This document shows positions 1-64,000 of a DNA stretch of 64,000 nucleotides, piece after piece. Positions within the stretch are counted from its first letter, which is position 1; each line of letters begins with the position of its first letter. Location of the stretch: assembly GCA_963281255.1 (NCBI GenBank), contig OY725501.1:186001-250000 (forward strand), in the 5' to 3' direction. Source of the stretch: Aphrocallistes beatrix. Lineage: Eukaryota; Porifera; Hexactinellida; Sceptrulophora; Aphrocallistidae. The notes beneath the pieces were generated by a model. The model saw only the letters and a list, made by a program, of their open reading frames with translations. It was not told where the DNA came from and did not search any database. The position numbers and the translations under genes are program-made.

Positions 1-3000
1 GACGTTTATAATGTCGATATTGTATCTGGTAACACCAACACCTGTCGTTAGCTGTGTTCTATTTGAATTTAGTTCCGAGTGGGCATACCACTCTACATTG
101 GTGGTGGCATTAGGTCCTACACACAATACTGTTGTGATCATCTCTGTTATGAAGAGGTTTGATCCGTTTGCTAGAGAGTCTGATACAGATGTTGTATCAT
201 TAGTAATGAAGCTACCTACAAAAAATAAGTTTATATTAGAGTTTTTAATGCTTTAGCAACGTTAAGGCAAATCAATAATGCGCCTGCAGATATAATTAAT
301 TAAGGATGCGGATATTATTATGATACCTACACAAGATTGGTAAATTCATACATATACCCACATGCTTAGCAATGTTTGATGCAAAGCAGCATAGTTTGTC
401 AATAAATACATAATAATATGTTGAGATGAAATACGGTTAAGAGAACATCCTAAGCAAGCGGATTCTTACTTCTCTAACTTTGCCAACTCTTCTAACAAGA
501 AATGTGGAGAACCGAAAAATTGGGGCTCAATTGTGAAAATATAGTCGATAGCATACACGTATTATAATTATATCAAATTATCTGTTAAATTACCAATAAA
601 GTTATGAGCAGCGATGTTTATTTGGAAAGCAGGAACTTCCACTCCATCCCAGTTGTAGAGATAGAACGTATACAGTCCTGTATACTGTTGTAAGAGATAT
701 GGATGTGTTACTGAGGAACCTGCTCGATAAGTTCCATCTGGAAGTTGCCATCTTCCTTCTATGTTACTGGAAAACATAAAGTTTTGTAGGAATCCTTGAT
801 GTGAGAATTGGATAATGGTTGGATAGACTTGTGTATAAGTCTGACTAACTGATGGATTGTAGGTAACTGTAAGTCTAGGTTCTAGAAATAAACATACAGT
901 ACAAATCTAAATTCAAAGGTTTCGAGGCTTGCAAAATTGATAGCAATAACATACCTCGAACTATTAACGATATAATTAATATATCAGTGTCAAAGACTTC
1001 ACAAACGAAGTTTAAGGATGAACTGGGCAAACTTGATACTAGAATGGGGTTATTAATGGTCACTACACTTCCTACTCTCCATCTATAATTCATGAGGTCT
1101 ACACTGTTATTCATAGGGACACATAGTAGCACGATGTCTGTTCGATCGATTCCTACTGCGTAGTTGTAAGTAAGTCCTTCTTCAGCAACTAAATTATTAA
1201 TTAATAAATAATAAATCTGAATATTGAGGTGTTAAATTTTATGGCATTGAAGAGAATACCTGTAGTTACTGAAAGGTCAAACACTCCAACTGTATAAACT
1301 GACATTGTTCCATCCTGTTTCTGAATTCTACACTGATAGAATCCTTGTTGAGAATTGGTGACAGAGATGAAAGTAATTCCAGGTTGAGATTCAAAATTAG
1401 TGGGATTTACTGTATTATTCATCGATAGGTCGTTGTTCTGAGAATAAATCCAATTGGTGGAGCTAGAGCTAGGGTTGATAACATCTCCACAAATTGTTGT
1501 GACATTCCGATACAATATTGTGTTGACTTTCAGTTCTTTAAATCCCAAATTCCCATTGATTAGTTCTCCAAATAGCTCTCCTAAATCTAAAAGTATATAA
1601 CTAAATATACATATATTTCCGAAAAACTATTAAAGTTCGGACAATAACGTTCACCATCAGTGTTGCTGAGGAAAGATAGGGGTTTTCACCCAATCAATAC
1701 AAATTTTGAATTTAAGTTAAATGATGTATTCAGAGAGTCCCGGGTTAGGACAATCAACATATTAAAATAAGAAGCGTATCTTAAAGAATACATTAAAACC
1801 TCATACAACAAACACTCTAGTAGTATCTGCAAAGTTGGTAAATATTATCCTATAAATACTGAATCATGATTTTAAATGTTCAAAATCCACAAATTATCAT
1901 TATTATTTGCACATTATAATCAGTATTTAAGGTTTGTAACTAGAATAGAGGAATACAAACCTGGGTTGAATTGTGCATTGCTATTCCTCTTGCATATGTA
2001 ACTATCTGTCAGACTGCTACAATTATAATTACTCCATTCATTCATTCCTGTAACTTTACTCCTTGCACAGTCATCAGCATTTGCAATGTTATTAGGAGCT
2101 CCGCTAGTCCACATATCATAGTTGAACATCTCTCCATCAATCCAATAATAAACTTCATTATTCATATTTGTATTGATTAATCCAATCCAGCAGTCATCAG
2201 CTCTATAAGGTGTCCTCAAGAACAGCAATGTATTCTCATCTTCAGATGTGATACTAGCTAGATTACCTCCCCACATCACACAGTTTGATTGAGCATCATA
2301 CCAGTTTATAGTTGGGTAGACTAATAGGAACGTTCGATAGCAGAAATCATCATTCGTGAACTGACACTCTCTGGTATTGACTAAAATTGTAGATACATTT
2401 GATTGTATAAAAGTTTCATCAATAATTCTTATGGAATAATATATCAACATACCTGGCCTTTGGCATATGAAGCAGGAAAGAGTCTCAAGTCGGTTGTATC
2501 CTTCCCATCCACTTGTTCTATTTCCATTCCTAGCTCTCAATGAGTAGTGCTCTGTAATCTGATCATTGATTGGAGTCTGTCCTGGATAATTTCTATATGT
2601 ACTCACACTACCATCTGCCCAGATACTCGTCTCATTACCACGAGTTCTCTTCTCCAGACCAATCCAACACTCAACATCATCACTAACTACTAAGTCATAC
2701 AGTAACTGATCTACTTCTGCTGAGTCTATGGTTGCAAAGTTTCCTCCTGTGTTTATGCAGAAGAACAGCTGTGCAGTGCCAGCAAATAGACCAGCTCTGT
2801 GCGTTGTATAGTAACTGAATATAGAACCGTTCATTGTGATTTCACCCTTCATTTCTAAACGAATTTAGAATAGTTATTTTTAAGACCATAGCCTTTATGA
2901 TTTCGTGATTAGTGTCAACAATTATTCTATTATATTATTCTTGAGGTCCGAATAAATGAGGAGGTTGAACATGATAAATAAATGATTTTCATATTACAAC

Positions 3001-5736
3001 ATCTCAGATTAGCTAGGATTAGAATAGGATGTTCGATATAATTTGGATAAAAATAACTGATACAAAACATCAGTCAAAAGGTGTATTGGAAAAAAATTTC
3101 ATTGTCAATATACGAAATTTAACAAACGAGGGGGTTGAAATATGCGCGGGTGTGTTTACTTGGAGCTTAGTATATTACTAACTAATGATCTAATATAAGA
3201 TCATTGAAGATTTTCAGATATTTTTGTATGATTTCAAGGTTTGAATTTAATTTGTGTTAGTTAGCTTACCTGGATTTCGAGGAATGTCCATGTGTCTTTC
3301 ACAAATATAACATATTGCAAGATAGTTGCAGTCTATATTTCCCCATTCATTATTTCCATCAATTTTAAACTGAGTACAGTCAGCAGTAGAATCATTATTA
3401 GGAATACCTCCAACCCAGTTAGTATAGTTAAATACCTCTCCATCAATCCACTGGAATACTCTATTATTATTCACATCAGTCAATCCAATCCAGCAGTTAA
3501 TTGCTGAATAAGGAGTTCTGAGGAATAAGAAATCATTTTCCAGTTGAGAAGTAATGCTAGCTAAGTCACCTCCCCAACTCATACAGTTTGATTGACAATC
3601 ATTCCAGTTGAGTGCAGTGTTTGTTTCAAATGTTCTGTAACAAGATCCATTGTAGGTAAGGTCACATCCTCTTTGGTTTGCTATAAAAATTAATAAAGAA
3701 GTACAACTGATCTCATTTGAATTAAGATTGTTATATTTATATCGATATCGATTTAACTAGATTATACGCATGTTAAGTACAAATCGAATTATCAATAGTT
3801 CAACTATTAATTCAAAATATGTGAAAAAAAGGTGTTTGACAGAAGAAGTACTACTAGTATTTAGATTTACTCATATCATATTAAATTTAGAAAATCGCTA
3901 TATTTTCAAATTAATCGTAAAGGTTTTCATTTATTTGTCACAAACCTAACTTCTCGCAATAAAAGCAAGATAGAGTTTCTGCCATGTTTAGAGCATTCCA
4001 TCCTCCATCACTACTTCCATTCATAGATCTCAGAGAATAGTACTTATCTTTTGATGAGATGGTAGGAGTCTGTCCTGGATAGTTTCTATATAAACTGTCA
4101 CTACCATCTACCCAGATAATACTCTCATTTCCACGAGTTGATATTTCCAGACCAATCCAACACTGAGTATCATTACCAGCTGCTAGACTGTACAGTGTCT
4201 CATCCTCTGCTGCTGATTCTATGCTAGCAAGACTTCCTCCCCAACCTATGCACTCCTGTAGAGCTGTGTTCCAGGTCACTCCAGGCCAAGTTGCATAAAA
4301 ATATCCATACACTGAAATGTGTAAAGTTTCATATTGTACTCCTGAGAATGATTGACTGATAAATTGTAGTATACTTAAAATTAAATTAATATATATACTC
4401 TGATACTCCTTCTAATGATAATCAAGAACATAATCAATTATTTATCTAAATTATTGCATATTTAATCGGTTATCCTTAGAAAAAAACCCCACTAGTCAGG
4501 AATTGTAAGCTGTCAAAAGCTGAAAATTTGCAGACTGGCATTAGACATTAGTAGAAACAAATCTTTAGAATTTTTCCGCTAGTTTAGATAATTTTTCATA
4601 TATCGAAAATTACTATTCGCATGCGAATAGTGGGTTTTAATACCTCGGATTTTTAAAATTTTTATTTTGTTTAGTATCAAGTCATTTGAGAATAATTTAA
4701 AATTTCAACTTACCTAGATTTAAGACAGTAGTTTGAATCCTTTTGCAGATGTAGCAATTGAGTAGTATGGAAGTACTGCAATCAGTGTTAAACCAATTAC
4801 TAGTTCCTTCGTAATTCCATAGTATACAGCTGGTAGTAGATGAAGTTGATTCTCCTGGGGCCCATTCTGTATAACTAAAAGTATTCCCATCATTCCAGGT
4901 TGTGGTTCCATTAACAGTTGTGTACTTTCCAATCCAGCAATTAAATGCTACTATTGGTGTTCTCTGAAAAAGCAACGAATTCTCTGTTTCAGAAGTAACA
5001 CTAGCCAGGTTACCTCCCCACTCTTCACAGCTTGATTGAGCATCATCCCAGTTGATTCCAGCATCTCTCTGATAGGTTCGATAACAGAAGCCATCATTCG
5101 TGAAATCACATCCTCTAGAGTTAGCTATATGGATGAACAAGCAGTTAATAGGAATACAATAGCAGATCAAGAATTTATTAAAATAAGTACGTGTAGACTG
5201 TATACCTAATTTTCTACACAAATAGCAATTTGTGTTCTCATCGGAGTTTGCGTCTTCCCATCCTTCCCCCAAAGAGTATCCGTTATTGGGTCTAAACTTC
5301 ATATAACGCCTAGTGAGTGCACCGGAAGTAAACTTCCTGTACAAACTGTCACTACCATCTTCCCAAGTGTATCCTTCTGGCCCCTTTACAAGATTAGGGT
5401 TTGGATGTTTATTCAAACCAATCCAACATTGAAAATGAGTGGCATTCGTTAAACTGAATAATTGAGCATCTTCTTCCAGTGAGTTGAGACTTGCTATGTT
5501 TCCTCCCCAACTTATACAGTTATCAACAGCAGTTGGTTGATCGAATGCATTGGTTGAAACAGAAAGGATCGCGAATATCGTACCATCGTATACTAATTCT
5601 CGATCTGGGTTTAAATTAGAAATGTTTTATTAAAATGATTAAATATTAGTGTTATGTTCGAATTTTATTATTGTCACAACTTACCAATCCCGTGAACAAA
5701 ATGTAGTAATAAAAAAAAGATTATATTGATGAACAT
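1..5736 (-). CDS. Locus A: CTLD6-Ig receptor (RPTP-family ectodomain), 3' part outside window
   Basis: Exons in coding order: signal peptide 5685-5736, CTLD-A 5206-5604, CTLD-B 4714-5124, CTLD-C 3946-4341, CTLD-D 3270-3680, CTLD-E 2453-2854, CTLD-F 1961-2380, Ig1 1260-1586, Ig2 955-1188, Ig3 594-881, Ig4 1-215 (cut by the window edge). All junctions are GT-AG and phase 1. The signal peptide (MFINIIFFLLLHFVHGIG) is in frame with CTLD-A. The CTLDs show the family core WGG-x-LASI and CWIGL; types B, D and F have an extra N-terminal Cys pair, as in long-form CTLDs. This is the full six-CTLD set, so the protein is predicted to be a cell-surface receptor with the lectin-like modules outermost. The usual CTLD-A acceptor is mutated, and the next in-frame AG removes two codons. 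Introns above 300 bp (2855-3269, 4342-4713) hold nothing I recognise except a palindrome. The tail type cannot be known because Ig5 onward is missing. Confidence 0.88.
4612..4631. repeat. 20-bp perfect palindrome in locus A intron
   Basis: ACTATTCGCATGCGAATAGT is a perfect inverted repeat with no spacer, lying in the intron between CTLD-C and CTLD-B of locus A. No element boundaries are evident around it and no function can be assigned. Confidence 0.6.
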
Positions 5737-6164
5737 TGAAATATATAAATGACGATAATCTTAATTTGTAAGCTCTTTATTAGAAACTATGAAAATCTGA
5801 ATTAAATCCATACTCACAAGCACATATAGTAATTCCAAACATAGATAGATTACAGTGAAATACGATGCGCCAAATATCTACCTATGAATCATGCATTAAT
5901 TAGAGGTGAATTACTCATAAAGCATCAGTTGTCTTAAATTTCAATGTAAGTATCTCCTATACGTACTAAGGTGTAACTAAATTGTTCGGGAACTCAAAAG
6001 TATTCAACTGCAAATCCAACAAACATATATATAGCATTCTATAGTCACATTTTTTAACTAAAAATACATACATTGAACTCATATATATGCCGAAGTTTCT
6101 AGAATATAATACACTTATAAATTCAAGATTCTTCTACAGAACTCTTGTATTTCTTCTCTTTCAT
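5737..6164. other. Spacer between locus B 3' end and locus A start
   Basis: Only 428 bp separate the locus B stop codon (6165-6167, read on the minus strand) from the locus A start codon. It must hold the B 3' UTR and the A promoter. The conserved upstream element of locus A lies at 5856-5868. Blocks of this spacer match the equivalent spacer upstream of locus C (16263-16687), so spacer and gene were duplicated together. Confidence 0.7.
5856..5868 (-). promoter_or_regulatory. Conserved upstream element, locus A
   Basis: GCATCGTATTTCA on the minus strand, about 120 bp upstream of the locus A ATG. The same core occurs at similar spacing upstream of the other six intact signal-peptide exons. 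Candidate promoter or transcription-start element. Confidence 0.55.
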
Positions 6165-9100
6165 CTACAGATGGACTGAGCAGTACTCGTTGAGCAAAGA
6201 ATAGCAAGTTGTATAGCAGGCCTAAAATAAAATAAATACAAGTAGTATACTTCATTAATCCATCATTGTCACATAACGTTTATTATGAATTTAAAATTGG
6301 TATATTTTAGTAAATTAATCAATATTAATGCCCTTCTAAATTATTTTTTTTCAAGCCTTTGCAATGTATCGGATTTGGATACTTACTGTAGTGTTATGCA
6401 GCCATGCAGTACAAGTGTATAAAGAGCCTTTGTTCACATATAAAACTGAGGTGATGGAATTTGAAGGGAAAAACTAGATTTTGCACACTACATGATAAAG
6501 GGATCCTACACGCAAAATTTAGTAGAAATAAGATCGTAAATTTCGCAAGGTCGAGCACATGAAAACACACTTAAAAGTTGATAACATAACTTGCATAAAA
6601 TGCCAATATAGTACATACTTACCAGAGTAGGGACAACATGCATTCTAGTTCGTCGAAGTTTCTTCACGTTATTGAAGATGTCGATGACTTTTGTAGCGTG
6701 CATTTCGTCAATAGCATTATAGACTGTCATTAGAACGCCTGTCTTAGATATTCCATTTTCACAATGGATGATGATAGGTTTGGATGGTATGTCTTGTTGT
6801 TGCTTGATGATTCTATTCAGCAAACTCACTGCATAATTAAAATCGACAAGTGTAGAATCTTCGTTCCAAATCGGAGATATGCACTGAATAAATGAACGCC
6901 CTTTATTCTCCAGAGTATCATGCAAAATCAGCTCATTTTTGATGAATGCACTGGTTTCAGTAGAATTTGATAATTTGCAAACGAAATTTTCACATTCGAA
7001 CTCTTCATCTGAGTTTTTAGGCCAATAACACACTCGATGTGATACACCTCCAATAATTTGAGCTTTTTCCTTTCTCGTGGTTAGCATTACAACCATGCTG
7101 GCTTCAGTCTGGTATATCATATGGAGAAAGTCCCTCAACGTAGCCTTAGAAGGATGCATAGTTGCAATAAACTGGTGCTGATTTATCCAACTAGCATTGA
7201 TGTAGTTGCAGTCATTGCTCAGAGAAATCAGGATAACTCTGTTTTCATCATATGGGAAGATATTTCTATGTGTGTTTTTAGTTTTGTTTCCAGGTTTTAT
7301 TGCCTCTACGAATGATATTTCGGACAATTCTCTACATTCCACGTTTAATTGCTGGAACTCCTTATGAAAGATAGATTCTTTTGCAAGTCCAGATTTAACA
7401 TAATTTGCATATGTTTTCAGAAACTCTTTCGCTGGAATAATTGTTGTCGCGATTAGATTTTTATCAATAATAGGCTGCATCTTCGTGTAATAGGGGGAAA
7501 GATCAGTTTCTGCTGGATATTCTGCCTCATTAAGACCTGAATATACGTAATCCAGACCTAAGTTAATCCCATCGCCCAAATTTGTTGGTTCGTCTCCTTC
7601 AAGTGGTACTAAAGCACTTTCATCTATTATCGTGTAGTTCATATCATTTTCTGTAGCATCAGTAGATTCTGTCGTGATATATGTACTACTTGCTAAAACT
7701 TCGTATTTAGGAGCCGATCCCCCTTGAACAGTTTGCAATTCATTATTATTTCCATTTTGTACCCTAGATTGTTCAACACAAAGATGGACCTTTGGTATCA
7801 AATGAGTTTCATCGATGTTTGTATTAGAAAAAGTGTTGCTTAATCCAGATACAGGCTGATAAAGAGGATTTGTAATATTTGAAGTTTCCAAACCAGTATT
7901 TACATAATTTGAAGTTGGGGTGTATGAATTTACTGCCAAAGGTGTTTTAGATGGAGATCCAGTATTATTTTTAGAAGAACTTTTGTGTCGCTTCATGTAA
8001 AACAGTACAAGGATGACCAACACGACTATAATAGTTATAAGGGCTACGATTACAATAATTATTGGGACTACTATTATTATAGGATTGAAACTTTCATTTA
8101 GTGTTTCGCTGGTTCCGGGAGACATTGTCTGTGTGGTAGTTGTTGGAGGAACGGGGAGAACATTTATCAAGATCAGAGCAGTAGTGTAGTCATTACCTGT
8201 CAATGTAGTTCTGAAAAGCGAATATGTACCTGCATCGTCTGAATTTAGTATATCAATTATATATGTGGCACTATATATCGTTCTAACTGTAGAATTAGAA
8301 TATACAATCCTCCATATGCATTCTTGAAGACTACATGTGAACATGACATTAGAAGTTGGTAGTTGAATATTGATTGGTACTGGAGAAGGGAAAGAAGGAT
8401 TGTTTGCATCACTGAAAATTGTTTGTGAACCATCATAAGTAAGAGTGACTGTTGCAGTATCTAGAAAATTTATGGGAATATCAACATTACAAAAATACCT
8501 TAAAAACTAAGCTTCGGAATAAATACCTCTAACAGAAATATCAGTTTGTCCTAACACCATTGCAGGACTATTACGATAGAAACATGTTAAAGTGTGTTGA
8601 CCTGCTCCTACATCTGAGAATAGTAAACTCATTGGAAAGGGGTTTGTAAATTCAGGATTGAATATTCGATTATCTCCTTCCATCACATTCTCTGTTGTCC
8701 AATGTATGAAACTGTCTGGAATTGATGCATTAGTATAGTACAGAACTGCAGAAGATCCACTTGTGTACGAAACAGTCTCATCAAAATTGAAGACTTGAAC
8801 TAACAAAATTTTGTACTTAAAGCAAATTGAGCTTCAGAAGAAATCATTCATAAACACTTACCTATTGAATCTCTGCGAGCAACAAAGATTGTATAAGTTT
8901 CACTCTCATCTACTTCACAAGTGAGATAAATCGGTGTAGAAACATCGCTAATGTCGATATTATAACTGGTTACTCCTGTAGTACTTGTTGTTAGTAGAGT
9001 TCTATTTGAATTTAGTTCAGAGTGAGTATACCACTCTACAATGGTGAAATCAGTAGCTCCTACACATAATACTGTTGTGACCATCTCTGTTACGAAGAGA

Positions 9101-12100
9101 CTTGATCCATTTGCTAGAGAATCTGGTATAGATGTTGCATCATTTGCAATGATGCTACCTACAAAAATGTAAATAGTGTAAAGACCATTTAATTAGATTT
9201 TCGGCTTTTAACTTCAAAAGACGTGTAGGATGGACAAATTGAGACCATTTTGTGCGAATATGTAGTACGTACTAGTATATGATAAGTATTCCAAATTATA
9301 TGATAAATTACCGATAAAGTTATGAGCGGTGATGTTTATTTGGAAAGCAGGAACTTCAATTCCATCCCAGTTGTAGAGATAGAACGTATACAGTCCTGTA
9401 TACTGTTGTAAGAGATATGGATGTGTTACTGAGGAACCTGCTCGATAGGTTCCATCTGGAAGTTTCCATCTTCCTTCTATGTTACTGGAAAGGGTAAAGT
9501 TTTGTATGAATCTTTGATTTGAGAATTGGATAATGGTTGGATAGACTTGTGAATAAGTCTGAATATCTGATGGATTGAAAGTGATTGTAAGCCTAGGTTC
9601 TAGAAATAAACATACACTATAAATCATAAATAAAAAAAGTTCGTGTTTGTTAAATTGAAATAACTTACCTTGAACATTTAACCAAATAGATAATATGTCA
9701 GTAGCAAAGACTTCACATACGTAATTCAAACTCGAACTTAGCACATTTGAAACTAGGATCGGATTATTCGTGGTCACTGTACTACCTATTCTCCAGCTGT
9801 AATTAATGAGGTCTATACTGTTATTCATAGGGACACATAGTAGCAAAATGTCTGTTCGATCGATTCCTATTGTGTAGTTATATGTACTTCCTTCTTCAGC
9901 AACTAAAATAATTATAAATTAATACATCTGAATATCGAAATTTATCACATTTTATTGCATTGAGGACAATACCTGTAGTTATTGAACCGTCAAACACTCC
10001 CACTGTATAGACCGACGAAGTTCCATTCTGTTTCTGAATTCTACACTGATAGAATCCTTGTTGTGAATTAAGGATTGATATATACTTAATCACTGGTTGA
10101 GAATTAAAATTATTTGAAATGAGTGTAATATTCATAGATAAGTCGTTTTCATTCGAATAAATCAAATTGGTCATGCTAGAGCTAGGAGTGATAACATCCC
10201 CACAAATTAGAGTGATATTCCGATAAAATATTGTGTTGACTTTCAGTTCTTTGAATCCCAAATTTCCATTGATCAATTCTCCAAATAACTCTCCCAAATC
10301 TAAAATATTTTTGTTATTAAATTACATTTTGTATAGATAAATCTTATATATTAAAACGCTAGGATTTGTTTGTTTGTTTGTCCAAATTGAAGTCATAGAG
10401 ATACGAAAATTGGCATGTAGGTGTCAAATGATGAATCTACGATTAAGTTTGAAGATCTAAGCGAAATTTTCACACCTCTGCCAAAAAAATGGAAAACAAT
10501 TTTTCACACCTTTTCTATATACTACTCTCACAATAGAAATCATTGTATGAAATCATTGTAGGCTGTCATTGTTATTAATACTTCAAAGCAAAAACTTATA
10601 TATATGTCTCAATTATACAATAGTGTATAGCAATAAAAAAGGTTATGTGTATATTTTCACACCTTTATACGTATACATATTTTAACACCATTTGACGAAT
10701 TTTGAAAATTATGCTAGAGACTAGCTTCCAATGGTTGACATAGGGTTTTTAGGGGTATAGATATCGAATATCATATTTTCAGATGGATATGATAAATTAT
10801 TTGTTAACTTTTGTTTACAATATTTATATAAATTAGACAAATTCCCAAAATAGGCTAGATTGAGTAACTCCAGGCGCCCGCAGGGCGACTCTGCAGACAC
10901 AAAGTGTCCGCAAGGCGCGAAGCGCGCCTGTATTCATTATATAGAAAATGATCCATTTCCTACTCCACATTATACTGGAAAAATATGATGACTCATCCTA
11001 CTATCGCGTATTAGACAAGGTTGGAACCGAAAACTGATATGTTCAGATTATATTTCCTTTCGCTTTTCTGCCTATTTTTCAGTGCATCAAAGGGAGAAAA
11101 ATTTCGGGTCGGATCGGATTCGGGTTTAGGTTCGAGTTTGTGCTCAGGTTGAATATATTTTGGTATATTTAGGCACTTTAGTCATGTCTAGAATATAAAT
11201 TTGCTGTTTCGGGTCGGGCTCTGAACTCGAGATACGGTATTAAAAATACAAACCTGGGCTGAATTGCGCATTGCTACTTCTCTTGCATATGTAATTATCC
11301 GTCAGACTGCTACAATTGAAATTGTCCCATTGATTCATTCCTGTAACTTTATTCCTTGCACAGTTATCAGTGTTTGCAATGTTATTAGGAGCTCCACTAG
11401 TCCACATATCATAATTGAATATCTCTCCATCAATCCAATAATAAGTTCCATTATTCATATTTGTATTGATTAATCCGATCCAGCAGTCATCAGCAATATA
11501 AGGTGTCCTCAAGAACAGCAATGTATTCTCATCTTCAGATGTGATACTAGCTAGATTACCTCCCCACATCACACAGCTTACTTGTGCATCAAACCAGTTG
11601 ACAACTGAATTGGCTGATTGAAATGTTCGATAACAGGAACTATTATTTGTGAACTGGCATTCTCTGATGTTTACTAAAATTTTACAGCAATATAAATACT
11701 GGTTATAAATATACTTCATTAGTAGTCAATTAATGTATTAGTAGTATAACGATGGGATATTAGATTATGATCTGAATTTTTCGGATTTAGTGTCAGGTTT
11801 TATAGCTTTATACAAAGATTGAAACATTGGAAACATCTTGTGGTACAAAAAAATCCCTCAAAATTGAGTTCAATGAAAACCTAGTGACTAAAATGCATAA
11901 AATGCAAGGTAATTTAGGATCAAATGGGTTAGAAAAATCCTGCTTCAAGCAACCCTAAATTTTAAGGATTGAATAATCAGGTTAATTAAGCATACTTTCT
12001 ACTATAAAATACCTAGCCTCTCGCAATAAAAGCAAGATAGAGTTTCTGCCATGTTTAGAGCATTCCATCCTCCACCACTACTTCCATTCATAGATCTCAG

Positions 12101-13506
12101 AGAATAGTATTTATCTATTGATGTGATCGTAGGAATCTGTCCTGGATAGTTTCTATATGAACTGTCACTACCATCTACCCAGATAATACCCTCACTACCA
12201 CGAGTTGATATTTCCAGACCAATCCAACACTGAGTATCATTACCAGCTGCTAGACTATACAGTGTCCCATCCTCTGCTGCTGATTCTATGCTAGCAAGAC
12301 TTCCTCCCCAACCTATGCACTCCTGTAGAGCTGTGTTCCAGGTCACTCCAGGCCATGATGCATAGAAGTATCCAAATACTGGAATGGTCAAAGTTTCATA
12401 TTGAACTCCTGAAAATTATAAGACTGATAAATTTGAGAAAATCAATATACGGTGAGGTCTGTAAATCTGCTTCGCGGAGAGCTGAAATATTTCATTTGTT
12501 TGTGCTAAATTCATTCCGTTCCACGAGGTTTTCCTTATAATATCGATGCGATTTGTCGAAAAATTGAAACTTTCAACTTACCTGGAATTGAGACAGTAGT
12601 TTGAACCCTTTTACAGATGTAGCATTTGAGTAGTGCAGTACTGCAATCAGCGTTCGCCCAAACATTACTTCCTCCTTCGTTCCAATGTATGCAGTTTGGA
12701 GGTGAAGTTGATTCTCCACCGCCCCATCTTGTATAACTGAAAGTATTCCCATCATTCCAGGTTGTCATTCCATTAACAGTTGTGTACTTTCCAGCCCAGC
12801 AATTAAATGTTATAAATGGTGTTCTCTGAAAAATCAACAAATTCTCTGCTTCAGAGGTAACACTAGCTAGGTTACCTCCCCACTCTTCACAGCTTGATTG
12901 AGCATCATCCCAGTTGATTCCAGCATCTCTCCGAAAGCTTCGATAACAAAAGCCATCATTCGTGAAAGCACATCCTCTAGAGTTAGCTATATGGATGAAC
13001 AAGGTGTTAATAGGAATACAATTAGCAGATCAAGAATTTATTTAGAGGCAGCGGTTAGATAGATATTTGGGAAGGGTAAATGATTTATGCAGACTGTATA
13101 CCTAATTTTCTACACAAATAGCAATTTGTGCTTTGATTGGAGTTTGCGTCATCCCATCCTTCTTCCAAAGAGTATCCGTTATTGGGTCTAAACTTCGTGT
13201 AACGTCTAGTGAGTGAACCGGAAGTAAACTTCCTGTACAAACTGTTACTACCATCTTCCCAGGCGTATCCCTGTGGCCCCTTTATAAGATAAGGATTTTG
13301 ATGTTTATTCAAACCAATCCAACATTGAAAATGACTGGCATTCGTTAAATTAAATAATTGAGCATCTTCTTCCAGTGAGTTGATACTTGCTATGTTTCCT
13401 CCCCAACTTATACAGTTAGTAACAGCAGTTTCTTGATCGAATGAATTAGTTGAATTAGAAAATATTGCGAAGATTGTACTATCGTATACTATTTCTCGAT
13501 CTGGAC
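6165..13506 (-). CDS. Locus B: CTLD-Ig receptor with a single inactive-type PTP domain (likely 3' half of a C+B gene)
   Basis: Exons in coding order: CTLD-A 13102-13506, CTLD-B 12582-12986, CTLD-C 12013-12408, CTLD-F 11254-11673, Ig1 9973-10299, Ig2 9669-9902, Ig3 9312-9599, Ig4 8862-9158, Ig5 8527-8799, Ig6-TM-PTP 6623-8460, last exon 6165-6221 (ends CYSLLNEYCSVHL-stop). CTLD-D and CTLD-E are absent. All junctions are phase 1 except the last intron, which is phase 0. Every exon is open, yet the adjacent signal-peptide exon (13580-13632) carries one extra base, so its ATG is out of frame, and the conserved upstream element is missing. The simplest reading is that transcription starts at locus C and splices into CTLD-A here, giving about 2067 residues; a dead gene is the alternative. 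The product would be a type I membrane receptor. Last intron 6222-6622 (401 bp): nothing seen. Confidence 0.82.
6623..8460 (-). CDS. Locus B exon: Ig6, transmembrane helix, tyrosine motifs, D2-like pseudophosphatase
   Basis: One 1838-bp exon of 612 codons. It starts with an Ig-like domain (FTCSLQECIWR ... DDAGTYSLFR), then a Thr/Pro-rich stalk, a hydrophobic helix at about 7990-8095 followed by KRHK, a tyrosine-bearing linker, and one PTP domain. Linker motifs include YTKM (7478-7489), a YxxM-type site, and NYTIIDESALVPL. The PTP domain keeps the PYDENRV and YINAS elements, but the signature reads HCENGISKTG, with Lys instead of the catalytic Arg, and the WPD loop is replaced by SPIWNED. By established PTP chemistry this should not be a normal catalyst. 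It resembles the D2 of loci F and G, so a D1 domain is missing, not degraded in place. Confidence 0.88.
10300..11253. other. Locus B Ig1/CTLD-F intron carrying dispersed repeats
   Basis: A 954-bp intron, much longer than the same intron in E (362 bp), F (327 bp) or H (80 bp). It holds a short TTTG run near 10366-10380 and a dispersed repeat at about 10710-10931. No open frame of interest. Confidence 0.6.
10710..10931. repeat. Dispersed repeat ending in a GC-rich hairpin module
   Basis: Starts near ATGCTAGAGACTAGCTTCCA and ends in a GC-rich block (CAGGCGCCCGCAGGGCGACT ... CGCGAAGCGCGCC) made of short self-complementary steps. A clearly related copy lies at 32393-32767, and the same GC-rich block occurs inverted at about 20563-20640. 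The GC content contrasts sharply with the AT-rich surroundings, which marks it as inserted. Confidence 0.65.
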
Positions 13507-13579
13507 CTAAATTAGAAATGTTTTATTAAAATGATTTCAAATTATACTAAGTTCGAATTTAACTAAGGTCCTAACATAC

Positions 13580-13632
13580 CTATCCCATTAACAAAATGAA
13601 GCAATGAAAAAAAGGAATGTATTGATGGACAT
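13580..13632 (-). pseudogene. Frameshifted signal-peptide exon of locus B
   Basis: Homologous to the 52-bp signal-peptide exons of loci A and C but 53 bp long. The extra base lies around the poly-T stretch. The C-terminal part still reads SLLHFVNGIG in the frame that joins CTLD-A, but the ATG at 13630-13632 is in another frame, which hits a stop. The donor splice site (GTATGT) survives. No in-frame ATG is seen just upstream. Confidence 0.75.
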
Positions 13633-14310
13633 TGAAATACAAATGACGATTATCTTAATTTATAAGCTCTTAATTAGAAACTATTAAATCTGAATTAAAT
13701 CCCTACTATAGTTACCTTATTTCTCTGACGGGACGAGTTAAGATAATTTCTGGTTCGTCAAAGAAATTTGGTCTCTAATTTTTTGTATGTGACTATTACA
13801 ATACGTAATTTAATTTGGTATAGTACAGGTCAGTTTATTTTTTGCAGTAAACAGCTGTTGCATTTTATAATTATCCTTGCCTTTATCAAAATTCTAATTG
13901 CACCAATTTGTATTTATGTAAGATTCTGACATTGCTGTCGAAAGCTCAAAAAAGTGTTAAGGCCATTGCCATTATGTTTATCAAAAGTGACAAGGTTCAT
14001 CCACTTTATATCAGTCGCACCGCTTCCTAATATGAAGGCCATGCATAACTCGACCGTTTAGGAAGGAAGATATCTGAAATTTAGTATGCCACAACTCGTT
14101 AAATATGGTAGAATTAAGTGGTTTCAAATATCAGTAAACTGGGGATGTTAAAGCATACGATCAGAAATATCATCGTTGCCAACTTTTCTTTTGAACTATT
14201 ATCAAAATCTGTTAATATGCTTAATTTACATTTGAAATATAGAAAATGTTTATCTTAAAAATAACCAGTCATCAATTATTTGAATATACGTATTATCTAT
14301 TATGCCATAC
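13633..14310. other. Recombination junction between locus C and locus B
   Basis: Reading on the minus strand, 14130 to about 13740 matches the F-locus intron just upstream of CTLD-D (33120-33480), in the same relative place after CTLD-C. From about 13705 the sequence matches the 5' flank of other signal-peptide exons. The switch at about 13706-13720 therefore joins the CTLD-C/D intron of one copy to the 5' flank of another and removes the locus B upstream element. No gene lies in this gap. Confidence 0.7.
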
Positions 14311-16262
14311 CTAACTTCTCGCAATAGAAGCAAGATAAAGTCTCTGCCATGTTTAGAGCATTCCATCCTCCATCACTACTTCCATTCATAGATCTCAGAG
14401 AATAATACTTATCTATTGATGTGATCGTAGGAGTCTGTCCTGGATAATTTTTATATGTACTGTTACTACCATCCACCCAGATAATACTCTCATTACCACT
14501 AGTTGATATTTCCAGACCAATCCAACACTGAGTATCATTACCAGCTGCTAGACTGTACAGTGTCTCATCCTCTGCTGCTGATTCTATGCTAGCAAGACTT
14601 CCTCCCCAACCTATGCACTCCTGTAGAGCTGTGTTCCAGGTCACTCCAGGCCATGATGCATAGAAGTATCCAAATACTGGAATTGTCAAAGTTTCATATT
14701 GAACTCCTGAAAATGATTGGACTAATAAATTTCAAAATCAATATAAAGTGAAGTCTCCGAATATCAGATACATTGGGAACATAAATTCGCCCATTTTAGA
14801 GAAATATCCGCTTCTTGGAGAGTGCTTAATTATTCCTTACGTATATGGTAAATTCATTCCATTCCAAGAGGTTTTCCGTTATAGAGGGGCTGCCCAATTT
14901 TTGTAATGCCCGTTTCGGGAGACTCCATTGTGCTTATTATTAAAATTAATTTATATACTATAGTACACTGATACTTCTTCAAAAAGCAGAATAATAATCA
15001 AGAACATTATTAATTATCTATTTAAATTATTGCATTTTTCGGCAGTAATCTTGAGAAAACTACATTAGTCAGGAACAGTAAGTTGACAAAAGTTACTGGT
15101 ATTCTTCAGAATAAATGATTAGAATCTTCCGTTAGTTTAGTAGTAGGATTTTTAGATTTTTGTATTATTTAGTATCGATGTGATTTGTCGAAAAATTGAA
15201 ATTTTCAACTTACCTGGAATTAAAACAGTAGTTTGAATCCTTTTGCAGATGTAGCAATTGAGTAGTATGGAAGTACTGCAATCAGTGTTAAACCAATTAC
15301 TAGTTCCTTCGTAATTCCATCTTATACAGCTAGGAGTAGATAAAGTTGTTTGTGTACCTTCCCATCTTGTATAACTAAAAGTATTCCCATCATTCCAGGT
15401 TGTGATTAAATTAACAGTTGTGTACTTTCCAGCCCAGCAATTAAATGTTATAAATGGTGTTCTCTGAAAAATCAACAAATTCTCTGCTTCAGAAGTAACA
15501 CTAGCCAGGTTACCTCTCCACTCTTCACAGCTTGATTGAGCATCATCCCAGTTGATTCCAGCATCTCTCCGAAAGCTTCGATAACAGAAGCCATCATTCG
15601 TGAAAGCACATCCTCTGGAGTTAGCTATACGAATGAATATGGAATTAATGGAATATAATTAGCAGATTATGAATTTATTGAGAAGCAGTGGTTAGATAAA
15701 TTATTGGGAAGAGAGAAATGAAATATGTAGATTGTATACCTAACTTTCTACACAAATAGCAATTTGTGTTTTCATCAAAGTTTGCGTCATCCCATCCTTC
15801 TTCCAAAGAATATCCGTTATTGGGTCTAAGCTTCATGTAACGCCTAGTGATTGAACCGGAAGTAAACTTCCTGTACAAACTGTTACTGCCATCTTCCCAG
15901 GCGTATCCCTGTGGCCCCTTTATAAGATTAGGGTTTGGATGTCTATTCAAACCAATCCAACATTGAAAATGAGTGGCATTCGTTAAACTGAATAATTGAG
16001 CATCTTCTTCATGTGAGTTGATACTTGCTATGTTTCCTCCCCAACTTATACAGTTATCAACTGCAGTTAATTGATCGAATGCATTGGTTGAAGCAGAAAA
16101 GATCGCGAAGATTGTACTATTGTATACTAATTCTCGATCTGGATCTAAATATGAAATGTTTTATTAAAATGATTACATATTAATATTAAGTTTTCATTGT
16201 CCCAACTTACCTATCCCGTACACAGAATGGAACAATAAAAAAACGAATATATTGATGAACAT
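14311..16262 (-). CDS. Locus C: signal peptide plus three CTLDs, no membrane or PTP exons (likely 5' half of a C+B gene)
   Basis: Exons in coding order: signal peptide 16211-16262 (MFINIFVFLLFHSVYGIG), CTLD-A 15740-16144, CTLD-B 15214-15624, CTLD-C 14311-14706. All are open and phase 1, with a normal donor (GTATGG) after CTLD-C. No Ig, transmembrane or PTP exon follows before the defective locus B signal-peptide exon. The conserved upstream element is present at 16374-16386. Either the transcript splices on into locus B, making a receptor with the CTLD A-B-C set twice, or a secreted three-CTLD product is made by reading into the intron, or the locus is a truncated copy. I favour the first because the frame and splice sites fit and B lacks its own start. 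The 14707-15213 intron carries a small inverted-repeat element. Confidence 0.8.
14748..14927. mobile_element. Short inverted-repeat element with GAAGTCTCC termini
   Basis: Ends read GTGAAGTCTCCGAA and, on the other strand, GGAGTCTCCCGAA. A related element sits in the same B-C intron of locus G (43716-43884) and locus D (20474-21210), so it was present before the loci duplicated. Non-coding; class not determined. Confidence 0.5.
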
Positions 16263-16687
16263 TGAGATACAAATGACAATAATCATGGAAGTCTTAATTA
16301 GAAACTCTGAAAATCTGAATTAAATCCCTACTCACAAGCACATATAGTTTTCCAAACACAGGATAGATTACAGTGAAATACGATGCGCCCAATATCTATC
16401 TTTGAACCATGCATTCATTAGGAGTGAATTGCTCCTAAAGCATCAGTTGTCTTAAATTTCAACGATGTAAGTATCTCATATACTAAAGTGTAACTAAAAT
16501 TGTTCGGGAACTTAAAAGTATTCAACTGCAAATCCAACAAACATATAGTACATATATAGCATTCTATAGTCACATTTCTGAACTCAAAATACGTGCATTG
16601 CACTTATATATGCCGAAGTTTCTAAAATATAATACACTCATAAATTCAAGTTTCTCAAGTAGAACTCTTGTACTTCTTCTCTTTCAT
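16263..16687. other. Spacer between locus D 3' end and locus C start
   Basis: 425 bp holding the D 3' end and the C promoter region. It is clearly homologous to the spacer at 5737-6164, including the CACAAGCACATATAGT block and the conserved upstream element. No coding sequence. Confidence 0.65.
16374..16386 (-). promoter_or_regulatory. Conserved upstream element, locus C
   Basis: GCATCGTATTTCA on the minus strand, 111 bp upstream of the locus C ATG. Preceded by GATATTGGGC, closely like the GATATTGGTC in front of the locus G copy, so conservation extends past the core. Confidence 0.55.
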
Positions 16688-19600
16688 CTACAGATGGACT
16701 GAGCAGTACTCGTTGAGCAAAGAATAGCAAGTTGTATAGCAGGCCTAAAGTAAAATTAATATACTTAATAATCCACCATTGTCACATAACGTTTATTATG
16801 AATCTAACATGGGTATAATTTAGTAAATTGATCAATATTAATTGCCTACACTACATTATTTTTTCGACTTCGCAGGGTGGCTCATTTGGATACTTAGTTA
16901 GTGTTAGGCAGTGTACATATAAGTCTGCAAAGTGCCTTTGTTCACTTATAAAAGTGAAGTAATGGAATTTGATGGAAAAACTAGATTGTGCACACAAAAT
17001 GAAAAGGGAAAAATTTGGCATAAATAAGATCGTAAATTTCTCAAGGTCGAGCACATGAAAACACAATTAAGATTTGATAACATTACTGGCATAAAATGCC
17101 AATATAGTACATGCTTACCAGGGTAGGGATAACATGCATTCTAGCTCTTCGAAGTTTCTTCACGTTATTGAAGATGTTAATGACTTTTGTAGCATGCATT
17201 TCCTCAATAGCGTTATGTACTGTCATTAGAACGCCTGTCTTAGATATTCCATTTTCACAATGGATGATGATAGGTTTAGAGGGTATGTCTTGTTTCTGCT
17301 TGATGATTCTAGTCAATAAACTCACTGCACAATTAAAATCGACAAGTGTAGAATCTTCGTTCCAAATCGGAGATATGCACTGAATAAATGAATGCTCCTT
17401 ATTTTCAAAGGAATTTTGCAAAGTCATCTCATTTTTGATGAATGCACTGGTTTCAGTTGAATTTTCTAATTTGCAAACGAATTTTTCACATTCGAACTCT
17501 TCATCTGAGTTTTTAGGCCAATAACACACTCGATGTGATACTCCTCCGATAATTTGAGCTTTTTCCTTTCTCGTTGTTAGCATTACAACCATGCTGGCTT
17601 CAGTCTGGTATATCATATGGAGAAAGTCCCTCAACGTAGCCTTAGAAGGATGCATAGTTGCAATAAACTGGTGCTGATTTATCCAACTAGCATTGATGTA
17701 ATCGCAGTCAAAGTTGGGAGAGATTAGCACTACTCTGTTTTCATCATATGGGAATATGTCCTTATGTGTGTTTTTGGTTTTATTTTCAGGTTTGGTTGCT
17801 TCTACAAATGACAGTTCAGACATTTCCTTACATTCCGCATTTAATTTTTGAAACTCTTTGTAAAAGATAGAGTCTTTCCCAAGTCCTGATTTAGCGTATT
17901 TTGCATAAGTTTTTGAAAATTCTTTCACCGAGATTTTCGTTATCGCAATTGGGATGTTTTCAGCTGCAGAATGCATCTTTGTGTAATAAAGAGAAGAATC
18001 GGTTTCTGTTGAACACTTTGGCTCTCCAAGATTGGAATTAAATGGGCTTGACTTTTTTTCATCATATATATTTGTATATTTTGGCATTTCTTCACCTTGG
18101 AGTGGTACTAAAGCACTTTCATCTATTGTCATATATCCTAAAACAATATCTTGGTCATTTGGGGAAATTTCTTCATACGCTATGAGTTCTGTCTGGTCAG
18201 AAAAATTATCATGATTATTTGTTGACCTCTTTTGATTATTCGGAGTATTTTTGCTACCAGGTTCAATTTTAGCCTCTGTTCCGAATCGAGTTTCGGAGAA
18301 GTTTTTATTGGATGAAGTGTCTTTAGATCCAGCAATAGCGGAATAATGAGACTCTTCTATTGAAGGTTCGATCTGTAAATTAATATATGGCGAAGACGAT
18401 TTGCTTTGATTTACTCCCAAAGCTGATTTAGATTCTGTATTATCATTGGAGAATATTTTAGCTGAAAACTGATTGCTTTTGCGTCGCTTCACATACCAAC
18501 AAATGATAACAGCCACTAATGTAATTATTACCAGAAATATTACTATGATTATTATTGGTAAAATGATTATGATGGGGTTAGAATTGTCAGCTAGTGTTTC
18601 GTTAGACGGCGGAGAGATTGTTTGGGTTGTTAGTATCATTAGTGTGGAATTTGGTGGAGGAAAGGAAAGAACATTTATCAAGATTAGAGCTGTCGTGTAG
18701 CTATTACCTGTTTGTGTAGTTCTAGATAGTGAGTATATGCCTGCATCATCTGAATGCAGTACATTTATTGTGTAAATAGAATTGTTTACCATCCTGATTG
18801 TAGAATTAGTATATACAATCCTCCAGATGCATTCTTGAAGACTACATGTGAACATAACATCTGAAGTTGGTAGTTGGATATTGATTGGTACTGGAGTAGG
18901 GAAAGAAGGATTACTTTCATCACTGAAATTTGTTTGGGAACCATCATAACTAAGAGTGACTGTTGTAGTATCTAGAAAAGTAATATCAATATCAATATCA
19001 CTAAATGAAAAAAATTAGTTTCAGAATTTAAGTACCTCTAACAGAAAGTTCAGTTCGTCCCAAAATCATTGCAGGACTATTACGATAGAAACATGTCAAA
19101 GTGTGTTGCCCTGCTCCTACATCTGAGAATAATAAACTCATTGGAAAGGGGTTTGTAAATTCAGGATTGAAAGTCAGAATTTCTCCTTCCATCACATTAT
19201 CTGTTGTCCAACGTATGAAACTGTCTGGAATTGATGCATTAGTATAGTACAGAACTGCAGGAGATCCACTTGTGTATGAAAGAGGCTCATTAAAATTGAA
19301 GACTTGAACTATTAAAATATGTATAGAGTTTAAGACAATTTAAGCAAAGACAATCTAGTTAACTAACACTTACCTATTGTGTCTCTGCGTGCAACAAAGA
19401 TTGTATAAGTTTCACTCTCATCTACTTCACAAGTGAGATAAATCGGTGTTGTGACATTTATAATGTTGATATTGTATCTGGTAACACCAACACCTGCTGT
19501 TAGCTGTATTTTAACCGAATTTAGTTCAGAGTGAGTATACCACTCTACCAAAGTGGCACCATTAGGTCCTACGCATAATACTGTCGTAATCATCTCTGTT

Positions 19601-21054
19601 ATGAAGAGGCTCGATCCATTTGGTAGAAAGTCTGATGCAGATGTTGTATCATTAGTAATGAAGATACCTACAAAAACTTAAATTTATATCGGAGTTCCTG
19701 ATGCCTAACAAATTAGAAATAAAAGATGCGACGTCAAATATAATTACTAGTAATTAAGGCTATCTACATTGTTAAATGTCTACAAAATATTGGTGAGACC
19801 ATATACCTACATTGTTAGGAATGTTTGAGGCAAAGTAGTATAATTTTGTCAATAAATACACAACAATGCTGACATAAAACATCGTGTCAATAAAAGCGCA
19901 TTACAGAGAGGAATTTATTTATCACATCAAATATAAGAAAAATAATATTTGGCGTTATTACGTGTCAAATGTCTTTAAACTTATAAAATCGGATAAATTT
20001 CCCAATTTTATTGAAAGATTACATTATTAGTTACATACCTAGCCTCTCGCAATAGAAGCAAGATAAAGTCTCTGCCATGTTTAGAGCATTCCATCCTCCA
20101 CCACTTCCTCCATTCATAGATCTCAGAGAATAATACTTATCTATTGATGTGATGGTAGGAGTCTGTCCTGGATAGTTTCTATATGAACTGTCACTACCAT
20201 CTACCCAGATGATATTCTCACTACCACGAGTTGATATTTCCAGACCAATCCAACACTGAGTATCATTACCAGCTGCTAGACTATACAGTATCTCATCCTC
20301 TGCTGCTGATTCTATGCTAGCAAGACTTCCTCCCCAACCTATGCACTCCTGTAGAGCTGTGTTCCAGGTCACTCCAGGCCATGATGCGTAAAAGTAACCA
20401 GATACTGAAATGCTCAAAGTTTCATATTGAACTCCTGAGAAAAATGGACTGATAAATTTCAGAATCAATATAAAGTGAAGTCTCTGAACAGCAGACACAT
20501 TAGGAACATGGTTTTGTCGGTTTTAGAGAGATTTTTGCTTTTCGAAGAGTGCTTAATTATAACAAGCGCGCTTCGCTTGCTTGTGCTGCGCGGCTGGCGG
20601 ACACTTTGTGTCTGCCGGAGGCTCCCTTCGGTCGCCTGGGTTCACATTGGTTAATTATAAGGGAGATAACATATCTAAATATGTCCATCTTAGTGTTAAA
20701 ATCGATTTCACTCGAAAAATCACCAAATTTGTCAATTTTAAAATTTTTGATGCGTAATGATGACGTCATAACAAAGTGATGAGTCATCATTTTTTGATGA
20801 AAGTCTCATCATATGTGAGATATGTTAGTATACAGATTCTATTAAAATTTCAGCCTTCTATCTCCAATAATGGCTGAGTTATGCCCGAATAACTGTGTTG
20901 CTTAACTTTTAAAAATGTGACAATGACGTCATAATTCCATGATGAGTCGACATTTTGCTATGAACTCAGAACTTACTGGAGCCATAGCCAAAAGACTCCC
21001 ACATGCCAAAAATCAGCCTTCTGCACCCGGCAGTTTCTTCAATCAATTCGTAAC

Positions 21055-21099
<45 letters not shown>

Positions 21100-22415
21100 A
21101 ATATTAATCGAGTTTTAATAGTAAGGATGGTAATTTCATCCCGTTCCAAGAGGTTTTCCGTTATAGAGAAGCTGCCCAATTTTTGCAGTACCTGTTTTGG
21201 GAGACTCCACTGTAGTTAATATTAAAATTAATTTATATACTATAGTACATTGATACTTCTTCAAAAAGCAGAATGATAATTAAGAACATGATCAATTATT
21301 TATTTAAATTACTGCATTTTTCAGCAGTAATCATGGGAAAACTACACTAGTCAGGGACTGTAAGTTGACAAAAGTTAAAGTTTTGTAAATGGGTATTAGA
21401 CTAAATGATCGGAATTTTCCGTTAGTTTATAAAGATGTTAAGAATTTAATATCATTTATCATTTAATTAAATTCTCAACTTACCTGGAATTGAGACAGTA
21501 GTTTGAATCCTTTTGCAAATGTAGCAATTGAGTAGTGTGGAAGTACTGCAATCAGTGTTAAACCATCTACTAGTTCCTTCGTAATTCCATCGTATACAGC
21601 TAGGAGTAGATAAAGTTGTTTGTACACCTTCCCATCTTGTATAACTAAAAGTATTCCCATCATTCCAGGTTGTGATTTCATTAGCAGTTGTGTACTTTCC
21701 AGCCCAGCAATCAAATGCTATGATTGGTGTTCTCTGAAAAAGCAACAAATTCTCTGCTTCAGAAGTAACACTAGCCAGGTTACCTCTCCACTCTTCACAG
21801 CTTGATTGAGCATCATCCCAGTTGATTCCAGCATCTCTCTGATAGGTTCGATAACAGAAGCCATCATTCGTGAAATCACATCCTCTAGAGTTAGCTATAT
21901 GAATGAATAAGCAGTTAATAGGAATACAATAGCAGATCATGAATTTATTTAGACGCAGTTGGTTAGATATATATTTGAGAAAAGAGAAATGAAATATGTA
22001 GATTGTGTACCTAATTTTCTACACAAATAGCAATTTGTGTTTTGATTGGAGTTTGCGTCATCCCATCTTTCTCCCAGAGAGTATCCATTATCAGGTCTAA
22101 ACTTCATGTAACGCTTAGTGAGTGAACTGGAGTTAAACTTCCTGTACAAACTGTTACTACCATCTTCCCAGCTGTATCCCTGTGACCCCTTTATAAGATT
22201 AGGGTTTAGATGTTCATTTAAACCAATCCAACATTGAAAATGAGTGGTATTCGTTAAACTGAATAATTGAGAATCTTCTTCCTGTGAGTTGATACTTGCT
22301 ATGTTTCCTCCCCAACTTATACAGTTATCAACTGCAGTAAATTGATCGAATGCATTGGTTGAAGCAGTAAAGATCGCGAAAATTGTACTATCATATACTA
22401 ACTCTCGATCTTGAT
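16688..22415 (-). CDS. Locus D: three CTLDs, Ig4-Ig6 and a single inactive-type PTP (likely 3' half of an E+D gene)
   Basis: Exons in coding order: CTLD-A 22011-22415, CTLD-B 21484-21894, CTLD-C 20039-20434, Ig4 19374-19667, Ig5 19036-19308, Ig6-TM-PTP 17119-18971, last exon 16688-16744. CTLD-D, -E, -F and Ig1-Ig3 are absent. The 371-bp intron 19668-20038 matches the Ig3/Ig4 intron of locus A for its first 200 bp or so and then the flank of CTLD-C, so an internal deletion joined the two. All exons are open, phase 1 until the last phase-0 intron. The adjacent signal-peptide exon is frameshifted and has lost its donor, and the upstream element is missing. Splicing from locus E (Ig3 donor) into CTLD-A keeps frame and gives about 2354 residues with CTLDs in the middle of the ectodomain. 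Last intron 16745-17118: nothing seen. Confidence 0.82.
17119..18971 (-). CDS. Locus D exon: Ig6, transmembrane helix, tyrosine motifs, D2-like pseudophosphatase
   Basis: An 1853-bp exon of 617 codons. Order: Ig-like domain (FTCSLQECIWR), Ser/Thr/Pro-rich stalk, hydrophobic helix at about 18480-18575 followed by KRRK, long linker, one PTP domain. The linker carries SPYINL and LGYMTI, both matching the ITIM consensus (S/I/V/L-x-Y-x-x-I/V/L), the shared YMTIDESALVPL block, and YTKM (17974-17985), a YxxM site. The PTP signature is HCENGISKTG (Lys for Arg) and the WPD loop reads SPIWNED, so it is probably not an active phosphatase. ITIM and YxxM assignments are consensus matches only. Confidence 0.87.
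20474..21210. mobile_element. GAAGTCTCC inverted-repeat element, interrupted by a second insertion
   Basis: Outer ends (GTGAAGTCTCTGAAC and GGAGTCTCCCAAAAC on the other strand) match the element in the same intron of locus C. Between them lies the unrelated repeat 20561-21124. Locus C gives the uninterrupted form, so the order of insertion is clear. Confidence 0.55.
20561..21124. mobile_element. Dispersed element with CRE-like sites and a (TA)n end, in locus D
   Basis: Starts with a GC-rich self-complementary block, carries two TGACGTCA palindromes and a TGATGAGTCATCA block, then a (TA)n tract at about 21057-21097, and ends near ATTAATCGAGTTTTAATAGT. Locus C has the empty site. The copy at 53234-53792 shows that complete elements have inverted termini; this copy lacks the left terminus. 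Confidence 0.65.
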
Positions 22416-22843
22416 CTATATTATAAATGTTTATTAAATCATTTGAAGCAATAATTCCAAATTTAGAATTAACCTAATTAATTTCCTACGTACATTTTCT
22501 ATTAATAAAATACAATAATACAATCGTAAATAACTTAATGACTTTAAGGAATACAATTTGAGAAAAATCTTCATCTTTAATTCTCAACATTAAGTTAGAA
22601 ATTTTGACTGCTGCAGTCAATTTCCTACTCACATTCACATACAACTAAATAGAACAGGAAAGATCACGCATCACTAATCTGCCAATACCGACATGTAAAA
22701 TGACACTGGTCAGAATATGACGTTAATAATATAGTTCTAATTATCTTACGAATTTTCTTGTAAAATGCACAGAATCGACAGATTGAGTATCAATTATGCA
22801 AATACGGCATATTCGAATTATGCTTAGTTAGCCGTCAAAGTAC
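22416..22843. other. Junction between locus E and locus D
   Basis: 428 bp between the last recognisable exon of E (Ig3) and the first good exon of D. It holds the broken D signal-peptide exon and about 100 bp of decayed upstream flank, in which the conserved element cannot be found. The E side does not resemble the intron after Ig3 in locus A, which places a breakpoint at or very near the end of the E Ig3 exon. Confidence 0.6.
22495..22574 (-). pseudogene. Degenerate signal-peptide exon of locus D
   Basis: Aligns with the locus E signal-peptide exon (28096-28177) from its ATG at 22572-22574, but one base is missing in the middle, and the donor region reads ATAGAAAATG where E has a GT donor. 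It cannot supply an in-frame signal peptide to locus D. Confidence 0.7.
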
Positions 22844-25800
22844 CTGGAAAACCTTGGGCAGCGATGTTTATTTGGAAAGCAGTAACTTCCACTCCATCCC
22901 AGTTGTAGAGATAGAACGTATACAGTCCTGTATACTGTTGTAAGAGATATGGATGTGTTACTGAGGAACCTGCTTGATAAGTTCCATCTGGAAGTTTCCA
23001 TCTTCCTTCTATGTTACTGGAAATTGCAAAGTTTTGTGGGAGTCCTTGATATGAGAATTGGATAGTGTTTGGATAGACTTGTGTATAAGTCTGACTAACT
23101 GATGGATTGTAGGTAACTGTAAGTCTAGGTTCTAGAAATAAACACTCAATGTCAATGAACAAATCTGAAGATCTGAAAAATTGGTTAAAATAACATACCT
23201 CGAACTATTAACGATATAGATAATATATCAGTGCCAAAGACTTCACAAACGTAGTTTAAGCTTGAACTGGGCAAACTTGATGCTAGGATGGGATTATTCT
23301 TGGTTAATATAGTACCTAATCTCCATCTATAATTAATGAGGTCTATACTGTTATTCATAGGGACACATAGTAGCAAGATGTCTGTTCGATCGATTCCTAT
23401 TGTATAGTTATATGTACGTCCTTCTTCGGCGACTAAAATAATTAGAATTTAATAAATCTGAATATTGATATGCATAATATTTATTGCATTGAAGACAATA
23501 CCTGTAGTTATTGAAAGGTCAAACACTCCAACTGTATAAACCGATGAAGTCCCATCCTGTTTCTGAATTCTACACTGATAGAATCCTTGTTGAGAATTGG
23601 TTACAGAGATAAAAGTAATTCCAGGTTGAGATTCAAAATTGGTGGGATTTACTGTATTATTCATCGATAGGTCGTTGTTCTGAGAATAAATCCAATTGGT
23701 GGAGCTAGAACTAGGATTGATAACATCTCCACAAATTAGCGTGACACTCCGATACAATATTGTGTTGACTTTCAGTTCTTTAAATCCAAAATTCCCATTG
23801 ATTAGTTCTCCAAATAGCTCTCCTAAATCTGAAAGTATATAACTAAATATACATATATTTCCGAAAAGCTAGTAAAGTTCGGACAATAACGTTTGGTGAG
23901 GAAGGATAAGGGCTTGCACCAAATCAATGCAAATTTTGAAATTAATTTAAATGATGCATTTAGAGAGTCCCGGATTAGGATCATTAACATGTCAAAATAA
24001 GAAGCGTACCTCAAAGAATACATTAAAACCTAATATAACAAACACTCTAGTAGTATCTGAAAGTTGGTAAATATTATACTATGAAATACTGAATCATGAT
24101 TTGAAATGCACAAATTCCACAAATCACCATGATTATCAGCATATTATAAGCATTATTTAAAATTTTGAACTAAAATAGATGAACACAAACCTGGGTTGAA
24201 TTGTGCATTGCTACTCCTCTTGCATATGTAACTATCTGCTAAACCGCTGCAATTGTAATTATTCCATTCATTCATTCCTGTGACTTTATTCCTTGCACAG
24301 TCATCAGTGTTTGCAATGTTATTAGGAGCTCCGCTAGTCCACATATCATAGTTGAACATCTCTCCATCAATCCAATAATAAGCTCCATTATTCATATTTG
24401 TATTGATTAATCCAATCCAGCAGTCATCAGCTCTATAAGGTGTCCTCAAGAACAGCAATGTATTCTCATCTTCAGATGTGATACTAGCTAGATTACCTCC
24501 CCACATCACACAGTTTGATTGAGCATCATACCAGTTTATAGTTGGGTAGACTAATAGGAACGTTCGATAGCAGAAACCATCATTTGTAAACTGACACTCT
24601 CTGATGTTGACTAAAATTGTAGATTTTTATTATAAATTTGATTGTAAAAAAAGGTTTGCCAAACTTTTCATGGAATCAATATACGTGCATAACATACCTG
24701 GCCTTTGGCATATGAAGCAGGAAAGAGTCTCAAGTCGGTTGTATCCTTTCCATCCACTTGTTTTATTTCCATTCCTTGCTCTCAATGAGTAGTGCTCTGT
24801 AATCTGATCATTGATTGGAGTCTGTCCTGGATAATTTCTATATGTACTCACACTACCATCTGCCCAGATACTCGTCTCATTACCACGAGTTCTCTTCTCC
24901 AGACCAATCCAACACTCAACATCATCACTAACTGCTAAGTCATATAGTAACTGATCTACTTCTGCTGAGTCTATGGTTGCAAGGTTTCCTCCTGTATTTA
25001 TGCAAAAGAACAATTGTGCAGTGCCAAAGAACACACCTGCTCTGTGAGTTGTATAGTAACTGAAAATAGAACCGTTCACTGTGATTTCTCCCTTCATTTC
25101 TAAATGCGTATAATATATCATTAAGAACTTTGTGATTATTTAACAACAACAATTATTCTATTTGATTTTATTATGTACATTTAAAATCATTGAAGATTTT
25201 CAGATATTTTTGTTGATTTCAAGATTTAAATTTAGTTTGTTTATTAACTTACCTGGATTTCGTTGAATATCTATGCCTCTTTCACAAATATAACATTTTG
25301 CTAGATCGCTGCAGTCTAAATTTTCCCATTCATTATTTCCTTCAATCTTAGATTGAGTACAGTCCGCAGTAGGGTTGCTATTAGGAATACCTCCAGCCCA
25401 GTTATTATAATTAAACTGTTCTCCATCAATCCACTGGAATACTCCATTATTATTCACATCAGTCAATCCAATCCAGCAGTTAATTGCTGAATAAGGAGTT
25501 CCGAGGAATAAGAAATTATTTTCCTGTTGAGAAGTAATGCTAGCTAAGTCACCTCCCCAACTCATACAGTTTGATTGAGAATCATTCCAGTTGAGTTCAG
25601 TGTTTGTTTCAAAAGTTCTGTAACAAGATCCATTGTAGGTAAGGTCACATCCTCTTTGATTTGCTATTAAGATTTAGAAGTAAATTTGACATAATTCTGG
25701 ATTCTAATTAATTTAATTAGGAAAGATTTGTAAAAATTAAGAGTATATTTCTGATATAGTATGTCTTAGAAATAAATATTGCATGTTAAATTGTTAGCAA

Positions 25801-28177
25801 TACTCAATGCAATGGGCTTTAAGGGTAGAATTTCTGTAGTTTCACAATTAACCGAAGTGTCAAGATAAAGTTTCCACTTATTTTGGAGTGTTTATCCAAT
25901 TGAAACCCATTATTGGTGTAGTTAGAAAATGACTTTATTATTTGGAATATAATCAATCAACCCGGGGATTGAACCCCTAATCCCGGCGGAAAATGTTCCG
26001 ATATCCCTAATTATAATTGTGGTTCACTATGCAAACTAAGAGATTAGTGCTATGCCTCAATTTGTCTATTATAAGCATTTAAGCAGAACTTGCGAAATCC
26101 GACACTTATCCATCTAGATTCTAGTATAATCCGAAATTGTTCGGTGACATCTCGGTTTACCGCACTTATTTATTTGTTCTCTGGAAACATGAGTAACAAA
26201 GGTCATTAATGATTACTATTGTTATAATTTTAGGTTAGTTCTGTGAATGGTCGTTGTAAACAGGAATTCACTAACGCTAATACCCAAATAGCAAAAAAGT
26301 AGAAAACATCGAAATAGAGGTACGTGGTAACTTTTGGCAACTCGTAAAACATAAAATAATAGATTACTGGAAAATAATATTCAATTATACATACCCAACT
26401 TCTCGCAATAAAAGCAAGATAGAGTCTCTGCCATGTTTAGAGCATTCCATCCTCCATCACTACTTCCATTCATAGATCTCAGAGAATAGTATTTATCTAT
26501 TGATGAGATGGTAGGAGTCTGTCCTGGATAGTTTCTATATGAACTGTCACTACCATCTACCCAGATGATACTCTCACTACCACGAGTTGATATTTCCAGA
26601 CCAATCCAACACTGAGCATCAATGCCAGCTGCTAGACTGTACAGTGTCCCATCCTCTGCTGCTGATTCTATGCTAGCAAGACTTCCTCCCCAACCTATGC
26701 ACTCCTGTAGAGCTGTGTTCCAGGTCACTCCAGGCCATGATGCATAGAAGTATCCAAACACTGAAATGTGCAAAGTTTCGTATTGTACACCTGAAAATGA
26801 TAGAGTAATACATTTAGAATCAATATACTTGTGAGTGAAATTACTTAGCAAGTTATATACTGTTTACTGATAGTTCTTCTAACATGCATAATGATAATCA
26901 AGAACACTATTTGTTCAAATTATTGCATTTTTCCGCAGGAATCCTCGGAAAACTACATGATCAGGAATTGTAAGCTTTCAAAAGCTAATTATTCAGAATA
27001 AACCATGTATTTATTTAGGATATTTTTTAGAACTGCGTGTAATTTAATTTCACTGTGATTTGTGAATAATTGAAGATTTAAACTTACCTGGAATTGAAAC
27101 AGTAGTTTGAATCCTTTTGCAGATGTAGCAATTGAGTAGTGTGGAAGTACTACAATCAGTGTTAAACCATCTACTAGTTCCTTGGTAATTAAATTGTATA
27201 CAGCTAGGAGTAGATAAAGTTGTTTGTACACCACCCCATCTTGTATAACTAAAAGTATTCCCATCATTCCAGGTTGTGGTTCCATTAACAGTTGTGTACT
27301 TTCCAACCCAGCAATCAAATGCTATGATTGGTGTTCTCTGAAAAAGCAACAAATTCTCTGCTTCAGAAGTAACACTAGCCAGGTTACCTCTCCACTCTTC
27401 ACAGCTTGATTGAGCATCATCCCAGTTGATTCCAGCATCTCTCTGATAGGTTCGATAACAGAAGCCATCATTCGTGAAATCACATCCTCTAGAGTTAGCT
27501 ATATGAATGAATAAGCAGTTAATAGGAATGCAATTAGCAGATCATGAATTTATTTAGACGCAGTTGGTTAGATATATATTTGAGAAAAGAGAAATGAAAT
27601 ATGTAGATTGTGTACCTAATTTTCTACACAAATAGCAATTTGTGTTTTGATTGGAGTTTGCGTCATCCCATCTTTCTCCCAGAGAGTATCCGTTATTGGG
27701 TCTAAACTTCATGTAACGCCTAGTGAGTGAACCGGAAGTAAACTTCCTGTACAAACTGTCACTACCATCTTCCCAGGTGTATCCCTCTGGCCCCTTTATG
27801 AGCTCAGCGTTTGGATGTTCATTCAAACCAATCCAACATTGAAAATGAGTGGAATTTGTTAAACTGAATAATTGAGCATCTTCTTCCTGTGAGTTGATAC
27901 TTGCTATGTTTCCTCCCCAACTTATACAGTTACCAACAGCAGTTAATTGATCGAATGCATCAGTTGAGCCTGAAAAGATCGCGAATATTGCACCATCGTA
28001 TACTAATTCTCGATCTGGATCTAAATTAGAATTATTGATTAAATTATTTGAAAAAATAATTTCAAATTTTGAGATCAACTTAATTTCCCACCTACCTATT
28101 CCATTAACAAAGTGCAATAATACAAGAGTAAATAACTTGATACATTTTAAGTAATACGAATTGAAAATAATTTTCAT
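22844..28177 (-). CDS. Locus E: signal peptide, six CTLDs and Ig1-Ig3, no membrane exon (likely 5' half of an E+D gene)
   Basis: Exons in coding order: signal peptide 28096-28177, CTLD-A 27616-28020, CTLD-B 27088-27498, CTLD-C 26395-26790, CTLD-D 25253-25663, CTLD-E 24698-25099, CTLD-F 24191-24610, Ig1 23502-23828, Ig2 23199-23432, Ig3 22844-23131. All are open and phase 1. The signal peptide begins MKIIFNSYYLKCIK and ends LLHFVNGIG. The Ig3 exon still has a donor (GTACTT, weaker than usual), and its last codons differ from the other loci (QGFPG instead of HNFIG). No Ig4, Ig5, TM or PTP exon occurs before locus D. CTLD-D to CTLD-F and their introns are almost identical to plus-strand locus F, so exchange or duplication between the two arms was recent. 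Intron 25664-26394 (731 bp) holds only a tRNA-like box B sequence; intron 23829-24190 holds nothing I recognise. Confidence 0.85.
25964..25977 (-). other. tRNA box-B-like sequence, possible SINE remnant
   Basis: On the minus strand GGGGTTCAATCCCC resembles a tRNA T-arm (internal promoter box B). The sequence on its 5' side (GGCATAGCACTAATCTCTTA) only loosely suggests a D-arm. No complete cloverleaf could be folded by eye, so I do not call a tRNA gene. Confidence 0.25.
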
Positions 28178-28282
28178 CTTCAAGCCTCAACATTAGGTTA
28201 GAAATTTTAACAACTGCAAATCTACAATTCACTACCCCCACAAGCACATATAACTATATCTTAAGAACAGGATAGATTACAA

Positions 28283-28295
28283 TGAAATATGATGC
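28283..28295 (-). promoter_or_regulatory. Conserved upstream element, locus E
   Basis: GCATCATATTTCA on the minus strand, 105 bp upstream of the locus E ATG. Same core as the other intact loci. Confidence 0.5.
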
Positions 28296-29093
28296 GAGTC
28301 ATGCGACACAGATTTGGCTATGAACTATATCTACTTAGATTCCTAGTATCATTTGTCTTAAGGTTAATTAAATCGATAAAATTTTGCTGAATCTTAGCAT
28401 GAATATATCTCTAGTATTATTATGTCACGAATGCAGTTAATAAGATGTCTTAAATGGTATCATTACCTATTGAATATCGATTTCAAGATCCAAACCAAAA
28501 GTGCTTGTTACTTATCAATTGTGCGATTTTTTCTATAAACAGCAATACTACAGCAAAAGTGTATTTTCGGTTAAAATGCGTTTACATACTGAGAATAACT
28601 GCAATAATAAAGTTGATTTGTGAATATGTCTATATTTAGTGACTTCTAATAGATATACATATACATTGGATACATAAGGGTCGGATGGTGTTTTACTACT
28701 CCATCAATCCTTCTGTCTATTTGCAAAACTCAAACATCTCGTTCAACATATTATCCAACATAATATTTCACTAATTGATAATTCAAAAGGCAGGTTGGAT
28801 AGATGTGCTATGAAAAGTAATTTCATATAAATTCCCACAATTTCCATTAATAATCTAAGATATAAAAATTGTATATTTTGCACCTTTGAATTGTAAATAT
28901 TTTGCTTCAAAATTCCCCATTATATCATTCCACTACAGAATATTTTTCCCATTGAAAATTTTATTCCAGCAAATATCAGAACTATTTCAAAGCATAAAGA
29001 GTTATCCTATGCAACCTAATATGAAATTTAATCTTTTAAAATCAACTCTTGCAAAAGATTACTCTAATCCTTAGTAAGAGAACAAGTATGTGC

Positions 29094-29106
29094 AGATCGT
29101 ATTTCA
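29094..29106 (+). promoter_or_regulatory. Conserved upstream element, locus F
   Basis: AGATCGTATTTCA followed by TTCACATGATA, 110 bp upstream of the locus F ATG. The first two bases differ from the GCATC form, but the ATCGTATTTCA core and the following CATGATA match locus G. Confidence 0.45.
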
Positions 29107-29216
29107 TTCACATGATATGCTCCCTTTGTTAAGACAGTACATTATGCACTTGAAAGTATATAGGACTATTCTTTCCCTGCAGCTAAATTCATGAAAATTG
29201 AAAACTCAATGAAAAG

Positions 29217-32200
29217 ATGCCTTTTTATTTGCACCTAACATTGTTTGTTAAAATATATATTCTCCTATCAATATACCAGGCTTGTGCAATAGGTAAGTCA
29301 ATAGGTTTGCTAAAGTTGATCACTGCTTGTTATTGTATTAGGCAACCTAACCATAACCAATTATGTCTGCATTAAAATATAAACCAACTGCATAAAATAT
29401 TTTAAATCTTTGTCTCCTGCTTAGATCCAGATCGAGAATTAGTATACGATGGTACTATTTTCGCGATCTTTTCAGGCTCAACTGATGCATTCGATCAATT
29501 AACTGCTGTTGGTAACTGTATAAGTTGGGGAGGAAATATAGCAAGTATCAACTCACTGGAAGAAGATGCTCAATTGTTCAGTTTAACAAATTCCACTCAT
29601 TTTCAATGTTGGATTGGTTTGAATGAACATCCAAACGTTGAGCTCATAAAGGGGCCAGAGGGATACACCTGGGAAGATGGTAGTGACAGTTTGTACAGGA
29701 AGTTTACTTCCGGTTCACCGACTAGGAGTTACATGAAGTTTAGACCCAATAACGGTTACTCTTTGGGAGAAGGATGGGATGACGCAAACCCCGATTCAAA
29801 CACAAATTGCTATCTGTGTAGAAAATTAGGTATACAATCTACATATTTAATTTCTTCCTTCCCAAATATCCGCCTCTTAATAAATTCATGATATGTTAAT
29901 TATATTCCTATTAACTACTTATTCATCCATATAGCTAACTCCAGAGGTTGTGGTTTCACGAATGATGGCTTTTGTTATCGAACTTATCAGATAGATGCTG
30001 GAATCAACTGGGATGATGCTCAATCAAGCTGTGAAGAGTGGAGAGGTAACCTGGCTAGTGTTACTTCTGCAGCAGAGAATTTGTTGCTTTTTCAGAGAAC
30101 ACCAATAATAGCATTTAATTGCTGGGCTGGAAAGTACACAACTGACAATGGAATAAGAACCTGGAATGATGGGAATACATTTAGTTATACAAGATGGGAA
30201 GGTGTACAAACAACTTTATCTACTCCTAGCTGTATACGATGGAATTACCAAGGAACTGGTAGATGGTTTAACACTGATTGTAGTACTTCCACACTACTCA
30301 ATTGCTACATCTGCAAAAGGATTCAAACTCCTGTCTCAATTCCAGGTAAGTTGAAAATTTCAATTTTATTTAAATGCTAGCATTTTTGTTTGTTTGTCTG
30401 AATTGATTGAAGAATTGGGGAGTTACTTTGACAGCTTGCAATTCCTCACCAATGCAGTTTTCCCAAGTTTACTGCTGAAAATTACAATAATTTAAATAAA
30501 TAATTGATTATATATTCTTGGTTATCGCTCTGTTTGTTAGAAGGAACATCAGAGCACCGAATTAATTTCAATTAATTAACGTACGAACTCGTATATTGAA
30601 TCTGGAATTCATCAATCTTTCACTTTCAGGAGTTCAATATGAAACTTTACACATTTCAGTATTTGGATACTTCTATTCATCATGGCCTGGAGTGACCTGG
30701 AACACAGCTCTACAGGAGTGCATAGGTTGGGGAGGAAGTCTTGCTAGCATAGAATCAGCAGCAGAGGATGTGACACTGTACAGTCTAGCAGCTGGTAATG
30801 ATACTCAGTGTTGGATTGGTCTGGAAATATCAACTCCTGGTAGTGAGAGTATTATCTGGGTAGATGGTAGTGACAGTTCATATAGAAACTATCCAGGACA
30901 GACTCCTACCATCACATCCATAGATAAGTACTATTCTCTGAGATCTATGAATGGAAGTAGTGGTGGACGATGGAATGCTCTAAACATGGCAGAAACTCTA
31001 TCTTGCTTTTACTGCGAGAAGTTAGGTAATACATAGTAGATAATATATTCAATTAATAACTTGACTGTCAGGTATTTTTAAGACAAACACTATCCGGATT
31101 TGAAATGTAAATGATGCCATAGCCTACTGAATATAAGGCCTCACAGTAACTTGCGGATTTGGGACTAGGGATGCGGTAGAAGATGGTTGAAATAATGGGA
31201 GAGTTGCATTTGTCAGAATTTTGAGGTTGTCATTTGTCAGAATTATCCTAGCTGTCACTTGTTTGAATGTTTTTTAAGAATGCTGTCATTTGTCAGAATG
31301 GTTTTTAGGACTGCTGTCTCTTGTCAGAATGGTTTTTAGGATTGCTGTCACTTGTCAGAATGGTTTTTAAGAATGCTGTCATTTGTCAGAATGGTTTTTA
31401 GGACTGCTGTCTCTTGTCAGAATGGTTTTTAGGATTGCTGTCACTTGTCAGAATGGTTTTTAGGACTGCTGTCATTTGTCAGAATGGTTTTTAAGGAATG
31501 GCTGATGTTTTGTTGCTGATATTTTAGAATTGAATTACAAACTGTTGGGAAACATGAACTTGTTCTAAAGCTGAATAGAATTGATAGGAGAGTGGGCATT
31601 TGGAGAATATTTTGTATAAGAGCAAAGGGAAAGTGGGCATTTTGAGTTTGAAATAATATAAAATGGCACGCGAGAGTGGTATTTTTATTTCGTGAGGGGG
31701 TGGGTGATTGTCATTTATTATTGGTAGAATGAAAGTGGGGATTCGATAATTTCATTCAAAGAAATATCAGCGACGAAACATCCGGCGCCTTAAAAACCAT
31801 TCTAACAAATGACAGCAGTCCTAAAAACCATCCTGACAACTGACAGCAGTCCTAAAAACCATTCTGACAAGTGACAGCAGTCTTAAAAACCATTCTGACA
31901 AGTGACAACTAGGATAATTCTGACAAATGACAACCTCAAAATTCTGACAAATGCATGCACCTCGAAATAATACATGGGCTGCCTTAAATCATCACCAAAG
32001 CACAATAGAGCTTAGGAATATATTATCAGCATGTATAATTTTATGGTGTTAAAGTACCCATATCCGTTGTTAAAATTTAGATTAGTCACCATATGGTTGC
32101 GCAAAAGGTTATATTTGCGACAAATTTAGTGATTTTTAGAGGTCGTTTAATGGCACTTCTAAGTGTTTTTATTATAAAATATTTTGCATATAACTGAGAT

Positions 32201-35200
32201 GTGAATGGGTTGAGGCTATATTCCAGTGTTGCTATGGAAACGTGTTTTGGTCAGTTGGGGTCATATCTTGAAAACCACAAGAGCTAGACACTCAAATGTA
32301 AGTCCATTTGATAGCGAGTAGACTATTTCCTATTAAGTGATAGTTAATTTATCTGTCTAAATTTAATGGTTTACGAGTTATTAAATCTCAAAAATATGCT
32401 AGAAACTTGCTTTAAACGATTGACATGGGGTTTTCAGGGGTGTAGATTTCGAATATCATATTTTCGAGTAAATTTGATCAATTTGTTTACTTTTGTTTAC
32501 AATAGATACATAAAGTAAACAAATTACAAAAATGGGCTAGAGTCTAGCTTCCAACGGTTGACATGGGGTTTTTAGTGCTATAGATTTTGAATATTATATT
32601 TTCGGATCCATATGAGAAATTATTCGTCGACCTTTGTTTACAATATTTATATAAAGGAAAGAAATTCCAAAATATGTTTGATTGAGTGACTCCAGGCGCC
32701 CGCAGGGCGACTCTGCGGACACGCAGTGTCCGCAAGCCGCGCAGCGCAAGCAAGCGAAGCGTGCTTGTTTATAATAAAAACACTTAGAAATGCCCTTAAA
32801 CAACCTCTGAAAATAAATAAATTTGTCACAAATATAACCTATTGCGCAACCATATAGTGACTAATCTAAATTTTAACAACGGATATGGATACTTTGACAC
32901 CATACTTATATATGCTGGTAACACATTCCTAAGCTCTATTGTGCTTTGTTAATGATTTAAGGCAGCCCATGTATTATTTCAACCATCTTCTACCGCATCC
33001 CTAGTCCCAAATCCGAAAGTTACTGTGAGGCCTTATATATAGTAGGTTATGATGATGCATATTTACAGAATTTTGTAATAATATAGCACAAAAAAGTAGT
33101 CAGAGATAACCTTTTGATCGTACGCTTAAATGTCTATAGTTGACTATTATTTGAAGCCACTTTTAATTCTACCATATTTGACGAGTGAAGATTCACTACA
33201 TTTCCCATATCTTCCTTCTCCAAGGATCGAGGCATAATCTGACCTAAATCCGTATTGGTGTAATTTGATTGTTATAAAGTCAAATATGATTATAAATGCT
33301 GCAACAGCTGTTTTATTGCAATAAATAACCTGATCTGTACAAACCATATTAATTTATTGTAACAATTGTTAGATACCTAATTTCTTGGACGGAGCGGAAC
33401 TTATCTATCTTTACTCGTCCCACCCGAGAAATAAGCTTACTATATTTTCCGAGATGGCCCCGTACCATCACAGTATTAACATGTCCTGATAATTTTTTGT
33501 TCGATTTCTGATATCACCGATAAAAACACCATTAAATATTCTCTAGCGAACCAAAGAGGATGTGACCTTACCTACAATGGATCTTGTTACAGAACTTTTG
33601 AAACAAACACTGCACTCAACTGGAATGATTCTCAATCAAACTGTATGAGTTGGGGAGGTGACTTAGCTAGCATTACTTCTCAACAGGAAAATAATTTCTT
33701 ATTCCTCGGAACTCCTTATTCAGCAATTAACTGCTGGATTGGATTGACTGATGTGAATAATAATGGAGTATTCCAGTGGATTGATGGAGAACAGTTTAAT
33801 TATAATAACTGGGCTGGAGGTATTCCTAATAGCAGCCCTACTGCGGACTGTACTCAGTTTAAAATTGATGGTAATAATGAATGGGAAAATTTAGACTGCA
33901 GCGATCTAGCAAAATGTTATATTTGTGAAAGAGGCATAGTTATTCAACGAAATCCAGGTAAGTTAATAAACAAACTAAATTTAAATCTTGAAATCAACAA
34001 AAATATCTGAAAATCTTCAATGATTTTAAATGTACATAATAAAATCAAATAGAATAATTGTTGTTGTTAAATAATCACAAAGTTCTTAATGATATATTAT
34101 ACGCGTTTAGAAATGAAGGGAGAAATCACAGTGAACGGTTCTATTTTCAGTTACTATACAACGCACAGAGCAGGTGTGTTCTTTGGCACTGCACAACTGT
34201 TCCAATGTATAAATACAGGAGGAAACCTTGCAACCTTAGATTCAGCAGAAGTAGATCACTTACTGTATGACTTAGCAGTTAGTGATGATGTTGAGTGTTG
34301 GATTGGTCTGGAGAAGAGAACTCGTGGTAATGAGACGAGTATCTGGGCAGATGGTAGTGTGAGTACATATAGAAATTATCCAGGACAAACTCCAGTCAAT
34401 GATCAGATTACAGAGTACTACTCATTGAGAGCTAGGAATGGAAATAGAACAAGTGGATGGGAAGGATACAACCGACTTGAGACTCTTTCCTGCTTCATAT
34501 GCCAAAGACCAGGTATGTTAATATTTCATTGATAAATCTTTTCTACAATCAAATATTCAAACCAAAATCTAACATTTTAGTCAGCATCAGAGAGTGTCAG
34601 TTTACAAATGATGGTTTCTGCTATCGAGCATTCCTATTAGTCTACCCAACTATCAACTGGTTTGATGCTCAATCAAACTGTGTAATGTGGGGAGGTAATC
34701 TAGCTAGTATCACATCTGAAGATGAGAATACATTGCTGTTCTTGAGGACACCTTATAGAGCTGATGACTGCTGGATCGGATTAACAAATACAAATATGAA
34801 TAATGAAGTTTATTATTGGATTGATGGAGAGATGTTCAACTATGATATGTGGACTAGTGGAGCTCCTAATAACATTGCAAATACTGATGACTGTGCAAGG
34901 AATAAAGTTACAGGAATGAATGAATGGAATAATTACAATTGTAGCAGTCTGACAGATAGTTACATATGCAAGAGGAGTAGCAATGCACAATTCAACCCAG
35001 GTATGTATTCCTCTATTCTAGTTGCAAACTTTAAATATTGATAATGTGCTCATAATAACGGGTAGAAAGTAATTGTGGATTTCGAAAATTTCAAATCATG
35101 ATTCAATATTTCACAATATAATATTAACTAACTTTACATATACTACTAGAGTGTTTGTTTTATGAGATTATAATGGTTACAAGTCTCAGCATAAATATTT

Positions 35201-38200
35201 TAAATTAATTTATAAATTTGCATTGATTATGTGCAATTCCCTTTCAGCAGCACAGATAATGAACACGTTATGGTCACAACTTTGATAGCTTTTCGAAAAT
35301 ATGTTTTATCTAGTTTTATACTCTTAGATATAGGAGAGCTATTTGGAGAACTAATCAATGGGAATTTGGGATATAATGAGTTGGAAATCAACGCAATATT
35401 GTATCGAAATGTCACACTAGTTTGTGGAGATGTTATCAATCCTAGCTCTAGCTCCACTAATTGGATTTATTCTCAGAACAACGACCTATCGATGAATAAT
35501 ACAGTAAATGCCACCAATTTTGGATCTCAATCTGGAATTACTTTTATCTCTGTAACCAATTCTCAACAAGGATTCTATCAGTGTAGAATTCAGAAACAGG
35601 ATGGGACTTCATCGGTTTATACAGTTGGAGTGTTTGACCTTTCAATAACTACAGGTATTGTCTTCAATGCAATAAATATTATGCATATCAATATTCAGAT
35701 TTATTAAATTCTAATTATTTTAGTCGCTGAAGAAGGACGTACATATAACTATACAATAGGAATCGATCGAACAGACATCTTGCTACTATGTGTCTCTATG
35801 AATAACAGTATAGACCTCATTAATTATAGATGGAGATTAGGTACTATAGTAACAAAGAATAATCCCATCCTAGCATCAAGTTTTCCCAGTTCAAGCTTAA
35901 ACTTCGTTTGTGAAGTCTTTGGCACTGATATATTATCTATATCGTTAATAGTTCGAGGTATGTTATTTTAACCAACTTGTCAGACCTCCAGATTTGCTAA
36001 TTTATATTGAGTGTTTTTTCCTAGAACCTAGACTTACTGTCACTTTCAATCCATCAGTTAGTGAGACTTATTCACAAGTCTATCCAAACACTACCCAATT
36101 CCCAAATCAAGGACTCCTACAAAACTTTATGTTTTCCAGTAACATAGAAGGAAGATGGAAACTTCCAGATGGAACTTATCAAGCAGGTTCCTCAGTAACA
36201 CATCCATATCTCTTACAACAGTATACAGGACTGTATACGTTCTATCTCTACAACTGGGATGGAGTGGAAGTTCCTGCTTTCCGAATAAACATCGCTGCTC
36301 ATAGCTTTATTGGTAATTTGACAAATAATTTAATATAATTAATTTTTATGCCTATATGTTGTATATATTTTCACAATTAAACCCCCAATTTATCCGTTCT
36401 GCACATTTTGTGTTCGGAAAGTGGTAAACTTAGAGAAGGAGAAACTCGCTTGCTTAGGATGTTCTCTTAATGATATTTCATTCCAGTATATTGTTGTATA
36501 TTTATTGACAAAACTATACTGCTTTGCCTCAAACATTGTTAACGATGTAGGTATATGGACTTACCAATATTCTGTAGGCATTCAATAATGTGTGTACTAG
36601 CCTTAATTATCCTATTTGATGTCGCATTTTTTATTTATTTAGTGCATTAATTATAAACTCAAAATATAAGCTTATTTTTTGTAGGTAGCTTCATTACTAA
36701 TGATATAACATCTGTATCAGACTCTCTAGCAAATGGATCAAGCCTCTTCATAACTGAGATGATCACGACAGTATTATGTGTAGGACCTAATGATGCCACT
36801 ATGGTAGAGTGGTATACTCACTCTGAACTAAATTCGGATAAAATACAGCTAACGACAGGTGTTGGTGTTACTAGATACGATATCAACATTATAACTGTCA
36901 CAACACCGATTTATCTCACTTGTGAAGTAGGTGAGAGTGAAACCTACACAATATTCGTTGCACGAAGAGATTCAATAGGTAAGTGTTTATTAATGTTTTC
37001 TTGTGAAGCACAATTGCTTTAAGCTCTGAATTTTGATAGTTCAAGTATTCAATTTTGATGAGACTGTTTCATACACAAGTGGATCTTCTGCAGTTCTGTA
37101 CTATACTAATGCATCAATACCAAACAGTCTCATACGTTGGACAACAGAGAGTGTGATGGAAGGAGATAATCGAATATTCAATCCTGAATTTACAAACCCC
37201 TTTCCAATGAGTTTACTATTCTCAGATGTAGGAGCAGGCCGACACACTTTGACATGTTTCTATCGTAATAGTCCTGCAATGGTGTTGGGACGAACTGAAC
37301 TTTCTGTTAGAGGTACTTATTCTAAATATAAAGTTTAGTAAGATATTTATTTCTGTCACGTTTACATTATATAATTTTTCTAGATACCTCGACAGTCACT
37401 GTTAGTTATGATGGCTCCCAAACAATTTTCAGTGATGAAAGTAATCCTTCTTTCCCTACTCCAGTACCAATCAATATCCTACTATCAACTTCTAACGTCA
37501 TGTTCACATGTAGTCTTCAAGAGTGCATCTGGAGGATTGTATATACCAATTCTACAATCAGAATGATAAACAGTTCTATGTATACAATAGCTATACTTAG
37601 TTCAGATGATTCAGGTACATATTCACTATTCAGAAGTACACAGACAGGTAATAACTATACCACAGCTCTAATCTTGATAAATGTTCTTCTCGTTCCTCCA
37701 CCAACTTCCACACCAATAGTACCAACAACAGAGACAATGTCTCCTATGTCTAATGAAACACCAAGTGATAGTTTCAATCCTATTATAGTAGCTGTCCCAA
37801 TAGTTATCATAATAGTCGTCCTAGTTATTATTATAGTCGTGCTTACTCTCGTGTTAGTTTACTTGAGGCGACGCAAAAATGGTGGATTATTGTCCAAAAG
37901 ATATTATACAGAAGAAACTGATACTACATCTAAAACGCCTGTAGAAATGCATGGTCAAACGAACTTGTCATATTCACCTCACGCAGGCATAAAATTGGAT
38001 AAATCAATTTATGCTAATGCAAAAACTGAAAATGTATCTTCTCATCCTCTACCCGAAAAAGATATATCTGAAACACGATTCGGATCTGATGCAAATTACC
38101 AGAATTTTATGCCATCCAAAGTAGATGATAATACTTATGAAGTTCCACAAACAACTGACCCACGTTTGAAACCAATACCTTTGGATGTGTTCAAAATGCA

Positions 38201-40287
38201 TGTGAACAAATTATGGCAGAAAGAAAAAGCACTTGAAGATGAATACGAAAGCTTTGGAGGGAAAGGGCATCGATACCCATGCAACGTTGGCACAATTGAT
38301 TCTAACAGGGTTAAAAATCGGTTCAAGTTAATTTACCCCTACGATAAGTCGCGTGTTGTGCTACAAGTGGGAAGTGAGGCCAATGAGTCAGACTACATTA
38401 ACGCAAGTCATATCCCAGGAATGTATGTAAAGAATAATTTCATCGTTGCACAAGCACCAAAGGACTCAACATTGAAACATTTCTGGCAAATGATTATTCA
38501 GAACAAAATACTGAACATTGTGATGGTTACCAATTTAGTTGAATCAGGTCGTTCGAAATGTGAGCCATACTACCCACAAAAAGAAGGTGAGAAATTGGTA
38601 ATAGGTCCCTATTTAATCACTCTACAGCGAGAAGAAGTTAGGATTGGATACATCATACGCTACATTACTGCAATTCATAATGATGTCAAAACTAAGATCA
38701 AACATTTCCATTTCACAGCCTGGCCTGATCATGATGTCCCATCGCTCTATGATGAAATGTTACTTTTTGTTGGTAAAGTACACAAAGGACTCGTCCAAAC
38801 TGATTCACCGATATTAGTGCATTGTTCGGCGGGGGTTGGCCGTTCTGGAACATTTGTAGCACTATACAATCTACATGCAGCGATACAAAAAGGGGAAGCA
38901 ATATGCATCTACAAGTTAGTACACGAGATGAGGGAACATCGTCCACAAATGGTGCAAACCTTTTCACAATACAAATTCATCTATTTGGCTGTGTTAGAAA
39001 TGGTGTTAGGGAAAACATCCATCGAAACCGACGAGTTTATCAGTACTTTCCAACTCTATATGCAATCTGAAACTGAAGGCTATGTCTCAGTCTTCTTCCA
39101 GCAATACAGTGAACTTAACTATCAGTGCGAAAAAGGCTTTGAACTCGTGTGCAAAGTAGCGAAAGATGAAAATAACAATGATAATAATCCGATTAAGAGC
39201 GTTTTGCCATGTGATAATAACCGAGTGGTTTTACTTTCGTCCCATTTCAACTGTGACTACATCAACGCAACAATCTTTGAAGATATTAACTGTATAGTCA
39301 CCATTAATCCAACAGCAAACACTCTATTGGATTTCATGCAGTTAATCTATCAATGTGGGCCTAGTTTAGTTGTCTTTCTGGCAACACCTATTGAATATCA
39401 ACAGATTCTAGCAGGAAAATCTGACCGTGTTGTCTACTGGCCCAGACAGGGCAAAAATTTCGATGCTGACCTCTTTATGCTGACGTATCTTTCCAGTGAA
39501 ACTTCGTCTCCATTCATCTCCAACAATATCAACCTAAATAATGTGATTGATGATAAGGACAGACAATTCAATCAACTTATCTCAACTGCCTGGAATGAGA
39601 ATGATGAACCAGATCTTGAAAAGATAGTGATTCTATTGCAGGTAATCCTCCAACACAAGCAAGAACATCCAGGAAGTCCGATTCTCGTTCATTGTTCTGA
39701 TGGAGCTGGAAAAAGTGGGATCTTGCTTACAGTCTACAAGGCAATACTCGATAGTCGCGAGAAGAATTTCATCGACATATTCCATATTGTGAAGAAGTTC
39801 AGAAGTGAAAGAATGAATTTCATCCCAACTCTGGTATGTTGACTAAGCTAAATCCTACATTATATCGGTATATATTCTATTTTTGACCTATTAATCCTGA
39901 GACTGTGGTAAGGACTCAGGATGCTCCTTGAATTGTCCGTGATTATCCCGAGCATAAAAGTCATATTATACCAAAAGTAATCTGTAGCCTTTTCTAAGGT
40001 CGTAACTAAGATATACAATTAGTATGCATAAGTATAGGTGTTATTAACGCCTTAAAATCTAACATTGATATGACCTAAATTGCGAAATAGGATCCTACAT
40101 GGTGAAATACCCTATATTAATCGTTGACACCTCGTTCAAACTTAAAATATCTCTTAATGGAGCAGGACTATCAGTATGTATGGCTTTCAAACACTTTATC
40201 TTCATCAATTTCTTTCTTATATCACTGTAGACTCATTTCGTCTCCTGTTTCGCACTGATGAACGAATTCTGCTCAAATGCAGTCTAA
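29217..40287 (+). CDS. Locus F: complete CTLD6-Ig6 receptor tyrosine phosphatase with D1 and D2 domains
   Basis: Exons: signal peptide 29217-29292, CTLD-A 29425-29829, CTLD-B 29935-30345, CTLD-C 30630-31025, CTLD-D 33547-33957, CTLD-E 34111-34512, CTLD-F 34581-35000, Ig1 35328-35654, Ig2 35724-35957, Ig3 36025-36312, Ig4 36685-36978, Ig5 37040-37312, Ig6-TM-PTP 37384-39833, last exon 40231-40287 (ends NEFCSNAV-stop). They total 6444 coding bases, 2147 residues, one frame throughout. This is the most complete locus in the window. The signal peptide (MPFYLHLTLFVKIYILLSIY) belongs to the plus-strand type, unlike the LLHFV type of loci A-E. The product is predicted to sit in the plasma membrane with a lectin-like and Ig-like ectodomain and an active phosphatase inside. 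CTLD-F has an APNN-DC stretch that loosely recalls the EPN sugar-binding motif; ligand unknown. The 2.5-kb CTLD-C/D intron holds a nested palindromic element; introns 35001-35327, 36313-36684 and 39834-40230 hold nothing I recognise. Confidence 0.92.
31197..31963. mobile_element. Nested foldback element with tandem subrepeats and 8-bp target duplication
   Basis: Both ends are flanked by GAAATAAT (31189-31196 and 31964-31971). The uninterrupted opposite arm has this sequence once, which proves insertion. The left arm holds about seven copies of a roughly 30-bp unit, TGTCATTTGTCAGAATGG plus TTTTTAGGACTGC; the right arm (about 31790-31950) holds the same unit inverted. An 8-bp duplication is typical of hAT-type elements, but the ends (GGGAGAGTTG and GAGGTGCATG) are not a clear hAT terminus. 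Confidence 0.75.
32393..32767. repeat. Dispersed repeat with GC-rich hairpin module, partly duplicated
   Basis: Two tandem versions of a unit containing TTGACATGGGGTTTTCAGGG or TTGACATGGGGTTTTTAGTG and GTTTACAATA, followed by the GC-rich self-complementary block seen at 10864-10930. Forms the centre of the foldback element. Confidence 0.6.
37384..39833 (+). CDS. Locus F exon: Ig6, transmembrane helix, active-type PTP D1 and pseudo-PTP D2
   Basis: A single 2450-bp exon of 816 codons. Order: Ig-like domain, Thr/Pro stalk, hydrophobic helix at about 37780-37870 followed by RRRK, a linker with NYQNF and NTYEV tyrosine sites, then two PTP domains. D1 has the pTyr-recognition region (YPYDKSRVVL), YINAS, the WPD loop (Asp at 38727-38729), the signature HCSAGVGRSG (catalytic Cys 38823-38825, Arg 38841-38843) and the Q-loop QMVQTFSQYKFIY, so catalysis is expected. 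D2 reads HCSDGAGKSG with Lys at 39711-39713 in place of Arg and has no WPD loop; in known RPTPs such D2 domains are regulatory. A stretch this long without introns is unusual for an animal RPTP. Confidence 0.93.
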
Positions 40288-40593
40288 CAGAAGTGGATGT
40301 GAACTATGAAACATACTTTATCTTGCTCACATGTGTATATGTAGTTTATGGATTTCTAGAATTAGGTTAACATCGAAACTTTTAGTAAAAAGTATTGACT
40401 TTCTTTGCTAAGTTTATAATTACTTGTATTTTTAGATTTTAGTGCATGTGATATGTATATATTATATTATTGTTCGTAATTGAGTTTATGACCACTATAT
40501 TTGATCAGTTTTATTTAAAAGCAACATCTCCTAGAATTTATTCATGAAAACAGGGATCTTTGGGTGAAAATCATATAACTATACACAGTAATC

Positions 40594-41077
40594 CAGCGGT
40601 TTTCCACCTTTTTTGGCTGTGGATCCCTATAGCAATTTTCTTATATTCTCTAGACCCCCTCCTATTACCCGTAATACTAAATTTTGAATCCTGTCGACCC
40701 CCTGAGATCTTCTGTGGATCACTAAGGGGCATAGGCGTCGTAAACTTTATTTCTTACCCTTGGACTGCCCGGCCACAATAATCAAGGGCCGTTCAGTCAG
40801 TTAATCGGGCCGTATCTTCAGCTGATCCAGCATTACCGTCAGCCAAATGGGCCGTGAACCCTTGATCTACATGAGGAATTAGTAACAGTCAATTACCAGT
40901 ACATAATAGCACTAAGCTTTTTACCGGGTAGTACCCGGTCTTTTTACCGGGTAGCATCCGGCATTAGACCGGGTAGTACCCGGCATTCACTCTGGGCCGC
41001 CCGGCAATTGCCGGGTAACCGGGTGGGTTACGACGCCTATGCTAAGGGGTCAATGGACCCCAGGTTGGGAACCACTG
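40594..41077. mobile_element. hAT-like non-autonomous element (MITE)
   Basis: Ends CAGCGGTTTTCCACC and, on the other strand, CAGTGGTTCCCAACC, flanked by the exact 8-bp duplication CAGTAATC (40586-40593 and 41078-41085). These termini and the duplication length are the hallmark of hAT-superfamily elements. No transposase; interior interrupted by another element at 40730-41041. Confidence 0.88.
40730..41041. mobile_element. Second hAT-like MITE nested in the first
   Basis: Perfect terminal inverted repeats CATAGGCGTCGTAA, flanked by the exact 8-bp duplication CTAAGGGG (40722-40729 and 41042-41049). The interior is GC-rich and contains repeated ACCGGGTAGTACCCGG-type palindromes (40924-41000). 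Younger than the host element it interrupts. Confidence 0.87.
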
Positions 41078-41422
41078 CAGTAATCCATGTAATCCCTGAT
41101 AACAATGCTAACAAATGTTGTCTATTTTAGAGTATAATTAAACCATATTTGGTAGAGTGATTTTCAGCTCCAATTAATCAAATCAATTATTGCATTTTCA
41201 GTATATTAGTCCTCCGGCCGTAAGTACAGGAGATCTCCCGAAATCTATTATAGTATAGATGCTCACTTGAAATTACTTGTATCAGATATCATCCCTTTTA
41301 AGCTAACAAAGCTACAATTCTTCTGAGGATATGTTAAAAGGGTCTATGTGAAATCCAATCCGTTGATACCTTGTACCATTAGACTTTATGATTGAATTTA
41401 GTCTTAGCATGAGATATTGGTC

Positions 41423-41435
41423 GCATCGTATTTCA
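41423..41435 (+). promoter_or_regulatory. Conserved upstream element, locus G
   Basis: GCATCGTATTTCA, 129 bp upstream of the locus G ATG, inside a longer block (AGATATTGGTC before it, TTGACATGATAC after it) shared with other loci. Confidence 0.55.
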
Positions 41436-41564
41436 TTGACATGATACACTCCATCTCATCAATGCATACATATTAAGTTCTACAATAAAAGTGTATACGA
41501 CTCAGATAAATATATTTTTCTTACAAAATAGTCATAACTCATGAAAAAATTGGGTACTGAAGCA

Positions 41565-44500
41565 ATGATTATTCATTTGTATTTAACATTTGTTATTATA
41601 TTATATGCGCTCTTATCGATATACCAGACTGATGCAATAGGTAAGTAAATAAGCCCTAAAATAGTTTGCTATTGCTTAAATTTGTTGGTGATCTACCTAC
41701 TAAGATACCTCAGATACGGATTAACTTGAGGCCAAATTGGGGAACGTAAGTCTTGGGCTACCTTTGGAGGTTCTATCATGCATGTCGGACTCTGGTCATG
41801 CACTAGAAGGTCACTAACCATGATACATGATGTTTCAGCTTCAACAGTCTCAATGATAATCCGTCCTGGATACACTCATCAGGGCCGTATGACGCGGTGC
41901 GGCGGCTTCCGCACCAATATTATCGGCTGTCCGCGGCGTAGGTGAGGCATAGTTGCGACATGGGTCGCACCATATTTAAGCCATTTAGTGCCAAATTTAA
42001 GCTATACATTTGCAATAATTAGACTTTTAAGCAACTTGATCTGGCTGAATCCGGAAAATTGAGTAATGAGAACTAAGATAAGATGCAGAACGGCCTGATA
42101 ATCCTGCAGTCTAAATCACCAAATATGTACACCCTAGTCATTTATTCAAAATAGATTAACTCTCGCTTTTTAATTGGTTGAGTTGCAATATTTATTAATA
42201 TATTATACCATTTGTTTTGTAATTATAATGTTAAGACTATCCTTGATTATTCTGGGGCCAAGACAGGCTCCCCATTGATTCCTTCGCCGCACCGGTAAAT
42301 ATTTACTTCCTATGGCCCTGTTCAGAATGACTAACATCAAAAGTCGCATAAACCTCTGTACACTCTGTTCATGTAATTGTACAACTATAAATTTAGTGGA
42401 ATATTCTGTTTATTTGATTAGTACTTTTCTTTTCAAATGTTGTAGATATCTTAATGGCAGATAATGTTTAGAAAAAGATGAAATATTAATTCATATTAAT
42501 ATTGTCTTAGAATATTAATTACGTTTTCTAATTTAGATCCAGAACGAGAACTAGTATATGATGGTACAATCTTCGCAATCTTTACTGCTCCAACTAATGC
42601 ATTCAATCAGAAAAAGGCAGTTGATAACTGTATAAGTTGGGGAGGAAATATAGCAAGTATCAACTCACAGGAAGAAGATGCTCAATTATTCAGTTTAACG
42701 AATTCCACTTATTTTCAATGTTGGATTGGTTTGAATAGACATTCAAACGTTGATCTCATAAAGGGGTCACAGGGATACGCCTGGGAAGATGGTAGTAACA
42801 GTTTGTACAGGAAGTTTTACTCCAGTTCACTCACTAAGCGTTACATGAAGTTTAGACCTGATAATGGATACTCTTTGGGAGAAAGATGGGATGACGCAAA
42901 CTCCAATCAAAACACAAATTGCTATTTGTGTAGAAAATTAGGTATACAGTCTACTACATATTTCATTTCTCCCTTCTCAAATATATATCTAACCGCTGCT
43001 CTTAATAACTTCATGATCTGCTAATTGTATTCCTATTAACTACTTATTCATTCGTATAGCTAACTCTAGAGGATGTGATTTCACGAATGATGGGTTTTGT
43101 TATCGAAGCTATCAGAGGGATGCTGGAATCAACTGGGATGATGCTCAATCAAGTTGTGAAGAGTGGGGAGGTAACCTGGCTAGTGTTACTTCTGAAGCAG
43201 AGAATTTGTTGCTTTTTCAGAGAACACCAATAATAGCACTTGATTGCTGGGCTGGAAAGTACACAACTATTAATGAAATCACAACCTGGAATGATGGGAA
43301 TACTTTGAGTTATACAAAATGGAACTCTGGAGAATCAACTTCATCTAATACTAGCTGTATACGATGGAATTACGACGGAACTAGCAATTGGGTAAATGCT
43401 AAATGCATTATTGCCACACTAAATTGCTACATTTGCAAAAGGATTCAAAATACTGTCTCAATATCAGGTAAGTTGAAACTTCAATTATTCAACAAATCGC
43501 ATCGATACTAACTAATACAAATACTAAAAATTCGTCCAAAATTATTTTTTTATTTTGACTAATGCTAGTTGTAATATCTTTTAGCTTGTAGTTTTCCCAG
43601 GATTACTACTGAAAATGCAATAATTTAACTAAATCATTGATTGTGTTCTTGATTGTAATTCTGCTTGTTAGAAGAGCATCAAATAATCAATGTATAGTAT
43701 GTATATTAATAATAAGTGAAGTCTCCCGAACCGGACGCTACAAAAAGCGGACAACCCCTCCACATTGGAAAACCTCGTGCAACTGAATGAATTTATCATT
43801 TAATAATGAATAATTGAGCAGAAACGGACACCTTCTACAACGGACAAAAGTTATGTCCCGAATGTGTTTATTCGGAGACTTCACAGTATTTTGATTCTAA
43901 TATTTATCAGTCACTCATTTTCAGGAGTTCAATATGAAACTGTGCGCATTTCAGTGTTTGGATACTTCTATGCAACATGGCCTGGAGTGACCTGGAACAC
44001 AGCTCTACAGGAGTGCATAGATTGGGGAGGAAGTCTGGCTAGCATAGAATTAGCAGCAGAGGATGGGACACTGTACAGTCTAGCAGCTGGTAATGATACT
44101 CAGTGTTGGATTGGTCTGGAAATATCAACTCGTGGTAGTAATACTATTATCTGGGTCGATGGTAGTGATAGTTCATATAGAAACTATCCAGGACAGATTC
44201 CTACCATCACATCAATAGATAAGTATTATTCTCTGAGATCTATGAATGGAAGTAGTGATGGAGGATGGAATGCTCTAAACATGGCAGAAACTCTATCTTG
44301 CTTTTATTGTCAGAAATTAGGTATGTAGATATACTTTTGTGTATTGAAATTTCAACTACATAACTGAATATTTTTATTTCGCTAACTGGTAGGGTAAATA
44401 ACATCTGATATCCGATTATGTTAATTACGATATTATGTATTTTTCATTAATCTTAGGCTATTGCATAAATGCTGGGCCATTATCTGTATTCAGAAGGTTG

Positions 44501-47500
44501 TAAAAATGCAATATTTTCGATTTGTCCATTGTATCCGTACCAAGTGGATCATCTTTTGAGTTGCATATAGGATTTGTTGTGATAAGACAATTATTTCGGT
44601 TCTTACATCCAATTTAAGTGCATCAGTTTAGGATAAAATCGACATGAGACTCTATCCTTGTTATATATGTCAAAGACCAGGTAAGATAATTGGTACTTTC
44701 TTGAAACTAATATGTCTTAATATATGTCATAATTTTTAGTCAACATCAGAGAGTGCCAGATCACAAATGATGGTTCTTGCTATCGAACATTCCTATTAGT
44801 CAATCCTATCAACTGGTATGATGCTCAATCAAACTGTGTAATGTGGGGAGGTAATCTAGCTAGTATCACATCTGAAGATGAGGATACATTGCTGTTCTTG
44901 AGGACACCTTATAGAGCTGAAGACTGCTGGATCGGATTAATCAATACAAATATGAATAATGGAGCTTATTATTGGATTGATGGAGAGATGTTCAACTATG
45001 ATATGTGGACTAGTGGAACTCCTAATAACATTGCAAATACTTATGACTGTGCAAGAAATAAAGTCACAGGAATGAATCAATGGAATAATTACAAATGCAG
45101 CAGTCTGACATATAGTTATATATGCAAGAGAAGTAGCACTGCACAATTCAATCCAGGTTTGTACTTCTTTATTTTACAATATATTTTGATATGATTAAAA
45201 TGAATTAAAAATATGATTTTTATTGAGCTATAACTATAGATTTAGGAGACATATTTGGAGAATTAATATACGATAATTTGGGATTTAAAGAATTGGCTAT
45301 CAACACAATATTGTATCGGGACGTTACTTTAATATGTGGTGATGTTACGAATCCTAGCTCTAACTCGAATAATTGGATTTATTCTCAAAACAACGACATA
45401 ACCTTAAGTACAATTGTTGAATCAATTTATTTCAATTCTGAACCAGGGATTCAGTTCATATCCATTTCCAAAACACAACAAGGATTCTATCAGTGTAGAT
45501 TTCAGAAAAAGAATGGGGCTACCTCAGTTTACACAGTTGGAGTATTTGATCATTCACTGACTACAGGTGATACCCAAGTACAAGTAGTATATTTGCATTA
45601 TGGATAATTGAATATATTTAAACAATTGTATATTTGTCACTCTTAGTTGCTGAAGCTGGAAGAACATACAACTACACTGTAGGAATCGATAGAGAGGACA
45701 TTATACTGTTGTGTGACCTCATGGATACCAGTATAGATCCCATTAACTATAAATGGAAAATAATTGGTGTGGATGGTTATATGAATAATCCAATCATAGT
45801 GTCCAATTTGTCTAGAACAGATGCCATTGTCTGTGACTCAACTACATTAATCGTTCAAGGTATGCTGCATTTTGATAATTTCCCTTTTCACTTTCGCTGG
45901 TGTTAATATGACGCTTTATATTGCTAGTACCTACACTAACCATTACTTATCAATCATCGTTCATGGAGACTCAATCACAAATCTATCCTAACACCAATCA
46001 ACTCTCAATTCAAGGATTAAAACAAGATTTCGCACTAAGCATGAATATAGAAGGAAGATGGAAACTTCCAGATGGAACTTATCAAACAGGTTCCACCATA
46101 ACATATCCATATCTCCTTCAGCAATATACAGGACTGTATACGTTCTATCTGTACAACTGGGATGGAATAGAAGTACCTGTAATTCAAACTAACATCACTA
46201 CTACTGATAATATAGGTATAATTTCAATCTCAATTTCAGTACATTAAGCAATATTGTAGGTCTTTTAAACTGAAATTAAAGGAAAAGGCATTAAACCTTT
46301 AGATAACTTTATCTTAAAAGATGATTCTAAATAATTAGGCATCTATAAGTACAGTATATTACACCTGCCGAGTGGATGGAGTTTCAACTTATTCTATCTA
46401 TGTTGCTATTAAAAGTATACTAGGTAGATTATTACAGCTTAAATTAATAGGAGACCATTTGGGCAATTCTCAAGTTTAATTTCCCCTATAGTTGAGATCA
46501 CTGACTTTACTGAAACTGTTAACTACACACTTGGATCTCCTACACTGCTCTACTACTCTAATAATTCAGTGTCAGATAGTCAGATACTTTGGACCACTGA
46601 AAATATAGAGACGGGAGATAATAGGACATTCAATCCTGAATATCCAAATCCTGCTCTTTTGAGCACAATATTCTCTAATGTAGGAGGAGGTCAACACACT
46701 TTTACATGCTTCTACAGAAACAGTCCTGTAACAGTTCTAGGCAGTGTTGATCTAAATTTAAAAGGTATATATATCTTGTACATTGTGACTATGTGGTGAT
46801 ATATATTTATACATTGTTCTTTTGCAGATACTACAGTTGTTACAATTAGTTATTCAGGAGTTGAGAGAACTTTCAGTGATGTTAATAATATTTTCTTTCC
46901 TAATCCTCAACCGATAGAAATTTCTACACATACCTCTGAAGTTGCTTTCAAATGCAATTTGGCAAACTGCACCTGGCAGATAAATTATACAAATAATACA
47001 CAAACTGTCCTATCTTCTCTGAACATTGTTGTGTTTCGAAAAGAAAATGAAGGTACTTATTCACTACTTAAAAATACCGTTTTAGGAAAGGAATACATTA
47101 CTGCAAGTGTTAATATCAGCACTAATCCGGAACTAGTCGCGAGCAACGTTAGTGATACATACATCATATATATTGGTATCGCTGCACCAATAATTCTCTG
47201 TTTTTTCCTATCCATAATAATAACAGTCATTATTATCATAATCTGTATTTCGAAGAAACGGCGAAAACCCAAACAATTTGCTTCCAGACAATTTACAAAT
47301 GAAGATTCTGATAGTCCTTCTAAGGCAAATGACGTGCAAAATTCCAACGGGCTCTACTCTACAGTTAAATCTAAAAAGAAGAAAAATTATGAAAAGTTTG
47401 ATGAAGAAATTGTAGAGACAACATTTACTCAATCAATAGAGTCAGCGAACTATCAGAATATCACCGCTTCGAAGGAAGATGACGATAATACTTACGAAAA

Positions 47501-49513
47501 GGTCCCTGAAAATATCAGGTCACTCTCCATTCCCCTGGATATATACAAAATGCATGTGAACGAACTTTGGCAAAACGAAGGTTCACTCGAAAATGATTAT
47601 GAGACATTAGGCGGTAAAGCACATCGGTATCCCTGCACGAATGGTACACTAGACCCCAATCGAGTGAAAAATCGTTTTAAGCTCATATATCCTTATGATA
47701 AATCACGAGTCATTCTCAAAGAAACGTCTGAAGATCCATCTTCAGACTACATCAATGCAAGTTATATCCCTGGACTCTACGTTAAAGAAACTTTCATCGC
47801 AGCCCAAGCACCAAAGGATGTTACTCTTCAAAGTTTCTGGCAGATGATAGTTGAGAATGATGTCTTGAACATTGTAATGCTAACTAATCTAGTTGAGTCA
47901 GGTCGGATAAAATGCGAGGCATATTTTCCGGTGAAGGAAGGGAAAAAGCTCATCACTGGCCCATACGAAATTATACTAGACAAGGAAGAGATTTTGATTG
48001 GTTATACGATTCGCATGCTGACTGTGTTTCATAACAGCAAAAATAAACAAATCAAACAATTTCATTTTACTGCATGGCCTGATCATGATGTACCAGATCT
48101 CCATAATGAACTTCTACTCTTCGTAGAAAAAGTACAAACACAGAAAATTGATTCAAAGTCTCCTATATTGGTACATTGCTCAGCGGGAGTTGGTCGTTCT
48201 GGTACCTTTCTGGCCATCTACAATTTATTAGCAGCCATCAAACAAGGCAATGCCATAAGCATTTACAACGTTGTTCATGAGATGAGAGAGCATCGTCCAC
48301 AAATGGTCCAAACGTTTTCACAGTACAAATTCATCTATCTATCCGTTCTGGAAATGTTGTTGGGGAGTACATCAATCCCAAATGATGAATTCACAGCAAC
48401 TTATAAACTATACATGCAATCCGAAAGCGAAGGTTACGTGTCAGTATTTTTTCAACAATTCAGTGAGCTCAACTATCAATGTGACAAAGGATTCGAGCAC
48501 ATCTGTTCTACAGCACTTAATGACAGCAACAAAGACAAAAATCCAATTAAAAACATTTTACCTTCTGATAAAAACAGACCAATTTTATTTTCGCCTCATT
48601 GGGAGGGAGATTATATTAACGCAACAAACATAGACGATAACCAATATATAATAACCATCACCCCAACTCGAAACACTCTAGAGGATTTCTTGCAGTTACT
48701 CTATCAGTTTAAACCTAGCATGGTTGTATTCTTGGCAACACCAAAAGAATTACGGCTAATTCAAGATGAAAAGTCTGACCGCGTTGTCTACTGGCCAAAA
48801 CAGGGGGAACCTCTCGATACCAATGCATTCACACTATCGTCTCTATCTAGCGAAAAGTTTTCTTCAATGATACGTAGCAAGATTCGTTTGACCAATACCA
48901 TTGAAAATGATGTTAGCGAGTTCACACACATAATTTCGACAAAATGGAATGAGAGGGGAGAACCAGAATTAGCGAGTGTTGTTGTACTTCTGCATACTAT
49001 ACTCAAACAAAAACAAGACTATCCTGGATCTCCTATTATATTTCATTGTACCGACGGGGCGGGCAAAACTGGGGTTTTGTTTACGGTTTTCAAAGCTATC
49101 CTCGAAAGTAAAGAGAAGAACTTCATTGATATCTTCCACATTGTAAAGAAACTGAGGAACGAAAGAATGAACTTCGTATCGACGCTGGTAAGTTAGTCAT
49201 ATTTGTCGAATTTGTAGAAAGGTTTGTAAACAACAGTTTATAATTTTTTGGGTACCCATTTTTTGGTACTAGAAATTTCAAAATAATGGTGTTTTAAATT
49301 GATGGTGGTGACAAACATTCTTAAATCTGATTTTGGCCATACAGAGAAAGGTTTTAAGCTTCTTTAATGTAGATGGGTATTGTATCAATTTTTTTACTAG
49401 ATTAACTAGCCAGGTGATTTTCATACACTTGTGTATTTAATCTTAATTATTTTTAGAACCACTTTGTATCCTGTTTCTCACTGATGAACGAATACTGTTC
49501 AAATGCTGTGTAA
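41565..49513 (+). CDS. Locus G: CTLD4-Ig receptor tyrosine phosphatase with D1 and D2 domains
   Basis: Exons: signal peptide 41565-41640, CTLD-A 42537-42941, CTLD-B 43060-43467, CTLD-C 43925-44320, CTLD-F 44740-45156, Ig1 45240-45566, Ig2 45647-45859, Ig3 45928-46215, Ig5 46492-46764, Ig6-TM-PTP 46828-49187, last exon 49457-49513 (ends NEYCSNAV-stop). Without Ig4 the chain is 1739 residues in one frame. CTLD-D is gone, CTLD-E survives as its last dozen codons (44644-44680), and Ig4 is a truncated relic (46339-46423). The first intron (896 bp) contains a hAT-like MITE; intron 43468-43924 contains a GAAGTCTCC inverted-repeat element. The protein should be a plasma-membrane phosphatase of the active class, like F, with a shortened ectodomain. 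Signal peptide MIIHLYLTFVIILYALLSIY is of the plus-strand type. Confidence 0.9.
41880..42320. mobile_element. hAT-like MITE in the first intron of locus G
   Basis: Left end CAGGGCCGTATGACG..CGGTGCGGCGG; right end on the other strand CAGGGCCATAGGAAG..CGGTGCGGCG. The 8-bp flanks (ACACTCAT, TTCAGAAT) do not match, so the target duplication has decayed or the ends are slightly off. GC-rich ends contrast with the AT-rich intron. No open frame. Confidence 0.6.
43716..43884. mobile_element. Short inverted-repeat element, B-C intron of locus G
   Basis: Ends GTGAAGTCTCCCGAA and, on the other strand, GTGAAGTCTCCGAA; 169 bp, non-coding. It occupies the same intron position as related elements in loci C and D and is the best-preserved copy. 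Confidence 0.6.
44644..44680 (+). pseudogene. Relic of the CTLD-E exon in locus G
   Basis: MRLYPCYICQRPG followed by GTAAG matches the end of intact CTLD-E exons (LSCFICQRPG plus donor in locus F). The other 120 or so codons are gone. It lies between CTLD-C and CTLD-F, exactly where CTLD-E belongs, so this locus once had the module. Confidence 0.7.
46339..46423 (+). pseudogene. Truncated Ig4 exon relic in locus G
   Basis: Keeps only the last part of Ig4 (YYTCRVDGVSTYSIYVAIKS), about a quarter of the usual 273 bp. From the original AG the length is 85 bases, which breaks frame. An AG at 46353-46354 would give a 69-base in-frame mini-exon. Either it is skipped (Ig3 joins Ig5 in frame) or the mini-exon is used. 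Confidence 0.65.
46828..49187 (+). CDS. Locus G exon: Ig6, transmembrane helix, active-type PTP D1 and pseudo-PTP D2
   Basis: A 2360-bp exon of 786 codons with the same order as in locus F. Helix at about 47157-47255, then KKRRK. The linker carries NGLYSTV, SANYQNI and NTYEKV. D1 is complete: YPYDKSRVIL, YINAS, WPD loop with Asp at 48081-48083, signature HCSAGVGRSG (Cys 48177-48179, Arg 48195-48197) and Q-loop QMVQTFSQYKFIY. D2 has HCTDGAGKTG, Lys for Arg, and no WPD loop. An active transmembrane tyrosine phosphatase is expected. Confidence 0.92.
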
Positions 49514-50375
49514 CGAGATCCTGAAGTGTTAATTAATTAAAGACCTTTTTTGTCCCCACTAAATACTGCTATTTTTCAAAATTGTCTTAGTAATAGAATA
49601 GTTAGGTCTTAAACTTGACAATATATATTAGAGCTCTCTTTATACTTGTGTTTTAGTTCTATTTGTGCATGCTATGTAGATGCATACTGTGATCCATTTT
49701 GTTGTATTATTTTGAGATATACTATCTCTGAGCAACTTATATGAATAGGGTACAAATGCTAAACAAAGGTGGGAAAGGACTTGATACCAGAGTCATAAGA
49801 CATAATATCTCCATTAAGATGTCTACAATATAATAGTAGTGAAATAGATGATCGAGGTCTATGAATTTCCTTCTAACTAAGAATGTAAATATAGATCACG
49901 TGCAAATGATCGAATGCATACATGCCAACTGTCCCGTTTTTTGGCGGGATGTCCCGCTTTTACATGAAATTTCCCCATTATGTCCAACTTTTAGAACCAA
50001 GAATTACCTGATATTTGTGGTTTCTACAAAGGAGACTTCAAATCACACCAGTTTCCCTCGATCTTTTATTGATTAAAACCTATAACTGTAGTTAGCATTA
50101 ATACTTTAACAAAGGTGAATAATTACAGAGCTGAGCTGATGTATAACTAAAGGTAACAAGATGTGGACTTTGAATTGTACTCCTGTACTGTTACATAATA
50201 AGTATTTTTCAGTCTTAGCATGAGACACTGATAGCATCATATTTCATTTACATAATATATTTCGTTTCATCAAAACTAAATACTTATATAGGCAGTTAAA
50301 GTGCAGAATCCTTTTTAATAGAAACATATTGTTTCTGTAACAGTCAGAATTGACAAAATTGTTTATCTAACTGAG
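49514..50375. other. Spacer between loci G and H
   Basis: 862 bp. The last 270 bp or so (from about 50108) are nearly identical to the spacer upstream of locus I (from about 58455) and include the conserved element at 50234-50246. The first part holds the G 3' end; nothing else recognised. Confidence 0.6.
50234..50246 (+). promoter_or_regulatory. Conserved upstream element, locus H
   Basis: GCATCATATTTCA, 129 bp upstream of the locus H ATG; preceded by CTTAGCATGAGACACTG, shared with locus I and partly with G. Confidence 0.55.
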
Positions 50376-53300
50376 ATGATGATTGTTTACTTTTATTTGA
50401 CATTGCTTGTCAATTTGTACACATTATCAATGTACCAAACAGATGCAGTAGGTAAGTCAATAGATTTAGGTTGTTGTTATGTAGGTACTATAGTTGGTGA
50501 CAGTTGGGCTTCTGTTATAATTTGATCTCACTAGTGCCTGCAAAGCGCCTAAGCCGAGCTCAAAATATTCGCTGGCATATACGACCAATATTTAAGAAAT
50601 TATACATTTTAAATAACTAAACGCTTAAATCATTAGTACTGTCATTTCATGGGTGCTGGGTGGAAAGTGAAAAAATCGTCATTGTGTATAAATAGATGAA
50701 ACTTGATAATATCTTCCTATTAGATCCAGATCGTAAACTAACATACTTTGGTACAATATTCGCAATCTTTACGAGCTTAAATAATGATTTCAGTCAAGAG
50801 AATGGTGTAAATACCTGTTTAAGTTGGGGAGGAACCCTCGCGACTATCACCTCAATTAGAGAAGATAATAGTGTATTCAGCTTAACGAATGCTACTCACT
50901 ACCAATGTTGGATTGGTCTGGAAGATACAAGGAATAAAACAGTAAATCTGATTCGGGATACGCAGGGATATAGTTGGTTGGATGGTAGTGACAGTCTATA
51001 CAGAAAGTATTCTCCTGGTACGAGTTCATTCTCTGAACCTCTGATCAAATTCAGACCCAACAACGAACGTACCTTGGAAGAAGGATGGGCTAATGCAACT
51101 GGAAATTCAAATTGCTTTTTGTGTGGGAAATTAGGTAAGGACGCAGTTTCATTAAATATGTTGACAGTGAACCTATAATTTAGCCTACATACATACCTAT
51201 ACAGCTGGTAGAAGGATAATTGTGTGACATTTGTAGATACTATTTTTCACACGCTATGAGTGGATAATCCTTCAACCTGATCCAGAATTAATACTGATGG
51301 AAATATGTATCTATTGATCGTAAGACGTTCCATTCGAATGAATAGAGTAATTACTATACAACTTGCCTGTAATCTATTAGTAGGGCATTGGGATCGTGCG
51401 ATCAATTGATTGCGAGCCTATTATGATGATCGGATGAGGATCGGCGATATTTTTAATGATCGCGATCTTTTTTTAACCCGATCATTTTCTGATCATTTTT
51501 GGAACTTTGTCTTCTCTCCTCATCACCATTAACTTATTCCATTTGTCTATGCTGTTACCAATTTGAGTCTTATTCCAGCACTAAAAGACTATCACGTATT
51601 CTGATAGTTAAGTTTCATTAGCATTTCGAATTTTAGTTACGATTAAAATTATGTGTCAAGTACCAAAAACGATCGGAAAAAATGATCGAAATTGGGATCG
51701 CCGATCATAATATCAACTGAGATCGGGATCTTCTTCTTCACGATCGGCTAACGCCCTATCTATTGGTATGGATTTATCCACTTAACCGAACTTATTAACT
51801 GAGTTGTTTAACTTCCGACAATTTTCCGGTCGATTTTTAGTAAATTCGAGCTTCAACAATTCTTTAATTTAGATAACCCAAGAGGATGTAGTTTTACAAA
51901 AGATAATCACTGTTATCGGTCATATCAGATGGATACTACAATTAACTGGTATGATGCTCAATCAAGGTGTGAAGATTGGGGAGGTAACCTCACTAGTATT
52001 ACTTCTGAAGAAGAGAATCAATTGATTTTTCAGAGAACACCGATTAACGCACTTAATTGCTGGATTGGAATGTATTCAGATATTAATGGAATCCTTACCT
52101 GGAATGATGGAAGAAATTTCAGTTATACGAAATGGAAAAACACACCTACAGATTCGCCTCCACACTGTGTTGAATGGAATAAAGGAGGATCAGATGTTTG
52201 GGTTAATAGTAACTGCGAGACTCGAACTCTTAATTGCTTCATCTGTAAAAAGTTCCGAAAATCATTTTCCCCTCCAGGTAATTCCGATTACATTCCTCAA
52301 CTTAATGGGATTTGTACCATTAAAGTGTAATAGCGACTTATTACACATAAATTAAGATACTGCAGCAGGACTGATGGAATTCAAAATCTACACATGTACA
52401 TTGAATATAATACTAAAATATAAGTGAGACAAACAAATAAATGCATCTAGAGAAATTCAATCTATGACTCAATACTACTAAATAAGACTGTTGGGTGTAG
52501 TTCTAGGGAATTATATTAAAATACAAATTTTGTATAACTCATTTGATTTTTTTCCATTAAAAGAATTCCATCCGTATAGCATTACTTAATTAGGGACATA
52601 GGTTTTTAAATAAGTACCCAATTTTAATAATATCTCTCCAATATTAGAGCAAGAAATCACTCACAATGGCTCTATATACACCTACTATACTACAACCGAT
52701 AAAATTGGAGCATTTAGATATACTGCACAATATTTCTACTGCATTGCCAGAGGAGGAAATCTTGCAACCATAGACTCAGCAGAGTTAGACCAATTACTAT
52801 ATGATCTAGCAGTTAGTGACGATATCAACTGTTGGATTGGTCTGGAGAAAGTAAATCGTGGTAGTGAGGATGTTATCTGGGCAGACGGTAGTGTGAGTAC
52901 ATATAGAAACTATCAGGAACAAACTCCAAACAATAGTCTTGAGTTCTACACATTGAGAGCAAGGGATGGAAATAGGACAAGTGGATGGGAGAACATAAAT
53001 GATGCGATTTTATATTGTATCATATGTCAAAGACCAGGTTAGTTTATTTTTAACAATTTCTTCTTCACACACTAGCACCTATGATATTAGGATAGTACCA
53101 TTATTGATGGATCACGATCACCATAGGCCCCGAACTGGGAGGCGGGGTTGAAAGATTCGAGGCCCCTTGAACCCCGGAACTGTCCATAGATTTCGAAAGG
53201 CTCGGCTTCCCTGACGATCACTATGCTTTGTTCTTACTATTAAAACTCGATTAATGTATATATATATATATATATATACAAGCGCGCATGGTTGCGCTGC

Positions 53301-56300
53301 GAGGCTAGCGGACACTATGTGGGCGCCTGGGCTCACATTGATTAATTATAGGGGGAATAATATCTCTAAATGTCTGTCTTCTGTTAAAATCGAAATCACT
53401 CAAATAATCATTTGTCAAATTTTTTTTTAATGTGTAATGATGACGTCATAACAGAGTGATGAGTCATCATTTTTCGAAGAGAATTGTATTATATGTGAGA
53501 TATATTAATATACACATTCTATTAAAATTTCAGGCATCTATCACCTAAAATGACTGAATAATAGTCGAAAAACTGAAATCTCTAATTATGAAAAAGGTGA
53601 CAATGACGTCATAATTCTATGATGAGTCGACATTTTCGTATGAGCTCAGAACTTAGTGAATCCAAGCCAAAATACTCTCACATGCCAAAAATGAGCTTTC
53701 TGTGCCTGGCAGTTTCTTCAATCAATTCGTTACAGATATATATAGATATAGATATAGATATATAAACATTAATCGAGTTTTAATAATAGTAAGGATATCC
53801 ACTTTTTAGTAAACATCAAAGGATGTCAATTCACAAATGATGGTTTCTGCTATCGAACATTCCTATTATTCCATCAAACTATCAACTGGTTTGATGCTCA
53901 ATTAAGTTGCCAAATATGGGGAGGCAATCTAACTAGTATCACATCTGAAGAAGAAAATACACTTCTATACTTGAGGACACCTAATTTAGCACATAACTGC
54001 TGGATCGGATTAATCAATACAAATATGAATGATGAAGCTTATTATTGGATTGATGGAGAGATGTTCAATTATGATATGTGGACTAGTGGAGCTCCTAATA
54101 ACATTGCAAATACTGATAACTGTGCAAGGAATAGAGTTACAGGAATTAATGAATGGAACAATTACAATTGCATCAGTCTGACGAATTGTTACATATGTAA
54201 GAGGAATAGCAGTGCTCAATTCGACTCAGGTTTGTATTCAAGTTAGATTACTCAATTCAAATGTGTTTATTATCGTTTGACTTTGCAATTAATCTGTTTG
54301 AAATTTTAGATTTAGGAGAAGTGTTTGGAGAGCTAATCAATGAAAATCTGGAATTTAGGGAATTGGACATCAACACAGTATTGTATCGGAATGTTACTCT
54401 AATTTGTGGAGACGTCAAGTATTCTATCTTAAGCTCTGTCAATTGGATTTATTCTCAGAACAACGACCTATCTATGAATCGTACAGTCAGTCCTAATAAT
54501 CTCTATCTTCAACCAGGAATTGCATCTATATCCATTTCCAACTCACAACAAGGATTCTATCAGTGTAAAATTCAAAAGAATAGTGGTGCTATCTCAGTTT
54601 ACACAGTTGGAGTATTTGATCGTTCAGTAACTACAGGTACTGTGTAAATGTTTATATTTAACATTTCGCTTTCTTCCACTCTAATTAATGATATCATGTG
54701 TTATATTTAGTTGCTGAGTCAGGAAGAACTTACAACTACACTGTAGGAATTGACAGGAAGGACATTATACTATTGTGTTACCCCATAAATACTAGTGTAG
54801 ATCCCATTAGCTATATATGGAGAGTAAGTGCTAAGGATTTCTTTATGAATAACCCTATCATGTTCTCCAATTTTGCAAGAATCGATTCAACATTTGTCTG
54901 TGATTCAACTACATTAATCGTTCGAGGTATGTTGCATTCAACTGTTACCTAACTATATCTTCCATCGACTATCTTAAATATGGTATAATTCTAGCACCTA
55001 CTTTGGCAATTACTGACCAATCATCGCTTGTGCAAAATTTCCCACAAATCTATCCTCTCACAAATCAAATCTCAATCCAAGGATTAAAACAAGGTTTCAC
55101 ACTCAGCAGTAACATAGAAGGAAGATGGAAACTTCCAGATGGAACTTATCAAGCAGGTTCCTCAGTAACACATCCATATCTCTTACAACAGTATACAGGA
55201 CTGTATACGTTCTATCTCTACAACTGGGATGGAGTGGAAGTTCCTGCAACACAAATAAACATCACTACAACTGATAATATAGGTAGTATAATTTATATCT
55301 GAACTTTTTAACAAAACATTTCATCTACTCTCTGTGGCTAATTATCTAAAATTCTGCATTGATATTATTAAATAATTAGGTATTTTCATAAGCACAGGAA
55401 CAGGAATAGAACAATGGGAAAATCTTCAAAACAATTCTCGAGTTTTCATAACAGAGCAACTTACAACTATCATATGCGTTGGACCTAGAATCACATCTAG
55501 TGTTGAGTGGTTCAGAGAAGATACACTATTGAGAGTAAGTGATGGAAGCAACATACTAGATGAAGGTTCTATCCAGATCCCTGGATATTACAACTGCCGA
55601 GTGGATGAAGCTTCAACTTATTCTATCTATGTTGCAAAGAAAAGTCTAATAGGTATTTTTTAACAAAATTAAACGGAAAAAATTATTGAATTAACTTTTA
55701 TAATTCCCAATAGTTGAGATCACTGACTTTACTGAAACTGTTAACTACACACTTGGATCTCCTACACTGCTATACCACTCTAATAATCCAGTGCCAGACA
55801 GTCAGATACGCTGGGCCACTGAAATTATAGAGACGGGAGATGATAGGATATTCAATCCTGAATATCCAAATCCTGTTCCATTGAGCACAATATTCTCTGA
55901 TGTAGGAGGAGGTCAACACAGTTTTACATGCTTCTACAGAAATAGTCCTGTAACAGTTCTTGGGAGTGTTAAAGTTAACATGAAGGGTAGGAATTTAATG
56001 AAAATAATATAGTCAAAATAATTAGTTACTTATCAATGATTCATTTTAATAGATACAACTAATGTGACAATTAGTTACAATGGTTATGAAAAGACATTTA
56101 GTGACGTCAACAATCCAATGTTTCCAAATCCTCAACAGATAGAGATACTCAATGATACTACTGATATTATCTCAAGTTGCAGTTTATCTGAATGTAAATG
56201 GAGGATTCAATATAATAATTCAACGGTTGTGATAGTAAACACACCTTTTTTGGATATAATACTATTGTCTGAGGAACATGAAGGAATCTATTCGGTATAT

Positions 56301-57999
56301 AGAACAACCAATTCTGGTATAAACTATACTACAGCTGATATCTTTATCCGAGTTCTTCGAACTCAGAATACTAGTAGACAAACAAATCCTACAAGTACAA
56401 GTACAAGTACAAGCACAAGTACAAATATTAATATCACAGCAGTATTCAATCCAGTTATCATAGCCATCCCTGTTATAACAACAGTTATCTTTACATTTTT
56501 CATCATCTTTCTAATTGTCGTTTTAATAATTTGCTCGGTAAAAAAACGGAAAAATAAGTCCTTGATAGCACCAAAGAAAATGCAAAGTAATCCTAATACC
56601 AACAGACAATATACAAACATAACTTCAAGATTTACTACTTCTAAGACAAAAACAGTAGGGTCAGGCTATGCAAATCTTTCAGACCTAACTGAGCTCAAAG
56701 AATTCAGCAAAACTGATGGAAAGGAAAAAAGTAGTGATGCGAATTATATGACTATAGATGAAAGTATCTTAATCCCACTGGAGGGAGAAGAAGAGGTTAC
56801 AAAGTCTAATATTCACGGCGAAGATAAAGCAGGTCCTTATTATTCTAATCTTGGTAGATTAGATGCACAAAAGGATATTCTCAAACGAACAAGTATTCCC
56901 CAGGCTGCCATTCCAGATAAAATGCCTGAAAGTTCTGAAGAGATGGGAAAAACCGCTACTTCTCCTTACTATACGATAATGTCTCCTCTTACTGAAACTG
57001 AAACAATTGTAACACCTATTATCCCAGCGAAGGAATATTCACAAACTTATGACAAGTACGTTGAATCTGGAATCGCAGAAGGCTCTATCTTCTTCAGCGA
57101 ATTTCAGCAATTGAAATTAGAATGTGAGGATTTGTCCAGAATGCCTGTTTCAGAGGGAACAAAACCAGAAAATGCAAAAAAAAATCCATCCAAAAATGTA
57201 TATCCATATGATGAAAATAGAGTTGTACTTTTCTCTCCCAACTATAAGTGCAGCTATATCAACGCTAGTTGGCTAGATTTGCATCAGTTTGTTGCTACCA
57301 TTCACCCAACTCAAGACACGTTAAGGGACTTTCTTCAATTGATTTGCCAAACGGAAGCCAGTATGGTTGTAATGTTAACCACGAGGAAGGAAAAGGCTAA
57401 AATTCTCGGAGGTATGTCACAACGTGTTACTTATTGGCCGAGAAAGAAAGATGAAGAATTTGGATGTGAGCAATTTAGTTGTAAGCTGAATAGTACTACA
57501 GAAACAAGCGCATTCATCAAGAATGAAATCCTTGTACAAGATGCTCTAGAGAATAAAGTGCATTCATTTATTCAATGCATTTCTCCGATATGGAACGAAG
57601 ATTCTACACTTCTAGATTTAGGTAATGCAGTAAACTTGTTGAGTAGAATCATCAAGCAGAAACAAGACATACCCTCCAAACCTATCATCATCCACTGTGA
57701 AGACGGTATAGCTAAGACAGGTGTTCTAATGACAGTGCATAACGCTATTAAGGAAATGAGTGCTTCCAAAACAATCAGTGTCTTCAACAATGTAAAGAAA
57801 CTCCGCAGACAAAGAATGAATATGGTTCCTACACTAGTAAGTTGCTAAATAATATTCATTCTTGAATAAAATTGTCATATAAATCGGAGTACATATCAAT
57901 TGTGTTCTTATACAAATCACTTTTATTTCCTTTTTATTTTAGGGGTGCTACAGAACTTGCTACTCTTTACTCAACGAATACTGCTCAGTTCATTTGTGA
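50376..57999 (+). CDS. Locus H: complete CTLD4-Ig6 receptor with a single inactive-type PTP domain
   Basis: Exons: signal peptide 50376-50451, CTLD-A 50724-51134, CTLD-B 51873-52277, CTLD-E 52648-53037, CTLD-F 53810-54229, Ig1 54310-54636, Ig2 54711-54926, Ig3 54995-55282, Ig4 55380-55652, Ig5 55714-55986, Ig6-TM-PTP 56053-57836, last exon 57943-57999 (NEYCSVHL-stop). They total 4920 coding bases, 1639 residues, one frame. CTLD-C and CTLD-D are absent. H is the one complete, unfused gene of the pseudo-PTP class here, so this class is real and not only a by-product of the B and D rearrangements. A possible AATAAA signal lies at 58016-58021. The Ig3 core matches loci E and F better than neighbour I, a sign of gene conversion. 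Introns 51135-51872 and 53038-53809 carry mobile elements; 52278-52647 holds nothing I recognise. Confidence 0.92.
51381..51758. mobile_element. GATCG-rich inverted-repeat element (MITE), locus H copy
   Basis: Ends TAGGGCATTGGGATCGTG and, on the other strand, TAGGGCGTTAGCCGATCGTG, flanked by TCTATTAG (51373-51380) and TCTATTGG (51759-51766), an 8-bp duplication with one mismatch. The interior is dense in GATCG/CGATC. Present at the same place in locus I, so it predates the H/I duplication. Confidence 0.7.
53234..53792. mobile_element. Inverted-repeat element with CRE-like sites, locus H
   Basis: Both ends carry ATTAAAACTCGATTAAT (inverted), next to TA-rich tracts. Inside are a GC-rich hairpin block, two TGACGTCA palindromes and a TGATGAGTCATCA block, in the same order as the copy at 20561-21124. 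Locus I lacks it at the matching intron position. No open frame that looks like a transposase. Confidence 0.7.
56053..57836 (+). CDS. Locus H exon: Ig6, transmembrane helix, tyrosine motifs, D2-like pseudophosphatase
   Basis: A 1784-bp exon of 594 codons. Ig-like domain, then a Thr/Ser repeat stalk encoded by a microsatellite (56391-56424), a hydrophobic helix at about 56445-56540 followed by KKRKNK, a tyrosine-bearing linker and one PTP domain. Linker motifs: SGYANL (ITIM-like), NYMTIDESILIPL and YTIM (about 56970-56981, YxxM type). The PTP signature is HCEDGIAKTG (Cys 57696-57698, Lys for Arg at 57714-57716), with SPIWNED in place of the WPD loop. Probably catalytically inactive; a phosphotyrosine-binding or scaffold role is possible but not shown. 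Confidence 0.9.
56391..56424 (+). repeat. Coding microsatellite in the locus H stalk
   Basis: Repeated ACAAGT units encode alternating Thr and Ser just outside the membrane. The 6-bp unit keeps frame at any copy number. The products would be O-glycosylation-prone stalk residues. Confidence 0.75.
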
Positions 58000-58723
58000 A
58001 GCGAGATTCTTTAGGAATAAACTTCAATAATGATATTATGTTAGTATATCAAAGTTAATTCAGAAGTAAAGAGTGTAGAGAACAAATGTAATAGATTGTA
58101 TTAATAATCCTGTTAGTCATGATAATTCTACATTAAAACTCAATTTTGTGTGTTTGAACTATATCCTTATGAAATGAACTGCTTAGAAGTATATGTACGT
58201 ACATATACATACATATCCCGTCAAAATTGACTCGATCATAATAAATTTGGACCAACATACCTTGTATTATTCAAATTTGCATCTAGGATCATGTTCTGAA
58301 AAATATTCTACTCAAAAGCTGTCAATTTGAATTGGGCAATCGTATTCTAGGTATTAGAATACAACTGTCTTTGAATATCTTAGGTATCTTGCGTAAAAGT
58401 CTCTAAATTTTCCGATTTTATTCTGATTCAACATAATAAAATTTTATCACCTAACAAAGGTGAATCATTATGGAGCTGAGCTGATGTATAACTAAAGGTA
58501 GCAGGATGTGGACTTTGAATTGTACTCCTGTACTGTTACATAATAAGGATTTTTCAGTCTTAGCATGAGACACTGGTAGCATCATATTTCATTTACATAA
58601 TATACTTCGTTTCATTAAAACTAAATACTTATATAGGCAGTTAAAGTGCAGAATCCTTTTTAATAGAAACAGATTGTTTCTGTAACAGTCAGAATTGACA
58701 AAATTGTTTATCTAACTGAGAAA
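58000..58723. other. Spacer between loci H and I
   Basis: 724 bp. The first part holds the H 3' end; from about 58455 it is nearly identical to the sequence upstream of locus H. No gene. Confidence 0.6.
58579..58591 (+). promoter_or_regulatory. Conserved upstream element, locus I
   Basis: GCATCATATTTCA, 132 bp upstream of the locus I ATG; its flanks are nearly identical to those of locus H. Confidence 0.55.
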
Positions 58724-61700
58724 ATGATTGTTTACATTTACTTGACATTATTTGTCAAATTGTATGCACTATTAATGTACCAAACAGATGCAGTAGGTAA
58801 GTCAATAGGTTTAGGTTGTAGTTATGTAGGTAATAGTTGGTCACCTTTTGGCTTTTTTCTGTCTTCATTTGAGCTCACTAGATGCTTGCAAATCGCCTAT
58901 ACCGAACGCAAAATTTTCGCTGGTCACACAGCGCAAGCAATTTGTTTTTTTCGATGCATATACGACCAACATTAAGAAATTAAACATTATAAATAACTAA
59001 ACGTGTTTCATTGGTGCTGGGTGGAAAGTGAAAAAATAGTCATTGTGTATAAATAGATGAAACTTGATAATATCTTTCTATTAGATCCAGATGGTGAACT
59101 AACATACAATGGTACAATATTCGCAATATTTACGAGTTCAAACGATGATTTCAGTCGAGAGGATGGTGTAAGTGCCTGCTTAACTTGGGGAGGAACCCTC
59201 GCGACTATCACCTCAATTGGAGAAGATAATCGTGTATTCAGCTTAACGAATGCTACTCACTACCAATGTTGGATTGGTCTGGAAGATACAGGGAATAAAA
59301 CAGTAAATCTGACTCGGGATACGCAGGGATATAGTTGGTTGGATGGTAGTGACAGTCTATACAGAAAATATTCTCCTGGTACGAATTCATTCTCTGAACC
59401 TCTGATCAAATTCAGACCCAACAACGAACGTACCTTGGAAGAAGGATGGGCCAATGCAACTGGAAATTCAAATTGCTTTTTGTGTGTGAAATTAGGTAAG
59501 GACGCAGTTTCATTAAATATGTGAACAGTGAACCTATTATTTAGCTTACATACATACCTATACAGCTGGTAGAAGGATAATCGTGTGACATTTGTATATA
59601 CTATTTTTCACACGCTATGAGTGGATAATTCTTTAACCTGATCCAGAATTAATACTGATGGAAATATGTATCTATTGATCGTAAGACGTTCCATTCGAAT
59701 GAATAGAGTAATTACTATACAACTTGCCTGTAATCTATTAGTATGGCATTAGGGTCGTGCGATCAATTGATTGCGAGCCTATTATGATGATCGGATGAGG
59801 ATCGGCGATATTTTTAATGATCGCGATCTTTTTTTAACCCGATCATTTTCTGATCATTTATGGAACTTTGTCTTCTCTCCTCATCACCATTAACTTATTC
59901 CATTTGTCTATGCTGTTACCAATTTGAGTCTTATTCCAGCACTAAAAGACTATCACGTATTCTGATAGTTAAGTTTCATTAGCATTTCGAATTTTAGTTA
60001 CGATTAAAATTGTATGTCAAGTACCAAAAACGATCGGATAATGATCGAAATTGGGATCGCCGATCATAATATCAGCTAAGATCGGGATCTTCTTCTTCAC
60101 GATCGGCTAATGCCCTATCTATTGGTATGGATTTATCCACTTAACCGAACTTATTAACTGAGTTGTTTAACTTCCGACTTTTAGTAAATTTAAGCTTATC
60201 AATTCTTTAATTTAGATAACCCAAGAGGATGTAGTTTTACAAAAGATAATTACTGTTATCGGTCATATCAGATGGATACTGCAATTAACTGGTCTACTGC
60301 TCAATCAAGGTGTGAAGATTGGGGAGGTAACCTCACCAGTATTACTTCTGAAGAAGAGAATCAATTGATTTTTCAGAGAACACCGATTAACGCACTTAAT
60401 TGCTGGATTGGAATGTATTCAGATATTAATGGAATCTTTACCTGGAATGATGGAAGAAATTTCAGTTATACGAAATGGCGTAACGCACCTCCAGATTCGT
60501 CTCCACACTGTGTTGAATGGAATGACGGAGGATCGGATGTTTGGGTTCCTAATAACTGCGAGACTCGAATACTCAATTGCTTCATCTGTAAAAAGTTCCG
60601 AAAATCACTTTTCCCTCCAGGTAATTCCGATTACATTCCTCAACTTAATGGGATTTGTACCATTAAAGTGTAATAGCGATTTATTACACACAAATTAAGA
60701 TACTGCAGCAGGACTGATGGAATTCAAAATCTACACACGTATATTTAATATAATACTAAAATATAAGTGAGACCAACAAATAAATGCATCTAGAGAAATT
60801 CAAACTATGACTCAATGCTACTGGATAAGACTGTTGGGTGTAGAGTTACCGCGAATTATATTATATTACAAATCTTGTATAACTCATGAAATTTTTTCTT
60901 TAAAGAATTGCATCCGTATAGCTTTACTCAATTGTGGACACAAGTTTTTTAATAGGTACCTAATTTGAATTATTTCTTTCCAATATTAGAACGGGAAATC
61001 ACTCACAATGGTTCTATATTCAGCTACCATACAACAACAAATAAAATTGGAGCATTCAGATATACTGCACAATATTACTTCTGCATTGCCACAGGAGGAA
61101 ATCTTGCAACCATAGAATCAGCAGAAGTAGACCAAATACTGTATGATCTGGCAGTTAGTGACGATATCAACTGTTGGATTGGTCTGGAGAAAGTAAATCG
61201 TGGTAATGAGGATGTTATCTGGGCAGACGGTAGTGTGAGTACATATAGAAACTATCAGGAACAAACTCCAAACAATAGTCTTAAGTTCTACACATTGAGA
61301 GCAAGGGATGGAAATAAGACAAGTGGATGGGAGAACATAAATGATGCGATTTTATATTGTATCATATGTCAAAGACCAGGTTAGTTTATTTTTAACAATT
61401 TCTTCTTCACACACTAGCACCTATGATATTAGGATAGTGCCATTATTGTTGGATTATGATCACCATAGGCCCCGAACTCAGGGGGGGTGAGGAACTCGAG
61501 CCCCCTGAAACCCCGGAAGTGTCTTTAGATTTCGAAAGTTTGCCGCCCTTTACGATCACTATGCATTATTGATAATCAAATGAAGATCGTCGATATTTTC
61601 TTGCAAATGAGTGAATGGGGAATCGTGATACTTTTAGGTCAGAAATTATCCGATCACATTTTTGAACATTTTTTAAGATTCCAATGTTTTTCTCATGATA

Positions 61701-64000
61701 ATTATTCTGTTATTTAGTTGATAAATATAATATCGTACTGCAGCGCTAACATGAAAATCGACTAGTTTTATATTTAAATATCACAGAAATTGGTCTAAAA
61801 ATCACGAAACGATTAGAAAATTGTTCGAGATCTGGATTGTATATCATCATTTCAACTAGGATTAGAATTGATTGTGATCTTTTTTCACGATCGACTAATG
61901 CCATTCTTGATTCAGATTCAATATTTAAAATACTTGCACATACGATTTTCTTCAAAGACACAACAATGAATATGTGTGTCAATCATAGTATATCCACTTT
62001 TTAGTAAACATCAAAGGATGTCAATTCACAAATGATGGTTTCTGCTATCGAACATTCCTATTATTCCATCAAACTATCAACTGGTTTGATGCTCAATTAA
62101 GTTGCCAAATATGGGGAGGCAATCTAACTAGTATCACATCTGAAGAAGAAAATACACTTCTATACTTGAGGACACCTAATTTAGCACATAACTGCTGGAT
62201 CGGATTAATCAATACAAATATGAATGATGAAGCTTATTATTGGATTGATGGAGAGATGTTCAATTATGATATGTGGACTAGTGGAGCTCCTAATAACATT
62301 GCAAATACTGATAACTGTGCAAGGAATAGAGTTACAGGAATTAATGAATGGAACAATTACAATTGCAGCAGTCTGACGAATTGTTACATATGTAAGAGGA
62401 ATAGCAGCGCTCAATTCGACCCAGGTTTGTATTCAAGTTAGATTACTCAATTCAAATGTGTTTATTATCGTTTGACTTTGCAATTAATCTGTTTGAAATT
62501 TTAGATTTAGGAGAAGTGTTTGGAGAGCTAATCAATGAAAATCTGGGATTTAGGGAATTGGACATCAACACAGTATTGTATCGGAATGTTACTCTAATTT
62601 GTGGAGACGTCAATAATTCTATCTTTAGCTCTGCCAATTGGATTTATTCTCAGAATAACGACCTATCTATGAATCGTACAGTCAGTCCTAATAATCTCTA
62701 TCTTCAACCAGGAATTGCATCTATATCCATTTCCAACTCACAACAAGGATTCTATCAGTGTAGAATTCAAAAGAATAGTGGAGCTACCTCAGTTTACACA
62801 GTTGGAGTATTTGATCGTTCAGTAACTACAGGTACTGTGTAAATGTTTATATTTAACATTTTGCTTTCTATCACTCTAATTAATGATATAATATGTTATA
62901 TTTAGTTGCTGAGTCAGGAAGAACCTACAACTACACTGTAGGAATTGATAGGAAGGACATTATACTATTGTGTTACCCCATGAATACTAGTGTAGATCCC
63001 ATTAGCTATATATGGAGAGTAAGTCATAATGATTTCTTTATGAATAACCCTATCATGTTCTCCAATTTTGCAAGAATCGATTCAACATTTGTCTGTGATT
63101 TAACTACACTAATCGTTCGAGGTATGTTGCATTCAACTGTTACCTAACTATATCTTCCATCGACTATCTTAAATATGGTATAATTCTAGCACCTACTTTG
63201 GCAATCACTGACCAATCATCGCGTGTACAAAATTTCTCACAAATCTATCCTCTCACAAATCAAATCTCAGTCCAAGGATTAAAACAAGATTTTACACTCA
63301 GCAGTAACATAGAAGGAAGATGGAAACTTCCAGATGGAACTTATCAAACAGGATCCACCATAACATATCCATATCTCCTGCAGCAATATACAGGACTGTA
63401 TACGTTCTATCTCTACAACTGGGATGGAATAGAAGTACCTGCTATACAAACTAACATCACTACTACTGATAACATAGGTATCATTTCTATTTCCAATATG
63501 TTTGATATTTTTACAAGGTATTCTATATTTGGCAAAAACTCTAAAAATCTGTTAATATCATTGAATAATTAGGTATCTTCATGAACACAGTATCAGGAAT
63601 GGAACGATGGGAAATTCTTCAAAATAATACTCGAGTTTTCTTTACAGAACAACTGATAACTATCATATGTGTTGGACCTAGAATCACATCTAGTGTTGAG
63701 TGGTTCAGAGGAGCTACACTATTGAGAGTAAGTGATGGAAGCAACATACTAGATGAAGGTTCTATTCAGACTCCTGGATATTACAACTGCCGAGTGGATG
63801 AAGTTTCAACTTATTCTATCTATGTTGCGAATAAAAGTCTATTAGGTAATTTTTAAACAAAGTTTAGTACAAAAATTGAATATTAATTATAATTCCCATT
63901 AGTCGAAATCACTGATTTTACTGAAACTGTTAACTACACACTTGGATCTCCTACACTGCTCTACCACTCTAATAATTCATTGCCAGACAGTAAGATACGC
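58724..64000 (+). CDS. Locus I: CTLD4-Ig receptor, near-copy of locus H, 3' part outside window
   Basis: Exons: signal peptide 58724-58796 (MIVYIYLTLFVKLYALLMYQ), CTLD-A 59085-59495, CTLD-B 60216-60620, CTLD-E 60990-61379, CTLD-F 62005-62424, Ig1 62505-62831, Ig2 62906-63121, Ig3 63190-63477, Ig4 63573-63845, Ig5 63903-64000 (cut by the window edge). All open and phase 1. Exons and introns are nearly identical to locus H at an offset of about 8.2-8.35 kb, so this is a recent tandem duplicate. The Ig3 core differs from H and resembles locus G. By its kinship to H it should end in a single pseudo-PTP domain, but that exon is outside the window. Introns 59496-60215 and 61380-62004 carry mobile-element copies; 60621-60989 holds nothing I recognise. 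Confidence 0.88.
59742..60117. mobile_element. GATCG-rich MITE, locus I copy
   Basis: Same element and insertion site as 51381-51758, with TCTATTAG and TCTATTGG flanks. Inherited through the H/I duplication. Confidence 0.7.
61560..61906. mobile_element. Degenerate GATCG-rich element in the CTLD-E/F intron of locus I
   Basis: Contains GAAGATCGTCGATATTTTC and, at the other end, CACGATCGACTAATGCC, recalling the termini of the MITE at 51381-51758, but with many substitutions. In locus H this part of the intron is replaced by the element at 53234-53792. Boundaries approximate. Confidence 0.4.

Follow-up and report, generated by a model that had tools for sequence, protein, structure and literature searches.

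Glass sponges (Hexactinellida) are largely syncytial, so that the means by which they distinguish self from non-self are an open question. A receptor locus in one such sponge would make this standing question directly testable. We describe here a cluster whose genes have, by their predicted domains, the anatomy of paired receptors, with phosphatase tails on some members and pseudophosphatase tails on others.

Gene content and organisation of the array

The window (the whole 64-kb stretch of DNA analysed) is the middle of a larger array, which extends to both sides and spans C15:65.9-276.6 kb (~210 kb), with 23 protein tyrosine phosphatase (PTP) loci and one additional 25-residue D2 remnant. 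Seven receptor genes lie in the window (Table 1), G2-G6 complete and G1 and G7 cut by its ends; the remainder of G1 runs to C15:183.6 kb (I5, I6, TM and a D2-only tail) and that of G7 to C15:252.7 kb (I5, I6, TM and D1+D2). The gene models are predictions from an HMM map and a splice model on one assembly. All seven were rebuilt as open frames with a signal peptide, C-type-lectin domains (CTLDs), Ig-like modules, a transmembrane (TM) helix and a PTP region, and since none of the ten genes rebuilt within and outside the window holds an internal stop, they are not chance. The fullest standard gene is G4 (2131 aa), and the ectodomain of G6 is the twin of that of G7. Each ectodomain module is its own exon of symmetric phase 1-1, and modules are shuffled between genes, in agreement with the module subsets and rearrangements originally predicted.

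Nine loci had been claimed in these 64 kb, which the HMM map and splice model reduce to seven genes. Neither extra unit has a signal exon of its own that could be used, and both are read through in frame: none was found for the inner A of G2, and the signal-exon-like stretch upstream of the G3 cassette has a poor donor site. They are probably A-B-C lectin cassettes within G2 and G3. The second A-B-C of G2 occupies the D-E position, for a total of seven CTLDs, and G3 would have nine, provided that its cassette is spliced in; the A-B part of this cassette has 91.6% DNA identity to G3's own 5' end. An Rfam search over the window gave no match above the gathering cut-off.

Table 1. Features of the 64-kb window. 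SP, signal peptide; A to F, CTLD types; I1 to I6, Ig-like modules; D1 and D2, PTP domains.
Feature	Content	Position	Strand	Basis
G1, 5' part	SP, A-B-C-D-E-F, I1-I3, most of I4	1..5736	-	HMM map, splice model (0 internal stops)
G2	SP, A-B-C-A-B-C-F, I1-I6, TM, D2-only tail	6506..16286	-	HMM map, splice model
G2 D2	D2-only pseudophosphatase domain; HCENGISKTG, WNE replaces WPD	6593..7426	-	Catalytic motif check
G3	SP, A-B-C-D-E-F, I1-I3, inserted A-B-C cassette, I4-I6, TM, D2-only tail	17083..28177	-	HMM map, splice model
G3 D2	D2-only pseudophosphatase domain	17089..17922	-	Catalytic motif check
G3 cassette	A-B-C lectin cassette within Ig array	20037..22416	-	HMM map, splice sites
G3/G4 intergenic	Divergent, D2-only G3 / D1+D2 G4; 1039 bp ATG to ATG	28178..29216	.	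Splice models
G4	SP, A-B-C-D-E-F, I1-I6, TM, D1+D2	29217..39842	+	HMM map, splice model
G4 D1	Catalytic motifs intact: WPDHD, HCSAGVGRSG	38193..39011	+	Motif check, comparison with solved structures
G4 D2	HCSDGAGKSG, without WPD	39033..39836	+	Motif check
G5	SP, A-B-C-F, I1-I3, I5, I6, TM, D1+D2	41541..49196	+	HMM map, splice model
G5 D1	Catalytic motifs intact	47547..48365	+	Motif check
G5 D2	R to K, without WPD	48387..49193	+	Motif check
G6	SP, A-B-E-F, I1-I6, TM, D2-only tail	50376..57848	+	HMM map, splice model
G6 D2	D2-only pseudophosphatase domain	57033..57842	+	Motif check
G7, 5' part	SP, A-B-E-F, I1-I4, start of I5	58724..64000	+	HMM map, splice model

Ectodomain modules

All six CTLD types of G4 score above the Pfam Lectin_C gathering score, and these profile matches place them in the CTLD fold. 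The number per gene, put at up to six, is in fact 4-9. The best PDB matches of CTLD F are chains of the mannose-receptor family (DEC-205, MRC2, PLA2R), and at least 150 CTLD exons were scored genome-wide. EPN and QPD are the motifs of Ca2+-dependent sugar-binding C-type lectins; neither occurs in any of the 54 CTLD modules of ten gene models, and classical sugar binding by the array CTLDs is therefore predicted to be unlikely.

Six Ig-like domains had also been proposed, and 5-6 modules per gene are present, but their Ig identity is only partly backed by sequence profiles. A profile cut-off is passed by the I1 type alone, and in part: one I1-like module of the array's Ig class (L012) passes that of PF00047, and I1 against Ig_3 stays under it (E 5e-4), as does one I4 against Ig_2 (E 0.0054). 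I2, I5 and G4's I4 gave no Ig profile match in the scan of G4, nor did any of 17 I5 members, and I3 is PKD-like at best (9/17 members, best E 0.0019). A stretch resembling fn3 was also picked up in the array's Ig class, weakly and under cut-off (E 0.016).

Active and dead phosphatase tails

The predicted TM helix was recovered as a hydrophobic segment between ectodomain and tail, and the PTP domains as Y_phosphatase matches in the long last exons (E 3e-42 to 9e-114 in the four scanned in full; 2e-107 in G4). The genes thus combine a single TM helix with an intracellular PTP domain that shares homology with D1/D2 of receptor-type PTPs (RPTPs); among solved structures, D1 is closest to PTPRA (E 6e-94), PTPRS and LAR. 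The tails are of two types, either D1+D2 with intact catalytic motifs or a single D2 domain without WPD and without the catalytic Arg. WPD and HCSAGxGR are present in 11 of the 12 D1 domains of the C15 array; D2-only genes make up 4/7 in the window and 11/23 in the array, and in all 11 D2-only domains R is replaced by K and WPD is missing. Signalling by dephosphorylation, as originally proposed, therefore cannot hold for the four window genes that lack both, but the motifs are intact in the other three. An assembly gap or missed exon as the cause of the absence of D1 was rejected, as TM, tail and D2 share one open frame, uninterrupted from TM to D2 in G6.

D2-only tails are 175-205 aa long with 9-14 Tyr (five genes), and D1+D2 tails 98-116 aa with 5-7 Tyr (four genes). 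Two Tyr motifs, YMTIDE-like and YTxM, both occur in 5/5 D2-only tails. The ITIM or ITAM-adaptor tail of paired immune receptors was not found in the tail scan; ITIM-like matches ([SIVLT]xYxx[ILV]) occur in 4/6 D2-only and 1/4 D1+D2 tails scanned and are not conserved as such. Some D2-only copies appear to be broken: 148p has a stop, the frame of g172 (outside the window) ends before D2, and 74m is a fragment.

History of the two tails

The D2-only tails form one clade (93/88 in a tree of 11 rows; 81/73 with copies elsewhere added, 14 rows), and purifying selection acts on the dead D2, for which 10 pairs drawn from five genes give dN/dS 0.13-0.24. The ectodomains tell of a different grouping, as the D2-only genes were rejected as one clade both on ectodomains (p-AU 7e-7, 10 genes) and on I5+I6 (p-AU 1e-42, 18 genes), and the CTLD class was rejected as one clade on D2 (p-AU 6e-4). 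Near-identical ectodomains are found on the two tail types within one cluster, as in paired receptors: dS is 0.091 in the ectodomain of G6/G7 versus 2.24 in the last exon, and 0.112 versus 1.53 in G3/G4. All four multi-gene subclades of the I5+I6 tree, named post hoc from the finished tree, contain both tail types; 65m stands alone on a long branch in this 18-gene tree. Three divergent pairs are intact, with 0.9-1.2 kb between the two genes, and every one of them combines a D1+D2 gene with a D2-only gene. This is a weak statistic because three of the four divergent pairs, those of the Ig class, are copies of one unit, so that promoter pairing rests on about two independent cases.

Comparison with known receptor systems

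Paired receptors of vertebrate families carry ITIM- or ITAM-type tails, and those of KIR, FcR-like and Ly49 receptors have an ITIM that recruits a phosphatase, or use partner adaptors with ITAMs. In the sponge, by contrast, the phosphatase is built into the receptor and the counterpart is a pseudophosphatase. The array would work like the KIR/FcR family and is not a member of it, because the ITIM-like matches are not conserved. The mannose-receptor family, likewise with tandem CTLDs, is endocytic, and we know of no PTP domain and no array in it. IA-2/PTPRN is a receptor-type PTP without catalysis, and so is PTPRU (as stated in the available part of PMC7320164); they resemble the sponge D2-only genes in this respect, but both are single genes with no active twin of matching ectodomain.

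Likenesses to KIR, FcR-like and Ly49 receptors include clustered arrays, near-identical ectodomains on opposite tails and domain shuffling (available sections of PMC2413239; for KIR pairs, PMC12310515, also in part). Among invertebrates, Botryllus fester and the fester co-receptor (FF/FcoR) are linked pairs with Ig-type ectodomains and Y-x-x-I/L/V tail motifs, and Botryllus and Hydractinia receptors are described with ITIM/ITAM-type motifs; however, the accessible text of the same source describes no PTP domain for FF/FcoR, and their ectodomain is Ig plus sushi rather than CTLD (PMC12065747). Allorecognition has been tested for FF/FcoR, according to that text, whereas for the sponge array it is putative. 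Tandem-domain RPTPs (PTPRA/E, LAR/PTPRS, PTPRK/M) share the TM helix, active D1 and degenerate D2, but differ in lacking the CTLD-Ig ectodomain and the array. Human RPTP ectodomains contain MAM, Ig, FN3 and carbonic-anhydrase-like domains, with C-type lectin mentioned only as a partner protein in the available excerpts of PMC10815196. As predicted, this sponge does have a lectin/Ig family on RPTP tails that is clustered, module-shuffled and multicopy, and no description of a CTLD-Ig-RPTP architecture was found in the open-licence papers searched; the words 'lectin' and 'phosphatase' are absent from the main text, as far as available, of glass-sponge genome papers.

Function of the array and alternative explanations

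We consider it fairly probable (about 0.6) that the array encodes paired lectin/Ig receptor tyrosine phosphatases with active and dead tails. Each receptor has a long modular ectodomain, a TM helix and one of two tails: an active one, in which D1 with WPD and CX5R is followed by a degenerate D2, or one without D1, in which a conserved dead D2 lies behind a longer, tyrosine-richer juxtamembrane segment. The ectodomains may recognise ligands carried by other cells or by microbes, and matched receptors would compete for, or co-cluster on, one ligand. The active form would remove phosphotyrosine; the dead form could be phosphorylated, bind SH2 proteins and/or substrates, and shield or relay the signal, with the ratio of active to dead determining the response. 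Opposite signalling by the two tails is putative, judging by their active and dead motifs. Recognition is the best reading, with immune or tissue-fusion recognition as the likeliest use, and a self/non-self role is putative. Recognition of self or microbes agrees with the anatomy of the genes, but module dN/dS under 1 and the absence of EPN/QPD count against this picture. More tentatively, the balance between matched active and dead twins may decide if this sponge accepts the tissue or microbes that it comes into contact with; the activating/inhibitory principle would then have been invented independently, with a phosphatase as part of the receptor. If the array works as paired receptors, the principle arose in a sponge on a different signalling engine, and the pseudophosphatase half of RPTPs would gain a natural experiment, in which many genes lost D1 and kept D2 alone under selection.

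Lectin receptors could also recognise bacterial patterns, of food or symbionts, instead of self and non-self. This is a serious possibility, though somewhat doubtful: the host is filter-feeding, the tandem CTLDs are nearest to DEC-205/mannose-receptor family chains and CTLD exons are numerous in the genome, but EPN/QPD is absent throughout and simple uptake does not require active/dead pairing. An adhesion or tissue-patterning RPTP family in the style of LAR/PTPmu, expanded for sponge architecture and with no immune role, in which the D2-only forms would be dimerisation partners or ligand decoys tuning adhesion, would fit the D1 relatives, module dN/dS under 1 and the fn3-like stretch, as seen in LAR-type RPTPs. 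It is unlikely, however, as the ectodomain loops vary among copies, and a large array that has been rearranged, has copied cassettes and has swapped tails several times is a pattern more often associated with recognition families.

Least probable is neutral tandem-array dynamics, whereby D2-only genes would be by-products of unequal crossing-over and shared ectodomains the outcome of recent duplication and gene conversion, with no paired function. Fragments and broken copies (74m, 148p, g172 and the 113+ stub) and the many similar DNA blocks are in keeping with it, but the dead tail has a single old origin and is kept open in several genes at low D2 dN/dS, its Tyr motifs are conserved, and both tail types recur in every multi-gene ectodomain subclade.

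Selection and exchange among ectodomains

Positive selection was examined by module and by loop and was not supported, as no module has dN/dS > 1 (module-wide 0.23-0.65). Single pairs reach 1.0-1.6 in CTLD B and 1.3 in I3, with no family trend. Ectodomain loops differ between copies, and only at the ligand-loop position of CTLD-B is the value higher than in the remainder of the domain (1.2-1.4, never significantly >1; of three gene sets, two give Fisher 0.025-0.037 and the third 0.38, uncorrected). Many DNA blocks across the array are 80-98% identical, and such homogenisation may also stem from routine unequal crossing-over, the array being young.

Receptors paired by anatomy in a recombining array

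By anatomy, the array encodes paired receptors, alike outside and opposite inside, in a single recombining cluster. Mapping of C15:50-290 kb (C15, which holds the window at 186001-250000, is among the 28 contigs of this 100.5 Mb animal genome) with our own HMMs for 12 ectodomain modules and 2 PTP domains gave 23 PTP loci, 12 with both the first and second PTP domain (D1+D2) and 11 with the second only (D2-only), and stubs besides. Each ectodomain module occupies one exon, phase 1 at both ends, the exception being the final Ig-like module, which lies together with the transmembrane segment and tail on the last exon. Ten gene models, seven of them touching the window, begin at a signal peptide and stay open through to the stop codon; in g172, outside the window, the reading frame stops upstream of D2. 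West of ~150 kb the array is mostly Ig-like arrays without CTLDs. Ig identity is firm for the I1 module type only.

Receptor genes and other features (A-F, CTLD types; I1-I6, Ig-like module types)
Feature	Position	Content
G1		A-B-C-D-E-F / I1-I6 / D2 (gene model)
G2		A-B-C-A-B-C-F / I1-I6 / D2 (gene model)
G3		A-B-C-D-E-F / I1-I3 / A-B-C / I4-I6 / D2 (gene model)
G4		A-B-C-D-E-F / I1-I6 / D1-D2 (gene model)
G5		A-B-C-F / I1-I3, I5, I6 / D1-D2 (gene model)
G6		A-B-E-F / I1-I6 / D2 (gene model)
G7		A-B-E-F / I1-I6 / D1-D2 (gene model)
First array receptor	C15:65.9-72.6 kb	two CTLDs
Three small receptors	C15:262-277 kb	one CTLD
266p D1	C15:266115-266891	D1+D2 gene
Youngest duplication seen in array	C15:115020-119107, 130928-135015	4.1 kb blocks, 98.3% identical
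G4 intron	window 31251-31500, 31791-31907	31-bp tandem repeat; inverted copy of same unit nearby
G4-G5 interval	window 40916-40987	22-23-bp tandem repeat
Second PTP cluster	C2:51.7-86.8 kb	nine two-domain places, Ig/low-complexity stalks
CTLD-exon clusters (examples)	C6:0.76-1.37 Mb; C4:1.2-1.3, 2.15-2.21 Mb; C15:3.87-3.98 Mb; C9:3.88-3.93 Mb

The D2-only domains form one clade in the D2 tree (11/11 rows, 93/88), as do 14 such rows once outside copies are added (81/73). The ectodomains group otherwise: D2-only monophyly is rejected both for the ectodomain tree (p-AU 7e-7, 10 genes) and for I5+I6 (p-AU 1e-42, 18 genes), and both tail types occur in all four multi-gene I5+I6 subclades. Tail label changes six times on the I5+I6 tree, as with shuffled labels (6.2), and once on the D2 tree, where a G6+G7 clade (3e-66, the pair being picked post hoc) and monophyly of the CTLD class (6e-4) are rejected. 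Ectodomain modules are 82-99% identical between G6 and G7 and 84-96% between G3 and G4, against 42% and 45% for the last exons; synonymous distances are 0.091 versus 2.24 and 0.112 versus 1.53, respectively. Identity switches within the last exon close to the stalk in G6/G7 and beyond the transmembrane segment in G1/G4; the switch points differ, and therefore more than one exchange took place.

Four head-to-head gene starts are spaced 0.9-1.2 kb apart, one of two candidate ATGs having been chosen for 131m. Three join a D1+D2 gene to a D2-only gene and the fourth a D1+D2 gene to a stub; three of the four pairs are copies of one unit, and so not independent.

Tail types

Array D1 domains retain WPD and HCSAGxGR in 11/12 cases. 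In the exception, 266p, WPD is gone and the catalytic motif is lost (HCSNGIGPTG), which makes a third tail state. Each of the 11 D2-only domains carries Lys in place of the catalytic Arg and lacks WPD; WPD is likewise missing from D2 in D1+D2 genes. The closest solved chains are PTPRA/PTPRS for D1 and PTPRA/PTPRE for the D2-only domain. Judged from their tails, the array receptors are RPTPs, with the enzyme lost in nearly half of them. Dead D2 domains are preserved rather than decaying, since their dN/dS is 0.13-0.24 (10 pairs among 5 genes). D2-only tails measure 175-205 aa with 9-14 Tyr (n=5 with D2 in frame), compared with 98-116 aa and 5-7 Tyr in D1+D2 tails (n=4 genes), and two Tyr motifs recur in 5/5. 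No ITIM/ITAM tail is conserved among these receptors, so they are not members of the KIR/FcR family. A weak fn3-like stretch in an Ig-class last exon (L032:908-2671; E 0.016, below cut-off) hints at an Ig/FN3 RPTP ancestor.

Selection and function

dN/dS by ectodomain module is 0.23-0.65. In the CTLD B loop at the sugar-binding-loop position it reaches 1.17-1.39, not above 1 by test (p 0.20-0.45); compared with the remainder of the domain, the loop is higher in two gene sets (uncorrected p 0.025 and 0.037), whereas a third set gives 0.38, also uncorrected. None of the other five CTLD types shows such an excess in the corresponding stretch, and EPN or QPD occurs in 0/54 CTLD modules. Any account of the ligands is an inference, and the two tails may signal in opposite ways. 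Immune or fusion recognition ranks first among the readings, ahead of adhesion, with neutral array dynamics in third place; recognition of microbes does not exclude recognition of self.

Relatives and the mitochondrial contig

Array relatives stand as solitary loci on C10, C11, C3 and at C15:776 kb. The C2 PTP cluster showed no CTLD module in the 10 kb examined (L029; 2/9 places); one further place was examined in L004. C-type-lectin exon clusters are many, 150 of 241 candidates scored being a lower bound, and some C4 copies have identical scores across two adjacent blocks.

Contig C28 (17,996 bp) is mitochondrial, and its features point to a hexactinellid as the probable host. Aligning its COX1 with bovine-type COX1 requires TGA=Trp, AGR=Ser and ATA=Ile, with AGR at Ser columns and ATA facing Ile. 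Its order is nad3-cox1-cox2-rnl-nad4L-atp6-cox3, the recognised genes all on one strand and without atp8 (rnl identified by Rfam; nad3, cox2, nad4L, atp6 and cox3 named from translations). The Aphrocallistes vastus mitochondrial paper gives AGR=Ser, AUA=Ile, atp8 loss, nad3 adjoining cox1 and a cox2-rnl border for glass sponges (PMC2267718); C28 shares these two codon readings, the atp8 loss and both adjacencies.
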